Source: Dentipellis sp. KUC8613 (Eukaryota; Basidiomycota; Agaricomycetes; Russulales; Hericiaceae). Taken from it: a DNA stretch of 64,000 nucleotides. Shown piece after piece: positions 1 to 64,000 of this stretch. The position numbers and the translations under genes were made by a program. The notes under the pieces are model-generated. The model was not told where the DNA came from. It worked only from the letters and a program-made list of their open reading frames with translations, and did not search any database. Within the stretch, counting starts at the first letter, position 1, and each line of letters begins with the position of its first letter. Location of the stretch: contig NSJX01000049.1 of assembly GCA_002286715.1 (NCBI GenBank), positions 33,385 to 97,384 of the forward strand, given 5' to 3'.

Positions 1-584
1 ACGAGATGCCTGCTATCAGTTCGCAAAGTTGGTGAATCTCGTCTTGTGTGAGTTTAGCGCCCGTGGCTGATGGTGGTTCGGGTGAAAGCGGCATCAGAGG
101 ATCAATGTGTTGATGCTCTGAGCAAGCACGGTGAAGGTACGACACACCTTGACCAAATCCATCGGTGTCTTCCACTAATGTCTTCGTGTATTGTATGTAT
201 CTCCTGTCGAGATCGATGCTTTCTTTGGCTGCGATGGTGAGCCTTCCAAACGCAAGATTGGCCTCATCAACCCCTCGCTTCCCTTGCGCACAGAAAGCGA
301 GGATCTCTTCCATCTCATCGTGAGCCTGTTGATATAAATAAAATTCTCATTCTAACACTTGATCAAAGGACTCGTAAACGACGCACCCTTCGCGCAAATG
401 CTGCCTGGGCTTTACTGGCAAACGGCTGTTGCTCCTTTCGTATATACGACGCGGCACCAAGCACCTTTGCCGATGTCGAAGGATACCCTTCATTGGCATC
501 AGAGTGGCTCAGTGCGTGCCGGTACGGCGACAGGTTGGCTGTTGGACTAAAGCTAGGAGGCGAAGACCAGGTAAATTTATTCAT
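1..584 (-). CDS. A1: small coiled-coil protein, 3' end outside window
   Basis: Two exons are visible. Exon 1 (584-387, 66 codons) starts MNKFTWSSPP and contains the block SYIRKEQ. A 61 nt intron (GTGCGT..CAACAG, 386-326) follows. Exon 2 runs from 325 off the left edge, starting AHDEMEEI and continuing helical and charged. The neighbour A2 (1076-1920) is a clear paralogue with the same exon-1 length, intron position and phase. An in-frame ATG at 626 is possible, but the A2 comparison favours 584. I do not recognise the family. The N-terminus is Ser/Pro-rich and the rest helical, like the S proteins elsewhere in the window. The C-terminus cannot be judged. Confidence 0.6.
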
Positions 585-1040
585 AGCGACGTCGCGGTCC
601 TTACCCTGTCGGTTCAATCTGAGCAAGGTATGATCAATATCAACTCATTTTCATAGAAGAGCCGGCGCACCTCGTGAGTTTTGATCAGAGTGATATGCAT
701 CGCTGTATGGAAAATCGGATACTTATATCAAAGGTGTTTCCTAGATGGGTACAAAGGGTGCGTGCACATGTATGAGTACAGATTCCTAAGAGTAGAACAA
801 GGGATGCTTACTATGGAGATCCTTCGTAGGTCTCACAATTGGTTTCTGTCTTCAATATTCGAAGACACATATCCTCAGGAACAACAAGGTCCGTACTGAA
901 TTCCCAGGCAGGCAGAGTACGACGAAACGTAGGGCTGGTCAAGCAGTCTCGAGTTCGCCTCTCATGAACCTTGACTGCAGGTGTATCGAACATGAAACTC
1001 CTAATACGGTTTTTGCTCATATACGGCACTCAATGTCCTA
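585..1040. repeat. Upstream region of A1, duplicated at 1921-2340
   Basis: The sequence from about 640 to 840 is recognisable again at 1976-2155. Shared landmarks are 'cgctgtatgg', 'acttatatcaaa', 'cctagatggg', 'acaaagggtg' and 'agaacaagggatgctta'. This is the 5' flank of each A gene copy and so part of the same tandem duplication. ACAAAGGGT lies at 751-759 and 2080-2088, about 160-165 bp upstream of the start codons. No gene is seen inside. Confidence 0.6.
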
Positions 1041-1075
1041 TTCAAAGAAGAGGAAATGATTGTGATAATGATATT

Positions 1076-1920
1076 TTATGACCGATGCGCTCGCCTTGCT
1101 TTCCGTAGACTTTCGCGGTACGCATTCACCTGGCGACCGAGTTCGTTGACATGCTGGCTACCTTCATCGACTATCCGTCCGTATGTCCGAGAGTCTTCCT
1201 CTATTTTATCGACGCCGGCGCAGAATGAAGCAATGCTCTGCATATATTGGTCGAAGCTCTTGTTGAGTTCGAGTTGACCTCAAAGTCACATCAGTATTGA
1301 TACCTTCGACATACAACTTTGTGATCGATACCTTGTTTGTCCTCATACAAGTCGTTTCGGGCTTCATTGATGTCTTTTTTGAGCTTGCGAATGCCGTGCG
1401 CTACCTCAACGGTGTACGCACCAGCACCTGATCATATATCTATTTTAATGACGTTGCATGAGGGAACAATAGAGGCTTGCGCACGTTGTTCATACTCTTT
1501 GAGTCTTCTTTCCAATGCCATCGCATGCTTTGCGGACTTCCTTTCGACATCGATGCATTCTTGAGCAGTTGTGGTTAAGGCTCTCAATGCACGATTGGCA
1601 TCCTCGATCTCTCGCTTCCCTTGCACGCAGATGGCGTGGATGTCTTCCATCTCGTCATGAGCCTGTTTCATAAATGAGATTCTCAATGGAACAGTCTATG
1701 TAAGAGCTTGTAATCGACATACCCTTTTTGCAAATGCTGCCTGGGCTTTACTGGCGAACCGCGGTTGCTCCTTTCGTATATACGATGTAGTACCCAGTGC
1801 CTCTGCCAATGTCGAAGGAGATCCTCTATCGACATTGGAGTGACTCAGCGCATACTGGTATGGCGATGGGTTGGCTGATGTCCTCAAGCTAGGAGGCGAA
1901 GACGAGGTAAATTGACTCAT
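1076..1920 (-). pseudogene. A2: paralogue of A1 with an in-frame stop
   Basis: Exon 1 is 1920-1723 (66 codons, MSQFTSSSPP). The intron 1722-1663 is GTATGT..AACAG. Exon 2 is 1662-1332, the second intron 1331-1279, and exon 3 1278-1076, ending VNAYRESLRKARRAHRS. The last exon is helical and its Arg-rich tail resembles the end of S1. Within exon 2 a TGA (about 1432-1434) interrupts a reading frame that otherwise continues without shift into GAYTVEVAHGIRKLKK and on through intron 2. No intron that removes the stop and keeps the frame was found. Either this is a recently inactivated copy or the product is a short protein of about 143 residues. A1 and A2 are a tandem duplication of about 1.3 kb that includes their upstream sequence. 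Confidence 0.6.
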
Positions 1921-2340
1921 AGAAATGTCGTGATACTTATCCTATCAACTCAATCTGGATAAGGTCAATATCAGCGTGCTTTTACAAAGAGCTAGCGCAC
2001 CTCTGAAGTTATGCTTAGAAAGATATGCGTCGCTGTATGGCGAATCGGTACTTATATCAAAAGTACTTCCTAGATGGGGACAAAGGGTGTATATGGATGA
2101 GTATGGACTCCTTCCAGTAGAACAAGGGATGCTTACCATGGAGATCCTTGGCAGATCGCACGAAAACCATGGTTTCCGCCCTGTACCCTCGAAGACTTAC
2201 ACCCGAAAGCTAGACAACGAATGTGAAGCTCTGGGGACCGAAATGCGCGGACCTGTTCAAGTTCTGGAATAAGTAGGAGTACCGATTCTGCCTTCCTTAC
2301 CTGTAATCGTGAGTATGCGCCTTCATTTCCGAACACAAGT

Positions 2341-2647
2341 GCTGTAGAAAGTTGTGGGATGAAACGATTAGATTCTGGGTGCCGCCAGTGACAAGTAGTT
2401 CTCGGTCAATGCAGGCGGCGCAGATTTTCCGGAGCGAAAGAATCTACGGAGATGGAAGGGCGCCGGCCCGGGCGGTCCGGCCGTTCAAGGGCGCCTGAGC
2501 GTAAGTACTACTAGTTCTTCACTTGAACTCTCGTTGCTCTGCGACTTTCAATATACGGTTTCTTCTTCAGTCTTATGTCGTCTGCCTGGCTTCGATATCG
2601 AACACCATCCTTTCAAGTTCTCGCCATCAATCACGCCAGAAAAGCAA
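2341..2647. other. Spacer with GC-rich imperfect palindrome
   Basis: Between the A2 flank and the oxygenase gene. A GC-rich block of GGCC/CCGG words lies at about 2455-2500. Similar blocks occur near 8790 and 12410 at other unit boundaries. No coding signal was found. Confidence 0.3.
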
Positions 2648-4240
2648 ATGGCCAATTCGAACGGACACACGACCCCTGCTTCTTGCCGGCGCGCGCACAG
2701 ACAGCACATTCAATGAAATCCCTGTAATGTATGTGAGTCTTGAGATCGCATACTAGTACTTTCTCGTACCAGACCGACGATCGTAGAGACTTGCTAGGCG
2801 GGAATGCCCAAGACCCCCTCGTACGGAGGCAGCTAGCAGATCAGATCCGCGACGCGTGTATCAATGTCGGGTTCTTCTATGGTAGGCTCGATTGTGACTC
2901 TTTTCAGGGAACAGGACTGACTGATCAGCGCGAAGTTACGAACCACGGGATTCCCGAGCCGACGACTGCAGGTGCTCTACACGCCGCGAAGGATTTCTTC
3001 GCACTTCCGTTAGAGACCAAGACGAAGGTCAGCCTCCGCCACATCAAACGCTACGTAGACACTGATACTTTCACGCATGCGTGCTACCCAATAGCTCGAC
3101 ATTCATCAGACTCCGAATTTCAAGGGCTATACCGCCCTCCTCGGCGAGAACACGAATCCGGAGAACCGAGGCGATCTGCATGAAGGCTTCGATCTGGGAT
3201 GGGAAACCATCGATGCAAATACAGTGAAGAGGAATGACGGTGCGATGGCGGGAGAGAACGTCTGGCCGAAGGAAGCTGAGCTGCCTGGGTTCCGGAAGGC
3301 GGCGTTGAACTATTAGTGAGTGCACCCAAAAAGCTCTCTGTGTCTCAGGTCAGGCTGAGTGTAGGAAAGCCATGCGGCTGTCCGTCTAGGCCAATATCTG
3401 TTTCCGTTGTTTGCTCTAGCGTTGGATCTGCCGGAGGATTTCTTTGACGACAAGGTCTGTACATTGGTTCAGGCATCATAGAAGGGGTGAGTCCAAATCA
3501 CGTCGTATGCAGGTCACTAAACCGGCGGCAATAATGCGCCTCCTTTACTACCCTCCGCAAACCGGGGTTGTAGACGATCGTACGATCGGCATAGGCGCAC
3601 ATACCGAGTGAGTATCATCCGTCTTCAAATTGGCTCTATCTGACAACTCGCTAAAGTTACGAGGTACGGGTGCAACAAGTCGAGACCTGAGCTCGAATAT
3701 TGACGTGTTTATTCGCAGTGCTTCACGATCTTGTGGCAACAGGACGATATCCAGGCGCTTCAGGCGCTGAACGCCAGCGGCCAGTGGATCGACGCCGTCC
3801 CGATCCCTGGCTCATTAGTTGTCAAGTCCGTCTTCTCTTAGCCTATCCCCGAGTCGCTTGTTCTGACTTACCGACTATGACCCGGTGCAGTCTAGGCGAC
3901 CAATTTGCACGCTGGACCAGTATGTTTTATTTTGCTGAGCTCGTGGATTCGCCAGTGAAGAGATGAACAATTTTATAGATGATGTCTTCAGGTCTACCGT
4001 GCACAGAGCAGTGAATCGTTCCGGCATCGCCCGGTACTCAATTCCACTGTTCTTTGGCACGGACTACGACGTGCGCCTCGAGGTCCGTGTGGCATTTCCT
4101 TTTCATTGATTCCCACTCAATCGAAGCAGGCGCTGCCGAGCTGTGTCTCTCCCGATGTGCCCCCAAAGTACGACGTCGTGACTGCAGGTGACTATGTCAA
4201 GTCTCGGCTAGAAGCTACCTATGCACATTCAAAGTCATGA
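2648..4240 (+). CDS. 2-oxoglutarate/Fe(II)-dependent oxygenase (isopenicillin N synthase-like), possible 5' frameshift
   Basis: Eleven short exons are joined by standard introns: 2648-2728, 2757-2881, 2936-3027, 3095-3315, 3370-3454, 3513-3607, 3657-3663, 3719-3825, 3891-3919, 3979-4082, and 4127 or 4130 to 4240. Landmarks are the N-terminal VTNHGIP, LHEGFDLGWE, the iron-binding HTDYECFTILWQ (His-x-Asp), and GDQFARWTN followed by STVHRAVNRSGIARYS, which carries the distal His and the 2OG-binding Arg/Ser. The end is VTAGDYVKSRLEATYAHSK. This matches the fungal DIOX-N/2OG-FeII oxygenase family; the substrate is unknown. The HTDYE motif needs a 7 nt microexon (3657-3663). The ATG at 2648 and the frame of FNEIPVI differ by one base near 2690, so the start is uncertain or frameshifted. 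The rest looks functional. Confidence 0.85.
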
Positions 4241-5295
4241 ATTGGAATTATATTGTTGCTTCAGAGCAATCGGCACGCGTGGTCATGGCAGACGTATGCT
4301 GCTGCAAAGTCCTTTTCTCAGCAGAAATAGGCATATCATAAAGGGATCAGCGGCCGATGGACCAGATAGAAGACCTACGTAGACCCGAGTCCCGTTTCGG
4401 CAATTTCTCACCCTTCCACGAGTACACAGTGGTCGGAACTGATTCGAAGAATGCCATGTACGTCCACAGTATATCATACCGATCACACTCATCATCCTCT
4501 GCCCTATCTCTACGCACCGTTGGCGCTCTAGCAAAAGGAGAAAGCAGAGCGTATGACCTCTCACGGCCGCTATGTCACACCCAAGCTCGATTCGCAAGGC
4601 GTCCAAATTATTGCTTCCGAGTACGTCCCTGCTTATCGTGATTCAGACATTCTTCATCAACACCAGCAGTCGTGAGGCAGAATGAACCAACCTTCATGTG
4701 AGCGTACGTATGCCTTCTTTCCCGACGGGGAGTCTCGAAGTCTCCCGTTAAATGAACCTTATGCAGGCTTCTCTCGCGCGTCAAGTGTACGTAGGGCGCT
4801 TCGCGGTACTCCGACACTGCGCATGGCCCCATCAACTCGAGTCTACATAGAGATGATGTCTAGTTCTGCCGCAGGGCGTACACTACGTCCTAACCGACGA
4901 TGCAACGTCCCTTCAAACTCAATCGCGGCGGAAGGAGGCTCGGTGAAAGCAGCCTATTCGGTCTGAATTGGGTAACCTTGACTGTTTCTCGCTTTCCTTT
5001 CCTCTCTGCCTTTCCCGCACTTCGAGGGACATCTCACAGATTATAGAAATCGGTCGGCACTTGCTCCTCTAGCTCGCAGTCTCCGTCGGCCTCGTGGAAT
5101 CTTTGACATCGAACGACCCGTCTACATAAGGCGACCAGTTGGACATCACCCATGTGCGCATTACCTCGCGCTGCACTTGCCTTGCACTCGCGGTCCGTAC
5201 TTTCAATCCATTCTCGTTAGTATGTTGAAATAACATCTATACGAGCCTTGCCCGCTGATCAACATATATCATATTGTTAGGTTTACGCCAATACC
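4241..5295. promoter_or_regulatory. Upstream region of L1, partly conserved with L7
   Basis: About 1 kb without a supportable gene. A block of about 60 bp at 4775-4850 (core gtacgtagggcgcttcgc, 4789-4806) recurs at about 50705-50780, some 400-500 bp upstream of the L7 start. This suggests a shared promoter module or a shared ancestral flank. Confidence 0.4.
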
Positions 5296-7218
5296 ATGCA
5301 GCATATTTTCGACCAGCCCAGCGGAAATGGCGAGCCCTCCATGCTCGAAACGCCGCAGCGTCACGCGTAAGTTCTGACAAGCCTTTGTCATATCCCAAAG
5401 CCTGATAAGCTCGTAGCTTAATGGCGGCCTCGAGCCTTTCTGACCGTCCGTATGACCGTTATTCTTTCAGTCGTGTAGGCAATTCGCGGCTTGCCGAAGG
5501 AGGGGCGCGGTCCTCTACTCCGCCGCAACTTGAAACCCAGTACCAGGATAATCTCGTGCGACTAGGGCCAGGAGTTTTTCCGTTTCCCCATTCTCTCTCA
5601 CAGCCTTCAACGACTACACAGGCGCCTCACTTACCATACACTTCTTCTTCACGTCATGCGCTTTCAGTCGCCTTCGAACAAACTGCGCTTATCGTCCCTC
5701 CGTCAACGGGTTCTGCTCCTGGGACCCCTTCTGCGACAGATTTCATATTGCCTGTCCCGCCCCCAGCGAATGTTCGGATGTCATCTGAAGCGATACACGC
5801 TGCAGTTACTCCGTTTGCGTCACAGGTCGTTCCTTCGACACCTCAGGGATCTTCAGCATGGGGGTATGCACACCAGCCCGTTGGATATTGTGAGCCCCCC
5901 TCAGGCTCGGATGGACAGCGTCCACACTGCGAGCATGGTCTAGTCCCCACAGACAAGGATGTTGATAATCTGTATGCGTTCTTCTACAACGACCACGGAT
6001 GGCTGCCGCCTCATGCCGTGTCTTCTTACTCTTCCCTGGCGGGCGCTTTATCCGAACCTGGCCCTCCAACTTCTCGCGCTGTACATCCGCTTCAAGAGGC
6101 CATCGGCGGTTTGCAGGCCGCCACCACTCATGAGACGTCATCGCGCAAGCTCCCACCTCCCTCTACACCAGTCGCTCTGCCATTCCGTTCATCTGTCCAC
6201 CTCGATCAAGACCGGGGACAGTTGCAGATGACGACGAGCGCCGTCACCCCGATGTCCGCTGGACCTTCGCCGTCCAGGAAGCGCAAATCCACTGCGCCGC
6301 CATCCGGTGGAACAGAGCACGACGAAAAGCGAGCAAGACGGCGAAACAAACGCAGGACGAAGGGAAAGGAAACGGCTGTAGAGCCCGAGCCAGAATCTGG
6401 GTCTGCAGAGGCCATACGGTCCAGGAAGCGCAGGGATCACAACAAGGGCATGATTCATGCTCTATACGACGGAGTTGCGGGGTTCATCAAACTTGATCCG
6501 CTCGAGACACTAAGCCTTGACGACGTGCTCCAGCTAAGTATGTCGTCCTGCTTTTTAAGATACGCTCACCTTTATTTACGTCTCGCTTTCAGCCGTCGAT
6601 TTTCTCAAGTCCCGGAAGGAAATGGAACTGCAAAGGGATGAGGAGGTGCAAGCGCTGCGGGATGCTTTAAGAGAGGCGAGGTCGCAACTACGACCTGACG
6701 ATACGCACAGGGAGAGGATACCGCTCGACTGGGCAAGTTCACAGGAACAGGTCAAGATCAAGATGAAAGAATCAGAGACGTTGAGAGCTGCCCTTGGGGC
6801 CAAGACTGTGGAGTCACAGCAGAACGGGGAGAAGGTGGGGCGGATTGAGGAGGAGGCACGTCGGAATGGAGAGGATGCACATTTCAATGCAGAGGAGGCG
6901 CGGTGCAATGCAGAGAAGGACCAGAGAAACGATGAAGAGGCCCAGAGGAAGGCCAAGGAATCTCAACGACATGCCGAAGAGACTCGAAGGAATGCCGACA
7001 GAACAAGCAAGAGCGCACAGGAAGTGCAACAAATCGAAAGACGCGCGCGACAATTCGAAGCAGAATCACAGCGATACAAGATACAAGCACAACAGTCCCA
7101 GGGCTTGGCCGAACATTATTCGGACCTATTGATGCGGAAGGAGCACGAACTAGCATCCGTCCGAGCTGTACTGCAACGCTACCAGGAAACATTCGGCAAA
7201 CTCTCCATGGCTGAATGA
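5296..7218 (+). CDS. L1: long disordered bHLH-like/coiled-coil protein
   Basis: Three exons: 5296-5366 (71 nt), 5417-6537 and 6593-7218, with introns GTAAGT..GTAG and GTATGT..TTCAG. The product is 605 residues starting MQHIFDQPSG. Residues 25-340 are Ser/Pro/Thr-rich and probably disordered, with the marker YSFSRVGN. A nuclear-localisation-like KRK/RRNKRR region follows. Then comes a conserved segment: basic RSRKRRDHNK, helix GMIHALYDGVAGF, loop around LDPLETLS, and helix DDVLQLTVDFLKSRK, which is cut by the phase-1 intron. The rest is a long coiled coil with repeated EEARRNGE / EEAQRKAKE units. The layout resembles a basic helix-loop-helix-zipper, but the match is by eye. The stop lies 111 bp from the stop of convergent S1. 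L1 and L7 are the two fully intact L genes here. Confidence 0.75.
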
Positions 7219-7329
7219 GATAACGACGGTTTTCTTCATAGCGAGCGATGCATGCTGTATTAATCATTCATGGTCATATATCATATGATATTGCTTCCTT
7301 GTCTCTACGTGCAGCTTCTTTGTCTCATC

Positions 7330-8183
7330 TCAGGAATGCCTGCGCCGTAGATCATCCCCGAGTTTACGGACATCCCGTCGAATTTGGCGAACTCCCTCGC
7401 AGTATGCATTGACACGGTGCCCCAGATTGTAGACTTGAGTGGTGTACTCGTGAGTTATCCTCTTTTCCTCGTCGAGTTCTTGTCTGCGTTGATCGAGTCG
7501 CTGGCTGTTTTCATGGTTCAGTCGTGCGCATCTGTCATTCGACTCTTTGTGATCCCTGTTGGCTTGTCCCCATGCATCGAGATACTGCCCCCATGCTTTG
7601 ATGCGCTGGGCAGTCGCCTCATTCTGCTGGGCAGTCTTCGCGTTCAATTGTTTGGTTTTCTTGTTCATTTCTTCTGTTTCCTTGTTCATTTCTTCGACTT
7701 TCTCGGTCAGCTTGGCAGTCCGAGCGATCGACTCCTCGTATTCCTTGAAATCTTGCGCTAGTCCATCGACCGAGTCCACATATACACGACACAGGCGTGC
7801 ATACTCTTCCGCAGCTTCTCTGTTGCGCCTCCGCTCCTCAGTCCAACGCTCGAGTTCTTGGCGCTCTTTAGAGAGAGTGGCCCAGAATTCTGCATCTTTG
7901 CGATACTGTTATGGCGGGTGAGCAGCTATCTATATAAAACATGAAGATTGTCCTACCTTCTCCTCTAGCTGCTCCTTGACACTCGGAATGAGGCTTTTCC
8001 TTGGTGGGCTGTGGGGACATGCATTATTTACACACCCTTGGACTTTTGTCGTTGGTTACGCAGTACGTACCTTGCCGATCGGGAACTCTTCCGGGCCTTT
8101 GAAGCACGCCTGCGATAACGAGCAGGGGGCGGGTCCACCGGCGGACGCTTACACACAGCCGCTGGTGGAGCCAAGGTCGCCAT
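7330..8183 (-). CDS. S1: small basic/coiled-coil protein, convergent partner of L1
   Basis: Three exons: 8183-8071, 8008-7957 and 7905-7330, with introns GTACGT..CACAG and GTAGGA..AACAG; all phases agree. The product is about 246 residues starting MATLAPPAAVCKRPPVD. The basic segment RYRRRASKARKSSRSA is followed by a long coiled coil containing the heptad-like run EEMNKETEEMNKKTKQ. The C-terminus is Arg-rich (RQIRRDVRKLGDDLRRRHS). It shares with other S proteins the M(A/P)T start, the basic N-terminus, the intron plan and the Arg-rich tail. An in-frame ATG at 8210 is a less likely start. Family and function are unknown. Position and coiled coil suggest, as inference only, that it pairs with the L1 product. 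Confidence 0.7.
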
Positions 8184-8869
8184 CGGTTCGATCTTCGAAT
8201 GAGTCTGCACTCAGGCAATATTCTTTCTTGGTCAGCTACACGTCGAAATGAAGCGAAGAGTGTCAGATTGCGAAATAGGTCGTGAAGACGAATGTACCCT
8301 GAGAACGTGATGGCAGGTGTCGAATATGCACGAGTAGACCAGAAAATAAAGAAGCTTATATATGAAAAGACAGGCTCACCTATTGGGGGACAAAGAGAAG
8401 ATACAAATGAGGCATGCGACGCAGTAAGAGAACAAGACATACCTATCGTAGACACCCTCCACAACTTTCCCATCATTACTACCCAGCACCTGGATAGGCC
8501 ATACGAGTAGTAATATGAGCGAATACCTGAGCCATTTGTATCGCGCGATAGAGGACGCTTCGAGTAATACTGTCTTTCTGCCGTTATTCCAAAAGAAGCC
8601 TACACGCACCTATTGCTGCTTGCAGGCGTGCGAGCTATGCTGAAATGTTGTCTCCGATGAATTACACTTCCACCACAGATACAAGCCGTGCAGATTAATC
8701 TTCTGGATAGAAAGAGTCTGGAGACCGTTGAAGTTTGCATGAAAGGACACCGTCGCGAGTGGCGACGGACTCCAAGCCCAAGACGCGAATTGCGGCGGCC
8801 CGCGCGGCCCGGGCTTTGACAAACCCGTTCATTGAAGTTATGATTCGTACTCTACCTCAATAAATACAG
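8184..8869. promoter_or_regulatory. Upstream region of S1
   Basis: No gene seen. GGACAAAGAGA (8389-8399) lies about 210 bp upstream of the S1 start, the position where S7-S9 carry ACAAAGGG. On the minus strand it is followed by a donor-like GTGAGC, so it may lie in a spliced 5' leader. GC-rich GGCC/CCGG words occur at about 8785-8815, at the border of the lipase fragment. Confidence 0.35.
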
Positions 8870-9790
8870 CGACCCCACATACGGCCGCATCCCAGCCAGC
8901 CTACCTGTTCACCACGACCGAGCCAGGAAAGGATTGTAACAGCCCCTCATTATGCAACTTGCGACTCAGAGCGATAGTGAAGCGCTCCAAGTTCAAGCCC
9001 GTCTCCAAATCTTCTTCACCCCCTTCTCTTTCTCATCCATCTCTACATTTTCCTTGTATCCAGCCTTGTTTTTCTATCAGACCCTAACACAATGCCAACG
9101 CCTCCACCGGGATCTACTCCACAACACAATCAAACGCCGCGGACCATCGATCCGTCGATCAGTTCAGCACATTTTCCTGCTCCCGCTCACTTTCTGCCCC
9201 TCCTTTCCTCAAATCCCGCCCTCTAGGTGCATACTCCCGTTTCTTCTCGCTCTGTATACTGGGACTTTTTTTGCCGCTCTGTGCGCGCGAGCCCATGCAC
9301 GCAGCGGCCCCGGTCGTCGAGGCCCTAGCGTTACCATCCCTCGCGCCCGACTCGCCCGCCTCAGCGCTGAATTCGAGCCAGCTCGCCCCGCGTAGCTCCT
9401 AGTAGATGCGCACCTCCATTGTGCCGAGCAACTCTCCTCACTGCGCACCACGCACGCTTACGAGCCCGTCGTTCCCGGTGAGCATTAGGTCATACTCTCC
9501 CTTCCCCCGCCCCCATTCCCATCTCTGCCCCCATCTTCACGTTCATGGGTAAGCGCATGCTTCTGCGCACGGTCAAACACGAGCTTGGACAGCGACAGTG
9601 GGTGTCCAGCGTTCAGCAGGCGCACGGGGGCTGCAGCGCTGAAGTAGTGCATGCGCAGGCTGCCCGGCGTGTGCGGGCTAAACTGCTTCATCAGAAAGGA
9701 TTTCGTGAGGTTTGCGAAGGCGGTCGAGTCCAAGAGCGAGAGGAGCGCTGCCGAGAGAGCATGGGAGAGCATCACTGCACGTTACGCTCA
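8870..9790 (-). pseudogene. Decayed 3' fragment of the lipase gene (copy 1)
   Basis: The reverse strand matches the last exon and 3' flank of the intact lipase at 28357-30479. Examples are ACTTGCGACTCAGAGCGA at the stop-proximal end and a translated stretch SFLMKQFSPHTP, corresponding to AFLTEHFNPRTP in the lipase. It has many frameshifts, no 5' exons and no catalytic region. The homology ends near 9765, after which the sequence is shared with the flank of S3. The fragment was therefore duplicated together with an S gene. Confidence 0.7.
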
Positions 9791-10334
9791 CCTGAATTCA
9801 CGGTCTCACTTTCAGCTGCTATCGTGTTTCCCATATGTAAACCTGGCTGAGCTATCGTGCTCAGCTGTTGCTTTCTATCACGTGTCCGTCTATTTTCCGT
9901 CCGTTGTTGCCCGACACGAGCTTAATTCCTCAAACACCTTGAACCCTTTCTTCCTTTGTCCGGTTTGGGAACAAGGGGACCGTTCACCACGGTCTTATTA
10001 CAAGACATCTCCTACTTCCTTCGAGAACTTCAAGAACTTCAGCAAGGCGCTCCTGTCTCTCCATAGCAACCATGAGAGTTTCAAGTATCATAGAGGACTT
10101 CTAATGTGAGTTACCTTGTTCTGTTGCGGGCGTGTCCTTCACCCATCTGCCGGCTTCCTTTGTCTTCCAACAGGCAGTTCGTTATATATACGATACCTTC
10201 CTCTGTCATGCAGCTGAAGAGGCTCTATCTCGAAGGTATGCAATGTTTGTTCAGTCTGCGCACCCGTCAGACTGTCCAGACTTGGTGTTCACTTCATGCA
10301 GTGAAAGTCATTGGATCGGTGTTCCACCGTGCCA
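9791..10334 (+). promoter_or_regulatory. S2 promoter and spliced 5' leader with uORF
   Basis: ACAAGGGGA (9971-9979) lies 364 bp upstream of the S2 start. Two leader introns are inferred: 10106-10173 (GTGAGT..CAACAG) and 10236-10301 (GTATGC..GCAG). A short upstream frame at 10072-10104 encodes MRVSSIIEDF and stops just before the first donor. The same peptide, with one change, lies in the S3 leader. Confidence 0.45.
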
Positions 10335-11031
10335 ATGGCCACTCCCAATTCCCCTCCCGATTCTACAATTCAGTCTACAGTCGCATCGCCTGCTCTTGCT
10401 CGCCGACGCCCAAACGAGCGCCCAAAGGGTTCCCTACCGACGTATTCAAGGCCGCAGACATATCGGTCACAAAACCCTCCACATGCTCTGCGGACCAGCT
10501 CTCTGTTGACAGGCAGATATCTCAGCAAGGGTACTAAGGACGTACTTTCACGGCAGGTACGTCATATGTATTGCCATTCTTAGACGTGATCCTCATTTAA
10601 CATACCAGCACGGTGTTGACGACGAAACCAAACAAGTACCGAAACGGCCTGAGGACGTACGCGACGGATTACGCGAAGATACCCAGGATGTCCTCGATTT
10701 CTTCAGCAACTTGGCAGAGCGTACGTGTGCTGTATATAACATACTAACGAGGACTGACATGACTATGAAAGGCTCCATCTATCTAAGACAAAGGGCGGAG
10801 AAAGCCAGTGACGATATAACCAAGGAGCGTGAAAGATTTCAGGGAATCGTGAGGGAAGAACTCGGTAAGATGGACCAGAACAGTAAAAATATCGAAAAAG
10901 GATTTCAGGATTATGATCAGATGGTCAGTGAATTCGAAAGCCTCAAGAAAGCGAAGGCACAGGAGATCCACACGTCCCGGACTGCGTACCGCGATCTCCG
11001 GCGGGAGGGTCGACGGGCTGCACCACGGTAA
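10335..11031 (+). CDS. S2: small basic/coiled-coil protein
   Basis: Three exons: 10335-10556 (74 codons), 10609-10720 (112 nt) and 10772-11031, with introns GTACGT..ACCAG and GTACGT..GAAAG. The product is about 197 residues. It begins MATPNSPPDS with the basic block ARRRPNERPKGSLPTYSR. The middle, HGVDDETKQVPKRPEDV, leads into a coiled coil, and the end is YRDLRREGRRAAPR. S3-S6 share the start, exon sizes and tail. The chosen frame is the one conserved in all five copies; an overlapping longer frame in the leader is not conserved. The stop is about 80 bp from the expected end of the convergent L2 remnant. Function unknown. Confidence 0.7.
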
Positions 11032-11099
11032 TACACGAATTCGACAGCGTAGTAGTGTTCGAGCAGTGGCTTGTGTAAATGAAATGTCATTGAATTGGA

Positions 11100-11712
11100 T
11101 AATCCCAGGTATATACTGCTGTCGGTGACCGTAACTCTGGCACTGTTGCAATTTAGCTCGTGTAGAAAGAAGTTTGCGCTGCAGCTCTGCCGCTAGGTCC
11201 ACGTGCTGCAATCCTTCGACTTCACATTGCCTCTTCTGCTCCGTTCTAATTTGCAACGCGATTCTAGTTCTTTCCAACTCACTATTCTTTCCCTGCAGCT
11301 CGTCCACTAGGCCACCATTCTCCGTCTTAAGCCTTTGTATCTCTCTTTCGGCCTGTCCTAGTCTATGCATCGTAGTTTCAAACTCGCGGACAGTATCTTC
11401 TCCCTGTCGCTTCGCGTTGCCCAGGGCCCGTCGCAAAAGCTCCGCATCAGCGACCACCGTCTTCAGTTCGCTGATGTCCTTCTTCAACCCCTGGACTGCG
11501 TTCTTTGCTACGGACCGAAGGACGTCAGCTGTATGCCAACACATCCACAGAACCGAAACAGAACACACCTAATCTCAGCACGTCGTCGTCGGTCGGGTTC
11601 CTGTCCAACCTCGGCGACGATAACTCCGGGACTATTTCTTCGTACAGCTCCTGGAACCGCCTATGACACGAACGGAGCGACTGCAGGTTACATCGCCCTA
11701 GATTCGGTCAGA
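11100..11712 (-). pseudogene. L2: 5'-truncated L-family remnant
   Basis: The first recognisable part (11712-11569) reads LRSCHRRFQELYEEIVPEL and then NPTDDDVLRL, the L-family HLH-like signature. The phase-1 intron (11568-11529, GTGTGT..ATACAG) and the coiled coil ADVLRSVAKNAVQGLKKD onward from 11528 follow. No start codon and no Pro-rich N-terminus remain; a stop lies just upstream. At the 3' end the usual stop near KAELQ is missing, and the frame stays open on the minus strand to 10783, antisense to the last exon of S2. It is most likely non-functional. The start of homology is approximate. Confidence 0.65.
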
Positions 11713-12439
11713 GCGGTTGCCACCAGCGGAACAAGCGCTATCGAGGTAGACTTTGCTGCAGTAGAAGGTGGCCCAGGAGCAAAACTCGTGGTCAAAGGGA
11801 AACGGAGTACAGCGTGCGCCGAGGAGACCGAACACGCAAGACGTGAAGAAGTGTGCAACGGTAAAGTAGGCGTCGAAGAGTGCGAAGGATGGACAATCAC
11901 AGGAAGGGACGGGAAGGTAGTAGCAGTCAGCGAGTGCCACTATGGATCAGTGATAGTCGATGAAAATGCCCGAAAGGTGAGTTGGGCGCGGTTCTCCTGA
12001 TACTGAGGTTGCGCCGGATTAGAGTACCGCTCTTCTCTCTCGGCGAAAGGCTGAGTGCCTACGTTACTCACATTCGAGCTCACTGAAGACGAGCGACCCT
12101 ACGGACAATCGTGAGGGAAAGGCAAGCGCAGTACGGGGCGCCGCACGCATGGTCGGCATCTTGCTAGCCATGTTAATTAAACGAGTCGTTCGATATGAAG
12201 GCCGACGGCTGGAGTTTGGAGGAGAAAATACTTACCGACTCCCGGAATTTGTGAGATGTGCCTGGAAGCAGAAGAAGTATAGAGTTAAGGCCGCTAAAAT
12301 TGAGTTTGGAGGGACGTCGCATCGTCGGTCAGGACGTAGCGTATGCCCTATAACAGCATGAAGCTCGAGAGTGTTGAGGTTGAACTTCAGGACTCCCGCC
12401 GCGACGGACGCCGGCCGGCCCCGCCCGGCCCATTGAATC
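11713..12439. other. Spacer after L2
   Basis: An open frame on the plus strand reaches 12000, but it begins antisense to L2 and has no intron signals or recognisable family. I do not call it a gene. GC-rich GGCCGGCC words occur at about 12405-12430, at the border of the second lipase fragment. Confidence 0.3.
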
Positions 12440-13215
12440 TTCCGCGCACATACTCTACCTCAAATCCTCAATAGAACTGACTGTGGCTTCATATGTTACT
12501 GTATCCTAGCCTGCCTACCTTTTCACCATGACCAATTCATCCTCTACGGTCTCTCATTATACAACTTGCAATTCAGAGCGACATACTAGCGGAAGCACTC
12601 CAAGTCCTTGCTCGTCTCTAAATCGCTCTCGCGCTCCTTCCTCTCTACATCCTCCTTGTCGCAGCCTTGTCCTTGTCTATCCGATCCCAACCGCAATTCC
12701 AACCGATCCTCCGGGATCTCCTCCACAATCCAATCCAACCCTGCGGATGGCCGATCCGTCGGTAAGCGCAACATATCCTCCTTACCATTCCCCTCACATT
12801 CTTCCTCTTTGTCTCCTCCTTCTTTTCCTTTCCCTTCAGACCAGCACCCATGCTGCGCCGCTTCGTGCGCCCGAGCGTTTCCACGCAGCAGCCCCAATCT
12901 CCGAGGCCCTAGCACTCCTGCGCCTCGCGCCTGACATGTGCACCTTTGGATTGCCGCATCGCCCGCCTCGGCGCTGAGATGGTGCCACTCTCCCCGCTCA
13001 GCTCTTAGGGGTACACACCTCTTTTATGCCGAGAAAGTATCTTCACTGCGCACTACGCACGCTCATGAACCCGTCGTTCCCGGTGCGCATCAGCTCGTAC
13101 TCTCCCGTCAGGTTGAAGTGCTCTGTCAGAAAGGACGTCGTGGGGCTTGCGTAGGCGAACGAGTCGAAGGGCGAGAGGAGCAATGTCGTGAAGGAGGATG
13201 GGAGAGCATCACTGC
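12440..13215 (-). pseudogene. Decayed 3' fragment of the lipase gene (copy 2)
   Basis: Same relation to the lipase gene at 28357-30479 as the copy at 8870-9790. A reverse-strand stretch reads SFTTLLLSPFDSFAYA, compared with SFTTMLLSLFDSPAYA in the intact enzyme. Frames are broken several times and the catalytic exons are absent. Its border with S-gene flank near 13205 is at the same place as in copy 1, so both come from one ancestral fusion followed by duplication. Confidence 0.7.
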
Positions 13216-13782
13216 ACATTGCGCCCATCTGAATTCAGTCTGACTTTCAGCTGCTACCGTGCTTTGCATAGTAAACTGGCAGAGCTACCGTGGTAAGCCG
13301 CTGTTTCTTACCGCGTGTCCGTCTGCCTTCCGTTCGTTGTTGCTCGACAGAGCATCTAATTTCCTCGAACGCCTTGGACCCTTCCTTCTTTTGCCCTGTT
13401 TGGGAACAAGGGGAACGTTCGTCACGGTCTGACGCAAGACCTCTCCTACATCTTTTGAATTTCAAGAACTTCAGCGAGGTGCTTCTGTCTCCTCATATCA
13501 ACCATGAAAGTTTCAAGTATCATAGAGGACTTCTGAGGTAAGTTACCTTGTTCTGTTGCGGGTGTTTTAGCGCCGTTCACCCGTCTCCCCGTTTCCCTTA
13601 TCTTCCAACAGGTGGTTCGTTATATATACGATACCCCCCTCCACCATGCAGCCCAAGAAGCCCCTCCCACCCCTACCCCGAAGGTATGCAGTTCTTGTCC
13701 AGTCCGCGTGCCCGTTGAATCGTCCAAACTTGACGTTCGCTTCATAAGGTGAGAATCACTGAATCATTGTTCCGCCGTGTCG
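13216..13782 (+). promoter_or_regulatory. S3 promoter and spliced 5' leader with uORF
   Basis: ACAAGGGGA lies at 13406-13414, 377 bp upstream of the start. A uORF at 13504-13536 encodes MKVSSIIEDF, one residue different from that of S2. The leader intron borders of S2 are conserved, except that the second acceptor reads CATAAG followed by GTGAG, so its use is doubtful. Confidence 0.4.
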
Positions 13783-14450
13783 ATGGCTACATCCAACGGT
13801 CCACTGCATGCTCTTCATCTCCGGCGCCCGAACAAGTGCCCGAAGGGCTCACTGCCGACGTATTCAAGGCCGAAGACGTATCGGTTGCAAACACCTCCGC
13901 ATGCTCTGCGAACCAGGTCTCTGTTGAAAGATAAACCTCACGGCAAGGGCGCTGAGGGGGTGCTTTTGCGGCGGGTACGTCATGTATATTTCTCTTGTCA
14001 GATGCGGTCCTCATTCCACATACTAGTGCGGTGTTGACGATGAAACAAAACGAGTACTAACATGGTCTGCGGAAGTTTGCCAAGAATCGCGTGAAGCAGT
14101 TCGGGACAGTAGAGCCTTCTCCAGCACTTTGGTGGAATGTACGCCATACAGAATACGTCTCAGGGCATACCGTGATTGACGCAAATCTGAAAGATGGCCA
14201 TTATGCAGATCAACGTATCAAGGAACTCAAGCAGGACATAACTGAAGATACTAGAGGTTTACAAAAAAGCGAAGATGTCAGACGAGGTAGCAGCAGATCA
14301 CGCCGTGACAACAGAGAAGAAATTGGCAATGCTCCCCAGATAGCCAGTGAGTTCAAACGCGATATGAAAACCAAGACGGAGCGTCTCCATCAATCCATGG
14401 TTGCATACCGGAATCTTCGACGGGAAGGTCGACGCGCTGGCCTGCGATGA
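13783..14450 (+). CDS. S3: small basic/coiled-coil protein without L partner
   Basis: Exons 13783-13974 (64 codons), 14027-14138 (112 nt, as in S2) and 14194-14450. The product is about 186 residues starting MATSNGPLHALHLRRPNK, with KGSLPTYSRPKTYR as the basic block. The end is YRNLRREGRRAGLR. All splice phases agree and no stop interrupts. Exon 1 is 30 nt shorter than in S2, from in-frame loss in the Ser/Thr-rich part. No L gene follows within 1 kb, so this copy lost its partner or was duplicated alone. It is the sister of S2: both have a lipase fragment and the same uORF upstream. Confidence 0.65.
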
Positions 14451-15451
14451 CCCGCAACCGGGACCATTGGATTGTGTGGTCGAGTATAAACTGCATATGT
14501 ATTTAGTGAAGTATTCTGTATAATCACACGGGATAGTGGATCTGGTACCGGCGCAACTCAGACGGAGTCACTAGCGCCTGTACTATGTATGGCATCGCCT
14601 TCAGGATTAGCGCCCACAGAGGTTGCAAGCCCGCCTATCCGTTAATGAACGCAAGCCTGTCGTCCTCAACGATCGCTTTATGCTGGCACCTTCTTCTGCA
14701 GTATATCTACTCTCAAATACTGTGAAATTGGTGCGGCTTACTTGAAACGCTTGCGCTGTACATGGCGGCAGTTTGTGGTGGAGAATGCAGGCAATGATAT
14801 GTGAGTCCTTGCCTTTGAGTCTTTGACGCGTGGCACTAGACTCCGACTATGCTCTATTCGTTGTAACAACGATTCAGTAGAACTTTGTAGAATTTAATCG
14901 GAACGTCTCCACTTGGGGGGAGAGGCCGATGCATCGCACGGCAATACGATTCCTCTCTTTTTCATTGATTTTGTTGTAATGTAACATACATATCTTGCAC
15001 CGCAAATACCTCCGTTGGTTTGCCCAATTTCTCAGGTTCACACTTTGCATGACTTGTAGAATCTCTCAATAAATGCTTTATGACCACTAGAAGCTATCTG
15101 GCATCTTTGCCATTATTACTGCCAGCTCAAAAGCACTGGATTGTAGTGGTCATTGACTCTGCTGTAGCGTGGCCCTACCAAACTATCAGACTTATATTTC
15201 GGTATGCGGGAGGTTCGAACCTGAGCTCCATTTGGCACAGCCACTGACTCCATTTGGCACAGCCACTGACGCTTAACTTCTGGTCCGGACTCACATAGAT
15301 CTGACGGCACCCCTGTTTTTTTCGCTGTAGGTGTATACAATAATAGACGATTACCTTATCAGGAATCGTAACCACGATAATCGTGTGGCAACATGAAGGC
15401 GGACAACGAAGGCCTTAGAAGATGGTGCTCTTGAACTTGTCCTGTTTCGGA
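14451..15451. other. Spacer; includes segment repeated at about 18160-18420
   Basis: No gene called. A segment at about 14620-14815 matches 18195-18418: 'aacgaccgctttatg' against 'aacgatcgctttatg', then 'cttcttc' and 'gtggtggagaa'. Both copies can be read as NDRFM followed by SS.. in one frame but carry different stops. They look like remnants of one unknown coding exon between S-L units. At 15220-15262 the phrase 'tccatttggcacagccactgac' is repeated twice. Confidence 0.35.
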
Positions 15452-15823
15452 ACAAGGGGTCCGTCGTCTAAGTGGAAGTCATTTTCTACTTTCGTATTCC
15501 TCGAGTATCTCATCAAGGTGGGTCTGTGTCTACATAGCAACCATGGAAAATCCAGGAATTTTGAAAGCCTCCTATGGCGAGCTACCTTGTTCTGTACCCG
15601 GCATGTCAGCATCGCTCACCTGTTTGCCCGTTTCCTTTGTCCTCCAACAGGCAACTTTCTGCATATATCATGCAACTCTTTGCCATGCAGCCACAGGATT
15701 CTTGTTTCCCCTGGTCTCGAAGGTATGCAGACCTTGTTCAGCCTGCTCCCTCGTTGAGCTGTCCAAACTTGACGTTCGCTTCCCATACAGTGAAAGTCAT
15801 CCAGTCCGTATTCTACCGTACCA
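15452..15823 (+). promoter_or_regulatory. S4 upstream region and leader
   Basis: ACAAGGGGT (15452-15460) lies 372 bp upstream of the start. Leader intron borders as in S2 are visible: acceptor CCAACAG near 15650, donor GAAGGTATGC near 15720, acceptor CATACAG at 15790. The S2/S3 uORF peptide is not conserved here. Confidence 0.4.
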
Positions 15824-16503
15824 ATGGCTACTCCCAATTCCCTTCCCAGTTCTACACTTCGCTCTACAGACACGTCGTCTGCTGTCCGCCGACGCCCGAA
15901 GGAGCGTCCGAAGGGTTCTCTGCAGATATATTCAAGGCCGCGGCTGTATGGGCTGCCGAGCCCTCCGTATGCTCTGCGGACCCGCTATCCATTGAAAGGT
16001 AAACCTCGTGGCAAGGGCGCTGAGGGGGTGCTTTCACGACAGGTACGTCGTGTGTATCATTATTTCTAGGCCCGATCCTCATCTAACATACCAGCGGGGT
16101 GTCGACGACGAAACAAAACAAGTACTGAAACGGTGTGAGGACTTACGCCACGGATTACACGAAGACAGCCAGGACATCCTCGATCTCTATGGAGACTTGG
16201 CGGAAGGTGTGTGAGCCATGGCATGTGTGAGGGTCTGCGTACATTACTGATGTAGCTTTGAAAGATTCCGGGCAATCACACCAAAAAGGAGAGAAACTCG
16301 TACAAAACACGGCTCAAGAGAGACAATCGTTCATAAATCAAATACATCATGATATTGAAGAGCTCAAGAAGATACAACATGATTCTCACCAAAGTACCCT
16401 TGAAACTCGCAGCTATATTAAAGAAAGGGAGCAAGAGCTCCATGAAATGCAGACTGCATTTCGGGAGCGTCGACGAGAAGATCGACAGGCTGGCCTACGA
16501 TGA
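15824..16503 (+). CDS. S4: small basic/coiled-coil protein, partner of L3
   Basis: Exons 15824-16042 (73 codons), 16095-16206 (112 nt) and 16265-16503. Introns are GTACGT..CCAG and GTGTGT..GAAAG; an alternative acceptor 9 nt upstream also keeps frame. The product starts MATPNSLPSSTLRS, has basic VRRRPKERPKGSLQIYSR and a GVDDETKQVLKR middle, and ends FRERRREDRQAGLR. A coiled coil fills exon 3. The stop is 92 bp from the stop of convergent L3. Start, exon sizes and tail agree with S2-S6. Function unknown. Confidence 0.7.
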
Positions 16504-16595
16504 TCTACCGCGTCCGTCGTTCTGTATAGCGTAGTGCAGTATGAATTAGTAATGGGCCGTGTGAATCCTCTGTGTACGCACTGTACATCTATCCA

Positions 16596-18095
16596 CTATG
16601 GGCAATGAAAATGAGTACGCTGCAATTCAGCCTTCATGGATTGAAGCTCGTAGTGCAACTCTTGTTTCTCGCGCGTAAGCTGGTTGATCTGATCACTTGC
16701 CTGTCGTGCTTGAACTTGAATTTTCTGCTTCTCTTCTACACTCATCTTCCACTGGGCCCTGGATCTTTGCAACTCGCCAGCCATCATCTGCAACTCGGAT
16801 CGGGATATCTGCTCAGCCTGCTTTAGTTCGTCTTTCGTCTCCTTCAACCCTTGAACCGCAATCTTTGCTACAAATGGAAGCACTTCAGCTATATGCTAGC
16901 GCATCCACAGGATGGAAACAAACATACCTAATCTCAGCACGTCGCCATCGCTTGGATTCCTATCCATCCTCGGCGACGATAGCTCCGGGACCATTTCTTC
17001 GTACAGCTCCCGGAACCGCCTGGCCCTCCGTGCGTCTCGCAGTCTCCTGGCATGCGCGGCCGCCGGCGACTCCCCTGGTAAGGTCCGGACCTCCTCAGCT
17101 GTATCTCCAGGTCCGGCGCTCGGCTCCGTCGCCTTGCCCTTGCCCTTCTTCGTCCGCTTGACTTGGTGTTTCGTCTGCGGTTTGACCTGCGTGGCCTCGC
17201 TAGGAGGGGACGCAGAGGCTTTGCGCTTCTCGGGCCGCAGAGGTGCGGAAGTGTTGTGAGCAGCTGAGTTCGTTGCAGGTTCTGGAACGACGTCAGCACG
17301 AATACTTGAAGATGAGACTTGGGGTGGGCCTGCTTGTGGCGTAGCAGGAACGAGCAGTGGTGCTGCAGCCTCCTGCGAAAATCGCGACGTACGGGAATAG
17401 GACTGCGAAATGGATGCTGCAGTCTGGGCGCACGGGTGCGGGGCATCGCTCCCTGTATGGTCACCGTCTCCCCAAGACGTCAACAAGTCCGTCTGCGGCA
17501 AGGACCCAAAGGAAGAGTACGAGACGGCCGCATCGAAGGGTGGCGGAGGCGGAGGCATCCCCTGATACGGCAAATCTGCGTTCGCGATGGGCTGAGCCTG
17601 GTCTTGGTTGCCTGACGGGACAGCGCCTTGAGCGGACGGGTCCATCTGGGTTGTCGGAGGTGGTGGCTGCGACGTATCGTCTACAGAAAAATGGAAGACA
17701 GGAGAGGCATCTGACCTCTGTTGGTGGTAACCAGACCGATTGTCGCCAGCGGGGTAGCTTGGAGTCTGATATTCAGGATGCTCAATGTAGCCCGGAACAG
17801 GCATCGCGGGCACGTGAGACGAAACCCATGCGGGACGGAACCCGGGGAAGGCCCTTGTCGCTGGCGGAGGCAGCTGCCAGTATGGCGGGTATGGCTGCCA
17901 AGCTGTTCCTGCAGGCTGGAGTAGCGGCCGGTGACCGGGAGGAGCATAGCTTTGCGCGAGTGTACCATGGGGACGTTCGACATCCGGTACTGACGGAATC
18001 GGGCGATGCGCAGAGGGCAACACCGATGATGGGTTCGAGAGCGCACCACTCGTCGACGAAAAGGAAGTGGCAATTTCCAATGGCCGACGTTCGAG
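16596..18095 (-). CDS. L3: L-family protein lacking the usual N-terminal exons
   Basis: Exon 18095-16928 encodes a Pro/Ser-rich region (VPAMPVPGYIEH, then FHFSVDDTSQPPPP). The basic stretch KHQVKRTKKGKGK follows, then the HLH-like segment RRARRFRELYEEMVPEL, NPSDGDVLRL. The phase-1 intron 16927-16889 (GTATGT..TATAG) precedes exon 16888-16596, which begins AEVLPFVAKIAVQGLKE, is all coiled coil, and ends KAELQRTHFHCP. L4 has two more 5' exons and about 160 more residues. In L3 these are replaced by unrelated repeat sequence, and no ATG opens this frame before MPVPGY. It is either 5'-truncated or uses an unseen upstream exon. Convergent with S4. Confidence 0.6.
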
Positions 18096-18584
18096 CTAAC
18101 AATCGTGGAGGACTAGAGGGTCCGGTTCAAAGTTGCTCGTCTGAATTAGTGTTTCTAGTTTGGTTATGTTAGCGCCTTTGTCAATACCAGCGCCCTCCGG
18201 AGGACATCGGCCCGCCCGTCTGTTCCGGCAAGTCGTGAACACATCCAAGCCCTCTGACTACAACGTCTTCATCAACGACCGCTTTATGTTTATACTTTCT
18301 TCTCCGACATACTCACTCTCAGTTACTGCCAACCTGAATCAATCGCCCTTCGCGAAATACTTGTGCTGGACAGCGGCAAACGCGTGGTGGAGAACTGCGG
18401 GCGATGATTTGTGAGTTGAAAGTTCCTTGACGCGACGTGGTACCATGAGGTGCTGAGCTTGTCGGTCGGATAAAAATCGACTACTATTGAGAAAAATCTG
18501 CCTTTAGGGTGTCCGACATGCCTATTATGATGCAGTATAAGATGTCGAGGGCCCTAGAAGACGACACCCACGTCCAGTTTTGGA
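18096..18584. repeat. Spacer with segment shared with 14.6 kb; flank shared with S6
   Basis: 18195-18418 resembles 14620-14815 (see that entry). From 18543 the sequence 'gtcgagggccctagaag' begins a block also found at 23565, which continues through S5/L4 and S6/L5. This marks the left border of a duplicated S-L unit. Confidence 0.4.
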
Positions 18585-18900
18585 ACAAGGGACCTCTCCT
18601 ACCCTCATTCGTCAAAGGATCTCAACAAGACACTTCTATATCTACCTAGCAACCATAGGGATCTAAGGGATTGCTAAAACTTATGATGCAAGTTACTTTG
18701 TTCCGCTGCAGGCATCCTGGCATCCCCTTGTCCTCCAACAGGAAACTTTTTACATATATGATGAAGCCCCTTTCCATGCAGCTACAGACCTCACGCTTCT
18801 CCTGGTCTCGAAGGTATGCAGCCTGCGCACCCACCGGACAGCCGAAATCTGACGCTCGCTTCATACAGTGAAAGTCGTTGATCGGCGTTCTACCGTGCCG
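18585..18900 (+). promoter_or_regulatory. S5 upstream region and leader
   Basis: ACAAGGGAC (18585-18593) lies 316 bp upstream of the start. Leader splice borders CAACAG (about 18741), GAAGGTATGC (about 18811) and CATACAG (about 18868) are as in S2 and S6. A uORF begins MQLQTSRFSW in the middle leader exon and stops shortly after the splice. Confidence 0.4.
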
Positions 18901-19591
18901 ATGGCTACTCCCAATTCCTCTCCCGGTCCTACAACAAGCTCTACAGATGCATCGCCTGTTGTTGTTCGCCGACGCCCGAAGGAGCGTCCGAAAGGTTCTC
19001 TACCGATATATTCAAGGCCGGGGGCGTATAGGCGGCCGAACCCTAAGCGTGCCGTTCCGACCACCTATCCGGTGAAAGGTAAAACTCGCAGCAAGGGCGC
19101 TGAGGGTTTGCTTTCGTGCCAGGTACGTCATATGTATCATTCTTTTTGGAGACGGAACTCATTCAGCATACCAGTCTGATGATGAGGACGACACTGAACT
19201 GCTGAACCGGTCTAAGGCCTTACGCCACGAATTGTGTGAAGGTGCCCAGCGCATCCTCGACTGGAGAGACTTCGAGGAAGGTATGCCTGATCTATATAGC
19301 ATGCTTAAGGGTACTGACGTGTGTATGAAAGGTGCCAACCAATTGCAACAAGAGTTGAAGGACGTCATGGAAAATGCAGACAAAGACAGTGAAAGAGTTC
19401 AAGGAATCGTGAGGGAAGAACTCGGTAAAATAGACAAGATCAAAAAACGGCTTGCCGAAATGTATGAAGAAAGCGACCGGAAGGCCATTGAATACCGACG
19501 GCTTAGCAAAGCCCAGGATCAACAGCTCCATGAAGCCCAGGTAGAGTACCGTGAGGCTCGACGAGCGAATCGACGCGCCGGCCTGAGATGA
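18901..19591 (+). CDS. S5: small basic/coiled-coil protein, partner of L4
   Basis: Exons 18901-19122 (74 codons), 19175-19280 and 19332-19591. Introns are GTACGT..ACCAG and GTATGC..GAAAG. The product starts MATPNSSPGPTTSS. The basic block is VRRRPKERPKGSLPIYSR, the middle SDDEDDTELLNRSKALRH, and the coiled coil ends YREARRANRRAGLR. S6 is nearly the same over its first two exons. The stop is 80 bp from the L4 coiled-coil stop. Function unknown. Confidence 0.7.
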
Positions 19592-19671
19592 TACATGTCC
19601 TACATCTTATTGAACGGCGTAGTGAAATTGAAGTTGTATATATATATTCTTCGTACAAAAATTCTATAACA

Positions 19672-22133
19672 TTATGTGGGATTATGACTCCGGTACCATT
19701 GCAACTCAGCCTTCATGGAGCCAATTTCGTCGTCTAGCTGCTTCTTCTCGGCCGCGAGTCGTAAGGCTTTGTCCTTGTTCTCCGATGCTTGAGCTTTGCT
19801 TTCTTCCTTCTCTTGCATTTCGGTCTGTAACCTGACTTCAGTTCTTCCCCACTCATCGCGCGCCACCTGCAAATCGGCCGCCAGGCCGCCCTTGTCCACC
19901 TCAGACTTCTGCAGCTTCTCTTTCGTCTGCTCCAAATCAGAGCTCATTGTCTTGAGGGCGCGGCAAGCGTTTTCTTTCCGTCGTTCCGCATTGCCCAGGG
20001 CCTGCCGCAGACGCTCCAAGTTAGCAGACGCCATCTGCAACTCAGATCGGAGGTCCCGCCGGCTCTGCTTCAGTTCGCCATTCGCCTTGTTCAGTTCGTC
20101 ATTTGCCTCCTTCAGTTCATGTACCACGTTCTTAGCTATGAACCGAAGCACCTCAGTTATATATCAGCACTTCCACATAAAGAAAGATCTGGCGTACCCG
20201 ATCTCAGCACCTCGTCGTCGCTCGGGTTCCTGTCCATCCTCGGCGATGACAACTCTGTGACGACCTCAGCATACAACTCCCGAAAGCGCCGCGCCCTACG
20301 TGCTTCTCGCAGTCCCCTGACATGCGCGTTCGCCAGCGACTCGACTGGCAAGGAAGGAGCCTCCTGAATGGGGTCTTCTGGAACAGCGCTGGGCTCCGCC
20401 GCCTCGTCCTTGCCCGTGTCCGTGCGCTTGCTCGCGCGTTTGGTCAGCACTTTGGCTTGCGTAGCGTCACTAGGAGGGGATGCGGAGGCTTTGCGCTTCT
20501 CCAGCTTCGGAGGTGCAGCAGGGATCCGAACAACCGCGTTCGTTACCGCCGCCTGACGACTGGACGTGCGAGAAGGTAGTTGTGACGACCCAGGAAGCGA
20601 TGCTGTGGTGTTTGCGGCGACTCGCGAGGACTGCGGCGTAAGGGAATCCGGACGGACGGTGAACGCTACAGAATGGTATTGCGGGACCCGGCTTCTTGTA
20701 TGAAGACTGCCTCCCGCGGGTATCAATAGACCCGTCTGCGGAAAGGACCCAAAAGGAGAGTATGAGAGCGCGCCTTCCACGGGCGGAGGAAGCATCTCCT
20801 GGTGCGGTGGTTCTGCGTTCGTCGCGGACTGGGACCGATTCTGGTTCTGATTGTCTGGCAGAATAGCGCCCTGGGCCGGCGTTGCATCAGCGGAGGCCAC
20901 TGCGGGCGGCGGAGCTGTTGGCGGTGCTACGTCGTCTACAGAAAAGCGAAACACAGACGAAGCGTCGGGACTCTGTTGGGGGTAGCTAGACCAGCTGTCT
21001 GCAGAAGCGTAGTACGGAGTTTGGCTTCTGGTATTGTCGCTATAGCCTGGCATAGGCATCGCAGGCACCTGAGACAAGCCGCGCCATGCAGGAAAGTTTA
21101 CCACGGCGGTTGACGGCGGAGGCGGCTGATAGTATGACGATGGTGGCTGCAGAGCTGTTCCTGCAGGCTGAAAGGGGAGTTGATGATCGGTAGCCAAGTT
21201 CCCATGGTACAGGCCACGGGGACCATCCACGCGGGGTGTTGCAGGAATGGGACGAGGTAGCGAAGATGTCCGCTCAAGGCCTGGAGCGTCAGACGATGTA
21301 GACGAGGGTACGATGAATGCCGATGCTAGGTCCCAGAGTGCACCACCGGTTGACGAAGAGGACGTGTCGCTGACCTTCTGTGTTGGCGGAGAGAACGTCG
21401 GCGTCGCATGTACTGGTGAGGTGATTGAAGGCGCAGGGTTAGCCTTCGACGCGAGCCGTAGGGAAATTATCGACGATGCAGAAGATGCTGGACGAGATCT
21501 TGAAGCAGAGCGCGAAGGCCGCCGAAGAGAGGGAGGACGTGAGGGCGGAGCCATTGCTGTAGAAGCACCTATCGGCACATGCTGCACGGGTCCTTCTGGA
21601 GGCTGGTCTTCCGGGAGTGGGACATCTGCTCCATCGTTCTTGAAAAATCGAAGATAGGCCTCGTTCAGAGTAGGGTCGTATGATGAGCCTGAACAAAATG
21701 CCGGTCTACACCGATGTCAGTCAGATTAAAGCCTCGAAACATGAATCATCAAGACTTACAGCTGACTTGGATTCTGAAGCACACCTGAGTTCGGTAGAGC
21801 ATCCTCTCCTACAGATGGCTCGGCCACCCCTTGAAGGTGCGAAGGCAGAGCAGGGGTGTTCGGAGTAACAGAAAGCGTGCGAGGGCCAGGATATTGCTGG
21901 TAGCCGCCCTGCGGCACAGAATAGCGTATCTCTCCCGTCGGCTGTGCATATTCGGTTTGACGGATTGCATAAGGGCCCGTCGACGGACGAGGGTCTTGGC
22001 TACAGGATGGGTCGCACCGGTTACCAGATGGCGCGCCCACAGAGAAGACGATGTGTACTCACGGCCGAGACTGAGGCGCGCTGCGCGCAGAAGCTGGGTC
22101 ATGTTGATGGCTAGGATCAGAAGGCGTCTGCAT
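19672..22133 (-). CDS. L4: L-family protein with altered HLH intron
   Basis: Exon 1 is 22133-22063 (71 nt, MQTPSDPSHQ), exon 2 21999-21760, and exon 3 from 21705. Exon 3 carries YDPTLNEAYLRFFKNDG, a long Pro/Ser-rich region with VPAMPMPGYSDN and FRFSVDDV, basic KRASKRTDTGKDE, and the signature RRARRFRELYAEVVTEL with NPSDDEVLRS. The coiled-coil exon ends at 19672 (KAELQWYRSHNPT). The usual phase-1 donor (20197) remains, but the acceptor that is AG in L2 and L3 reads AA. The only pairing found that keeps frame is a weak donor GTGCTG after 20211 with acceptor CTGAG before 20151, deleting six helix residues. Without splicing the frame stops at 20157 and no coiled coil is made. Convergent with S5. 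Confidence 0.65.
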
Positions 22134-23612
22134 TGTCAGAGAAACCTGGAGGCTCGTCAGTAAGTGAACGATTATTTGACATCGGCGAAAACTAACCTTG
22201 AAGAGCGAGAGTTGAAAAGCGAGAGGGCGAGGACGAAAAACGAGACTCAGCATCTGAAGTCGCTTTCGTGCCATCTTATACGAAAGTGTCCTGGTCCTTG
22301 TGGGAAGACGCCCCCAGGCCGATACCGAGCGACCAGAGCACGAGCCCCGTGCGCGTGCGACACCCTTAGAGGCTTGGGCAGGTCGACCGCTGCAGAAAGC
22401 TAATAACCAGCAGACGAAGTTAGCGTTCTGGGAAGAGAAGGTTCAGGAGCTGCTTACCTGCTAACCATCGAGCTTCTTTCGCCACGATGGTATCATCGGA
22501 CAACATACTGCATATTCCTGATCTGTATGGGCAGACATCGAATGATTGGACGCTGTACGTAGCGCTACGTAGCTGCTATATATGCGCGCGCCATGTGCTG
22601 GCATGTCGGAGTCGGGCGAAGTAGTGAGCGTACACTAGACGCGCGAGAAATCAGCATAAGGTTTGTGAGAAGACTACTCAAAGCTAGCTGAAGGAAACGA
22701 CGACGCACGATTGCCACTGCCTTGAAGCATCGATATGTTATCTTCGAGGCACAGACCTGCAGAACATATGGCGAGAGTGGACGGCCAGCAGGTAGAGTCT
22801 ACATACACCCCGAAACTCTATTCGTGAGAAGACGAAATGCACGTGAGCCACGCACATTGATGAGTCGCCTTCGATTGAGCGTCTATGGTACGTAGTGAAA
22901 GGGCAGGGGGCGTCGCTGAGGACGTACTCAGTTCTATTTGAATATGCCCCAGTCGGCGTGCGAGGGAGAGAACTTATTGGACAGGGACTCGCGAGTACGC
23001 ATACGGTCGTCAGACAAAGTAGGTCGACCTTGCAAACACGGAGGTTCCTTGTGGGATCACTTGTCTGCTACGATAGTGCTTTTTTCCCCAGTCCTGTTCA
23101 AGAGCAAAACCACAGAGATATGCGGGCGCGGATGACGGGTGGCCTGTAATTCACGTTGATACCTGTTCAAACTTTCGCACCTGGGATGCATATCTGGAGA
23201 GACACGGTTCATGTATTTGGTATGCTTTATCCAGCTAATGTGACAGATGTATAGAACACGTACCCCAAGACACCAAGACACGAATAGAGGTCTGCGCTGG
23301 AGAAGAAGAGGGTCGAGTAGATGCTAGATGACGGTGATAAAGGTGTAGAGTTCGCAGAACCGTCTTCTGCAATGTCTTCAGGAATATCACGAGGTATGAG
23401 TCGCTCAAAAATTAGCTTTGAAATGATTGTAACGTCGCTATGAAGGTGTTGTACAGGTCATCGTTTGGTGCAATTGCTGGGAGTGATTTCATTTAGCGCC
23501 CCAATCGGGATTCTCCGAGCGCTTTCACGGTGAGTACGACAACTCATCCAAGTGCCATATGCATGTCGAGGGCCCTAGAAGAGTCAAGACGACACCCACG
23601 TCCAGTTTTGGA
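22134..23612. other. Upstream region of L4 and spacer
   Basis: About 1.4 kb, nothing called. No frame longer than about 100 codons, no recognised domain. From 23565 the block 'gtcgagggccctagaag' marks the left border of the S6/L5 duplicate. Confidence 0.35.
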
Positions 23613-23936
23613 ACAAGGGGCCTCTCCTACCCTCATCGTCGTCAAAGGATCTTAAGAAGACACTTCCGTATCTACCTAGCAACCATGCGCATCTAAGGAA
23701 TTGCCCAATTTCATGCTGTAAGTTACTTTGTTCCGTTGCAGGCTTCCTGGTATCCCCTTGTCTTCCAACAGGAAACTTGTTACATATTTGAAGCCCTTTT
23801 GCATGCAGTTACAGGCCCCGCGCTTCTCCTGGTATCGAAGGTATGCAGTCCTCATCCAGCCTGCGCCCACCGGACAGTCGAAATCTGACGTTCGCTTCAT
23901 ACAGTGAAAGTCGCTGATCGGTGTTCTGCCGTGCCA
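23613..23936 (+). promoter_or_regulatory. S6 upstream region and leader
   Basis: ACAAGGGGC (23613-23621) lies 324 bp upstream of the start. Leader introns are as in S5 (CAACAG about 23771, GAAGGTATGC about 23840, CATACAG about 23904). A uORF begins MQLQAPRFSW, close to that of S5. Confidence 0.4.
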
Positions 23937-24621
23937 ATGGCTACTCCCAATTCTTCTCCAGGTCCCACAGCTGGCTCTACAGCTGCATCTTCTGTTCTTG
24001 TTCGCCGACGCCCGAAGGAGCGTCCGAATGGCTCTCTACCGATATATTCAAGGCCGGGGGCGTATAGGCGGCCTAAATCTAAGCGTGCCGTTCCGACCAC
24101 CTATCCGGTGAAAGGTAAAACTTGCGGCCAGGGCACTGAGGGTTTGCTGAAACGCCACGTATGTCTTGTGTATCATTCTTTTTGGAGACGGAACTCAGTC
24201 AACAGACCAGTCCGATGATGAGGACGACACAGAACTGCTGAACCGGTCAAAGGCCTTGCGCCACGAATTGCGCGAAGGTGCTCAGGACATCCTCGATTTA
24301 TGGGGAGACTTCCCGGAACGTATGTCTGATGTATATAGCATTCTCAAGGGTACTGACATGGGTATGCAAGGTGCCAGCCATTTGCGACAAGAGATGAAGG
24401 ACGCCAGGGAAGACGCAGCCAAAGAACGCGAAGAATTTCAAGAAGTAATGAGAAGAAAAGCCGACCAGATCAGAAAAAAGATTGCCGAAGAGCGTGAAGA
24501 TAGCGAGCGGAAGGCCATTGAAACCCGACGCATTAGGAAAGCCCAGGATCAGCAACGCCATCAAGCACGAACGGAGTACCGTGAGTTTCGACGGGAGGGT
24601 CGACGTGCCGGCCTTAGATGA
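23937..24621 (+). CDS. S6: small basic/coiled-coil protein, partner of L5 remnant
   Basis: Exons 23937-24158 (74 codons), 24211-24319 and 24371-24621. The introns are GTATGT..ACCAG and GTATGT..CAAG. The product starts MATPNSSPGPTAGS, with VRRRPKERPNGSLPIYSR. The middle is SDDEDDTELLNRSKALRH and the coiled coil ends YREFRREGRRAGLR. It is the sister of S5 from an S-L unit duplication. Its L partner is broken, but S6 itself has no stop or shift. Confidence 0.7.
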
Positions 24622-24702
24622 TGGTCCACGTCCTGCATCCTATTGAACGGCATAGTAGATTTCAAGCTGCATACGCATTATCTATACAAGTACTTTATAA
24701 AT

Positions 24703-25260
24703 TCATGTAAAATTACGAGTCTGGTACCATTGCAACTCAGCCTTCACGGATCGAAGCTCGCGCTCTAGCTGCAGCTTCTCGGCAGTGACGTGTTGGATTT
24801 CGTCCTCCATCCACCGCACTCGAGCATCGCTTTCTTCTTTCTCTTGTGTTCTGGTGTTCAACATGTTTTGAGTTCTTCGCAACTCACCGCGCATTTCCGG
24901 ATCCTGCAACTCGTCCGCTAGGCCGCCCTTCTCTGCCCTAGACTTTTTCAGCTCCTCTTTCGTCTGCTCTTATTCAGAGCTCATTTCCCCGAGGCTGCGG
25001 AGAGCGCTTTCTTTGGATCGTTTCGCATTGCCCAGGGCCCGCCGCAAACCTTCCGAGTCAGCAGAGGCCATCTGCAGCTCAGATTGGAGTATCCGCTTGC
25101 TCTGTTTCAATTCGCCATTTGCCTCCTTCAATCCATGAACCACGTTCTTGGCTACCAATCGAAGCACCTCAGTTATATGCCAGCACTTCCACATTAAAAA
25201 AAAGATCTGGCGTACCCGATCTCAGCACCTCGTCGTCGCTCGGGTTCCTGTCCATCCTCG
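24703..25260 (-). pseudogene. L5: truncated and interrupted L-family copy
   Basis: It retains DRNPSDDEVLRS at the 5' side, then the coiled coil TEVLRLVAKNVVHGLKEA onward, ending KAELQWYQTRNFT at 24703. All upstream exons are missing: homology to L4 stops at about 25260, 15 bp before the FunK1 stop codon. A TAA (24970-24972) lies in the coiled coil where L4 has a Leu codon (MSSDLEQTKE); the frame is otherwise open after it. The HLH intron acceptor is AA, as in L4. It is a clear pseudogene. Confidence 0.75.
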
Positions 25261-25272
25261 CTTCGAGGACAC

Positions 25273-27732
25273 TTAGACTCCCAATGCGTCCATAAACTTT
25301 TCATATGTGACTGTCCCATCAGCGGTATCAGGCTGGTTCCAGGGCGGAAGGTCAAGTTTTAGCTTTCCCGCATTTTGGGGGCCGTTCAAGTCCTTCGGGG
25401 TACGGCTCTTTCGCGCCTGATCCTCTCGTGAACCGCTGTCTTCATCTTCGAACGAGAAATCTTCATCTTCATCGTCTGTGAAGCCTCCGTCGTAGTCATC
25501 TCCCTCCATTATCTCCGTTATCTTTCTGTTCGTGGTACCCGACAGACTCGGATCGAGGACTTCGAGGGCCCGACGCTCACGCGCTTGACGGGCCTCGTCA
25601 TAGCTAGAAAACAGCCTTCGTAACGGCCAGATCCATTCGTCTACGAGAGGCTGGAATGCAGGTGTGATAGCAGAAATGTACTCAAGGAATTTCGACCCAA
25701 TGACCTGCTGCTTGGCGGAGGCCATCATATCCCAAGATCCTTGCGTCCACGGATCGACCAATGGGTTGATCGGCCTTTCTTTGCCATCCAATTCCAGGTG
25801 AAGCGCAGCCCACATCAGAATCCAGAAGAACGATTCGAGGTCGTGGCGGTAAATGTGAACGGGAGGATCTTCGGAGAGAAGCTCCATGACCATAAACGGA
25901 AGAGTCCCTGTGCGGTGTCGAGAGGTGGCGATGTGGTCTTCTTGGTTCGCAGGAACCACTTCTCCGAGGTCCCAGTCATTGAGAACTCCGGAAGCATGCT
26001 TCTTCTTGTCGCGACGGAACATGATATTGGCTAAACTCAAGTCCCGATAGAGTACATTAGCTTTCAGAAAGACGACACGGTGCACTGAGGGAAATAACAC
26101 GTGAGCGTAAGGCCACTGGCAGTCCATAGCCAATATCACATCACTCACCCCGCACGACATCCACGAAGACCTTCTTGAAGTGTTCGAGAGACTGCACATC
26201 GCGTAGGCGTCTGTAACGCGGCGTGATCAGAATGCGCAAGAAGCGTGTCTCCGGTGCTGGGCCAGTCAGGCTCTTCAAGTATGCCCGCGGAAGAAATGCC
26301 AACTTGTTGCTGGCTCGTTCAATAGTCAGCGACAACTTGAGGTCTGGGATATGGCGCTGCCATCGAGGCCCAGCAGCTGTCCTAATGCGTCGAATGAGAT
26401 CGTCCTCCGCGACACGAGTATGCACTGGCCAGCTGAACTTCGCCGTATAATGCCTGTCCACATTGAGACCCTCGCAACTGGAGCCGGGAGAAAGACGGAT
26501 AGGAAGAACAACTGTCCCGCGGCCAACGATCCCATATTGGGTATGCAAGGCCTCGCCAGATACGATGAAGGTCACCGGAGCGTCTACGTCCTGTAAGTCG
26601 GAAGTCGAATAACATGGGAGAGTGAGGGTGGAGTCTTTGATGGAGGAGAATGGCCAGCCGTCGCGATCCGGGGGTTGAGGGAGCGGCTCGTATCCCAGAT
26701 GCTCCGAGTCGCATGAATAAACAGCGGCTACGATGAACATAAACAGCTCTGGCTCCAAGAGGAAGTATAACTCCTCAGACTTGATGACTCCAATGCGGTC
26801 GAAATACCACAGCGAAAGCGTCAAGTCTTTGACGAAGATCCCTATGATGAAGCGGCGATTACCGATGTTATACAGGCTTTCAAGAGCGTAGTGAGCGAGC
26901 TGCTGCTTGTCTGCCGTGAGCTGCTTTCCCTTGACCTGAGCTTCGTCGTCCGTTTGCGTTGTCACCCTCGCCTGCTTCCCCCTGTCTTCGATACCCGAGT
27001 CCATTTTCCTCTTCGATTGCAGAGAATTGACCAGTTCGCTACTGAAACTGCCAGCGCGTAGCCTCTTCGTCTCTTCGCGCTGCTTCTGGGACGGTTTAAA
27101 GTTTTTCTTGAACTCCATGCAGAGCGGAATCTCCTTGAACAGTAGCTTGCCGTCAGACTCGTACTTTTCAACACCTTCTCCGACCACGATGATGTCTGGC
27201 TTCCGGTAGTTGTAATCGCCATGAGCACGCGTCGAGCCCAGCGGACATAGCTTCAAGTTGAAATGCTTCGGGAGGTCTACATGTTCTAGTAACTGACTGT
27301 AAGCGTCCTCAAACAGGCTGCAGAAAGGTTTGTAGCGGCCAGGCTCCGAGGCACAGTCAAGATACTCCTCCATGAGATCTCTCCTGCGAGAGTACGTCCA
27401 GTTTCCCAGCTGAAGACTGGCGCGATTGAAGCCCAAGACATGCTGTACGAAGTCCTGGATAAAGACGCCCTCTTGCAAATTGTCCATGAGGCCGTTCTTC
27501 AATCTTCCGTTGATCGCTAGGACTGTGTACTTGGCGTTAGAATTGAACCCGTGCGCGCTCAGGCGGTTGGGATCGACGGGTGTGGATTGGCCTCCTGCCA
27601 GTGAGGGGTAAACGGTGAGTACAGCACGCGCCGCTGAGCGGGGATGATCCTTACTGATGATGAGACCGGGAAGACTCTGACCCTGACGGGGGGTGTATGA
27701 GGGCTAATGAGCTCGGCCTGCAGGGAGGCCAT
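25273..27732 (-). CDS. FunK1-type fungal protein kinase
   Basis: The C-terminal exon 26084-25273 (270 codons with stop) follows a 64 nt intron (26148-26085, GTGAGT..CTCAG). The main exon extends upstream beyond 27500. The kinase core shows VLYRDLSLANIMF (catalytic loop with Tyr for His), DWDLG (metal-binding Asp) and the fungal block YRHDLESFFWILMWAAL. The N-terminal half (FIQDFVQHVLGF, KPDIIVVGEGVEKY) is the extended FunK1 N-lobe region. An acidic tail (DDEDEDFSFEDEDSG) follows the kinase. The start is unresolved: an ATG at 27732 lies 65 bp below a TATA box but is in another frame, and no clean splice joining it was found. The first in-frame ATG is MDNLQEGVF near 27487. Substrate unknown. 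The stop abuts truncated L5. Confidence 0.85.
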
Positions 27733-27796
27733 GGTCAGCCGTTCAGCGAGCGAGGAAGCGAAGAGGATGATACTGACCTGGGCTGTTCGCTCGCCC

Positions 27797-27806
27797 TTTA
27801 TATAAG
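27797..27806 (-). promoter_or_regulatory. TATA box of FunK1 gene
   Basis: TATATAAAGG on the minus strand, about 65 bp upstream of the ATG at 27732. The upstream 27810-28260 has no gene. Confidence 0.5.
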
Positions 27807-28356
27807 TCTGTTCGGCCGTTCATCGTGGACGGTGCTATTGTTGCAGGCCAAAGTAGATTCAACAAAGTGGATTCAACAGATGTGGTCAACTGTGACCCAG
27901 AGACCTGGCGGAGCCTCGCTCGAACAAAGGAAGCGGGGTTGATAGGAGCAGTCATGTGACTACGTACTACTCTCCCCGGGGCTCCCTTTCAGTTCGAGTC
28001 CCTTTGTCAACTTGATCAGTCCAGGTCAAACAGACTCTACCTGACTCTGACCAAGGGGTGGCATCTCCTCCGAATCTCACAGCCAACTTCCATTATTTAA
28101 TCCCGTGCAGGGTCGTCCTATATGGCTGGTCACCTTCAGTCTTGAATGTGGGCAGCACCTACGAGATCTTGTTTTGAACGCGCCCAGCATATAATTCGTG
28201 AGCCGCATCGAACCTTCGACAAACCCAACCCATGGCCAGCTATATAATTATAATTCACACCCATACTCTACCTCCATAAAATACAGCGGCTTCACGTATT
28301 ACTGTATCCCAGCCTGCCCACCCCGATTATTCACCATGGCCGAGCCAGCCCGTGCC

Positions 28357-30479
28357 CTACAGCCCCTCATCATACAACTTGCGACTCAGAGCGACATAGA
28401 AGCGCTCCAGATCCTCCCCCGTCTCCAAATCGCTCTTGCGCTCCTTCTCCTTCGCCGCCTTCTCCTTCTTCTCCACCTTCACCTTATCCCCATCCTTCGC
28501 CTTCTCCTTGTCCTTATCCGACCCCAACCGCAGCGCCAACGCCTCCACCGGCACCTGCTCCACAATCCAATCAAACACCGCCGACAGCCGGTCCGTCGAC
28601 GAGCGCAACACATCCTCCCTCTCCCTCTCCCTCTCTCTCTCCCGCACCATCTCCCTCTCCTTCTCCCCACCCCGCCGCCTCCCCAAATCCCGCCCGCCGC
28701 GCGCCCGCTCCCGCTCCTTCTCGCTCTCGAGACTCGCACTCAGGCTGCGCCGCTCCGCGCGCCCGAGCGCGCGCACGAAGCGGCCCCAGTCGCCGAGCCC
28801 CCAGCGCTCCTGCGCCTCGCGCTCCACGCGCGCGCCCTTGCCCCTCTCCATCTTCCTTTCGCCCTCGCCCTCGCCCGCCTCCGCGCCGAACTCGAGCCCG
28901 CTCGCGCCGCGCAGCTCCCAGTGGTCACAGCCCTCCATCGTGCCCAGGAACTCGCCCCAGCGCGCGCTGCGCACGCTCACCAGGCCGTCGTTCCCGCGCA
29001 TCGTCTCGTCCTCGCCTGTTCCCCCCAATCCGCTCGCACTCCCGCTCCCATGTTCCCGCTCGAGAGCGAGCGCGCGCTCCTCCGCGCCGTCGAGCACGAG
29101 CTTCGGCAGCCACAGCGGGTGCCACACGTTGAGCGGGCGCGCGCGCGCGGCGACGCTGAAGTAGCGCACGCGCGGGTCGTCCGGCGTGCGCGGGTTGAAG
29201 TGCTCCGTCAGGAAGGCCGTCGTGAGGTTCGCGTATGCGGGCGAGTCGAAGAGCGAGAGCAGCATCGTCGTGAAGGAGGACGGGAGCGACGCGAGCGAGA
29301 GCGTTACGGCGGGGGCCGGGGGCGATTGGGCGCGCCCGAGGCCGAGGTATTCCTGCGGGCGTCGATGTGAGTAGGTCGTCGGATGGGTCGAGTGAGTAAG
29401 GATAGGTTGGGGTGAGAGAGGCGGGGGTGGGGAGGAGAGACGCACAGTACACCAGTCCATGAACGCACTCCCGCGGTGCGGCGTCGCGACGGTCGTGAGC
29501 GACAGCGGGGTATATGTCTCCGGGCGGATGTGCGTGATCAGCTGGCGGCAGTCGAGCCCGCCCATCGAGTGCGCGAGCAGGTTCAGGCCGCGGCCCGGCG
29601 CGCGCTTCTCGAGGAAGCGGTGCAGCTCTTCCGCGCGCGACGCGATGGAGCCCGTGCTGCGTGCAAACGTCAGCGGGCGTAGAGTAGAGAGCAGAGGGGC
29701 GGGGCATACCCTGGGACGGAGGTGACGATGACCTCGGCGCCGACGGTCTTGCGCAGGATGCCGAGGATCGAGGACCAATAGTGCATCTTGAGACTCGGAA
29801 ACACCGACGGGCCGCGCACGTCGAACCCATAGAGCCCTGCGCCACCATCAGTCCCCGCACACACGCACGGACGAAGGACATACCGTGGCAGAGGACGATC
29901 GGATTGCGCGGCGCGCGCAGGGGGTCGTACAGTACGGGGCTCTGCAGGAGCTGGTGCAGCGCGTCGGGCGGGGGGCGCGGCTTCGCGGGCTTCGGCGGCG
30001 TGGATGCGGGTGACGGGCTCGAGTCGGCGTCGGTGTCGGTGTCGTCGGAAGCGGGCTTGTGCGAGTCGGTGGTGGTGGAGCCGAAGAGCGAGATGCGCGA
30101 GGGCCAGCGCAGGCGCGGCCAGGGGATGCTGAAGCCTGATGCTTTCGGTGGAGGGGTGGGTTAGATTAGATTGTAGTACAAAGGGAAGGAGGAGGGCACC
30201 TTGTAGAATATATGTCCCCTTGGGCTCTCGCTCGTGCTCGCGCTCGTACAAGCCCGCGTGATATTCGCGCGGTATGTCCGCGAGTTGCGGTACGAGGTAA
30301 TTCTCAGCTCGCCATGGGAAGGACAGCTGCTCTACAATTGTACTGGTGTTCTCTTTCTCTCGCTCCGAGGGCGCGCGGAGCGGGCGGAAGTAGTGGTGCG
30401 CGATCGAGAAGGTGGAGAGGACGTTGACGACGCGACGCAAGAGGATGGGGAAATGGGCGGGGAGCCAGACGGTGTGCAT
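28357..30479 (-). CDS. Triacylglycerol lipase, Tgl2-like alpha/beta hydrolase
   Basis: Five exons: 30479-30200, 30141-29884, 29836-29710, 29656-29446 and 29352-28357. All phases agree, giving 623 residues. Oxyanion-side motif NPIVLCHGLYGFDVRGP; nucleophile elbow LLAHSMGGLDCR (Ser in the Ser-Met-Gly-Gly box); ATPHRGSAFMDW after it. This layout matches the fungal Tgl2 class of acylglycerol lipases. The N-terminus (MHTVWLPAHFPILLRRVV) is basic and hydrophobic, compatible with mitochondrial or membrane targeting, which is known for yeast Tgl2 but only inferred here. A long Lys/Glu/Arg-rich insertion sits before the C-terminal ERFYVALSRKLYDEGL. Two decayed copies of the last exon lie at 8870-9790 and 12440-13215, beside S genes. 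Confidence 0.85.
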
Positions 30480-32157
30480 CTTCCATTAGAGGACGCACTG
30501 GCTCGTTGGAGCGTCGGTCACTGGTGGAAAGACGAGGCGGCGGCGGCGGCGGGGTTGGTGGTGGTGGTGTTGTTTGTCGATGAGGACGTTCTGTGTCGGT
30601 GCGATGGGGCGGCGCCGGCGGTCTTTGTCAGCGGCGCACGTTCTGTTTTTTCGGCCTGGGGCGCTTGCGACTAACGCCGTGCGTGCGGCAGCGTTTGAGG
30701 ACAACACCACGAACAGAAAAAAAATGGGCGAGGGGGAGGAGAGGAAGGTTGCTTGTGGGTGGTGTCTCTATGTATTGAGCTTACCCGGTTTGAATGAAGT
30801 GAAGGTTTCAATACAAATTTTGAAAGGAGGTACACCACGACTTGTAGTAACGACGTCATAGACAAATCATATGCACAGATCTCGCGCAGCATCTGGAACA
30901 ACAACAACTTGTAACAACGAAACCCGAGCCCCAAGGCCACGAAGGCCAAGTAACACGCGTTCTGCTCTAGTCTACAAGGTACAAAAGTCCACTTGTGCAG
31001 AACTATAGGAGCACGTTTGTAACGGTGAGAGCAAGCCTTCGTGGCGCCATAAAATGGAAGTCAGGAAGTCCTCTCCCACCGCTACAGGCCCGATGGTCAT
31101 TTCGGAGAAGTTTCAGGCTGTCACAGGCACTGTTCAGACCGCTGGCTATTTCCCCGCATAGTCAATCGAGGACAGGACTCGTGTCAGCGGCACATTAACT
31201 GCGGCCTGGGGTCCGGGAGGGCACATGGACATGGTGCCACACAACCGGAAATAGCGCCTAGCTGCGAAATATGGGGGCCAAATGTCTGTGAAGGAAGCGT
31301 CATGCGTTCGCACGAAAGTTGTTGCCGAACGCATTTGGTTGTTTCGTGGCGGCAAACGTGCTGTAGAAATTTCAGAAGAAGCTTGAGCGATTATGAGCGT
31401 GAACAACGTCATGGGGACCTGGCAAGGGGGTTGCTAGTTCGTACCTAGTGTAGACGGTCCACCCGTCCCCATCGATCTCGATGTTGTTCAAGGTAGAGAA
31501 AAGGATGACCACAGTGGGTGGGCATCGACGAACGTTGTGCTCTAGCGCGATTCCCTGGGTGTCACGGTCGGACCGAAGGACCTCGGAGAACGTTTATTCG
31601 CGGATCTCCTCGTGGCGTTTACCTTCGGGGGACATCATCTGTATGAAGTACCGTGCGCAGCATACCATCCGCCTGGGAACCACCCGAATCTACTTTGAGG
31701 CGGTCGAGCGCCTCGATACCCACTGGCTTTTTCCCCGCGTGCGCGTGAACGAGCACGATGCAAAATCCTGGCGGGCCAAATACCTAAAACCAACGTACAT
31801 GTACATCAGCTGCAGCCCTGTGTGTGCCGGTGATTTTTTCGGTTTGCACTTGGCATGAAGAGAGGAGGAGCGTCCAGGAACACAGGGGTTCCCACGGAGG
31901 TCCCAGCGGACCAGGGAGGTCGTCATAGGCTGAAATCGTGGGCACCCCGAAAATAATGCCGCCTGCGAGTCCCATGGGCTGCTGCGAGATCAGAAAATCG
32001 CACCCACAAAAGGCGGCGGATGACGCTATGAAGCTGCGTTCTAGGCAGACACCTGAGGGAGCACCGAGCGAGCAAGCGTACGATCTAACAAAAGTGCACC
32101 CCCTACATAAGCTAAAGCTAAAGAATTTGCGTCCCTCGGTCGGTTCGGTGACTCGTC
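30480..32157. other. Gene-poor spacer
   Basis: About 1.7 kb between divergent lipase and dehydrogenase genes. The longest frame (31481-31858, plus) has no recognisable domain or splice support and is not called. Simple GGC-rich runs at 30535-30570 lie in the lipase promoter side. Confidence 0.4.
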
Positions 32158-32168
32158 CGTATATAAAG
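32158..32168 (+). promoter_or_regulatory. TATA box of dehydrogenase 1
   Basis: CGTATATAAAG about 70-80 bp upstream of the start codon at 32239. Confidence 0.6.
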
Positions 32169-32238
32169 CGACCCCAAACGTCGCGCCCGCACCACACTGC
32201 GACTCTCCCGCCTCCATTTACTTACACCACCAGGAACC

Positions 32239-33642
32239 ATGCCGATATCCGACCGTGGCCCCTCGCCCCTGCGCCCGCCGACGACGCCGTTCCGGCTCGA
32301 CTCGCAGATGTCGCCGATCGACAAGGACCTCCACCCCGTCTTCCACCGCGGCCGCGTCGCGGTCGTGACCGGCGCCGCGAGCGGCATCGGGCGCGCCGCC
32401 GCGCGCGAGCTCGCCAAGTGCGTTCTTCTTGCCATGAGAGATGTCGAGATGGGCGTGGATCTGCTAACGCGCGCGCAGGCTCGGGCTGAAGCTCGCCATC
32501 GCGGACGTGGACGCGGCCGCGCTCGAGGCGGCCGCGAAGGAGGTCGCGGCGATCGTCGGCGAGGCGAATGTGATTGCGGTCCCGACGGACGTGAGCAAGA
32601 TCGAGGAGGTGCAGCGCCTGCACAACCGGGTGTACGAGGTCTGGGGCGAGGTGCGCGGGCGCTGCTCTGTGTCCTTTTTCGCTGGGTCTGACCGTTTTCG
32701 TGTCTGTGTGTGTGCGCGCGCGACAGGTCGCGGTGCTGATGAACAATGCGGGCATCGGGCTCAAGGGCACGTCCTGGGAGGGGCTCGACAACTGGCGCAA
32801 GGTGCTCGACGTGAATCTGTTCGGGTGCGTATCATCGGTGGATCGGCGGGAGGTGCCAGCGCCCGTTCCGCACTCTGTGCCGCCTCGTGCGCGCGCTCCG
32901 TTCACCGCGCCTTACCGTTTTTAACAGGATCGTCAATGTGCAGCATACGTTTGTGCCGGTGAGCAGGCCCGTGGCAGATCGTCGGTGCCCACAGCAGGCT
33001 TATCGCTATCACCGCTTGTCTGCGCTAGTCGATGCTTCCGCAGGAGAACCCGTCTGTGATCATCAACACTGGGTCCAAGCAGGGAATCACCAATCCCCCG
33101 TGAGTGCTACTTTCACAGTCCCCTTGTTCGGGTGCACGAGCGACATGCCATAGTGCGCTTACTGACGTACATGTGTAGCGGCAACGCGGCCTACAACGCC
33201 TCCAAAGCTGCCGTGAAGAGCCTCACAGAAGGGCTCTCGTACGAGCTGCGCGAGCGGCCGGTGGGCAACGTGACCGCACACCTGTTCATGTACGTCCCGT
33301 CCGTTTCTCAGTGGTTTACCTGACCCCCGACACGACGCACGACGGGGCAGCCCCGGGTGGACGTGGACAGGGATGACGGGCGCGAGCGGGCTGGCTGCGC
33401 AGAAGCCGGCGGGGGCGTGGACGGCGGAGGAGACGGTGCTGTACATGCTCGACCGCGTGCGCAACGGCGACTTTTACATCGTCGTGCCCGACAACGAGAC
33501 GCGGCGCGAGGTCGACCAGCTGCGCATCCTGTGGGCGGCGGGCGACGTCGCGGAGGGCCGGCCTGCGCTGAGCCGCTGGCACCCGAACTACAAGAGCCTG
33601 TACGAGGAGTACATGAAGGAGGGGCTCGCGCAGATCGACTAG
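32239..33642 (+). CDS. Short-chain dehydrogenase/reductase (SDR) 1
   Basis: Seven exons: 32239-32417, 32479-32650, 32727-32824, 32928-32958, 33044-33099, 33179-33289 and 33351-33642. All phases agree, giving 312 residues. Cofactor loop VVTGAASGIGRAA; Asp in AIADVDAAAL, suggesting NAD(H) preference; NNAG in VAVLMNNAGIG; catalytic Ser in NTGSKQG; Tyr-x3-Lys in YNASKAAVK; then IPGWTWTGM. This is a complete classical SDR oxidoreductase of unknown substrate. Exon 4 is only 31 nt. No operon-like context. Probably cytosolic: no signal peptide seen. Confidence 0.9.
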
Positions 33643-34116
33643 GCGGAAACACGAAAGGAAAGATGGTGTATGAGTATAGTGTTGGAATTGTTGCGCTGTG
33701 TAGAAATACTGTTGTAGGCGAGGCAGTACTCGTACTTGATAGAAATGTGGCCCCTATCATGTTCATCATGTTTTGATGCGTGGCGTGCTTTGTCAGCGAG
33801 CTTTTGTGGTCAAGTAAAGGCGGTCCTCGCCCGTCGTCCTCTTCCCATCTCCTCTTCGTCTTCGCCGTCGTCGTCGTTGTCGTCGTCGCCGCCGTCGCAT
33901 CCCGCCTCGTCGCGCCCGCCCACCGTTTGTCTTCTCCTAGACCGGCAGGCTCCGCTGGTCTTGTCTAGACGCAGCAGCCCCTTCCCCGAACGGGCTCCTC
34001 ATTCTAGCCAGCAACCCGACTCGACGTCGGCCCACGCCCTCTGTAACGCAGCAGTCCTAGCAGGCTCTACAGCACCCATTTCTATTCCCCTTTCTCTCTC
34101 GTATACCGCAGCAGCA
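33643..34116. repeat. Spacer with CGT/CGC simple repeat upstream of VTS1
   Basis: At about 33850-33900 there is a pyrimidine-rich, CGT/CGC-repeating stretch, probably VTS1 promoter or leader. Nothing else seen. Confidence 0.4.
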
Positions 34117-36460
34117 ATGGCCACCCTCCGCCCGCCCTCCAGCCCGAGCCCGAGCCCGTCGCCCGCCCCCGCTGGCGCCAACAGCACGCCCGGCAACGGC
34201 ACCGGCAAGTCCGCCAACGCCCGTGCGTCCATGGGCCCCGCCGCACGGCCCTCCGCCGGTGCCGGCGCGCAGGCCTTCAACCTCGCGTCCCCCAGGCCCG
34301 GCGGCGGCAGGCCCACCAGCGAGCTCCTCGGCAGCGCCGGCATGTTCCAGACGCCCGAAGGTACGCGCGCTTTCTCGCCCTCTCCCGCACCCCTACTCTC
34401 GTCCTTTGTGTCTTTGTGTCTCTGTGTCTTTGGCCTTCCTGTGTCGTCTGCGCCGCCCCGCCCGCTGGTTGTCATGCGCTATTTTTACGGCGCTGTCAAT
34501 CAGCGGCGTACGTGATCGCGCCCGGCAACTTCCATGCCACTTCAGCCCAGCTCTCTTTTGTTGTGGCCTCCGTCCCGTGTGTCCGCGCGCCCCCGATGCT
34601 GATATGCTCTTTTGTCTTGCGCAGCGGACGCTATCGACCAGTGGTTCGAGAACCTTCAAAATTACGAAGTCACGCTGGTACGCTGGTTTTGCCTCCGCCA
34701 CCTTTCCACCGCGCACGACGCTGACGACCCCCGCAGGAAGAGATGGCCGCAGCGTCTCTCGACGTTAATTTCAAAGAGGAACTGAGCGCCATCGAGCAAT
34801 GTAAGACACCCATTCAGCGTCTTCCGCGCACGTACTGACCACGAATCGCGCCACAGGGTTCAAAGTCCTCTCCGAAGCAGAGCGCACAGCCGCTCTCTAC
34901 AGTCTTTTGCAGCACTCGACGCAGGTGCAAATCCGGTTCTTCATCACCGTCCTGCAACAGATGGCCAGGTCGGACCCGATGACGGCCCTGCTGAGCCCCG
35001 CCGCGGGGGGCTCGATGCAGGCGCAGATGGACGCCAAGCTCGCGAGCATGAGCCTCAAGTCCCCCGGGCTCAAGTCGCCCATGCCGAGCTCGCCCTCCGC
35101 GCGCAACTTCAGCGGCGGCGCGCCGAACCGGCAGTCGCTCGCGTTCGAGTCGTCCGGCGCGGGCTTCCTCTCGCCCGACACGGCGAACAGCGTCGGCGCG
35201 AACCCCGACGCGGCGCACACGCTCGCGCAGCAGCGCGCGAAGCTCAAGGCGAACAACGCCGCGCACCGCATCTCCGCGCCCGCGCTCGCCACCGGCGGTG
35301 ACGCGCGCGGCGTGTGGGGCAGCGCGTCGAGCTCGCTCGGCCAGGTCGCGGAGCGCTCGGGCTCGCCCACGCAGGAGGTCACCGTGCCCGACGTCAAGGG
35401 CTCGCGCCCGCAGAGCACCGACTTCACCGGCATGGCCGCGAGCGCGGCGCTGCGCTCGCCCCGCGCGGAGGGCATGGACGGGCTCTCGCCCGTCGTCGGC
35501 GACAGCTGGGCGAGCATGGTCAACACGCCGCTCATCCCGATGTTCAAGAACAACGCGAACGGGAACAACAGCGGCCAGAACCTCGACGCGGCGGCCGCGA
35601 AGCTCACTGAGTGGAGCGGCAGCCGCGTGCCGCTGATGGACGACCCCAAGAAGTTCCGCCGCGTGTCGAAGGGCACGGGAGGCAGCGACGCCGGGCGCGG
35701 CGACGACTCCAAGTCGCAGCAGCAGAACAACAACAATAACAACAACGGCGGGCACCAGCAACAGCAGCAGCGCCGGCAGAACGGCGGGTTCGGCGGCGGC
35801 GGCGCAGGCGGGAACTGGAACGGGGCGCGGAGCCCGGCGCTGTCGAACGTGTCGTCGAACCGGTTCGGGAGCGAGCAGGATGCGATGGCGGGGCTGCAGG
35901 GCATGGCCGGGTTCAACATGGGGATGGGCTCGCCCGGGCTGGGCATGGGGCTCGCGGGGATGGGCCAGCTGAGCCCGTTCAACATGAACATGAACATGCT
36001 GAACATGGCGAACCTGAGCGCGATGGGCATCTCGCCCGAGGCGCAGCTGCTCGCCGCGCAGATGGCCGCGGGCGGGTTCGGCCAGCCGGGCATGTTCATG
36101 GGCATGCAGCCGCCGCAGCACTCGGGGCCGAGGAGCACGCGCAGCGGGTACAGCGGGCGCTCGCCGGCGAAGAGCCAGAGCGGGCGCGGCGACGGGAGCA
36201 AGCGCGGCGACGAGGAGGAGTTCGACCCGGCGCTGCTCACGGACATCCCTGCGTGGCTGCGCTCGCTGCGCCTGCACAAGTACACGCCGAACTTCGAGAC
36301 GATGAACTGGCGCGACATGGTCGTCATGGACGAGGCGGCGCTCGAGGCGAAGGGCGTCGCGGCGCTCGGCGCGCGCCGCAAGATGCTCAAGACGTTCGAG
36401 ATCGTGCGGAAGAAGATGAACATCGACGGCCCCGAGGGCGCGCCGCCGCAGACGGCGTAG
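34117..36460 (+). CDS. VTS1: Vts1/Smaug-type SAM-domain RNA-binding protein
   Basis: Four exons: 34117-34360, 34625-34677, 34737-34800 and 34857-36460, giving 654 residues. Conserved Vts1 N-terminal block: AIDQWFENLQNYEVTLEEMA, then WFKVLSEAERTAALYSLLQ. The middle is low complexity, with Gln/Asn runs at about 35715-35770 and Met/Gly-rich repeats. The C-terminal SAM domain begins DIPAWLRSLRLHKYTPNF and includes GARRKMLKTFEIVRKKM. Known family role: binding CNGG hairpins in mRNA and recruiting the Ccr4-Not deadenylase; cytoplasmic. The Gln/Asn and Gly-rich core suggests condensate or prion-like behaviour (inference). A long antisense open frame reflects GC-rich codon use and is not called. Confidence 0.93.
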
Positions 36461-37127
36461 GACGCACGCGCATGCGCACGCGGGCGGGCGGCGAAGGACG
36501 AGCGCGGCGGGTCGTCCGCGGTTTAGTTTGGTTTGAGCGCTGGAGACGAGACATCTAGGTTCTCGATACGCCGATACAGTTTGGATCTCGTGCGGACGCA
36601 CTACATGCATATATTTTTCTTCTTCTTTCTTCCTCTTCTCTATTCCATCTTCACTCCCTCTCCCCTCCAAGCACCCCGCCCCCTCTGCGCGCGACGCGAT
36701 CCCCCTATTTACAACGCGCGCAGAGTGGTCGTGGTCCGTGGTCCGTGGTCTGGTTACATCTATGCATCCCCTTCTTCGAATTCGTCTCAGATTTTCAGTT
36801 TTTCAGACTCGTCCAGTCCTTGCGTGCACCCTCGTCGACCGCGGCTGCCGGCACCATATCCATGTTTGAGGTGTGGTGCTATGTAGTATGTATGTATACT
36901 AGTTAGACCGAGCAGACCGCAGCTACGTAGCTACTTGGGCGCCTTTGACTAGGACGGGGCTGTGGAAAAAATGTACAGGGCTTTCTTTGCTATCTCTCTC
37001 TTTTGTGTGGGTTTGTGGCGCGTGTCTTGCAGTTGATTGTACCCCGAGGCTGTATCGGTAAGACTGGGATGTTTCGATGAGAGGGGGGACGATTCAATTG
37101 TAAGAGCTCTGATGTCGGAAAACTTAA
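36461..37127. other. VTS1 3' flank
   Basis: Pyrimidine-rich 3' flank, no gene seen. Confidence 0.4.
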
Positions 37128-38300
37128 ATTAGCATTATCATAGAAACCCATAATCATAGATATGATAATGACATGATAAGAGGCCTCGGATCATTACCAT
37201 TACATGACCATGCAATCGAAATGATAATGGCCTATGGCAATGTAATCGCTTAATGGTAACGTATGATCATGAGATTAGATAAGATACCCCGCACCAATCT
37301 GCCCCGCGCCAAAGCCCAGCGCATTTTTCTCCTCCACCTCAGCTTCTCCCGCACAGCATCAAGGTTGAAGTCGATTGCGAACCTTCGGTATCCGCCCCGC
37401 TGAGTGTACTTTGGGCGCAAGCATTGCAATGCACGAGTATAGCTGCCAAAGAGCTTTTAGATGGTCAGATTTAGCAAAGAATCGGGAGCTTGCGCACGAC
37501 ACGCAAAATGTTCGGCTCGCGTAGCATGATCCTCATTGACGCGTATGTAACGAATGAAGGAACGACATAGCCGCCACCCAGGGCGCGCTCAGTATCCCTC
37601 GTTCGGGCTGAGATTAGCCGCTGTCTTTCTCGCGCTCGAAGAGATTCCGCTAAGTGGCGCGCCTCTCGCGCACCTATCAGGTCTCATTTCTCGTATGTAC
37701 CCACCACTCCAATCTCGTGTACAATATTTCAGCTGAGATCTGCTTCATATTGTCCCAGGAACACAGGATGTGGACACACAGTTGTGATGCAGCCCGCTCC
37801 GTTATGCTGTACTGTTCGAGAGCCTTTCGGGCGAGACTGAAAAGTATTCCGTAAGTGCGAAAAAGCGTCATATGGCCATGTTACTTTCTGTGTCTTATAC
37901 AGCTAGCTGGCCTAGTGGTAATTATGCTCCGTAGAAACACAATAGTATACAGTTGTACATATGAGAGGTCGCGAGTTCAAATCTCACAGAGGGCAGAACA
38001 ATAAAATGAACCATGAAAGGCGAAGCATAACGAAGTAACGAAAGCTATAGATAGTAAGCCTCAGATAGTAAGGTTAGACTGAAGTACAACAACAATGCCT
38101 TCGTAAGAGCGTGAAGTGAGAACGACCCGGGCCGGTGAGGAACGGCATGGGGATAACTTATTGTGAAGTCATGATAAGTGCCATGGTCATATCCATGATC
38201 ATGGGTATGGTAATGCAGTGCACGCGTCATTATCATAAGCGACTCTTCTATGATAATGGAGGATTCTCAAAATAGCATTATCATCTATGATAAGGCTGTT
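37128..38300. repeat. ATGATAAT/ATTATCAT-rich repeat zone
   Basis: The words ATTATCAT and ATGATAAT occur many times at 37130-37275 and again at 38165-38295, flanking about 900 bp that holds a tRNA-like element. 'tagcattatcat' is present at both ends. The arrangement could be a non-autonomous mobile element or unstable AT-rich satellite. No clear target duplication was seen. Confidence 0.4.
37902..37996 (+). tRNA. tRNA-like element or tRNA pseudogene
   Basis: An A-box-like TGGCCTAGTGG (37907-37917) and a B-box/T-loop-like region GAGTTCAAATC are spaced as in an intron-containing tRNA. The T-arm is nearly paired (one mismatch), followed by AGAGGGCA. The 5' acceptor strand (GCTAGCT) pairs poorly with the 3' strand, so a working tRNA is doubtful. 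It may be a tRNA-derived repeat or a pol III promoter remnant. Confidence 0.3.
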
Positions 38301-39749
38301 TCAAAATTTCCGACAGAGGTGTTCGACGGAGCGAAGGGAGAGCCGATCGCGACGCCGGAGACGAACATGAGCAGCTGTTAGTCATGCAGGCGTCTCTCCT
38401 GCAGAGTTCGAAGACACGCTGACTATTTTTGCTTCTTTTCCTTGGCTTACGACGAGCCTGACGAGCCATGGTGCTTGTGTTTGGCCTGGACTGAGATTCG
38501 TTTGGCTTAGGTTGAAGAGCACTCCAAAATTTCCAATACGACTTGGTCCACCATCCTGCTACGTATACTCACTCGAAAGAGACATCCATGCAGATGCTCT
38601 ATTTCTACTTCTCTTGGGCTTCCGAGGAGCCCGAGACGCGAGGCGCCATGCGAGCGGGGAGAAATGTCCGCGCTGGGTACACGCACTGGAATATATGCAT
38701 GTGGGTGTCTCATTTGCACCGGAAATCATCGTCATGGGTCTGAGACGCTCCGGGGGTCTTCGTAAACGTGCCGTGGCTATTGTCTGAGCAAGACGTCAGT
38801 GAAGAAGTCTTGTTGCAATGAGACCGGAACTGGGTCGGGGAGATGGACCAGACGTGTGCACTTGCGTGGACCATTCTTGTGTCGCAGTGAGTACCGTAGA
38901 GTGCATTTTTTACTGGGTCGATTGACGATCTGAGGGCAGACCGAGTGGCCATGTTCGCAAAGCATGAAAGTATGATATATAGGTAGTACGTGATTAGGCG
39001 CCCAACCTATTTTGGCGGACAAATCAGATGCTCATCTATTTTGGTCAGGATCTTCGGTATTTAGATCAACATCTACCCATATATGGAAGCATTTGGGTTA
39101 AGCGTGAACGGGCGACTACGCCACGACGCACGGTGCAACGCGATGCAACGACACCCTCGTCGTCAGATACGCTCCAAATGAAGCCGCCTCCCGAGTGCCG
39201 ACTCCACAAACGGTGGCCCCGACGCGGGCATAAATCATCGCACAGCCCCGGGTGTATACTTAGAACCCCAGCTCAGTTCCTAAGATTCAGACTCCCAGCC
39301 GCGCTGCCTCCTTCCTCCTCCCTTCCCCCCTGCCCCCGTCTTTCTTTAGCCCTTTTCTCCTTTTCTGCCGTTTCTGCCTCGCCATCACTGATTCATTGCT
39401 GCCCCGCCTGCCCGGTGTCCCTGTCGCGCGGTTAGATAGGCTGCCTGTTCTCACTGATTCGCCGCGCTTGCTCACCCGCGCGTGCCTAGCATAATACCAG
39501 CTGCCCCGGTATTCCTGCGCCGTCCCTTGACTCGAATCGACTCGACGCCCGAGCGCGCTATTCGCACTGTCCTTCTGGTTATAAGGACCCCCTTAGACTT
39601 CTTTGCCCTTCCGCTTTCCCGCCTTTCAGCTCTTTCAGCCTCCCTCTTGCCGCGTTTGATACCGGACCCGGATTTGCCTGTGCCAGTCAGTTGACACCAA
39701 GACGAGCTCGTTCTCGGAACTACAGGTATAGATTACAGATCGTAGAGAG
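38301..39749. other. Spacer and GH16 promoter region
   Basis: No gene called. The last 500 bp are pyrimidine-rich, typical of a strong promoter and leader. Confidence 0.35.
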
Positions 39750-41438
39750 ATGGTCGCAAAGACGATGAAGATGAAGACGGGCTGCGCGCTGGCGCTGATG
39801 CTGCCGGTGCTCGCGCAAGCACAGTATAACCTCGTCAAGTCGTACGAGGGCTCGAACTTCTTCGATGACTGGGACTTCTACAACAACTGTGCGTTCCTAT
39901 GCTCCATCTTTATCTCCGTTGTACTCACCGCATCTGGTTTGGCAGTCGACAATCTGACGAACGGCGACGCCATGTACGTGCTGAGCTTTGCGTGGAGAAA
40001 TGCCGGCGGGATGCACATGCTAATATGTTCCTGGGAAAATCGCAGCTTCGTGAGCGCTCAGCAGGCCGCACAGGACAAGCTCGCGTTCGTGAACAGCGCG
40101 GGCCACGCGATCATGAAGGTGGACAACACGTCGCAGGTCGCGTTCAACCAGAAGCGCAACACCGTGCGCATCGCGTCCAAAGACCGCTTCTCCGTCGGCA
40201 GCGTCTGGGTCGCGGATATGCTCCATGTGCCGTTCGGCGTACGTTCGCCTTTTTTGTTTCTGGTTATATTTTTTTCGTTGCTAAATGGACGCGGCGTTAG
40301 TGCTCGGTGTGGCCGGCGTGGTGGTCGCAAGCGCCCGGATGGCCCGCGGGTGGTGAGATCGATACGTTCGAGGCGGTGAACCTTGCCCCTCGGCCGCAGA
40401 TGGCGTTGCACACTGAACCTGTAAGTCCCGCCTTGACCTTGAATCGTCACCCGCGGTGCTAATGGGCAATCGTTACCAGGGCTGCACGGTGACGAACCCG
40501 CAGCAGAGCAGCACGCTCGTGAACGCCACGGACTGCTCGTTCCAGGCAAACAGCAACGAGGGCTGCGTGACGACCAACCCCGCAACCAACTCGTACGGCC
40601 AGCCGTTCGCCGACGCCGGCGGAGGCGTCTGGGCCACCGAGTTCGCGGAGAAGGGCATTTCGTGAGTTTCTTACTCTGTCCCCCTTCGTCTGCGCATCCA
40701 GAAACTCACCTGCCGCCTTCAGCATCTGGTTCTTCTCGGTGCGTGCCGCGGACCACCCGCTGGGCATTTCCACGTGTGCTTGACTCCGATTCTCATTACT
40801 TGTATGATGCTGCAGCGCGCCAACGTCCCAGACTCGCTCAAGAACAATGCCAGCTCGCTTGATACGTCGACGCTCGGCACGCCCGTCGCGAACTACCCCC
40901 CGACGAACTGCAACATCGACAAGTTCTTCTCTGCGCAGAACCTCATCTTCGACATCACGCTCTGTGGAGGTGCGTCTTGCGTTTTGCTGCTTCGAGGACT
41001 GCCGGACCGCTGACTGGACCGCCGCTTCCCGAATTGTACAACCTACTTCCCTTTGTGTATGCGCAACGCTCCCTCACCCGTCCTGCAAATCGTCCATGGT
41101 CTCTCCCTCATAGACTTCGGTACGTCCACTACCCAGTCCAGAGTCCCTCACCCGTCCTCTTCATGGTCATCAAGGCTGACATAACACGTGCACGCACAGC
41201 GGGCAACCCGGCGACGTTCACACAAACATGCACAGGCGTCTGCTACAACGACTTTGTCATCGGCTCGCCCTCGAACTACGATAACGCGTACTTCGAGGTC
41301 GCATCCGTCCGCGTGTACGGCACCTCGTCCTCCGTCGACGTCAAGCCCAACGGCAACGGCGCGGCGCGGGTCGGCTCCACATCTGCTTCGCTCGCGCTTG
41401 TGGGCGCGGCGGTAGTGGGCCTGATGGCGGTACTGTGA
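39750..41438 (+). CDS. Secreted GH16-family beta-glucanase with C-terminal membrane/GPI tail
   Basis: Nine exons: 39750-39888, 39946-39973, 40046-40238, 40301-40420, 40480-40661, 40723-40738, 40816-40969, 41114-41119 and 41200-41438, giving 358 residues. Signal peptide about residues 1-24 ([14 protein letters not shown]). The fold is marked by [36 protein letters not shown] (two catalytic Glu in GEIDTFE), [13 protein letters not shown] and the conserved DFAGNP. The last motif is built by a 6 nt microexon (ACTTCG). The Ser/Gly-rich C-terminus ends in a hydrophobic tail ([15 protein letters not shown]), typical of a GPI anchor. Known family role: hydrolysis or remodelling of beta-1,3/1,4 or 1,3/1,6 glucan in the wall. 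Complete by splice phase. Confidence 0.9.
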
Positions 41439-43844
41439 GGGCCGTATTTCAGGATTGTGAATGAAAATGCCTTAGTTGTGCACTCCCGGACAAGATGAAG
41501 GAGGTGCATCATGATTTGTGTAGATTACAGTGCTTAGATTTACTCGACTCGGCCTGAGGCCTGGACCTGGACCTGGATGATACTTACTGATACCATTGAT
41601 ATTGATTCAGAATGCAATGTGGACTGGATGTGGACTCGACGTTCCGTGCACGTGGAGGGCGCTGGCGCTGGCGGGATGCTGGGATCATTCAATGCACAAT
41701 ACACGATGCACACGATGCACATGTGCAGATGGAACCACGAAGGTAAGTCCTCGGCTTTCCACCAGCGAGGAACGCGCGCGGCTAGAGCTGCCTTTGCAGC
41801 TGTCGGCCGCAATTGGCTGCTGAACGTCGCGATGCTCGAGGCGGACGCTGGGCGTGAACGCTGGGTGCAGGCTGAAACATGATTCGACTTTCAAATGGAG
41901 GAGTGGGGTATCTACTGACCGCGCGTCGTCGACATCGTAGCTGCAACCGGGAAGTGCGTTCACTTTCATGCTGAGCGCGTACATGCGCACTGCTGGCAAT
42001 ACACCGGCCGGAGGCTTGTCAGTGTGTGGCGTGCCTGGTTCCATTGCTATTGCTTCCGGGACAGCCTCGAAGATTGACATATATATAGATATATGCATAC
42101 TGTTTGCCTGCCTGGTATGTAATTTTGTAAAGGACTTTAGAAGGCCCCGAGCACGTCCATCATCCGAATGTCAACGCGAAGTGCGCTCAGGTTCCGAGTG
42201 CTGGCAGCTGCAGATCAATCGGGGTGGGCTCCCTCGGATCGAGCAGTACTTCTGCTATGCGTGTCCGGTCTGGCCCGTCAGTGAATGGGCGTACGTCTGC
42301 CCGTCGGTCGCGGGCACAGTGCACACCCCGCCGGCAGCGCTCAGTATCGTGAATTTGTAAATCGACGATCTTGTCCGGTCGGTGTAGGGGATTACATAGC
42401 TCATGCTAGCGTGCATCAACGCCGCGGGACGTCGATCCTTTTTCGAAGGAATTCGAGTGTGCAGACCGTAAGCCCAAGGGGCAGTGCGGAAACGAGCGGA
42501 TGGAAGGGAGAGGAAGTTTGCGATAGCTTTGGGTTCTTGATTCTCAGTTCTTGGGTCTTGGTTCTTGAGCTCCGGAGATTAATTCCCTGACGGTTACTCC
42601 GGCTAGTATAGCGGGTGAGCTTGAGTAGCAGGAGGAATGGAGCACGCCAGGCCGGCATATGTGTATGAAAGGTACATACTTGCCACTGTCCTTTTTCGTT
42701 GATACCACAGACAAGATTGATTGACAGCACAACGGGACGATGCCGATGATGCTTTCATTTAAAAATTTGACGGAACGATGGCTTCTCTGCTGGGTTTGAT
42801 GCTGACTGGATTTTGCTCTGGCTGGTGCTGGTGCAGCTGGTGTAAGCGGATACGTAGGACGAGCATGGCGAGAACAAACGACCTTCCTACCTGAGCCACG
42901 GCGCGTCGGCAGTGGTCGCACCGCACCGCGCCGCGACTCCGGCGCATGTCCCTCGTCTTTCTAACTACCGCGACGACGACGAAACTCCTATGGCCATTGT
43001 CAGCACTCTCCGACGCCTAGTTTTTACTACGATGCACAGCGCTATAAGACCATACAAGCCTTACATGTTGCAAGTGTCTGTGCGGGTCCATACATAGTAT
43101 GTACCCGGTCGAAGGCCGCGATAAACGCTCGCCGCCACCAGTTGTCTTCCATTAAGGCTTAGCCCCATGTGTCTTGTCCCCGGAGCCCGATGGGTTTGGT
43201 CGAACAATGCCGTCACGCGCCTTCCACCCTTGTGTGGGTCATCTTTGATTCTGCAGCGCGCCCAATCATCGCACCTCCCCCCGAGTCCTGTTCCGCAGGC
43301 TCGGACGCCAGTGGATACGTATGCGGCCGGGTCGCATAGCCACGACGGCTACGTACTGCGCAAGGCGGCTGCCTTAGTCAGTGTGTACTACGGTGCGCAG
43401 GGAGATAAGTTCGCCAGCGTCTGACGCTTTATACCTACCCCGCATTGCATAATGCATTGCCCAGCGCAAGTATCACCAGCACTGACAACTCATCATATTC
43501 AACACTGATTAGCTCGCATAATGCCGGAAGGAAGGTGATTAAGCACGCTCGCGCTTGCGCTCTGGCTTGGGGGCGAGCGCAGGGGCCCCGAGAGCAGCTG
43601 CAGGCGCGGGCCTGACACGAGGGCGCGGTGATGAGATCTGCGGCTAAGACAGGGGAGATGTTGACGTATGGGTTATTGGCGGATGGGCGGGCGGGCGGTT
43701 ATATTCCATGGTCGCTACCTCGGAGGTCTGTTTCACTTTTGCTCCCCTCCCCCCTCCGTCGCTCGGCCCCTCTCCTCGACTCCGCACTAGATCCTTACAC
43801 GACTAATTGCAGACAGACCTTTCAAAGCTAGACGAACCTTAGAC
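41439..43844. other. Gene-poor spacer of 2.4 kb
   Basis: Only short frames in all directions, no domains recognised. Short direct repeat 'tggacctggacctgg' at about 41562-41577. Confidence 0.35.
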
Positions 43845-45017
43845 ATGTCGGATATCTTCAGTGTTGAGGGGCTCGTAGCAGTCATCACTGGCGGGGGCAG
43901 CGGTGCGTACTTACCCCTGTCGCGCGACATGATAGGAATTCATGTGGACCTCACGTGCAGGCATCGGCTTGCAGATGGCCACCGCTCTCGAAAGCAACGG
44001 CGCGACGGTATACATCCTCGGGCGGCGCAAAGACGTGCTCGAGCGCGCGGCATGCGAACACAGCGTAAGAGCTCCCCTTCTCATTTTCACCCCCCGCTTA
44101 CCCCCGTCCGACCACGTCTCCACACCACATCAACCCGACTCTGACGCGAACCCAACCTCGAACCCAACCCACGCGAAACCACTCGCGCCTTCGCTCCCCC
44201 CGATCCTGCTTATTGCAACGATCCCTGTGGACCTCGCGAACCACAGAAACACGGCCGCCTCATCCCCCTCGAAGCCGACATCACCTCGCGCCCCTCCCTC
44301 CTCACCGCCGCCGAGACCGTGCGCAGCGCGCACGGGTACGTCGACCTGCTCGTCAACAACGCGGGCGTCGCGCTCTCACGGCACATCCAGCCCCCACCTC
44401 CCCCATCTCCGCGCAGCGCCTCGGAAGACGCGGCGGGCGTGCGCGCGCTGCAGCGCGCGCTGTGGGACGAGGCGAGCCCGGACGACTTCCGCACGTCGTT
44501 CGCGGTGAACGTCGCGGGCGCGTACGACTGCACCGTCGCGTTCCTCGATTTGCTGCACGCGGCGAACGCGCGGCGCGGGAAGGGGGGCGTGACGAGCCAG
44601 GTGCTGACGGTGTCGAGCGTCGCGGGCTTCCGCCGCGACGAGCGCGTGTACAGCGTGCCGTACGCGCTGAGCAAGGCCGCGACGACGCACCTCGGCAAGA
44701 TGCTCGTGAACCTGCTCAAGGAGTACAAGATCCGCAGCAACGTGCTCGCGCCGGGCATCTTCCCCTCTGGTGCGTCGCGCGCGTGTTTTTTGCTTTGTTC
44801 CCAGGCGCGCGCATGCTGAGGTCGTTGTGCAGATATGACGGCGGGCGTGGTGCCCGACAAGGACGTCGCGCAGGACGTGCCGCTGCAGCGCGCGGGCGGC
44901 GCGGACGACATGGCGGGCATGATTCTGTACCTCGCGAGCCGCGCGGGGGCGTACGTGAACGGGACCGTGCATATGCTCGACGGGGGCCGGATGGCCATAT
45001 TCCCGTCGACGTACTAG
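43845..45017 (+). CDS. Short-chain dehydrogenase/reductase (SDR) 2
   Basis: Four exons: 43845-43902, 43961-44064, 44247-44769 and 44833-45017, giving 289 residues. Cofactor loop VITGGGSGIGLQMA; GRRKDVLERA suggests NADP(H) preference (Arg-Arg after the second strand); LVNNAGVAL; catalytic Ser in LTVSSVAGF; YALSKAATT (Tyr-x3-Lys); then VLAPGIFPSDMT and the usual C-terminal GGADDMAGMILYLASRAG. Complete SDR with a Pro-rich insertion (HIQPPPPPSPRSA) in the middle. The 182 nt intron before exon 3 is long for this genome. Substrate unknown. Similar to but not a recent duplicate of SDR 1. Confidence 0.9.
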
Positions 45018-46502
45018 GGCTGCACGTTGGATGAAAGAAGAGAAGGGCTGCGATGCGATGCGACGAGAAGAGAAGCCTGTAGAAGCGCTGGCCTAAGGCG
45101 GGACCTGGCCATCGCGTCAGGGGCGGGAAGCGTTGGGTGACGGATTGCTATTGCAAGTATAGTGTAGTGTAGAATGCGTTGATCCGCCATAGCGGATGAC
45201 GTTAATGCTTAGACTGACTCGTTCGTCACAGTCGTGGTGGGCAAAGAAGGGGGGAGGGCGTATTTCGGCGGGGCGGGGCATATCGGGCATGGTGTTCCAC
45301 TGCTCTCGCTCATGAGTGTACTGTGCTTACTGCAGCCCACACGGCCAATGTCATAAGATACAGGTGAGCGACAGCGCTAATCAGCGGAATGAAGCTTGGG
45401 TACATCCGCACCTGACGTCCTGCATAACGTTACCTCGGACTGCATACACACAGACGCAGGCGTGCCATTAGTGGCATAGCAGACAGAAGCGAAGAGGTGC
45501 GACAGGGTTGATGCGGCCATATCCAGACATGTTCGCGGACGCGGACGCGGACGAATCGGAGATGCACGAGTGATTGTGTTGAGAGGGGCGAACGGTTGTG
45601 GGGCTCATTCAGAACATACGGCCCTGAGCCTGGGGATGTGGCTTGTTGGGCGGCGAACGTTTCAGATTCAAGCGTCGTCGATGCATTACTGTTGTGCGTC
45701 AGAGCCGCGCTGATCGAATCAGACATGCTGAGGGGGCAATGGCGCAGGGTCTTACCGTAAGGACTGCTGGAGAGTTCCGCTAGGATTTGTGGCTTGGGCG
45801 TCGCTTCTAGTCGCCATATGACACCAGCTAGCGCATTGGGTGCCGTGGTGTGCCCGAATTGATGTCGTGAAGTTAAGGACTCGGCGGACGTGTTGGCTTA
45901 TTACGCAGTCCGGACTCGGAGGACGTAAAGCCAAGATTCATGGCAGGACGTGGGTGGGACATGCAATTATTGCCCGCATGGCTGGTGCCAACTTATACTA
46001 ATTCAGATGGGGGTGATCCCGTCAATGTTTTGTGTCAAACAGAGTATGAGTTCAACGGACCTCAATGAACCGTCCGCGGCGTAGATTGCACGCTTCAACA
46101 TTTCATCTATCCAGAGTGATTGATATGGTATGAAGCAAAAGCTTTGACAGACGCTAGAAAACGGCGCACGTTACGGGTGTTGGGACAAACGCGAGCAGCG
46201 CTGGCTGCATGACAACATATTGAGGATCAAACATACCTGCTCTGGCTGCAGATGCCTCGTAGATCATGGACGCTGTCTAGGTAATCAGCATGCTGGGAAT
46301 AAGCCCCGTTGTGACTCCAGAGTCAAGAGACAAGTTGGTCGCCGACTTTCATTGAGGCTTGAGTGGACCGGCTCGAGCGGCCCGGCTCGGCGGCTCACAC
46401 GACTCTAGTTTGTCGTCGTCAGAACTTCTCTCTCTAATGCCCACCCGCACTACTCTTCATTCACCTCATTTCTTCTTCTTCGTAGAAGAATATACGGTTA
46501 AA
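45018..46502. other. Spacer before L6
   Basis: About 1.5 kb with nothing called. The expected Pro-rich N-terminus and ATGCAG start of an L gene were looked for and not found. GC-rich words at about 46370-46395. Confidence 0.35.
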
Positions 46503-47310
46503 GCATCTTTTTAGAAGCACAAAGGCAGGGCGAGGGCTCTATCCGAGGGGCTAGCAGCGCAGAAGGAGACAACAGATTGCATTAGGGCTAGGAGGCGCCG
46601 GATAGAGAGAAAGAGGTTGATAGCATGCTTGCAAGACTTGGCCGGGGGATACATGGAGGAGGACCCGTTCAAGAACCCGACCGAGAATGATGTGTTGCGA
46701 GGACGTGCGTCGTCGCCTGCTATTTTTTTTTCAGAGCTGCCGTCACGAGTCTAACCTCCTCCTATCAGGAATTGTCTGCATCGAAAGCTTACGGCGAATC
46801 ATACTGGAGCAGATGTTGCACATCGAAAACTTGGGTTTATGCTCCATGATTGCGCACGCGGAATCCGGGATACTGAAGCTCGGTGTCTTGAAGTCGGCGG
46901 ACGAGTTTGAGGCTCAATATGCCAATGCAATGTCCAAGATGGAAACGGTACGGAGTGAATGGGCGAGGACGCTAGACAAGCTGGACCAGACAAAGGAGCG
47001 AGCACGAGGGAACGAAGAGCAAACCCGGCGCTCAGGGACTCAAGTGCAGCGTAGCGAAGAACAAAGACGTTTGAGCGAAGAGCATGTCCATCCGTTCAAG
47101 TACTTCTCGGCCGAGTCTGCGCGTCTGGTCGCACTGTCGCTGCGGAACATGATCCAGCTTCAGGAGGCGTTGGACAAGGGTCCCGCTCCGAGGCCAGCGG
47201 CGTCAAATCCCTACGGTTGTATGACATTAATCGTGGCTCATGATCAATTCCCTCAGACAATCATATTCTTGCCGTTTATTTCCAAGCTCACCGTCAGGCT
47301 GCCTGTATGA
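46503..47310 (+). CDS. L6: partial L-family gene
   Basis: The left exon (about 46503-46704) reads RALSEGLAAQKETTDC and then the L signature: basic RARRRRIERKRLIACL, helix QDLAGGYMEEDPF, then NPTENDVLR. A phase-1 intron (46705-46768, GTGCGT..ATCAG) sits at the family's usual place. Exon 46769-47310 contains SADEFEAQYANAMSKMET and a long charged coiled coil with EEQTRRS.. repeats, ending at 47310. No Pro-rich N-terminus or start codon is visible upstream, so it is 5'-truncated or has undetected exons. No convergent S gene lies downstream; the next gene runs the same way. Confidence 0.5.
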
Positions 47311-47637
47311 TCGCTGTAGAGTTATCTTCGTGTAATTTCGCGCCCTGTTAGATAGGCCTTAAGTATGCTATGTACAATAAAAATATCTCAGGTATAAAAT
47401 CACGGCATTTGATTATCTGTTATCGAACAGGACCTAATCGATCTTGATGGCCATTGTGCTGCATTAGGCAAGGCAGTTCCTGTAATAGTATTCCTTGTTA
47501 GCTCGCCTCATACAGCTCTCCTCGCTCTCACCAGAACCTCCACCACGACTTCTGGCCATCACCTCGACGGTGCGTAGTGTGAAGGATACGCATACTTCAC
47601 GACAATCTGACCTTCGATATCTCTAGATCCTACTGAA

Positions 47638-48386
47638 ATGTCGCTCCCAGACTCTAATTCCGGCATGTACCGGTTCGTAAACATGGGGCCCCCGCCATCA
47701 GTACCGCCAGGGCCCTCCCGCTCGCGAAATTCCGATTCCTTTGTTCAGTTCGGACCGATAGACTACACACCCCAGCCTTCTCGCCAGAACGCAGACAAGA
47801 AGGCTTTACCGAAGGGGCCCAAGGTGGATCAAGCTCGGCGTGCGTCCGCACGCGCGCCACGCGCCTCCTCCCATCGGAAGGATCTGCACGACACTGCCTC
47901 CCCGTCGGCGTCAACGTCGACGTCTGCAAGTAGACCTCGGTCTGAAAGCAACCCGAACCCTTATTCATCTGTCACGAGGGATGGAGTGGCTCGTTTCCTT
48001 CAGTGCATGCAGTCGTCGTCCAGCGATTCGTCCCCGGAGGCCGAAGCGGTCGAGATAGAGTCAAGCGACTGTGCGTCTATTCAATCTCGTAGCTTCAGTA
48101 TTCATATACTCAAAATCCCATAGCATTCCAAGATCCCCATACGGCCAGATACGCCAACCTGTCCCGACGCGAGCTGGAGGAAATCGACGCCAAGATCGCG
48201 GCCAAGTACCGGAAGCGCCATCGCCAGCGCGTGAAGGAGTTAGCACGGATGCTTGAGAAGGAGAAGGACCCGCAGAAGAAACAGGAGTTGCAGGATTCTT
48301 GGGATAGTTACATCGAGGGGATGGAACGTATGGATGAGCTGAGGAGATCTCATGGTCGTCCCCCGTTTATTGGGCCAGAGCGGTGA
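47638..48386 (+). CDS. Small Ser/Pro-rich protein with charged helical C-terminus
   Basis: Two exons, 47638-48070 and 48124-48386, intron GTGCGT..CATAG, 231 residues. The N-terminus (MSLPDSNSGMYRFVN) is Ser/Pro/Arg-rich and likely disordered. The C-terminus is a charged helix: LSRRELEEIDAKIAAKYR, then a heptad-like KELARMLEKEKDPQKKQ, ending HGRPPFIGPER. No known domain. The layout (basic disordered start, helical end, one phase-1 intron) resembles the other small genes of this cluster, but sequence homology is not clear by eye. Confidence 0.6.
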
Positions 48387-49009
48387 TGTTCACGAAGATG
48401 ATCTACTACTTCTCCTGGTCTCGGGCTCTACTGCGTTGGCAGAGTTGTTTTTCTGTATGTATTATACCCACAAGGATGGATTTGTTGGAACATGGATCTC
48501 GTATTCATGCATGGTAGATACGAGCTCGATAGATTGATTTATATGTTTCGCAGCCCCACGTGGAGACGGTAAACGCGTACGGCTGTTGAAGTGCTCATAG
48601 TGTAAGTGGGACAAGAATCGTTGTACCGCGACTTCTCCATGTAATACCATCCCAAAAATAAGCCGTTGAACTTTGCCTCCGCGTCGCCAGGAGGCAGGCA
48701 CGACAGCGAGGTTAGGGTCCGGCCGGCGTCGCTGGCCGTGCAGCCGATGGACGCTTGATCGAGTCCTTACACCGAGGTGCCTCTCGCATACTTACAATAC
48801 CTATGAAGGGCCTCCCTCCGTCTGCGTAGCAACCACAGGGATTTAGGAAACATGTTGAATCAGTGAGGTGCGCTTTAGCATCCGAAAGCACCTACGCCAC
48901 GTCTCAATAAAGCACACCGCAAATCGTGTGATCCAAAAGGAACATGCGCCGCCAGTTTCGCAGATGGTCAAAGCGGCTGCGTACCCATTACGGCGGTGTG
49001 GCGAAGGCC
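48387..49009. other. Spacer
   Basis: No gene seen; includes GC-rich CCGGCCGG words near 48720. Confidence 0.3.
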
Positions 49010-49022
49010 CTCTTTATATAAC
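49010..49022 (+). promoter_or_regulatory. TATA-like element
   Basis: CTTTATATAACGC about 150 bp upstream of the ATG at 49171. Confidence 0.45.
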
Positions 49023-49170
49023 GCGCATAGGATGTGTGCTTCTTGCATTCCGCGTCCTCGTATCACCTTCCGCTCCCTTTTCGCCTCTCCTCAACCGAAC
49101 CGTGAGTTAATTTCTGTTCAGAAAAGTAATTCTACTTACCTTTCCCGCCGGTCTGCAGTATCTCCTTCCT

Positions 49171-49476
49171 ATGGCTCGAGCACGGTCGTCACCTTCCCAG
49201 TGGAATGCCGAGTCCAGGAAGCTCGAAGCCTCCACCAGCAGTCAGACTCCGAGTCGCACTCCAACAGGACGTAGGCCTAAAGTGATCAGATCGGCCCAAG
49301 TCGACGAGTTGAAACGAAAACAACTGAATTTGGCATACCTCTACAAGAAGATTGACGAAGAACAAAAAAGGAATGCGAGGATGAGAGAGCTCTTAGATTG
49401 GTCGCAGGACTTAAGGCAGCGCCTGGACCAATGCTTGAAACGGGGGGCAGAGTCCAAGTCGGCCCAGTCCTCGTAG
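49171..49476 (+). CDS. 101-residue basic/coiled-coil protein
   Basis: Single exon, MARARSSPSQWNAESRK. The first half is Ser/Thr/Arg-rich with RTPTGRRPKVIRS, resembling the RRRPKERPK block of S proteins. The second half is one amphipathic helix (DELKRKQLNLAYLYKKIDEE, RMRELLDWSQDLRQRL). It looks like a shortened S-type protein, but the LRRE tail is missing. A TATA-like element lies about 150 bp upstream. Function unknown. Confidence 0.55.
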   Translation: MARARSSPSQWNAESRKLEASTSSQTPSRTPTGRRPKVIRSAQVDELKRKQLNLAYLYKKIDEEQKRNARMRELLDWSQDLRQRLDQCLKRGAESKSAQSS

Positions 49477-51126
49477 ATTCTGTCTTTAATGCGGCTTGTA
49501 ATCATTGCTCGGGCGCTTTGACAGCGTCAATCTATCCATGATCATTCAACGTGTCGGATCGAAGTCTAACAGTGGTCACCTCTTGTACTTACGAACGCAT
49601 CACGGTAAAATTCTTCTGCCAGTGTGTGTGTGCCGGCGGCGGTGTTCCTGGCCGCGCCTTGGGACGCACTAAATTTCTAGATCGGTTTCTTCCGGGTGAG
49701 ATGAAGAGAAAACAGCGTTCAGGACATGCTGATATTGGGCCAGAGCCACACCATGAAGGAGGCACTGACCCATTTATTTGCCTAGTTATAGGAGATAGAA
49801 GACTTACCTCGCTGTAACTGCATATGTAGTTTGTAAAAGATCAATTGAGGTAAATCTGAGAGAAATAGGGTACTTCGACAGTGCGGATCACTACCAGCTC
49901 TCTTGCAGCGCGAAGGACGTGAAGACAGCGTTGCTACCGAAAGCGCTTGCCCGACCGCGTTGTGTCGGCGCTCAAATTTTGGAACAGCGCTCACACTCGA
50001 CGACCAACTGAAACGCGCGTGCTGCCCGATTCGCTCGAGCGCTCGTATGGTCTTCGATGTCACTTTTCAATTCTACTACACTCTGCAACGACTGTAGTGT
50101 ATACGGAAACTATGAAATCAGAATTATCACAAGCTTGTGTACTAGCGATAGGGCACACTGAGATTGAGAAAGTGAGTCACAACACATCGCACGAGTCTCG
50201 ATTTGAAGGTAACATGAACAATATAGATTCATGTGGTGGGAGCTGTTCAGATAACCTAGCCAATTCTCTGCTAGAATTCTAGCCCCTTTTCAAGCAACGA
50301 GCACATTGAAGAATTGCGGGTGGCCTGTGCCGTGCGGAAACGAGTAGAGCACAGACCCTCTCTTTGGTAACTCCTTGCGCCTTGGCACGGCTTGCGCCAT
50401 TTTGAATTCGTGAGTATGTTGTCCTCTCCACGTACGTCGTCGTCTTTAGTCTCATAACCCCAGAACTTTGGGCTGAAGCGGTCCATCGTGAGTATGATGG
50501 GCCACGTGTACACGTTCTTCGCACGAATAGAGTTTCATGCACAACTCATCCGATAACATCCGTACGTCTCTCGCCACATATTTGAACTCTCTGGATACCA
50601 CAGATATCTTATCTACTCTGCGGATCAGTATTTCTAGGCAACGTACACCTTTTTCTACATTAGGCTGTCGCCAAATTCCTCACGATGCTTACACAAACTT
50701 ATCTTGCGCGTCTAGTGTACGTAGGGCGCTTCGCTGTGCTCCGACAGTGCAAATAGCCGCATCAAGATGTGTCTACGTAGGATTCAAGCCATATTTTGTC
50801 GTTCGACACCATGTTGCGTTCGTACCAGGACCATTCGGTCTCAGGCATGTCGTTAGGAAGCTTCTATTCTACCTTGAATTGCGGATCTTCATTGGTAGCT
50901 CGCTCATTGCCCTTCCCGCGCTCGACGACGAGTCGCACGATGTACAGAGTTTGAGAGGACGTAGGTCGGTACGTCCTCTCATTGACATCCTGTCTTCCTT
51001 TGCCTCATGAATGCTCCTACAGCTAAGAACTCATCTACTTAAGATGTCTCTCGGGATGCCAATCGTGTGCGCAGATCCTTGCGCTTCAATCGCCTTCCCC
51101 TCGCGTTTCGCCCTCGTGCTTGTGGT
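49477..51126. promoter_or_regulatory. Spacer and L7 upstream region
   Basis: No gene called. At about 50705-50780 the block found upstream of L1 recurs (core gtacgtagggcgcttcgc, then 'ctccgaca'). Confidence 0.4.
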
Positions 51127-52786
51127 ATGCAGCATATCTCTGACCCATCTGCTGAGTCTGCGGCGCCCCTCGCTCCCGATACATCTCAGCGTCGAAGGTT
51201 AGTTCTACGCTTTCCAGCTGAGACATAATACCTAGCCTGACGTGCTCGCAGATCAAGAGGACACTCGAAAGTGCCCGATAATTTACGCGACCCCTACGCA
51301 TTCAGTCGTGTGGGCAATCGATTCTTCGATGCAGAAAGTGCAAGACACTGTTCTGCATCGCAAATCTCGTACCAAGAGTCTCCCGCGCCATTCACAGATT
51401 CGGGACAATGGTTTTCTCGGCCCTCGACCCCACCGGCGGCGGCAGCCCTGTCAGTGAAACCTCTTTCGACCGTGCAGTCTTCGGCGACTGTTCCATCTTT
51501 TCTTGACTGGACGCATCCTGAGCCTTCGTTTGCTCCATCAAGTCTTACATCGCCATTTGCGCAATTGCGTGCTCCACTGTCTTTCCTTCCTCCGAGGCGA
51601 CTACTGCCTTGCATCAGATCCTCATACTCGTCCTTAGCGGGCGCCCTCTCTGAAACTGGTCCTCCGGCTTCTCGCAATATACATTCATCTGGATTGCCTG
51701 TCGGGACCCATGATAAAGTCGCTTGCACCCTTATTCCGCTCGCAACGGATGGCGAGCAGCGCGATAACCCAGGCCTGCAATTCACGTTGCCGATGGGGAT
51801 CGCTGTCTCGGGCAACGCACCGACACGCGAGGTCTCGCCCCCACCTGCGCCCCCAGCTCTGGCTCCGTTCTATGGACCGTTCGATTCTTTTCCGGAGGCG
51901 GACACACCGCAGATGTCGAGCGCACTCGTTCCTGTTTCTTGCGGGCTTTCGCAGCCTCAGAAGCGCAAAGCCACGTCACCTCCGCCTGGCGAGGCAGAGC
52001 ACGTGGAGATGCAGGCTGCGTTGCATAATTGTCTGGCGACAGAGACGGGGACGACGGCAGAGCCCGAGCCCGAGCCGGAAGTCAATGGTGAGCTCGAGGG
52101 TCCTGATGAGGATACTGAAGACCCAGCGGTGGAGTCCAAAGAGGCCTTACGGTCTAGGAGGCGCAGAGGGAAAAGGAAGGATCTGATCCGCGCGTTGTAC
52201 AAAGAGGTGGAGAAATCCACCGCAGTCAAGCCGTTCGAGATGCTGACCCTCGACGAAGCAGTCCAGTTCAGTACGTGGTCTCTTGTCGCGGTATGTGCTC
52301 ACGCCTGACGCCTTGATTCTTGTCTCAGCCACCAACTTTCTCCAAAGCCGCAGGGATCTTGAGCGGCAAAAGGATGCACAGATTCAAGGCCTGCAGGCCA
52401 TATTGACGGTAGCTCAATCCGAGATAGGGGCCAGCGCATCTGGTCTGAGCGCAGTAAAGCATGAGCGAGACGCTCTATTGATGCGAACGAAGGCTGCAGA
52501 GGAAGAGGTGGAGAGGCTACGATCCATGTTGGGCGTGAAAACGGAAGAGTCGCAACGACATGCAATGGAAGCCCAAATTCGAGCACAGCAACTCGAAGCT
52601 AAGGCACAACAACTCGAACTCGAAGTCCATCGATTGCAAGCAAGACTGACACAGAGCGCAGACCAGGCAACACAGAGCGGAAATGAGTCAGTAAGTACCG
52701 GAGCCGAACTGCTGCGTTTTCCGGAGAATCTGAAGTTTAATCCCCAATTCCAGTCACTACCACAAACTTTAGAAGACCAGCGATAG
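51127..52786 (+). CDS. L7: intact L-family bHLH-like/coiled-coil protein
   Basis: Exons 51127-51197 (71 nt, as in L1 and L4), 51252-52270 and 52329-52786, giving 515 residues, starting MQHISDPSAE. YAFSRVGN matches YSFSRVGN of L1. The disordered Pro/Ser region leads to RKRKA-type basic stretches, then the conserved segment: basic RSRRRRGKRK, helix DLIRALYKEVEKS, loop around KPFEMLTL, helix DEAVQFTTNFLQSRRDLE with the phase-1 intron inside. The coiled coil contains AKAQQLELEVHRLQARL. The stop lies 61 bp from the stop of convergent S7. With L1 it is the best template for the family. DNA binding is inference. Confidence 0.75.
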
Positions 52787-52847
52787 TATGCATGCACTTT
52801 TCTGCGACGACATGCAGCATTGGCATCATTGCACAAGTTATCAGCTA

Positions 52848-53639
52848 CTATTCATTATTACTCCCTGTATGACCCTGATCTCCGGAATGCTGACTCTGTG
52901 CTTCATCCCTTACTCTACGGGCCTCTCGTCTGAGAAGTCGGCGACGTTCATTATGTGCATTGGTACGCTGCGTGCAATCCTTTGCAACTTGTCTACACTC
53001 GCCTACTGACCGTTTGCATTGATTGATCGCTTGCTCAGTCTTGTCGTATTGTTGCCTAAGCTCAGCGACTTGCACCGCTTCGCTCTTGATAGCTAGTGCG
53101 GTTGCCTTGAATTGTTGCCGCAACGCAGGCGTATGCAGTGTATTTGCCCCCATGTCTTCGACTTCTTGCGCCAGCACATGAAGCGTCCTCTCGTACGTAT
53201 CCTGCTTTTGCACAACTTTGACGTGATCTCGTTTGGCCTCCTGGACGCCGTCCGAAATATGCTGCCGCTCGCGCTTGCTGTCTTCGATTTGTTCCCACAA
53301 CTTGCTAGCTTCCCGAAGGCAGGAGGCATACACTTCGTCGTTCTTGCGACGCTGCGACGGTGAGTGAGCACTGCGTCCTAGAAGAGGAGAGAACTCAGCG
53401 CGCCTGCAGCTCTATTTGTTCATCAAGGTGTTTCTGCAGATCTAGTTTCGGTCGACTGTACGAACATCTATTAGTCCTGGTGCCTCTGCATTTTGGATAG
53501 GACTCTGTAGCACTCACCCTTTCGCTGATCGAGCTCTTTGATAGACCTTCGGACGTTCCGCGGTGCCCCTGCGACGCTGAGCAAGGCGCTGATCACCTGA
53601 GACATGCGGGAGGCCATTGGGGGTGGGTAGAGTCGGCAT
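52848..53639 (-). CDS. S7: small basic/coiled-coil protein, partner of L7
   Basis: Exons 53639-53518 (122 nt), 53455-53404 (52 nt) and 53351-52848 (168 codons with stop). The first intron is GTGAGT..ACAG. The second (53403-53352, 52 nt) has a GC donor where the S8 copy has GT; without its removal a TGA follows at once. About 225 residues: MPTLPTPNGLPHVSGD, basic LAQRRRGTAERPKVYQRA, exon 3 RRKNDEVYASCLREASK and a long coiled coil, then RLLRREARRVRDEA. N-terminal layout and LRREARR tail link it to S2-S6 (LRREGRR). Confidence 0.65.
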
Positions 53640-54162
53640 TGCTGCGGTATCTGGAGCTCAGGCGATTCTATCCGGATCCTCTGAAAAGAGTCGATGTCAA
53701 ATCCGAGACTGAACTTTTGAGAGACGTGATCTTGCGAAGCGGTCGGCTAGAATGAGCGTACCTCGGTGGTAACAGAGTCTATGCATGCCTGCAAACATAG
53801 AGACATCTTTATAAGAGTAGAGCACTCACCCATTAGGGAACAAAGGGGTGAGTCGGATGAGGACGGCATTTCGAGCAGGACTCGGAGAACAAGGCGTACT
53901 TACTACGGACATATTCCTTGTACTTTGCGTTCCCATGGTTGCTATCCTGGTCCATATTTATCACAGGTCATACTGACGACTATTCAGGAGAATGGACGAC
54001 TTCTGCAGTAGTCCTCAATTCCAACAACTGCCACAAACCTCGGAAAATTCGTGATAGTATTGAGAGCTACCTTTTTGTTCCATCCAGCTTGCAATAGTAT
54101 ATGCGACGGCATTGGCGTGAAGGACATGCATAAAATACTATATTGATCATTGCTGTGCGACT
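53640..54162. promoter_or_regulatory. S7 upstream region
   Basis: Contains ACAAAGGGG (53840-53848) about 205 bp upstream of the start, within a block repeated upstream of S8 and S9. On the minus strand it is followed by a donor-like GTGAGT, so it may belong to a 5' leader exon. Confidence 0.45.
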
Positions 54163-54948
54163 CTACTCTCCGATTTGCTGATCCCGTCTGCTCTCACTCA
54201 TTCTACGGGCCTCTCTTCTGACGAGACGCTGATGCTCGCTATTTACATTGTCACGCCGCACGAATTCCTTGGCAACTTGTTTACAATCGGCTATCGACTG
54301 CTTGCATTCGTCGATTGCTTGTCCAGTCTTCTCGTTTTGTTGCCTAAGTTTGCCGATTTGACTCGATGCGGCCTCGAACGCCAGTGCGGTCGCCTTCGGT
54401 TGCCGCTCCCATGCGTGCTCCTGCTCCTCAGCATATCGTCTATTCCGAGCATTTGTCTCCTCGAGCTCCTCGAGCCCTTGCCTGACGTCGCCGATAGCGG
54501 TATTGTGCGCGCACAGCATCTGTTCAGCTTTGTCCTGATTTCGGTTGAGCTCCTGAATGCCGTCCGAAAGACGTTGGTGCTTGCGATCGAATTCTTCGAG
54601 CCCTTCCCATATCTTGTCAAAGTTCCGAAGACAGGAGGCATACACTTCGTCGTCCTTGCGACGCTGCGGTACTCGATGAGCCCTGCGTCATCCCAGCAGC
54701 GCCGAGCATCCGACGCACCTTCAACTCCATTTGGTCATCAAGGTCTTTCTGCAGATCTCGTTGTCGACTGTACAAACGTCTATCAGTCTTGACGCTTCTG
54801 AATCTCCAACAAGATGCAGCACTTACCCTTTCGCTGATCGAGCTCTTTGATAGACCTTCGGACGTTCCGCGGTGCCCCTGCGACGCTGAGCAAGGTGCTG
54901 ATCACCTGAGACATGCGGGGGGCCATCGGGAGTGGGTGGAGTCGGCAT
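54163..54948 (-). CDS. S8: small basic/coiled-coil protein
   Basis: Exons 54948-54827 (122 nt), 54767-54719 (49 nt) and 54663-54163 (167 codons with stop). Introns GTAAGT..ACAG and GTGCGT..CGCAG are canonical. The product starts MPTPPTPDGPPHVSGD, has basic LAQRRRGTAERPKVYQRA, exon 3 RRKDDEVYASCLRNFDK, a coiled coil, and ends LVRREARRMSESRRD. The 5' half is nearly identical to S7 and S9, the 3' half diverged. No L gene lies beside it, so it arose by duplication of the S7 side only. Confidence 0.7.
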
Positions 54949-56168
54949 TGCTGCAGTATCTGCAGCTCAGGCGATTCTATCCGGATCCTCTGAAAACAGT
55001 CGATGTCAAATCCGAGACTGAATTGAGGGATGTAATATTGCGAAGTGGTTGGCTAGAATGAACACACCTCGATAGCAGCAGAGTCTATGCATGACTGCCA
55101 CTACAGAGACATCCATATATGAATGGAGAGCTTACCTATCAGGGAACAAAGGGAGTGTTCGGATGAGTACGGGATCTCGAGCACGCCGCAGTAAGAGAAA
55201 CAGAACAAGGCGCACTTACTATGGACGTATTCCTAGTACTTCGCGTTCTGGAATCCCACGGTTGTTATCCTGGCTAATGTTTATCACAGGTCATACTGAC
55301 GATTATTGAGGAGACCAGACGACTCCAGTAGTGGTCACCTTCGGTCTCAACGGTATAGAAGCTGAGCACTGAACCTGTCGTGAAGGCTTCCTTCCTTCCT
55401 TCCGTAAGTAGCTAGGGTTTGAGCGCTTAGTCAGGCTACATACGCACTTACAAGGCGGCTGGCGTCGAATCGCTCCTCTGTATGCTCACTCATGATACTC
55501 AACCAGACTCGTGTTTGTCTTCACGCATGGAAACATAGGCATATTGAAGGCTGTCTTAAAAAGATTGAGGATAGTGAGCGTATCTGACTTTGAATCACCC
55601 GCGTCCTCCGTGTCGAATGACTTTAGTTTTAGTTCCTGGCATACTTGACGCGGCGACCTCTTCCCTTGATCAAGCAGCCCATGCTGTTCTCTCGTCATTC
55701 AGGCAATATCGGAAGAGATACCGGCTCCTTCCCTGGTCACGTTCGTCTTTTTCATCGAAGGAAATCCTCCAAATATATCGTGCGCGAGGCTCCTATCACC
55801 ATAGCGACTGCTAGAACCTAACGAGATGACAGTCTGTTCTGCTCTTGTAACGGAATCGTAAGGCAGGGTCCAAGAGGCAGTCGCACTGACTAGCTATATG
55901 CATACCACCTAATCTTTGTTATTTCTTCTGCGACGATCAGCGGCGTGGGAACCACATACGGACCCCCGCAGCCCGGAACAAAGCTGATTGCTCGGAGAAC
56001 AAAGCACCAGTGCCGGGACCGGCGCCCTAACATCGCTGACCTCCGGTGAGCTCGTTCTTTACCGTCGACGCATTCACTCCCTCCAGAGGCCCGCAGACGC
56101 CTCGAACACCACCTAGAGACCGCCTCCGACCCCGCTACAGCCTCTTTCGTCCTGAGTTCCCGTCCGTC
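54949..56168. repeat. S8 upstream region (copy of S7 and S9 flanks)
   Basis: 54949-55330 matches 53640-54000 and 57956-58340, including ACAAAGGGA at 55146-55154. A further part at about 55485-55760 matches 58480-58720 only. The three S copies thus come from successive duplications with different extents. No separate gene is called here. Confidence 0.5.
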
Positions 56169-56786
56169 ATGCAACCAGCCCAGGCGCGCCGCCCGCCGTC
56201 GAAAGAATGCCGAAAAGCCGCCGCAATCGCTCCGCCGCTCGACTTCCCGCCGTCTCTCGCGCCCTTAGTCGGTGGCATCAAGCAATATCTGGCATCCCGC
56301 AAACGTGAGTCCATCCGTCCCACCCCAGCACTCCGCTCACCCAAGCGCACGCGCGCGGGCCCAGCGTTCGCGCAGTCCACAGACTGGCCCGACTTCCGCG
56401 CGCGGCACCAGACCGCCGCGCGCGCGATGCGCACGGAGCGGCACGAGCCGCTCGCGGCCGCTGCGAACGAGTTCTACGAGCGCTACGTGTGCGCGCTGTC
56501 TGAGCTGGCGATGGGCCTGGGCGGCGCGGCGCAGGACGACGTGCAGCCGTTCGTCGACCGGTACACGGGCGAGATGCATGCGCTGGATATGTGGCGCTAC
56601 GGCGAGGACATGCCGCTGGCGGTGCTGACGCTGGAGCAGGTCGAGAGCCGGGTGGATGTGCTGCGCCATGCGTATGATGGCGTGAGGGCGAGGCGGAGGC
56701 CCGGGTGGAATGGCGCGTCGTCTAGGCTGTCTCGTGCCAGTGTAAGTGTTGGCGCTGCGGCGGGCGGTGGCGTGCCCCAGCCTTGA
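56169..56786 (+). CDS. Hypothetical 205-residue protein
   Basis: Open frame from ATG at 56169 (MQPAQARRPPSKECRK) to 56786. Basic N-terminus, then mostly alpha-helical: AANEFYERYVCALSELAMGL and LTLEQVESRVDVLRHAYD. Much more GC-rich than its S8/S9 neighbours. No known domain recognised. The frame is open further upstream without an ATG. It sits between two copies of a duplicated unit and may be the gene originally at this site. Confidence 0.45.
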   Translation: MQPAQARRPPSKECRKAAAIAPPLDFPPSLAPLVGGIKQYLASRKRESIRPTPALRSPKRTRAGPAFAQSTDWPDFRARHQTAARAMRTERHEPLAAAANEFYERYVCALSELAMGLGGAAQDDVQPFVDRYTGEMHALDMWRYGEDMPLAVLTLEQVESRVDVLRHAYDGVRARRRPGWNGASSRLSRASVSVGAAAGGGVPQP

Positions 56787-57283
56787 GTCAGTGCGAGATG
56801 GTCTTGCGGTGCGGATTTTGTGTCACGGAAGGACAAGCCGAGCTTTGTGCGGTGGCTCGTGTATGATGGTGCATTGTCGTATCCTTCATATGTCTTTGCT
56901 GATATCCATCCTCTGACACGACATCACTACCGCACGCGTCCCATCCATACAAAGCGGCTCACCTGCGCGTATAAGGTGCGTCTGCATACAACTCATCACG
57001 AAGGATCTACTAGCAATATGTCTGCGCATTCCCGCAGCCGCCTTCTTCGGCGCGCTACGACTGTATCGAGTTGACACTAACCTAGGGCACGTAGCGGATA
57101 AAGGACAAGGGTACGTGCATCCAGAGCGGAGGCCATAAGTTCGGCCAGAGATACGTCTTTTCGGTGCTTATTTACACCCTAATCACAGCCACTACCACGT
57201 GCCTCAGAAGACCGGCGATAGCATGCATGCACTTTTCTATAATGGTATGCAGCATTGGAGTCATTGCTATCGTCTACTATTCA

Positions 57284-57955
57284 TTAAACCCCTGTTTGAT
57301 CCTGATCTCCAGAATGGTGACTCTGTGCTTCATCCCTCACTCTACGGGCCTCTCGTCTGAGAAGGCGACAACGTTCATCATATGCATTGGTATGCCGCGT
57401 TAACTCCTTGGCAGCTGCTCTGCATATACCTGTCAGCTGTTGGCATTTATTGATTTCTTGTTCAATCTTGTTGTTTTGTTGCCTAAATTCGGCGACTTGC
57501 TCCGCTTCCCATGCAGACATATGCTGTAAGTTTGCCTGCATATTCCATTTAGCCTCCTGGACGCCGTCCGAAATATGCTGCCGCTCGCGCTTGCTGTCTT
57601 CAATTTGTTCCCACAACTTGACAGCTTCCCGAAGGCAGGAGGCGTACACTTCGTCGTTCTTGCGACGCTGCGGCGGTGAGTGAGCACTGCGTCCTAGAAG
57701 AGGAGAGAACTCAGCGCGCCTGCAGCTCTATTTGTTCATCAAGGTGTTTCTGTAGATCTAGTTTCGGTCGACTGTACGAACATCTATCAGTCCTGGTGCC
57801 TCTGCATTTTGGATAGGACTCTGTAGCACTCACCCTTTCGCTGATCGAGCTCTTTGATAGACCTTCGGACGTTCCGCGGTGCCCCTGGGACGCTGAGCAA
57901 GGCGCTGATCGCCTGAGATATGCGGGAGGCCATTGGGGGTGGGTAGAGTCGGCAT
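57284..57955 (-). CDS. S9: S7 copy with internal deletion
   Basis: Exons 57955-57834 (122 nt), 57771-57720 (52 nt) and 57667-57284 (128 codons with stop). Nearly identical to S7 upstream of exon 3, including the GC donor of intron 2 (57719-57668). Exon 3 is 40 codons shorter: the coiled coil is cut after GVQEAKWNMQ and resumes near EQVAEFRQQNNKIEQ, in frame. It ends RLLRREARRVRDEAQSHHSG. Probably expressed if S7 is. No L partner is adjacent. Confidence 0.6.
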
Positions 57956-59455
57956 TGCTGCGGTATCTGCAGCTCAAGCGATTCTATCCAATCCTCTGAA
58001 AACAGTCGATGTCAAATCCGAGACTGAACTTTTGAGAGACGTGATCTTGCGAAGCGGTCAGCTAGAATAAGCGTCCCTCGGTAGTAACAGAGTCTATGCA
58101 TGCCTGCCAACACAGAGACATCCACATATGAATGGAGAGCTTACCTATCAGGGAACAAAGGGAGTGTTCGGATGAGTACGGGATCTCGAGCACGCCGCAG
58201 TAAGAGAAACAGAACAAGGTGCACTTACTATGGACGTATTCCTTGTACTTCGCATTCTCATGGTTGTTATCCTGGTCCATATTTATCACAGGTCATACTG
58301 ACGACTATTCAGGAGAATAGACGACTTCTGCAGTAGTCACCTTCGGTCTCAACGGTATAGAAGCTGAACGTGTCGTGAAAGCCGTGGCTAGGATTTGGGC
58401 GCTTAGTCAGGCCACCTGGCTGGCGTCAAATCGTTCCTCTGCCAGTGTGGCCATATGCTCACTCTCACGATGATACTCAACCACACCCGGATTCGGACTC
58501 ACACATGGAACCATAGGCATATTGAAGGCTGTCTCGTGAAGATAGGCGGTGGTGAGCGTATCTGACTTTGATCCACCCATGTCCTCCGTGTCGACTTTAG
58601 TTTTAGTTTCTGGCGTAAGTATACCGTACTTGCCGCGGCGACCTCTTCCGTTGATGAGGCAGCCCATGCTATTCTCTCATCCTTCAGGCAGTATCGGAAG
58701 AGATACCAGCTACTTCCCTGGCTCGCCTTGACCTCTCAGTTCAAGCGGGATGGCGGTGACTGGCGGGCAATAGACACGAACAGGACCCGACGCGCAAAGA
58801 GGCAGGGGGTACCGGTGGGCCGCTATGCAACTTGAACAGCACGTACCCGCCGAGAATTCTTCTGACAGCCAGTCCTCTGTCGATGGCTATGGCAGGATGG
58901 TCCTGGCCACCCCACACCAACCTAGCTTGCACGCTTCAGCAAGCCGCTAGCAACTGTGACCGGAGACTCTCGAACCGCGCTTCGTCTCCAACAGGCTTCA
59001 ATAATCTAAATGCTATGTACATGCGGTTACAGTCGGGAAGATCCTCTTTACGGATTCACGACGACGATATTTGCAATCGATAACACTAACACTGCTCTTC
59101 TTCGATATTGCTACCTATCGCGTACTCGTACAACTGACGCGCACCGCGCGGGTATACTAGTATCACCGACTCCAAGGCCTTCCTCGGGCGCATACTGCAT
59201 ATGCATAGCCTGAGTCCGCCTCCGTACGCTGCGGTCGTAGTACCAGAGCCCGCATTGCGGTCTCGGACCATCATATGCACGACAGCCGTGCAGCTGCTGC
59301 GAACGGTCGCGCGACCTAGACAAAGTCAACATCACCACAAGCTGCAAGCTACAAATTCATCGACAATGGCGTCGAGGGCCACAGCAACATGAACGGCCCC
59401 GGCACCGGCTACTAAGCGCCACGCTTTGACTCGGGTCTGAGATCTGACACTCGGG
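57956..59455. repeat. S9 upstream region
   Basis: Matches the S7 and S8 flanks to about 58340 and the S8 flank again to about 58740. ACAAAGGGA lies at 58155-58163, about 204 bp upstream of the start. 58741-59455 is unique, with no gene called. Confidence 0.5.
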
Positions 59456-59515
59456 GTGCGCCACGACCACGACCACAATTACGACCACGACCACAATTAC
59501 AACCACGACTGCGAC
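59456..59515. repeat. Simple repeat of CGACCACAATTA type
   Basis: About five tandem, slightly varied units of ACGACCAC / CACAATTA between 59462 and 59512. Confidence 0.6.
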
Positions 59516-59593
59516 TCGGAGTTCAGCATGTGAGGTACATTGTGGACGGCGGACAATGCGTACGACGAGGTTGGCGAGGAGTGGCGCTCGGGT

Positions 59594-59606
59594 GGGTATA
59601 TATACT
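59594..59606 (+). promoter_or_regulatory. TATA-like element
   Basis: GGTATATATACTG. It is too close to the ATG at 59619 to serve it, which favours the ATG at 59823 after a possible leader intron (about 59742-59808). Confidence 0.4.
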
Positions 59607-59822
59607 GGGCCGCTCACCATGCCAGTCCCTTCTAAGTATCCGTCTTTCTACACCCACCTCCGCGCAGACGCAGAGTACAGCGACACCTGCGGTTTGCTGA
59701 ACCCATACGACAAACAGCGTTCACCAGTAGACATCACACAGTGAGCGTTACTCTTCATTATTGAAGGAAGAGGATCTGGCTGACCTTCGTTTCGTATGCG
59801 GTCTACAGAATCGCAGTCTCCG

Positions 59823-60199
59823 ATGTCTCCGTCGCACGAGACCCGAACCCAAACCCAACCCCAACCCCAACCTCTAACCACAGGTACACCCCCTTCCCTT
59901 CCCCTTACCCCTTCCCTCTCACCCGCCTAGACCCCCACTAACCCACTCACCCCTCATCCCCAGACCTCCCAGCATCCAATTCCAACCGATCCAACCAGGA
60001 CGTCGAAGACGAAACGCTGACCAACCCCCACCACCCCAACCCCGCCGAAGACGGCCCGCAGCGCCCCGACCCCACCACCCTCGCGCGGCACTACCTCTTC
60101 CAGATCCAGACGCTGACGCGGAAGAACGCGCGGCTGGCGAGGCGGATTGCGAGGCTCGAGGCGGAGAGGGAGCGCGTGATGCTGGGGCGGGAGGCGTGA
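59823..60199 (+). CDS. 98-residue coiled-coil protein
   Basis: Exon 1 59823-59883 (61 nt), intron GTACAC..CCCAG, exon 2 59964-60199. Starts MSPSHETRTQTQPQPQ, then Asn/Asp-rich, and ends in a basic zipper-like helix, LTRKNARLARRIARLEAERE. Exon 1 has the same length and phase as that of the gene at 61702, suggesting common descent. Another frame is also open across this locus, so the model is moderate. Function unknown. Confidence 0.5.
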
Positions 60200-60367
60200 G
60201 GTGGATATAGGGAGGCGTGAGGCGGAGAGGGAGCGGGCGATGGGGAGAGGCGTGAGATGGATCCATGCTGCGGGATGAGCTCGAGGAGGAGGCGTGAGGA
60301 AGGTGGGGGATACTGTATTGTTCCTTGAGAATCTATTACTCTGGCGCGAGGCGCTGGATTTGTTGCA

Positions 60368-61560
60368 TCATGCGCAGTCTAAGTGCGCGACGTCCGAGCT
60401 GGAAAATGGATTCAGAGCTTGAGCGCAATCCACACTCTTGCTCACCCCGTCAACGCGCTTTGACCTACAACCACAGCCCGCGCATCGTCCGCCGCCACAT
60501 TTCGCACTCCAAACTGCGAACAGCCAAAGCGGTCTCACATCCACGCGGCGTTTCGGGCGGCAGCAAAGGTGCGCTTGGACCTGGCCAATAGAACGTATGC
60601 GTATAAAGACAGGAAATTGACTGCTTCTCCCTCTGCCTCCCCTCTCACGGCACCTTCTGTTTACGTTGTTGGTGTCGTGAGGCGAGGAATGTGCGGCTGC
60701 TGGGGAGGAATGGGAGGCGAGAGGCGGAGGTGTGAGCTCGACGAGGAGGAATAGATTAGACGAGATCTATGAAGGGGAGCGGGGCGTTCGCTCGGCGGGA
60801 GGAAAGAAAGATCTATGCTGTATTGTATCGTCGTCCGGGAATAAACCATGATCAATCTACTGGATTCGCTGGGTTCGCTGGATTGATCATGCGCAGTCGA
60901 AGTGCATGATATGCGAGCTGGAAAATGGATTCACAGACCTTGAGCGCAATCCACAATGCGCAATGCGCAATACACAATACACAATCATGCCCACCCCGTC
61001 GACGCGCTTTGACCCATATCCGCAACCACGAGCACAGCTCGCGCATCGTCCGCCGCCGCTGCATTTCACACTCTACGCTGCGAACAGCCAAAGCCAACAG
61101 GCAAAGCGATCTCACATCTACGCGGCGCGGCATTGACGGTAAGACGCTGCTTGGACCTGAGGCATACTTAATGATTTTGGAGGGGTGAACTAGGCGAGAT
61201 GAAGGGGAGGGCAGCGTCCGCTCGGCGGAGAGATCTATATCGGATTGTCGCCCGGGAAGGATTCGCTGGGTTATGCGCAGTCTAAGTGCGTGATGTCTAG
61301 CCTAGAGGATAGAACTTTAGCACAGTTCACAATCCGCAATCCGCAATCTGCAATCCGCAATACACAATCTTGCTCACCCCGTCGATGCCCTTTGACCCGC
61401 GACCATACCCGCGCGCACTGCGCATTGACCGCCGCCACACTTCGCGCCGGAGACGAGCGAAGCCACACGGTCAAGGCAGTCTCGACTCAGACACGCGCTT
61501 TGTCCTCTCGGCAGCATTGACAGTAAGTCTGCACTTAGACCTGGAGAATAAAAGCTATAA
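60368..61560. repeat. Three tandem imperfect repeats of about 250-290 bp
   Basis: Copies at about 60368-60625, 60889-61180 and 61268-61560. Each begins 'atgcgcagtc.aagtgc' and includes 'caccccgtc' and 'gcctttgaccc'-like text, then 'cgccgccac..ttcgcac'. Copies 2 and 3 contain an inserted run of 'caatgcg'/'gcaatcc' units absent in copy 1. Copy 1 ends with a TATAAAG (60602-60608). They look like promoter regions multiplied between two coiled-coil genes. Confidence 0.65.
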
Positions 61561-61701
61561 CCCAACCGCCATTCCTTCCCACCCTCTCTTTTTCTCCTAC
61601 TAGCGTCATAAACTGTAAGCTCACGCAGCAAGTATCGCTACCATCCATTTGAAAAAAGCCAGCGCCAGACTGACCTCCCCCCCAGCTCATCCAGCCTGAG
61701 C

Positions 61702-62471
61702 ATGGCCCTCCTCTCCCCGCACAAGCCCGCGCACTGGCCCGCCGCCCCACAGAGGCTCGCCGGTACGTCCTGTCATCCCTCCATCCACCCTCTTCCACTC
61801 CTCCACCCTCCCATCCTCCCACACGAGCTCCATCCATCCTCTCATCCTCCCACCCACCATCCATCTTTCCGCATGAGTTCCATTCCCACCCCATGCTCAC
61901 GATTCGCAACACCACAACAGCACCCGCGCGCGCGGACGCGAAGCTGCAGCACGCCCTCCTTGCGCAGCGCACGCGCGCGGTCCGGCGCGTCCTCCGCGCG
62001 CGGCGCGGCGCGCTGCTCGTGCGCGAGGCGCAGGTGCTGCGGGCGGAGGCGGCGGCGCTGGAGGCGGAGATGCGCGAGGATGAGATGCGGGTGCCGCGCG
62101 CGGTTGAGGTGCGAGCGTGGGCGCTTGGCGGGGAGGCGTGGGCGCTTGGAGGGGGAGGACAAGCGCTTGGAGATGCACAGGCGCTCGGAGAAGGACAGGC
62201 GCCCGAGGTGGAAGGACAAGCGCCCGACGTAGACGCGCCCACCCCAATTCACGGACGGCTGCCCAGATCAGCACCATCGGCCGCCCCGCGCACGCGCACG
62301 CGTCTCGGGTTCGCAGCTGCGCTGCGGCGGGGGCGCGAGCGCGTGGAGGCGCTGTTGCGCGTGCTGGAGGAGGAGGAAGGGGAGGAAGGGGGGCTGGAGC
62401 TGGACGAGGCGACGTTGGGCGTGTTTGTGGAGGTGCTGGAGGTGGTGTGTCCGGAGGTTGTTAGGGTGTGA
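61702..62471 (+). CDS. 203-residue coiled-coil protein with ALG repeats
   Basis: Exon 1 61702-61762 (61 nt, MALLSPHKPAHWPAAPQ), intron GTACGT..CAACAG, exon 2 61921-62471. Residues 20-75 form an Ala/Arg-rich coiled coil (REAQVLRAEAAALEAEM). A degenerate tandem repeat follows: WALGGEAWALGGGGQALG, then QALGEGQAPEVEGQAPD. An acidic helical end contains VLEEEEGEEGGLELDEATL. No known domain. Promoter probably within the third tandem repeat upstream. Confidence 0.6.
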
Positions 62472-64000
62472 GTGCGGTGGCGGTGGGGGAGTGGAGGCGA
62501 GACTTCGAGATGGAGATGGAAGTGGTTTTTTAGGTCAGGGTAGTGTTCGGTATCTTCCCAGCTTGGACATCGCGTTGTGTCGGTGGTTATACTTGTACGA
62601 GTACTCTGAACGACAATTATAGATCTGCGTGCGCAAGATGTATGATGTGCTTTCCGACCACGAAGGACATGTACAATCCGACTCACCGTAGGAGAATAAA
62701 GCATTTTGGTACGCATATATGCAGTTAGCAAGTGCGCCGCGGCAAGGACATCGGACGAATGTCAAACGCGGCCCCGGCGGACGGGTGCTTCGAATTCTTG
62801 TCTCCTGCGCTGTCATCCAGGCTTCGGCTTCCACGCCGCATCTCGCATTCCACCGTCCTGAACCTTCTCTGGGCTCCTGTGCCTGCTGTTGCTGAACCGA
62901 TGAGTTACCGAATAAAGAGTGAAAGAACGGGCCCTTATCCATATGCATTCCTGCTCCGCCATCTCGTCTTCAGGTTATCTGCCAGTGCTATCTCTGCGCA
63001 GACATGAGATAGTAAATTTGGACGCATATATGCAGCCAGCAAGCGCACTGGGACCTTTTCGACTGCGGATATCAGCTGCAGCGCTACTGTCAGCGTTTTG
63101 GAGCCGGGATGGAAGGAGAACTTCTTCCTACTAACTGTCTCGCACCGTCTCGCGATCGCCCTTGTCATCTAACCTTTGGCTTGCCCATCGCATTTGAAGG
63201 GAACTTCTTGCTTCTCGGACCACGCCATCGTTGACATTGTCATCTAACCTTCGGCTTGCACATCGCATTTCGCGTCCTGAACCTTCTCCACGCACCCTCC
63301 AAGGCCTGGACCCGCCGTGCGTCTTCTGCGCACATCTAAATCTGAGTGGATCTCAAAATACGTACGTACAATCGCGTCGGAATGGCAGGTGCGCACTACA
63401 CATCGCGCTGCCATTCGCCAAGAGACGTCGACAAGACGCGATGTGGGTGCATCGTGCGTGCATTGCGTGCGTGATCGCCTATGTACATGAGCATGTCCAT
63501 GTCCATCACCACGTTCGAGTCCGGGCTCTCAACGTGCATACCGGACACCCTCGTCGCGTACGAATTAAATACACAGTCTGGGCGGCAGTCCACGGCCTGA
63601 TCAGCACTGGGCGGCATGGGCAGATAGCGCGTACGCGGAAGGGGTGAATGAATGAATAGATGGGTGTAGATCGTGATAGAGATGGAGATGGAGATGAACG
63701 CTCGCCAAGCACAGACTTGGACGTCCGTAAGTACGCAGCGTCCGCCAGTACGTGTCGCGAAATCGGCCAATGGTATGCGGGTCGAGGATCGTCTCTGTCT
63801 CTGTCTGTGGTAGACAGCACGGTCTTGAACGCCCCGCCCGTGCTCGATCGGCGAATGGGAGGAACAGTACCGGTGCTGTGTCGCTGCCAGTGCGTCCGGG
63901 GTGCAACGCCGCCGCCACCGCCAGTCTAAGGGGAGATCCGGGGATTTGTCGTGCATTTTTTCACAAGATTTCGATGGGGATCGCTGGGGATTGGGGGGCG
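62472..64000. other. Terminal spacer
   Basis: No gene called. 'cgcatatatgcag' followed by 'agcaag' occurs at 62714 and 63023, and 'cctgaaccttctc' at 62859 and 63278, so a short degenerate duplication is present. Confidence 0.3.

Follow-up and report, generated by a model that had tools for sequence, protein, structure and literature searches.

Convergent L/S gene pairs of Dentipellis sp. KUC8613 adjoin at their variable coil-coding ends and may encode matched partners

The window analysed here is a stretch of 64,000 nucleotides (contig C116, positions 33385-97384) from Dentipellis sp. KUC8613 (Russulales), a fungus of the wood-decay type whose genome amounts to 34.1 Mb in 171 contigs. Two kinds of gene, termed L and S, recur along it, mostly arranged tail to tail. 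Their members are listed below in window coordinates.

5296-7218, plus strand: L1, intact; exons 5296-5366, 5417-6537 and 6593-7218
7330-8183, minus strand: S1, tail to tail with L1 at 111 bp; exon borders putative
10335-11031, plus strand: S2, three exons; NCBI P0023
10783-12059, minus strand: L2 remnant that retains the coil and part of the core (11125-11662)
13822-14450, plus strand: S3, a copy without L
15824-16503, plus strand: S4, pairs with L3
16596-18095, minus strand: L3, 5′ exon borders not fixed in the model; NCBI P0009 spans 16599-17804, and this protein was used for the AF2 model
18901-19591, plus strand: S5, three exons; NCBI P0013
19672-22133, minus strand: L4, first exon 22133-22063 (71 nt), core about 20199-20375, coil about 19675-20133
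23937-24621, plus strand: S6; NCBI P0018
24703-25258, minus strand: L5 remnant, 14 core codons plus a coil that carries an in-frame stop
51127-52786, plus strand: L7; exons 51127-51197, 51252-52270 and 52329-52786
52848-53617, minus strand: S7a, tail to tail with L7 at 61 bp
54163-54926, minus strand: S7b, a duplicate without L
57284-57933, minus strand: S7c, a duplicate with shortened coil, without L

When verified codon by codon, the stop-to-stop gaps in the window are 111 bp for L1/S1, 92 bp for S4/L3, 80 bp for S5/L4, 81 bp for S6/L5 and 61 bp for L7/S7a, and a sixth pair, S2/L2, is a remnant. The original prediction of five convergent pairs plus this remnant, with short intervening gaps, is thus borne out at 61-111 bp, and the orientation flips are as it claimed. 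Of the L genes that it lists as pair members, L2 and L5 are remnants. An additional convergent pair, S8 (plus strand) and L8 (minus strand), is found beyond the window, its stops 157 bp apart.

Across the genome, L and S matches occur on C116, C147, C157, C88, C161 and C80, the unit being present on five contigs besides that of the window. DNA was read for C116:1-137000 (N at 1-8234 and 31810-33384), for the entire C147 (N at 1-39448), for C157:14001-34000 and 50001-79030 (N at 50001-53738) and for C88:395001-410000; matches elsewhere were used through their coordinates alone, and on that basis the pairs on C161, on C80 and at C157:42.8/43.3k appear convergent as well. Of the alpha-type S genes in the DNA read, 16 can be followed to their 3′ end (five on C116, two on C147, six on C157 and three on C88), and 13 of these have the stop of an L gene 69-92 bp away; the other three are S2, opposite the L2 remnant, C88:402.8k, opposite an L tail fragment, and S3, opposite nothing. 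An alpha copy at 40.0 kb of C147, whose 3′ end has been lost, is excluded from this count. Nine beta-type S genes have a coil, namely S1, its C147 copy, S7a-c, S8, S9 and two on C157, and for five of them the distance to an L stop is between 61 and 157 bp (111, 115, 61, 157 and 132 bp); the L opposite C157:67.6k is broken, and no L accompanies S7b, S7c or S9. Not included in the beta count are S1-like matches at C157:36.8-37.5k and 12.1k and, at C147:42.7k, an S1-like fragment interrupted by stops. In the pairs read, the partners of alpha S genes are L2-L5-like, and those of beta S genes are L1/L7-like.

As for the gene models, the spliced model of L1 equals NCBI protein P0026 letter for letter, and the NCBI model of L7 (P0028) departs from ours after the core. 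Two predicted features of L genes proved exact, since the first exon is precisely 71 nt in L1, L4 and L7, as well as in L8, and the phase-1 intron occupies a constant site between the end of the loop and the start of helix 2. In L1, the second intron interrupts the bHLH-like core, which is followed by a long coil. The core splice is identical in six of the 12 NCBI models of L4-type genes (P0001, P0002, P0003, P0005, P0008 and P0009) and gives one residue more in P0004; P0010 translates through the phase-1 intron, and P0006, P0007, P0011 and P0012 stop shortly past it. The L2 remnant has an L1-like N-part with stops, and its frame, having no stop where one is expected, continues to 10783, beneath the end of S2. 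The 5′ part of L5 has been replaced by a FunK1 kinase gene, which cuts it. A broken L beside an open S is found at L2, at L5 and in units a2, b2 and b3 of C157.

The S product is, according to structure prediction, a small basic protein whose C-terminal part forms one long helix: pLDDT is mostly <50 up to residue 78, and helices are predicted at 80-102 and 104-194. Although L and S were predicted as two families, S genes may themselves form two, S2-S6 and S1/S7, since the similarity between these, E 0.0025 across 23 columns, does not establish a relationship.

As judged from their sequences, the coils are the variable parts of the L/S units. When the 15 pairwise comparisons among six L4-type genes are pooled, the core has a pN/pS of 0.29 and the N-region one of 0.44, and the coil reaches 0.99; in five of these comparisons coil dN is larger than coil dS, which is never so in the N-region or core. 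Coil frames are open in all six genes, and coil lengths among them differ by multiples of 7 residues. In S genes (nine genes, 36 pairs, S2 excluded), exon 1 has a pN/pS of 0.57 and exon 2 one of 0.74, and exon 3 gives 0.71 over its first part and 0.53 over its second. The comparison of L1 with its C147 copy follows the same pattern, with dN 0.017 and dS 0.136 in the core and dN 0.123 and dS 0.196 in the coil. Against the trend, however, dN is 0.066 and dS 0.191 in the S1 coil, and the corresponding values for the L3 coil are 0.019 and 0.061. When a heptad register is deduced from hydrophobicity, more kinds of residue occur at e/g than at b/c/f positions, both in the L coil (2.27 versus 1.80, p 0.011, seven sequences) and in the S coil (2.96 versus 2.28, p 0.017, ten sequences), where the a positions are variable too. 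The e/g positions of coils flank the interface. A coil pN/pS near 1, and not above it, is also what relaxed constraint would give.

Variation in the two genes is correlated. Distances for S exon 3 and for the L coil yield a Mantel r of 0.87 (p 0.0001, 14 pairs) and, within eight L4-type pairs, of 0.59 (p 0.0018), which joint duplication alone partly accounts for. In unit a2, the nearest relatives of S and of L differ, and therefore pairs can be split. At a larger scale, C116 and C147 share pieces in the same order at 86-91% identity (C116 37.1-42.2, 48.8-51.4 and 51.5-56.9 kb), and the piece with S2 (C116 41.8-44.2 kb, 86%) sits elsewhere in C147.

Within the S5/L4 pair, one tract stands apart from its surroundings:

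19080-19920, no strand: S5/L4 junction tract of about 0.8 kb, made up of the gap with S exons 2-3 on one side and the end of the L coil on the other

C116 and C147 carry nearly identical copies of this unit. In a similarity profile of 150-bp steps, they agree at 87-99% on the S flank (18116 to step 19016) and at 89-97% on the other (20066 to step 20816), and at 71-89% in the junction steps 19166 to 19916. There, the nearest relative of C147 is unit b4 of C157 in five steps (89-99%) and S6/L5 in the last. For C116 it is unit b2 of C157 or unit 3 of C88 in four steps (91-100%); the fifth step of C116 comes nearest to unit b1 (88%), and its last to C147. At sites that distinguish C116 from b4, C147 sides with C116 in the flanks (181:21 and 98:39) and with b4 in the junction (125:14); in the mirror test, C116 sides with C147 in the flanks (129:9 and 85:30) and with unit 3 of C88 in the junction (122:32). 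The bounds of the tract were set after inspection of the profile, so that p-values attached to it should not be read at face value. Still farther from the junction, within the L N-region, neither source clearly prevails (109:85 and 104:93), and this marks a second switching zone. From these comparisons, the S/L junction behaves as an exchangeable cassette, in which the coil-coding ends of both genes seem to have been exchanged together in a single tract. The suggested cooperation of L and S is thereby strengthened, given that their coil ends touch, co-vary and appear to be replaced together; their physical binding is inferred.

The explanation we prefer, tentatively and with somewhat less than even confidence, is a multi-copy array of co-duplicating pairs in which the L and S coils bind, S tunes L and new partner specificities arise. 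Convergent order makes the variable coil-coding ends of S and L adjoin and would hold them on a single exchange tract; because the genes are tail to tail, one conversion or recombination tract can swap both coils while the pair stays matched. The S and L coils of one cassette would then bind each other, S would tune L as partner, decoy or inhibitor, and the array would generate new partner specificities. Confidence goes no higher because such a reading is at odds with the split pair and with L3 and S1 coils that have changed little.

A somewhat unlikely alternative is that the array turns over by ordinary birth and death, a tandem pair with weakly constrained coils being copied and lost while tracts land anywhere, in which case the junction would be silent on partner choice. 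The coil pN/pS of about 1, the broken L copies and the second switching zone, distant from the junction, all agree with this, and co-variation is what joint duplication predicts. Against it, the coil frames of all six L4-type genes stay open, their lengths change in 7-residue steps, e/g positions vary most, and the neighbouring core is constrained (pN/pS 0.29).

The original description of unrecognised coiled-coil families was right as to the coils but incomplete, for a bHLH-like segment precedes the coil in L. The spliced protein has the order basic helix, loop, second helix and long coil, the segment reading ARRLRDARRARRFRELYDEIFTELSSPRMDRNPSDDEVLRS-AKNVVHELKEANDEL in an L4-type protein and RSRKRRDHNKGMIHALYDGV...LSLDDVLQL-TVDFLKSRKE in L1. 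An AF2 model of L3 (14 sequences used) contains a helix at 210-238, a loop and a single helix at 249-343, with a pLDDT of about 80 over a portion of helix 1, at least 90 in helix 2 and the coil, and mostly <50 in residues 1-201. When compared with PDB sequences, the combined L profile had MAX as its top match (E 0.15), with TAL1 lower, and the reversed profile, used as a control, matched no bHLH. With hhalign, L scored 28.7 against a hand-compiled set of bHLH sequences as a combined profile (E 5.5e-5) and 24.0 and 20.9 as subtypes. Among the controls, the best of 150 column shuffles scored 16.3, the reversed profile 13.2, the comparison with bZIP 13.8 and S 16.9. The motif RKRRDH is common to L1 and MAX at the aligned place. 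On this evidence from profiles and models, L is bHLH-like, short of a proven bHLH; the protein is probably nuclear and of a divergent bHLH-zipper-like type, ends in a long coil and may bind DNA. L would thus be more than a coiled coil, with a layout that escapes Pfam.

It is fairly unlikely, by comparison, that L is not bHLH-like at all and is instead a basic, proline/serine-rich, coil-ended protein, perhaps a structural or chromatin-associated scaffold. Such an identity would agree with the lack of any Pfam HLH (PF00010) match to L and with a PDB match that is marginal and goes missing with the two sub-profiles, neither of which retrieved a bHLH, MAX included; Foldseek gave no useful match for L. 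Moreover, L1-type proteins have Ser at the position aligned with the Glu by which MAX reads the E-box, the alignment of L4-type proteins being uncertain there. What speaks against it is the helix-loop-helix-coil predicted by AF2 and an hhalign profile score above the controls.

If L is bHLH-like, its nearest structural counterpart would be the MAX/MYC-type bHLH-zipper, which in the models shares the succession of basic helix, loop, helix and long coil; the L coil differs in being far longer and fast-changing, and in having an S gene alongside. In terms of gene arrangement, a likeness is offered by the homeodomain mating-type pairs (HD1/HD2) of basidiomycetes. A report on C. heveanensis places the dissimilar region of SXI1/SXI2 in the 5′ ends, which encode the dimerisation ends (PMC2873909), and another describes HD N-termini as variable and as mediating heterodimerisation (PMC8686365). 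HD1/HD2 and L/S are both pairs of unlike adjacent genes with variable parts encoded by touching ends. In L/S it is the coil-coding 3′ ends that adjoin and that differ most between C116 and C147, as would befit an HD1/HD2-like dimerisation. However, L and S contain no homeodomain in Pfam scans, their genes are convergent so that 3′ ends touch, whereas HD1/HD2 are divergent (head to head), and they occur in many copies, unlike HD1/HD2, L/S being known here from the one strain sampled for all comparisons. By analogy, the best reading would be one of matched dimer partners held together by geometry, a mirror image of HD1/HD2.

A selfish pair of the poison-antidote or spore-killer kind, with a harmful product, a second one that counters it and new matched pairs arising when both ends are exchanged, is very unlikely. 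The wtf and Spok families are likewise described as multi-copy, fast-changing, lineage-restricted and subject to inter-copy exchange, and L/S resembles wtf drivers in being rapid, genus-restricted (protein searches and a word-limited search found no L/S relatives outside Dentipellis) and partly broken, but the bHLH-like, probably nuclear layout of L argues otherwise in the models, and with S so often open beside a broken L, S would have to be harmless or the antidote. The wtf genes make both products from one gene, and L/S differs in consisting of two convergent coil genes.

Matched dimer partners, the reading preferred here, may bear on recognition more generally. To our knowledge, the genes by which mushrooms tell self from nonself outside mating are largely unknown, and the L/S array offers a specific candidate for a system of partner choice that can be put to the test. 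A general prediction would be that the orientation of recognition-pair genes tracks which protein ends hold specificity. That L/S forms a second, bHLH-based partner-recognition system of Dentipellis, apart from its homeodomain mating genes, with one swap giving a new specificity, is a more doubtful extension that we regard as unlikely. The homeodomain (PF05920) matches of the genome lie on C95 and at C88:38k, apart from the L/S units, and its STE3 matches are also located away from them.

Beyond the long (L) and small (S) coiled-coil genes, the window holds the following features:

2-644 and 1435-1941 (-), two tandem copies of a small gene family other than S
2737-3180 (+), 2-oxoglutarate dioxygenase-like gene, start only (DIOX_N)
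8848-9750 and 12485-13204, partial copies resembling the ORF region 28200-29300
25273-27703 (-), FunK1-type fungal kinase gene (PF17667 match in two pieces)
28357-29778, match in an ORF that is esterase/lipase-like by weak match
34805-36457 (+), SAM-domain gene resembling VTS1

The kinase gene adjoins the L remnant L5, whose 5' part it has replaced. The small tandem copies, 75% alike across 469 nt, have an end that looks helical, and the S genes showed no match to them. Two partial, decayed-looking copies of the esterase/lipase-like ORF, lying among the S/L units, are 64-67% alike to the ORF region, with one short piece reaching 85%. The full-length VTS1-like stretch occurs once in the genome.

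Homeodomain and pheromone-receptor matches, each set clustered on one contig of the same genome, lie at C95:562228-571236 and C1:2327903-2347652, respectively, and are likely mating loci of these two types.
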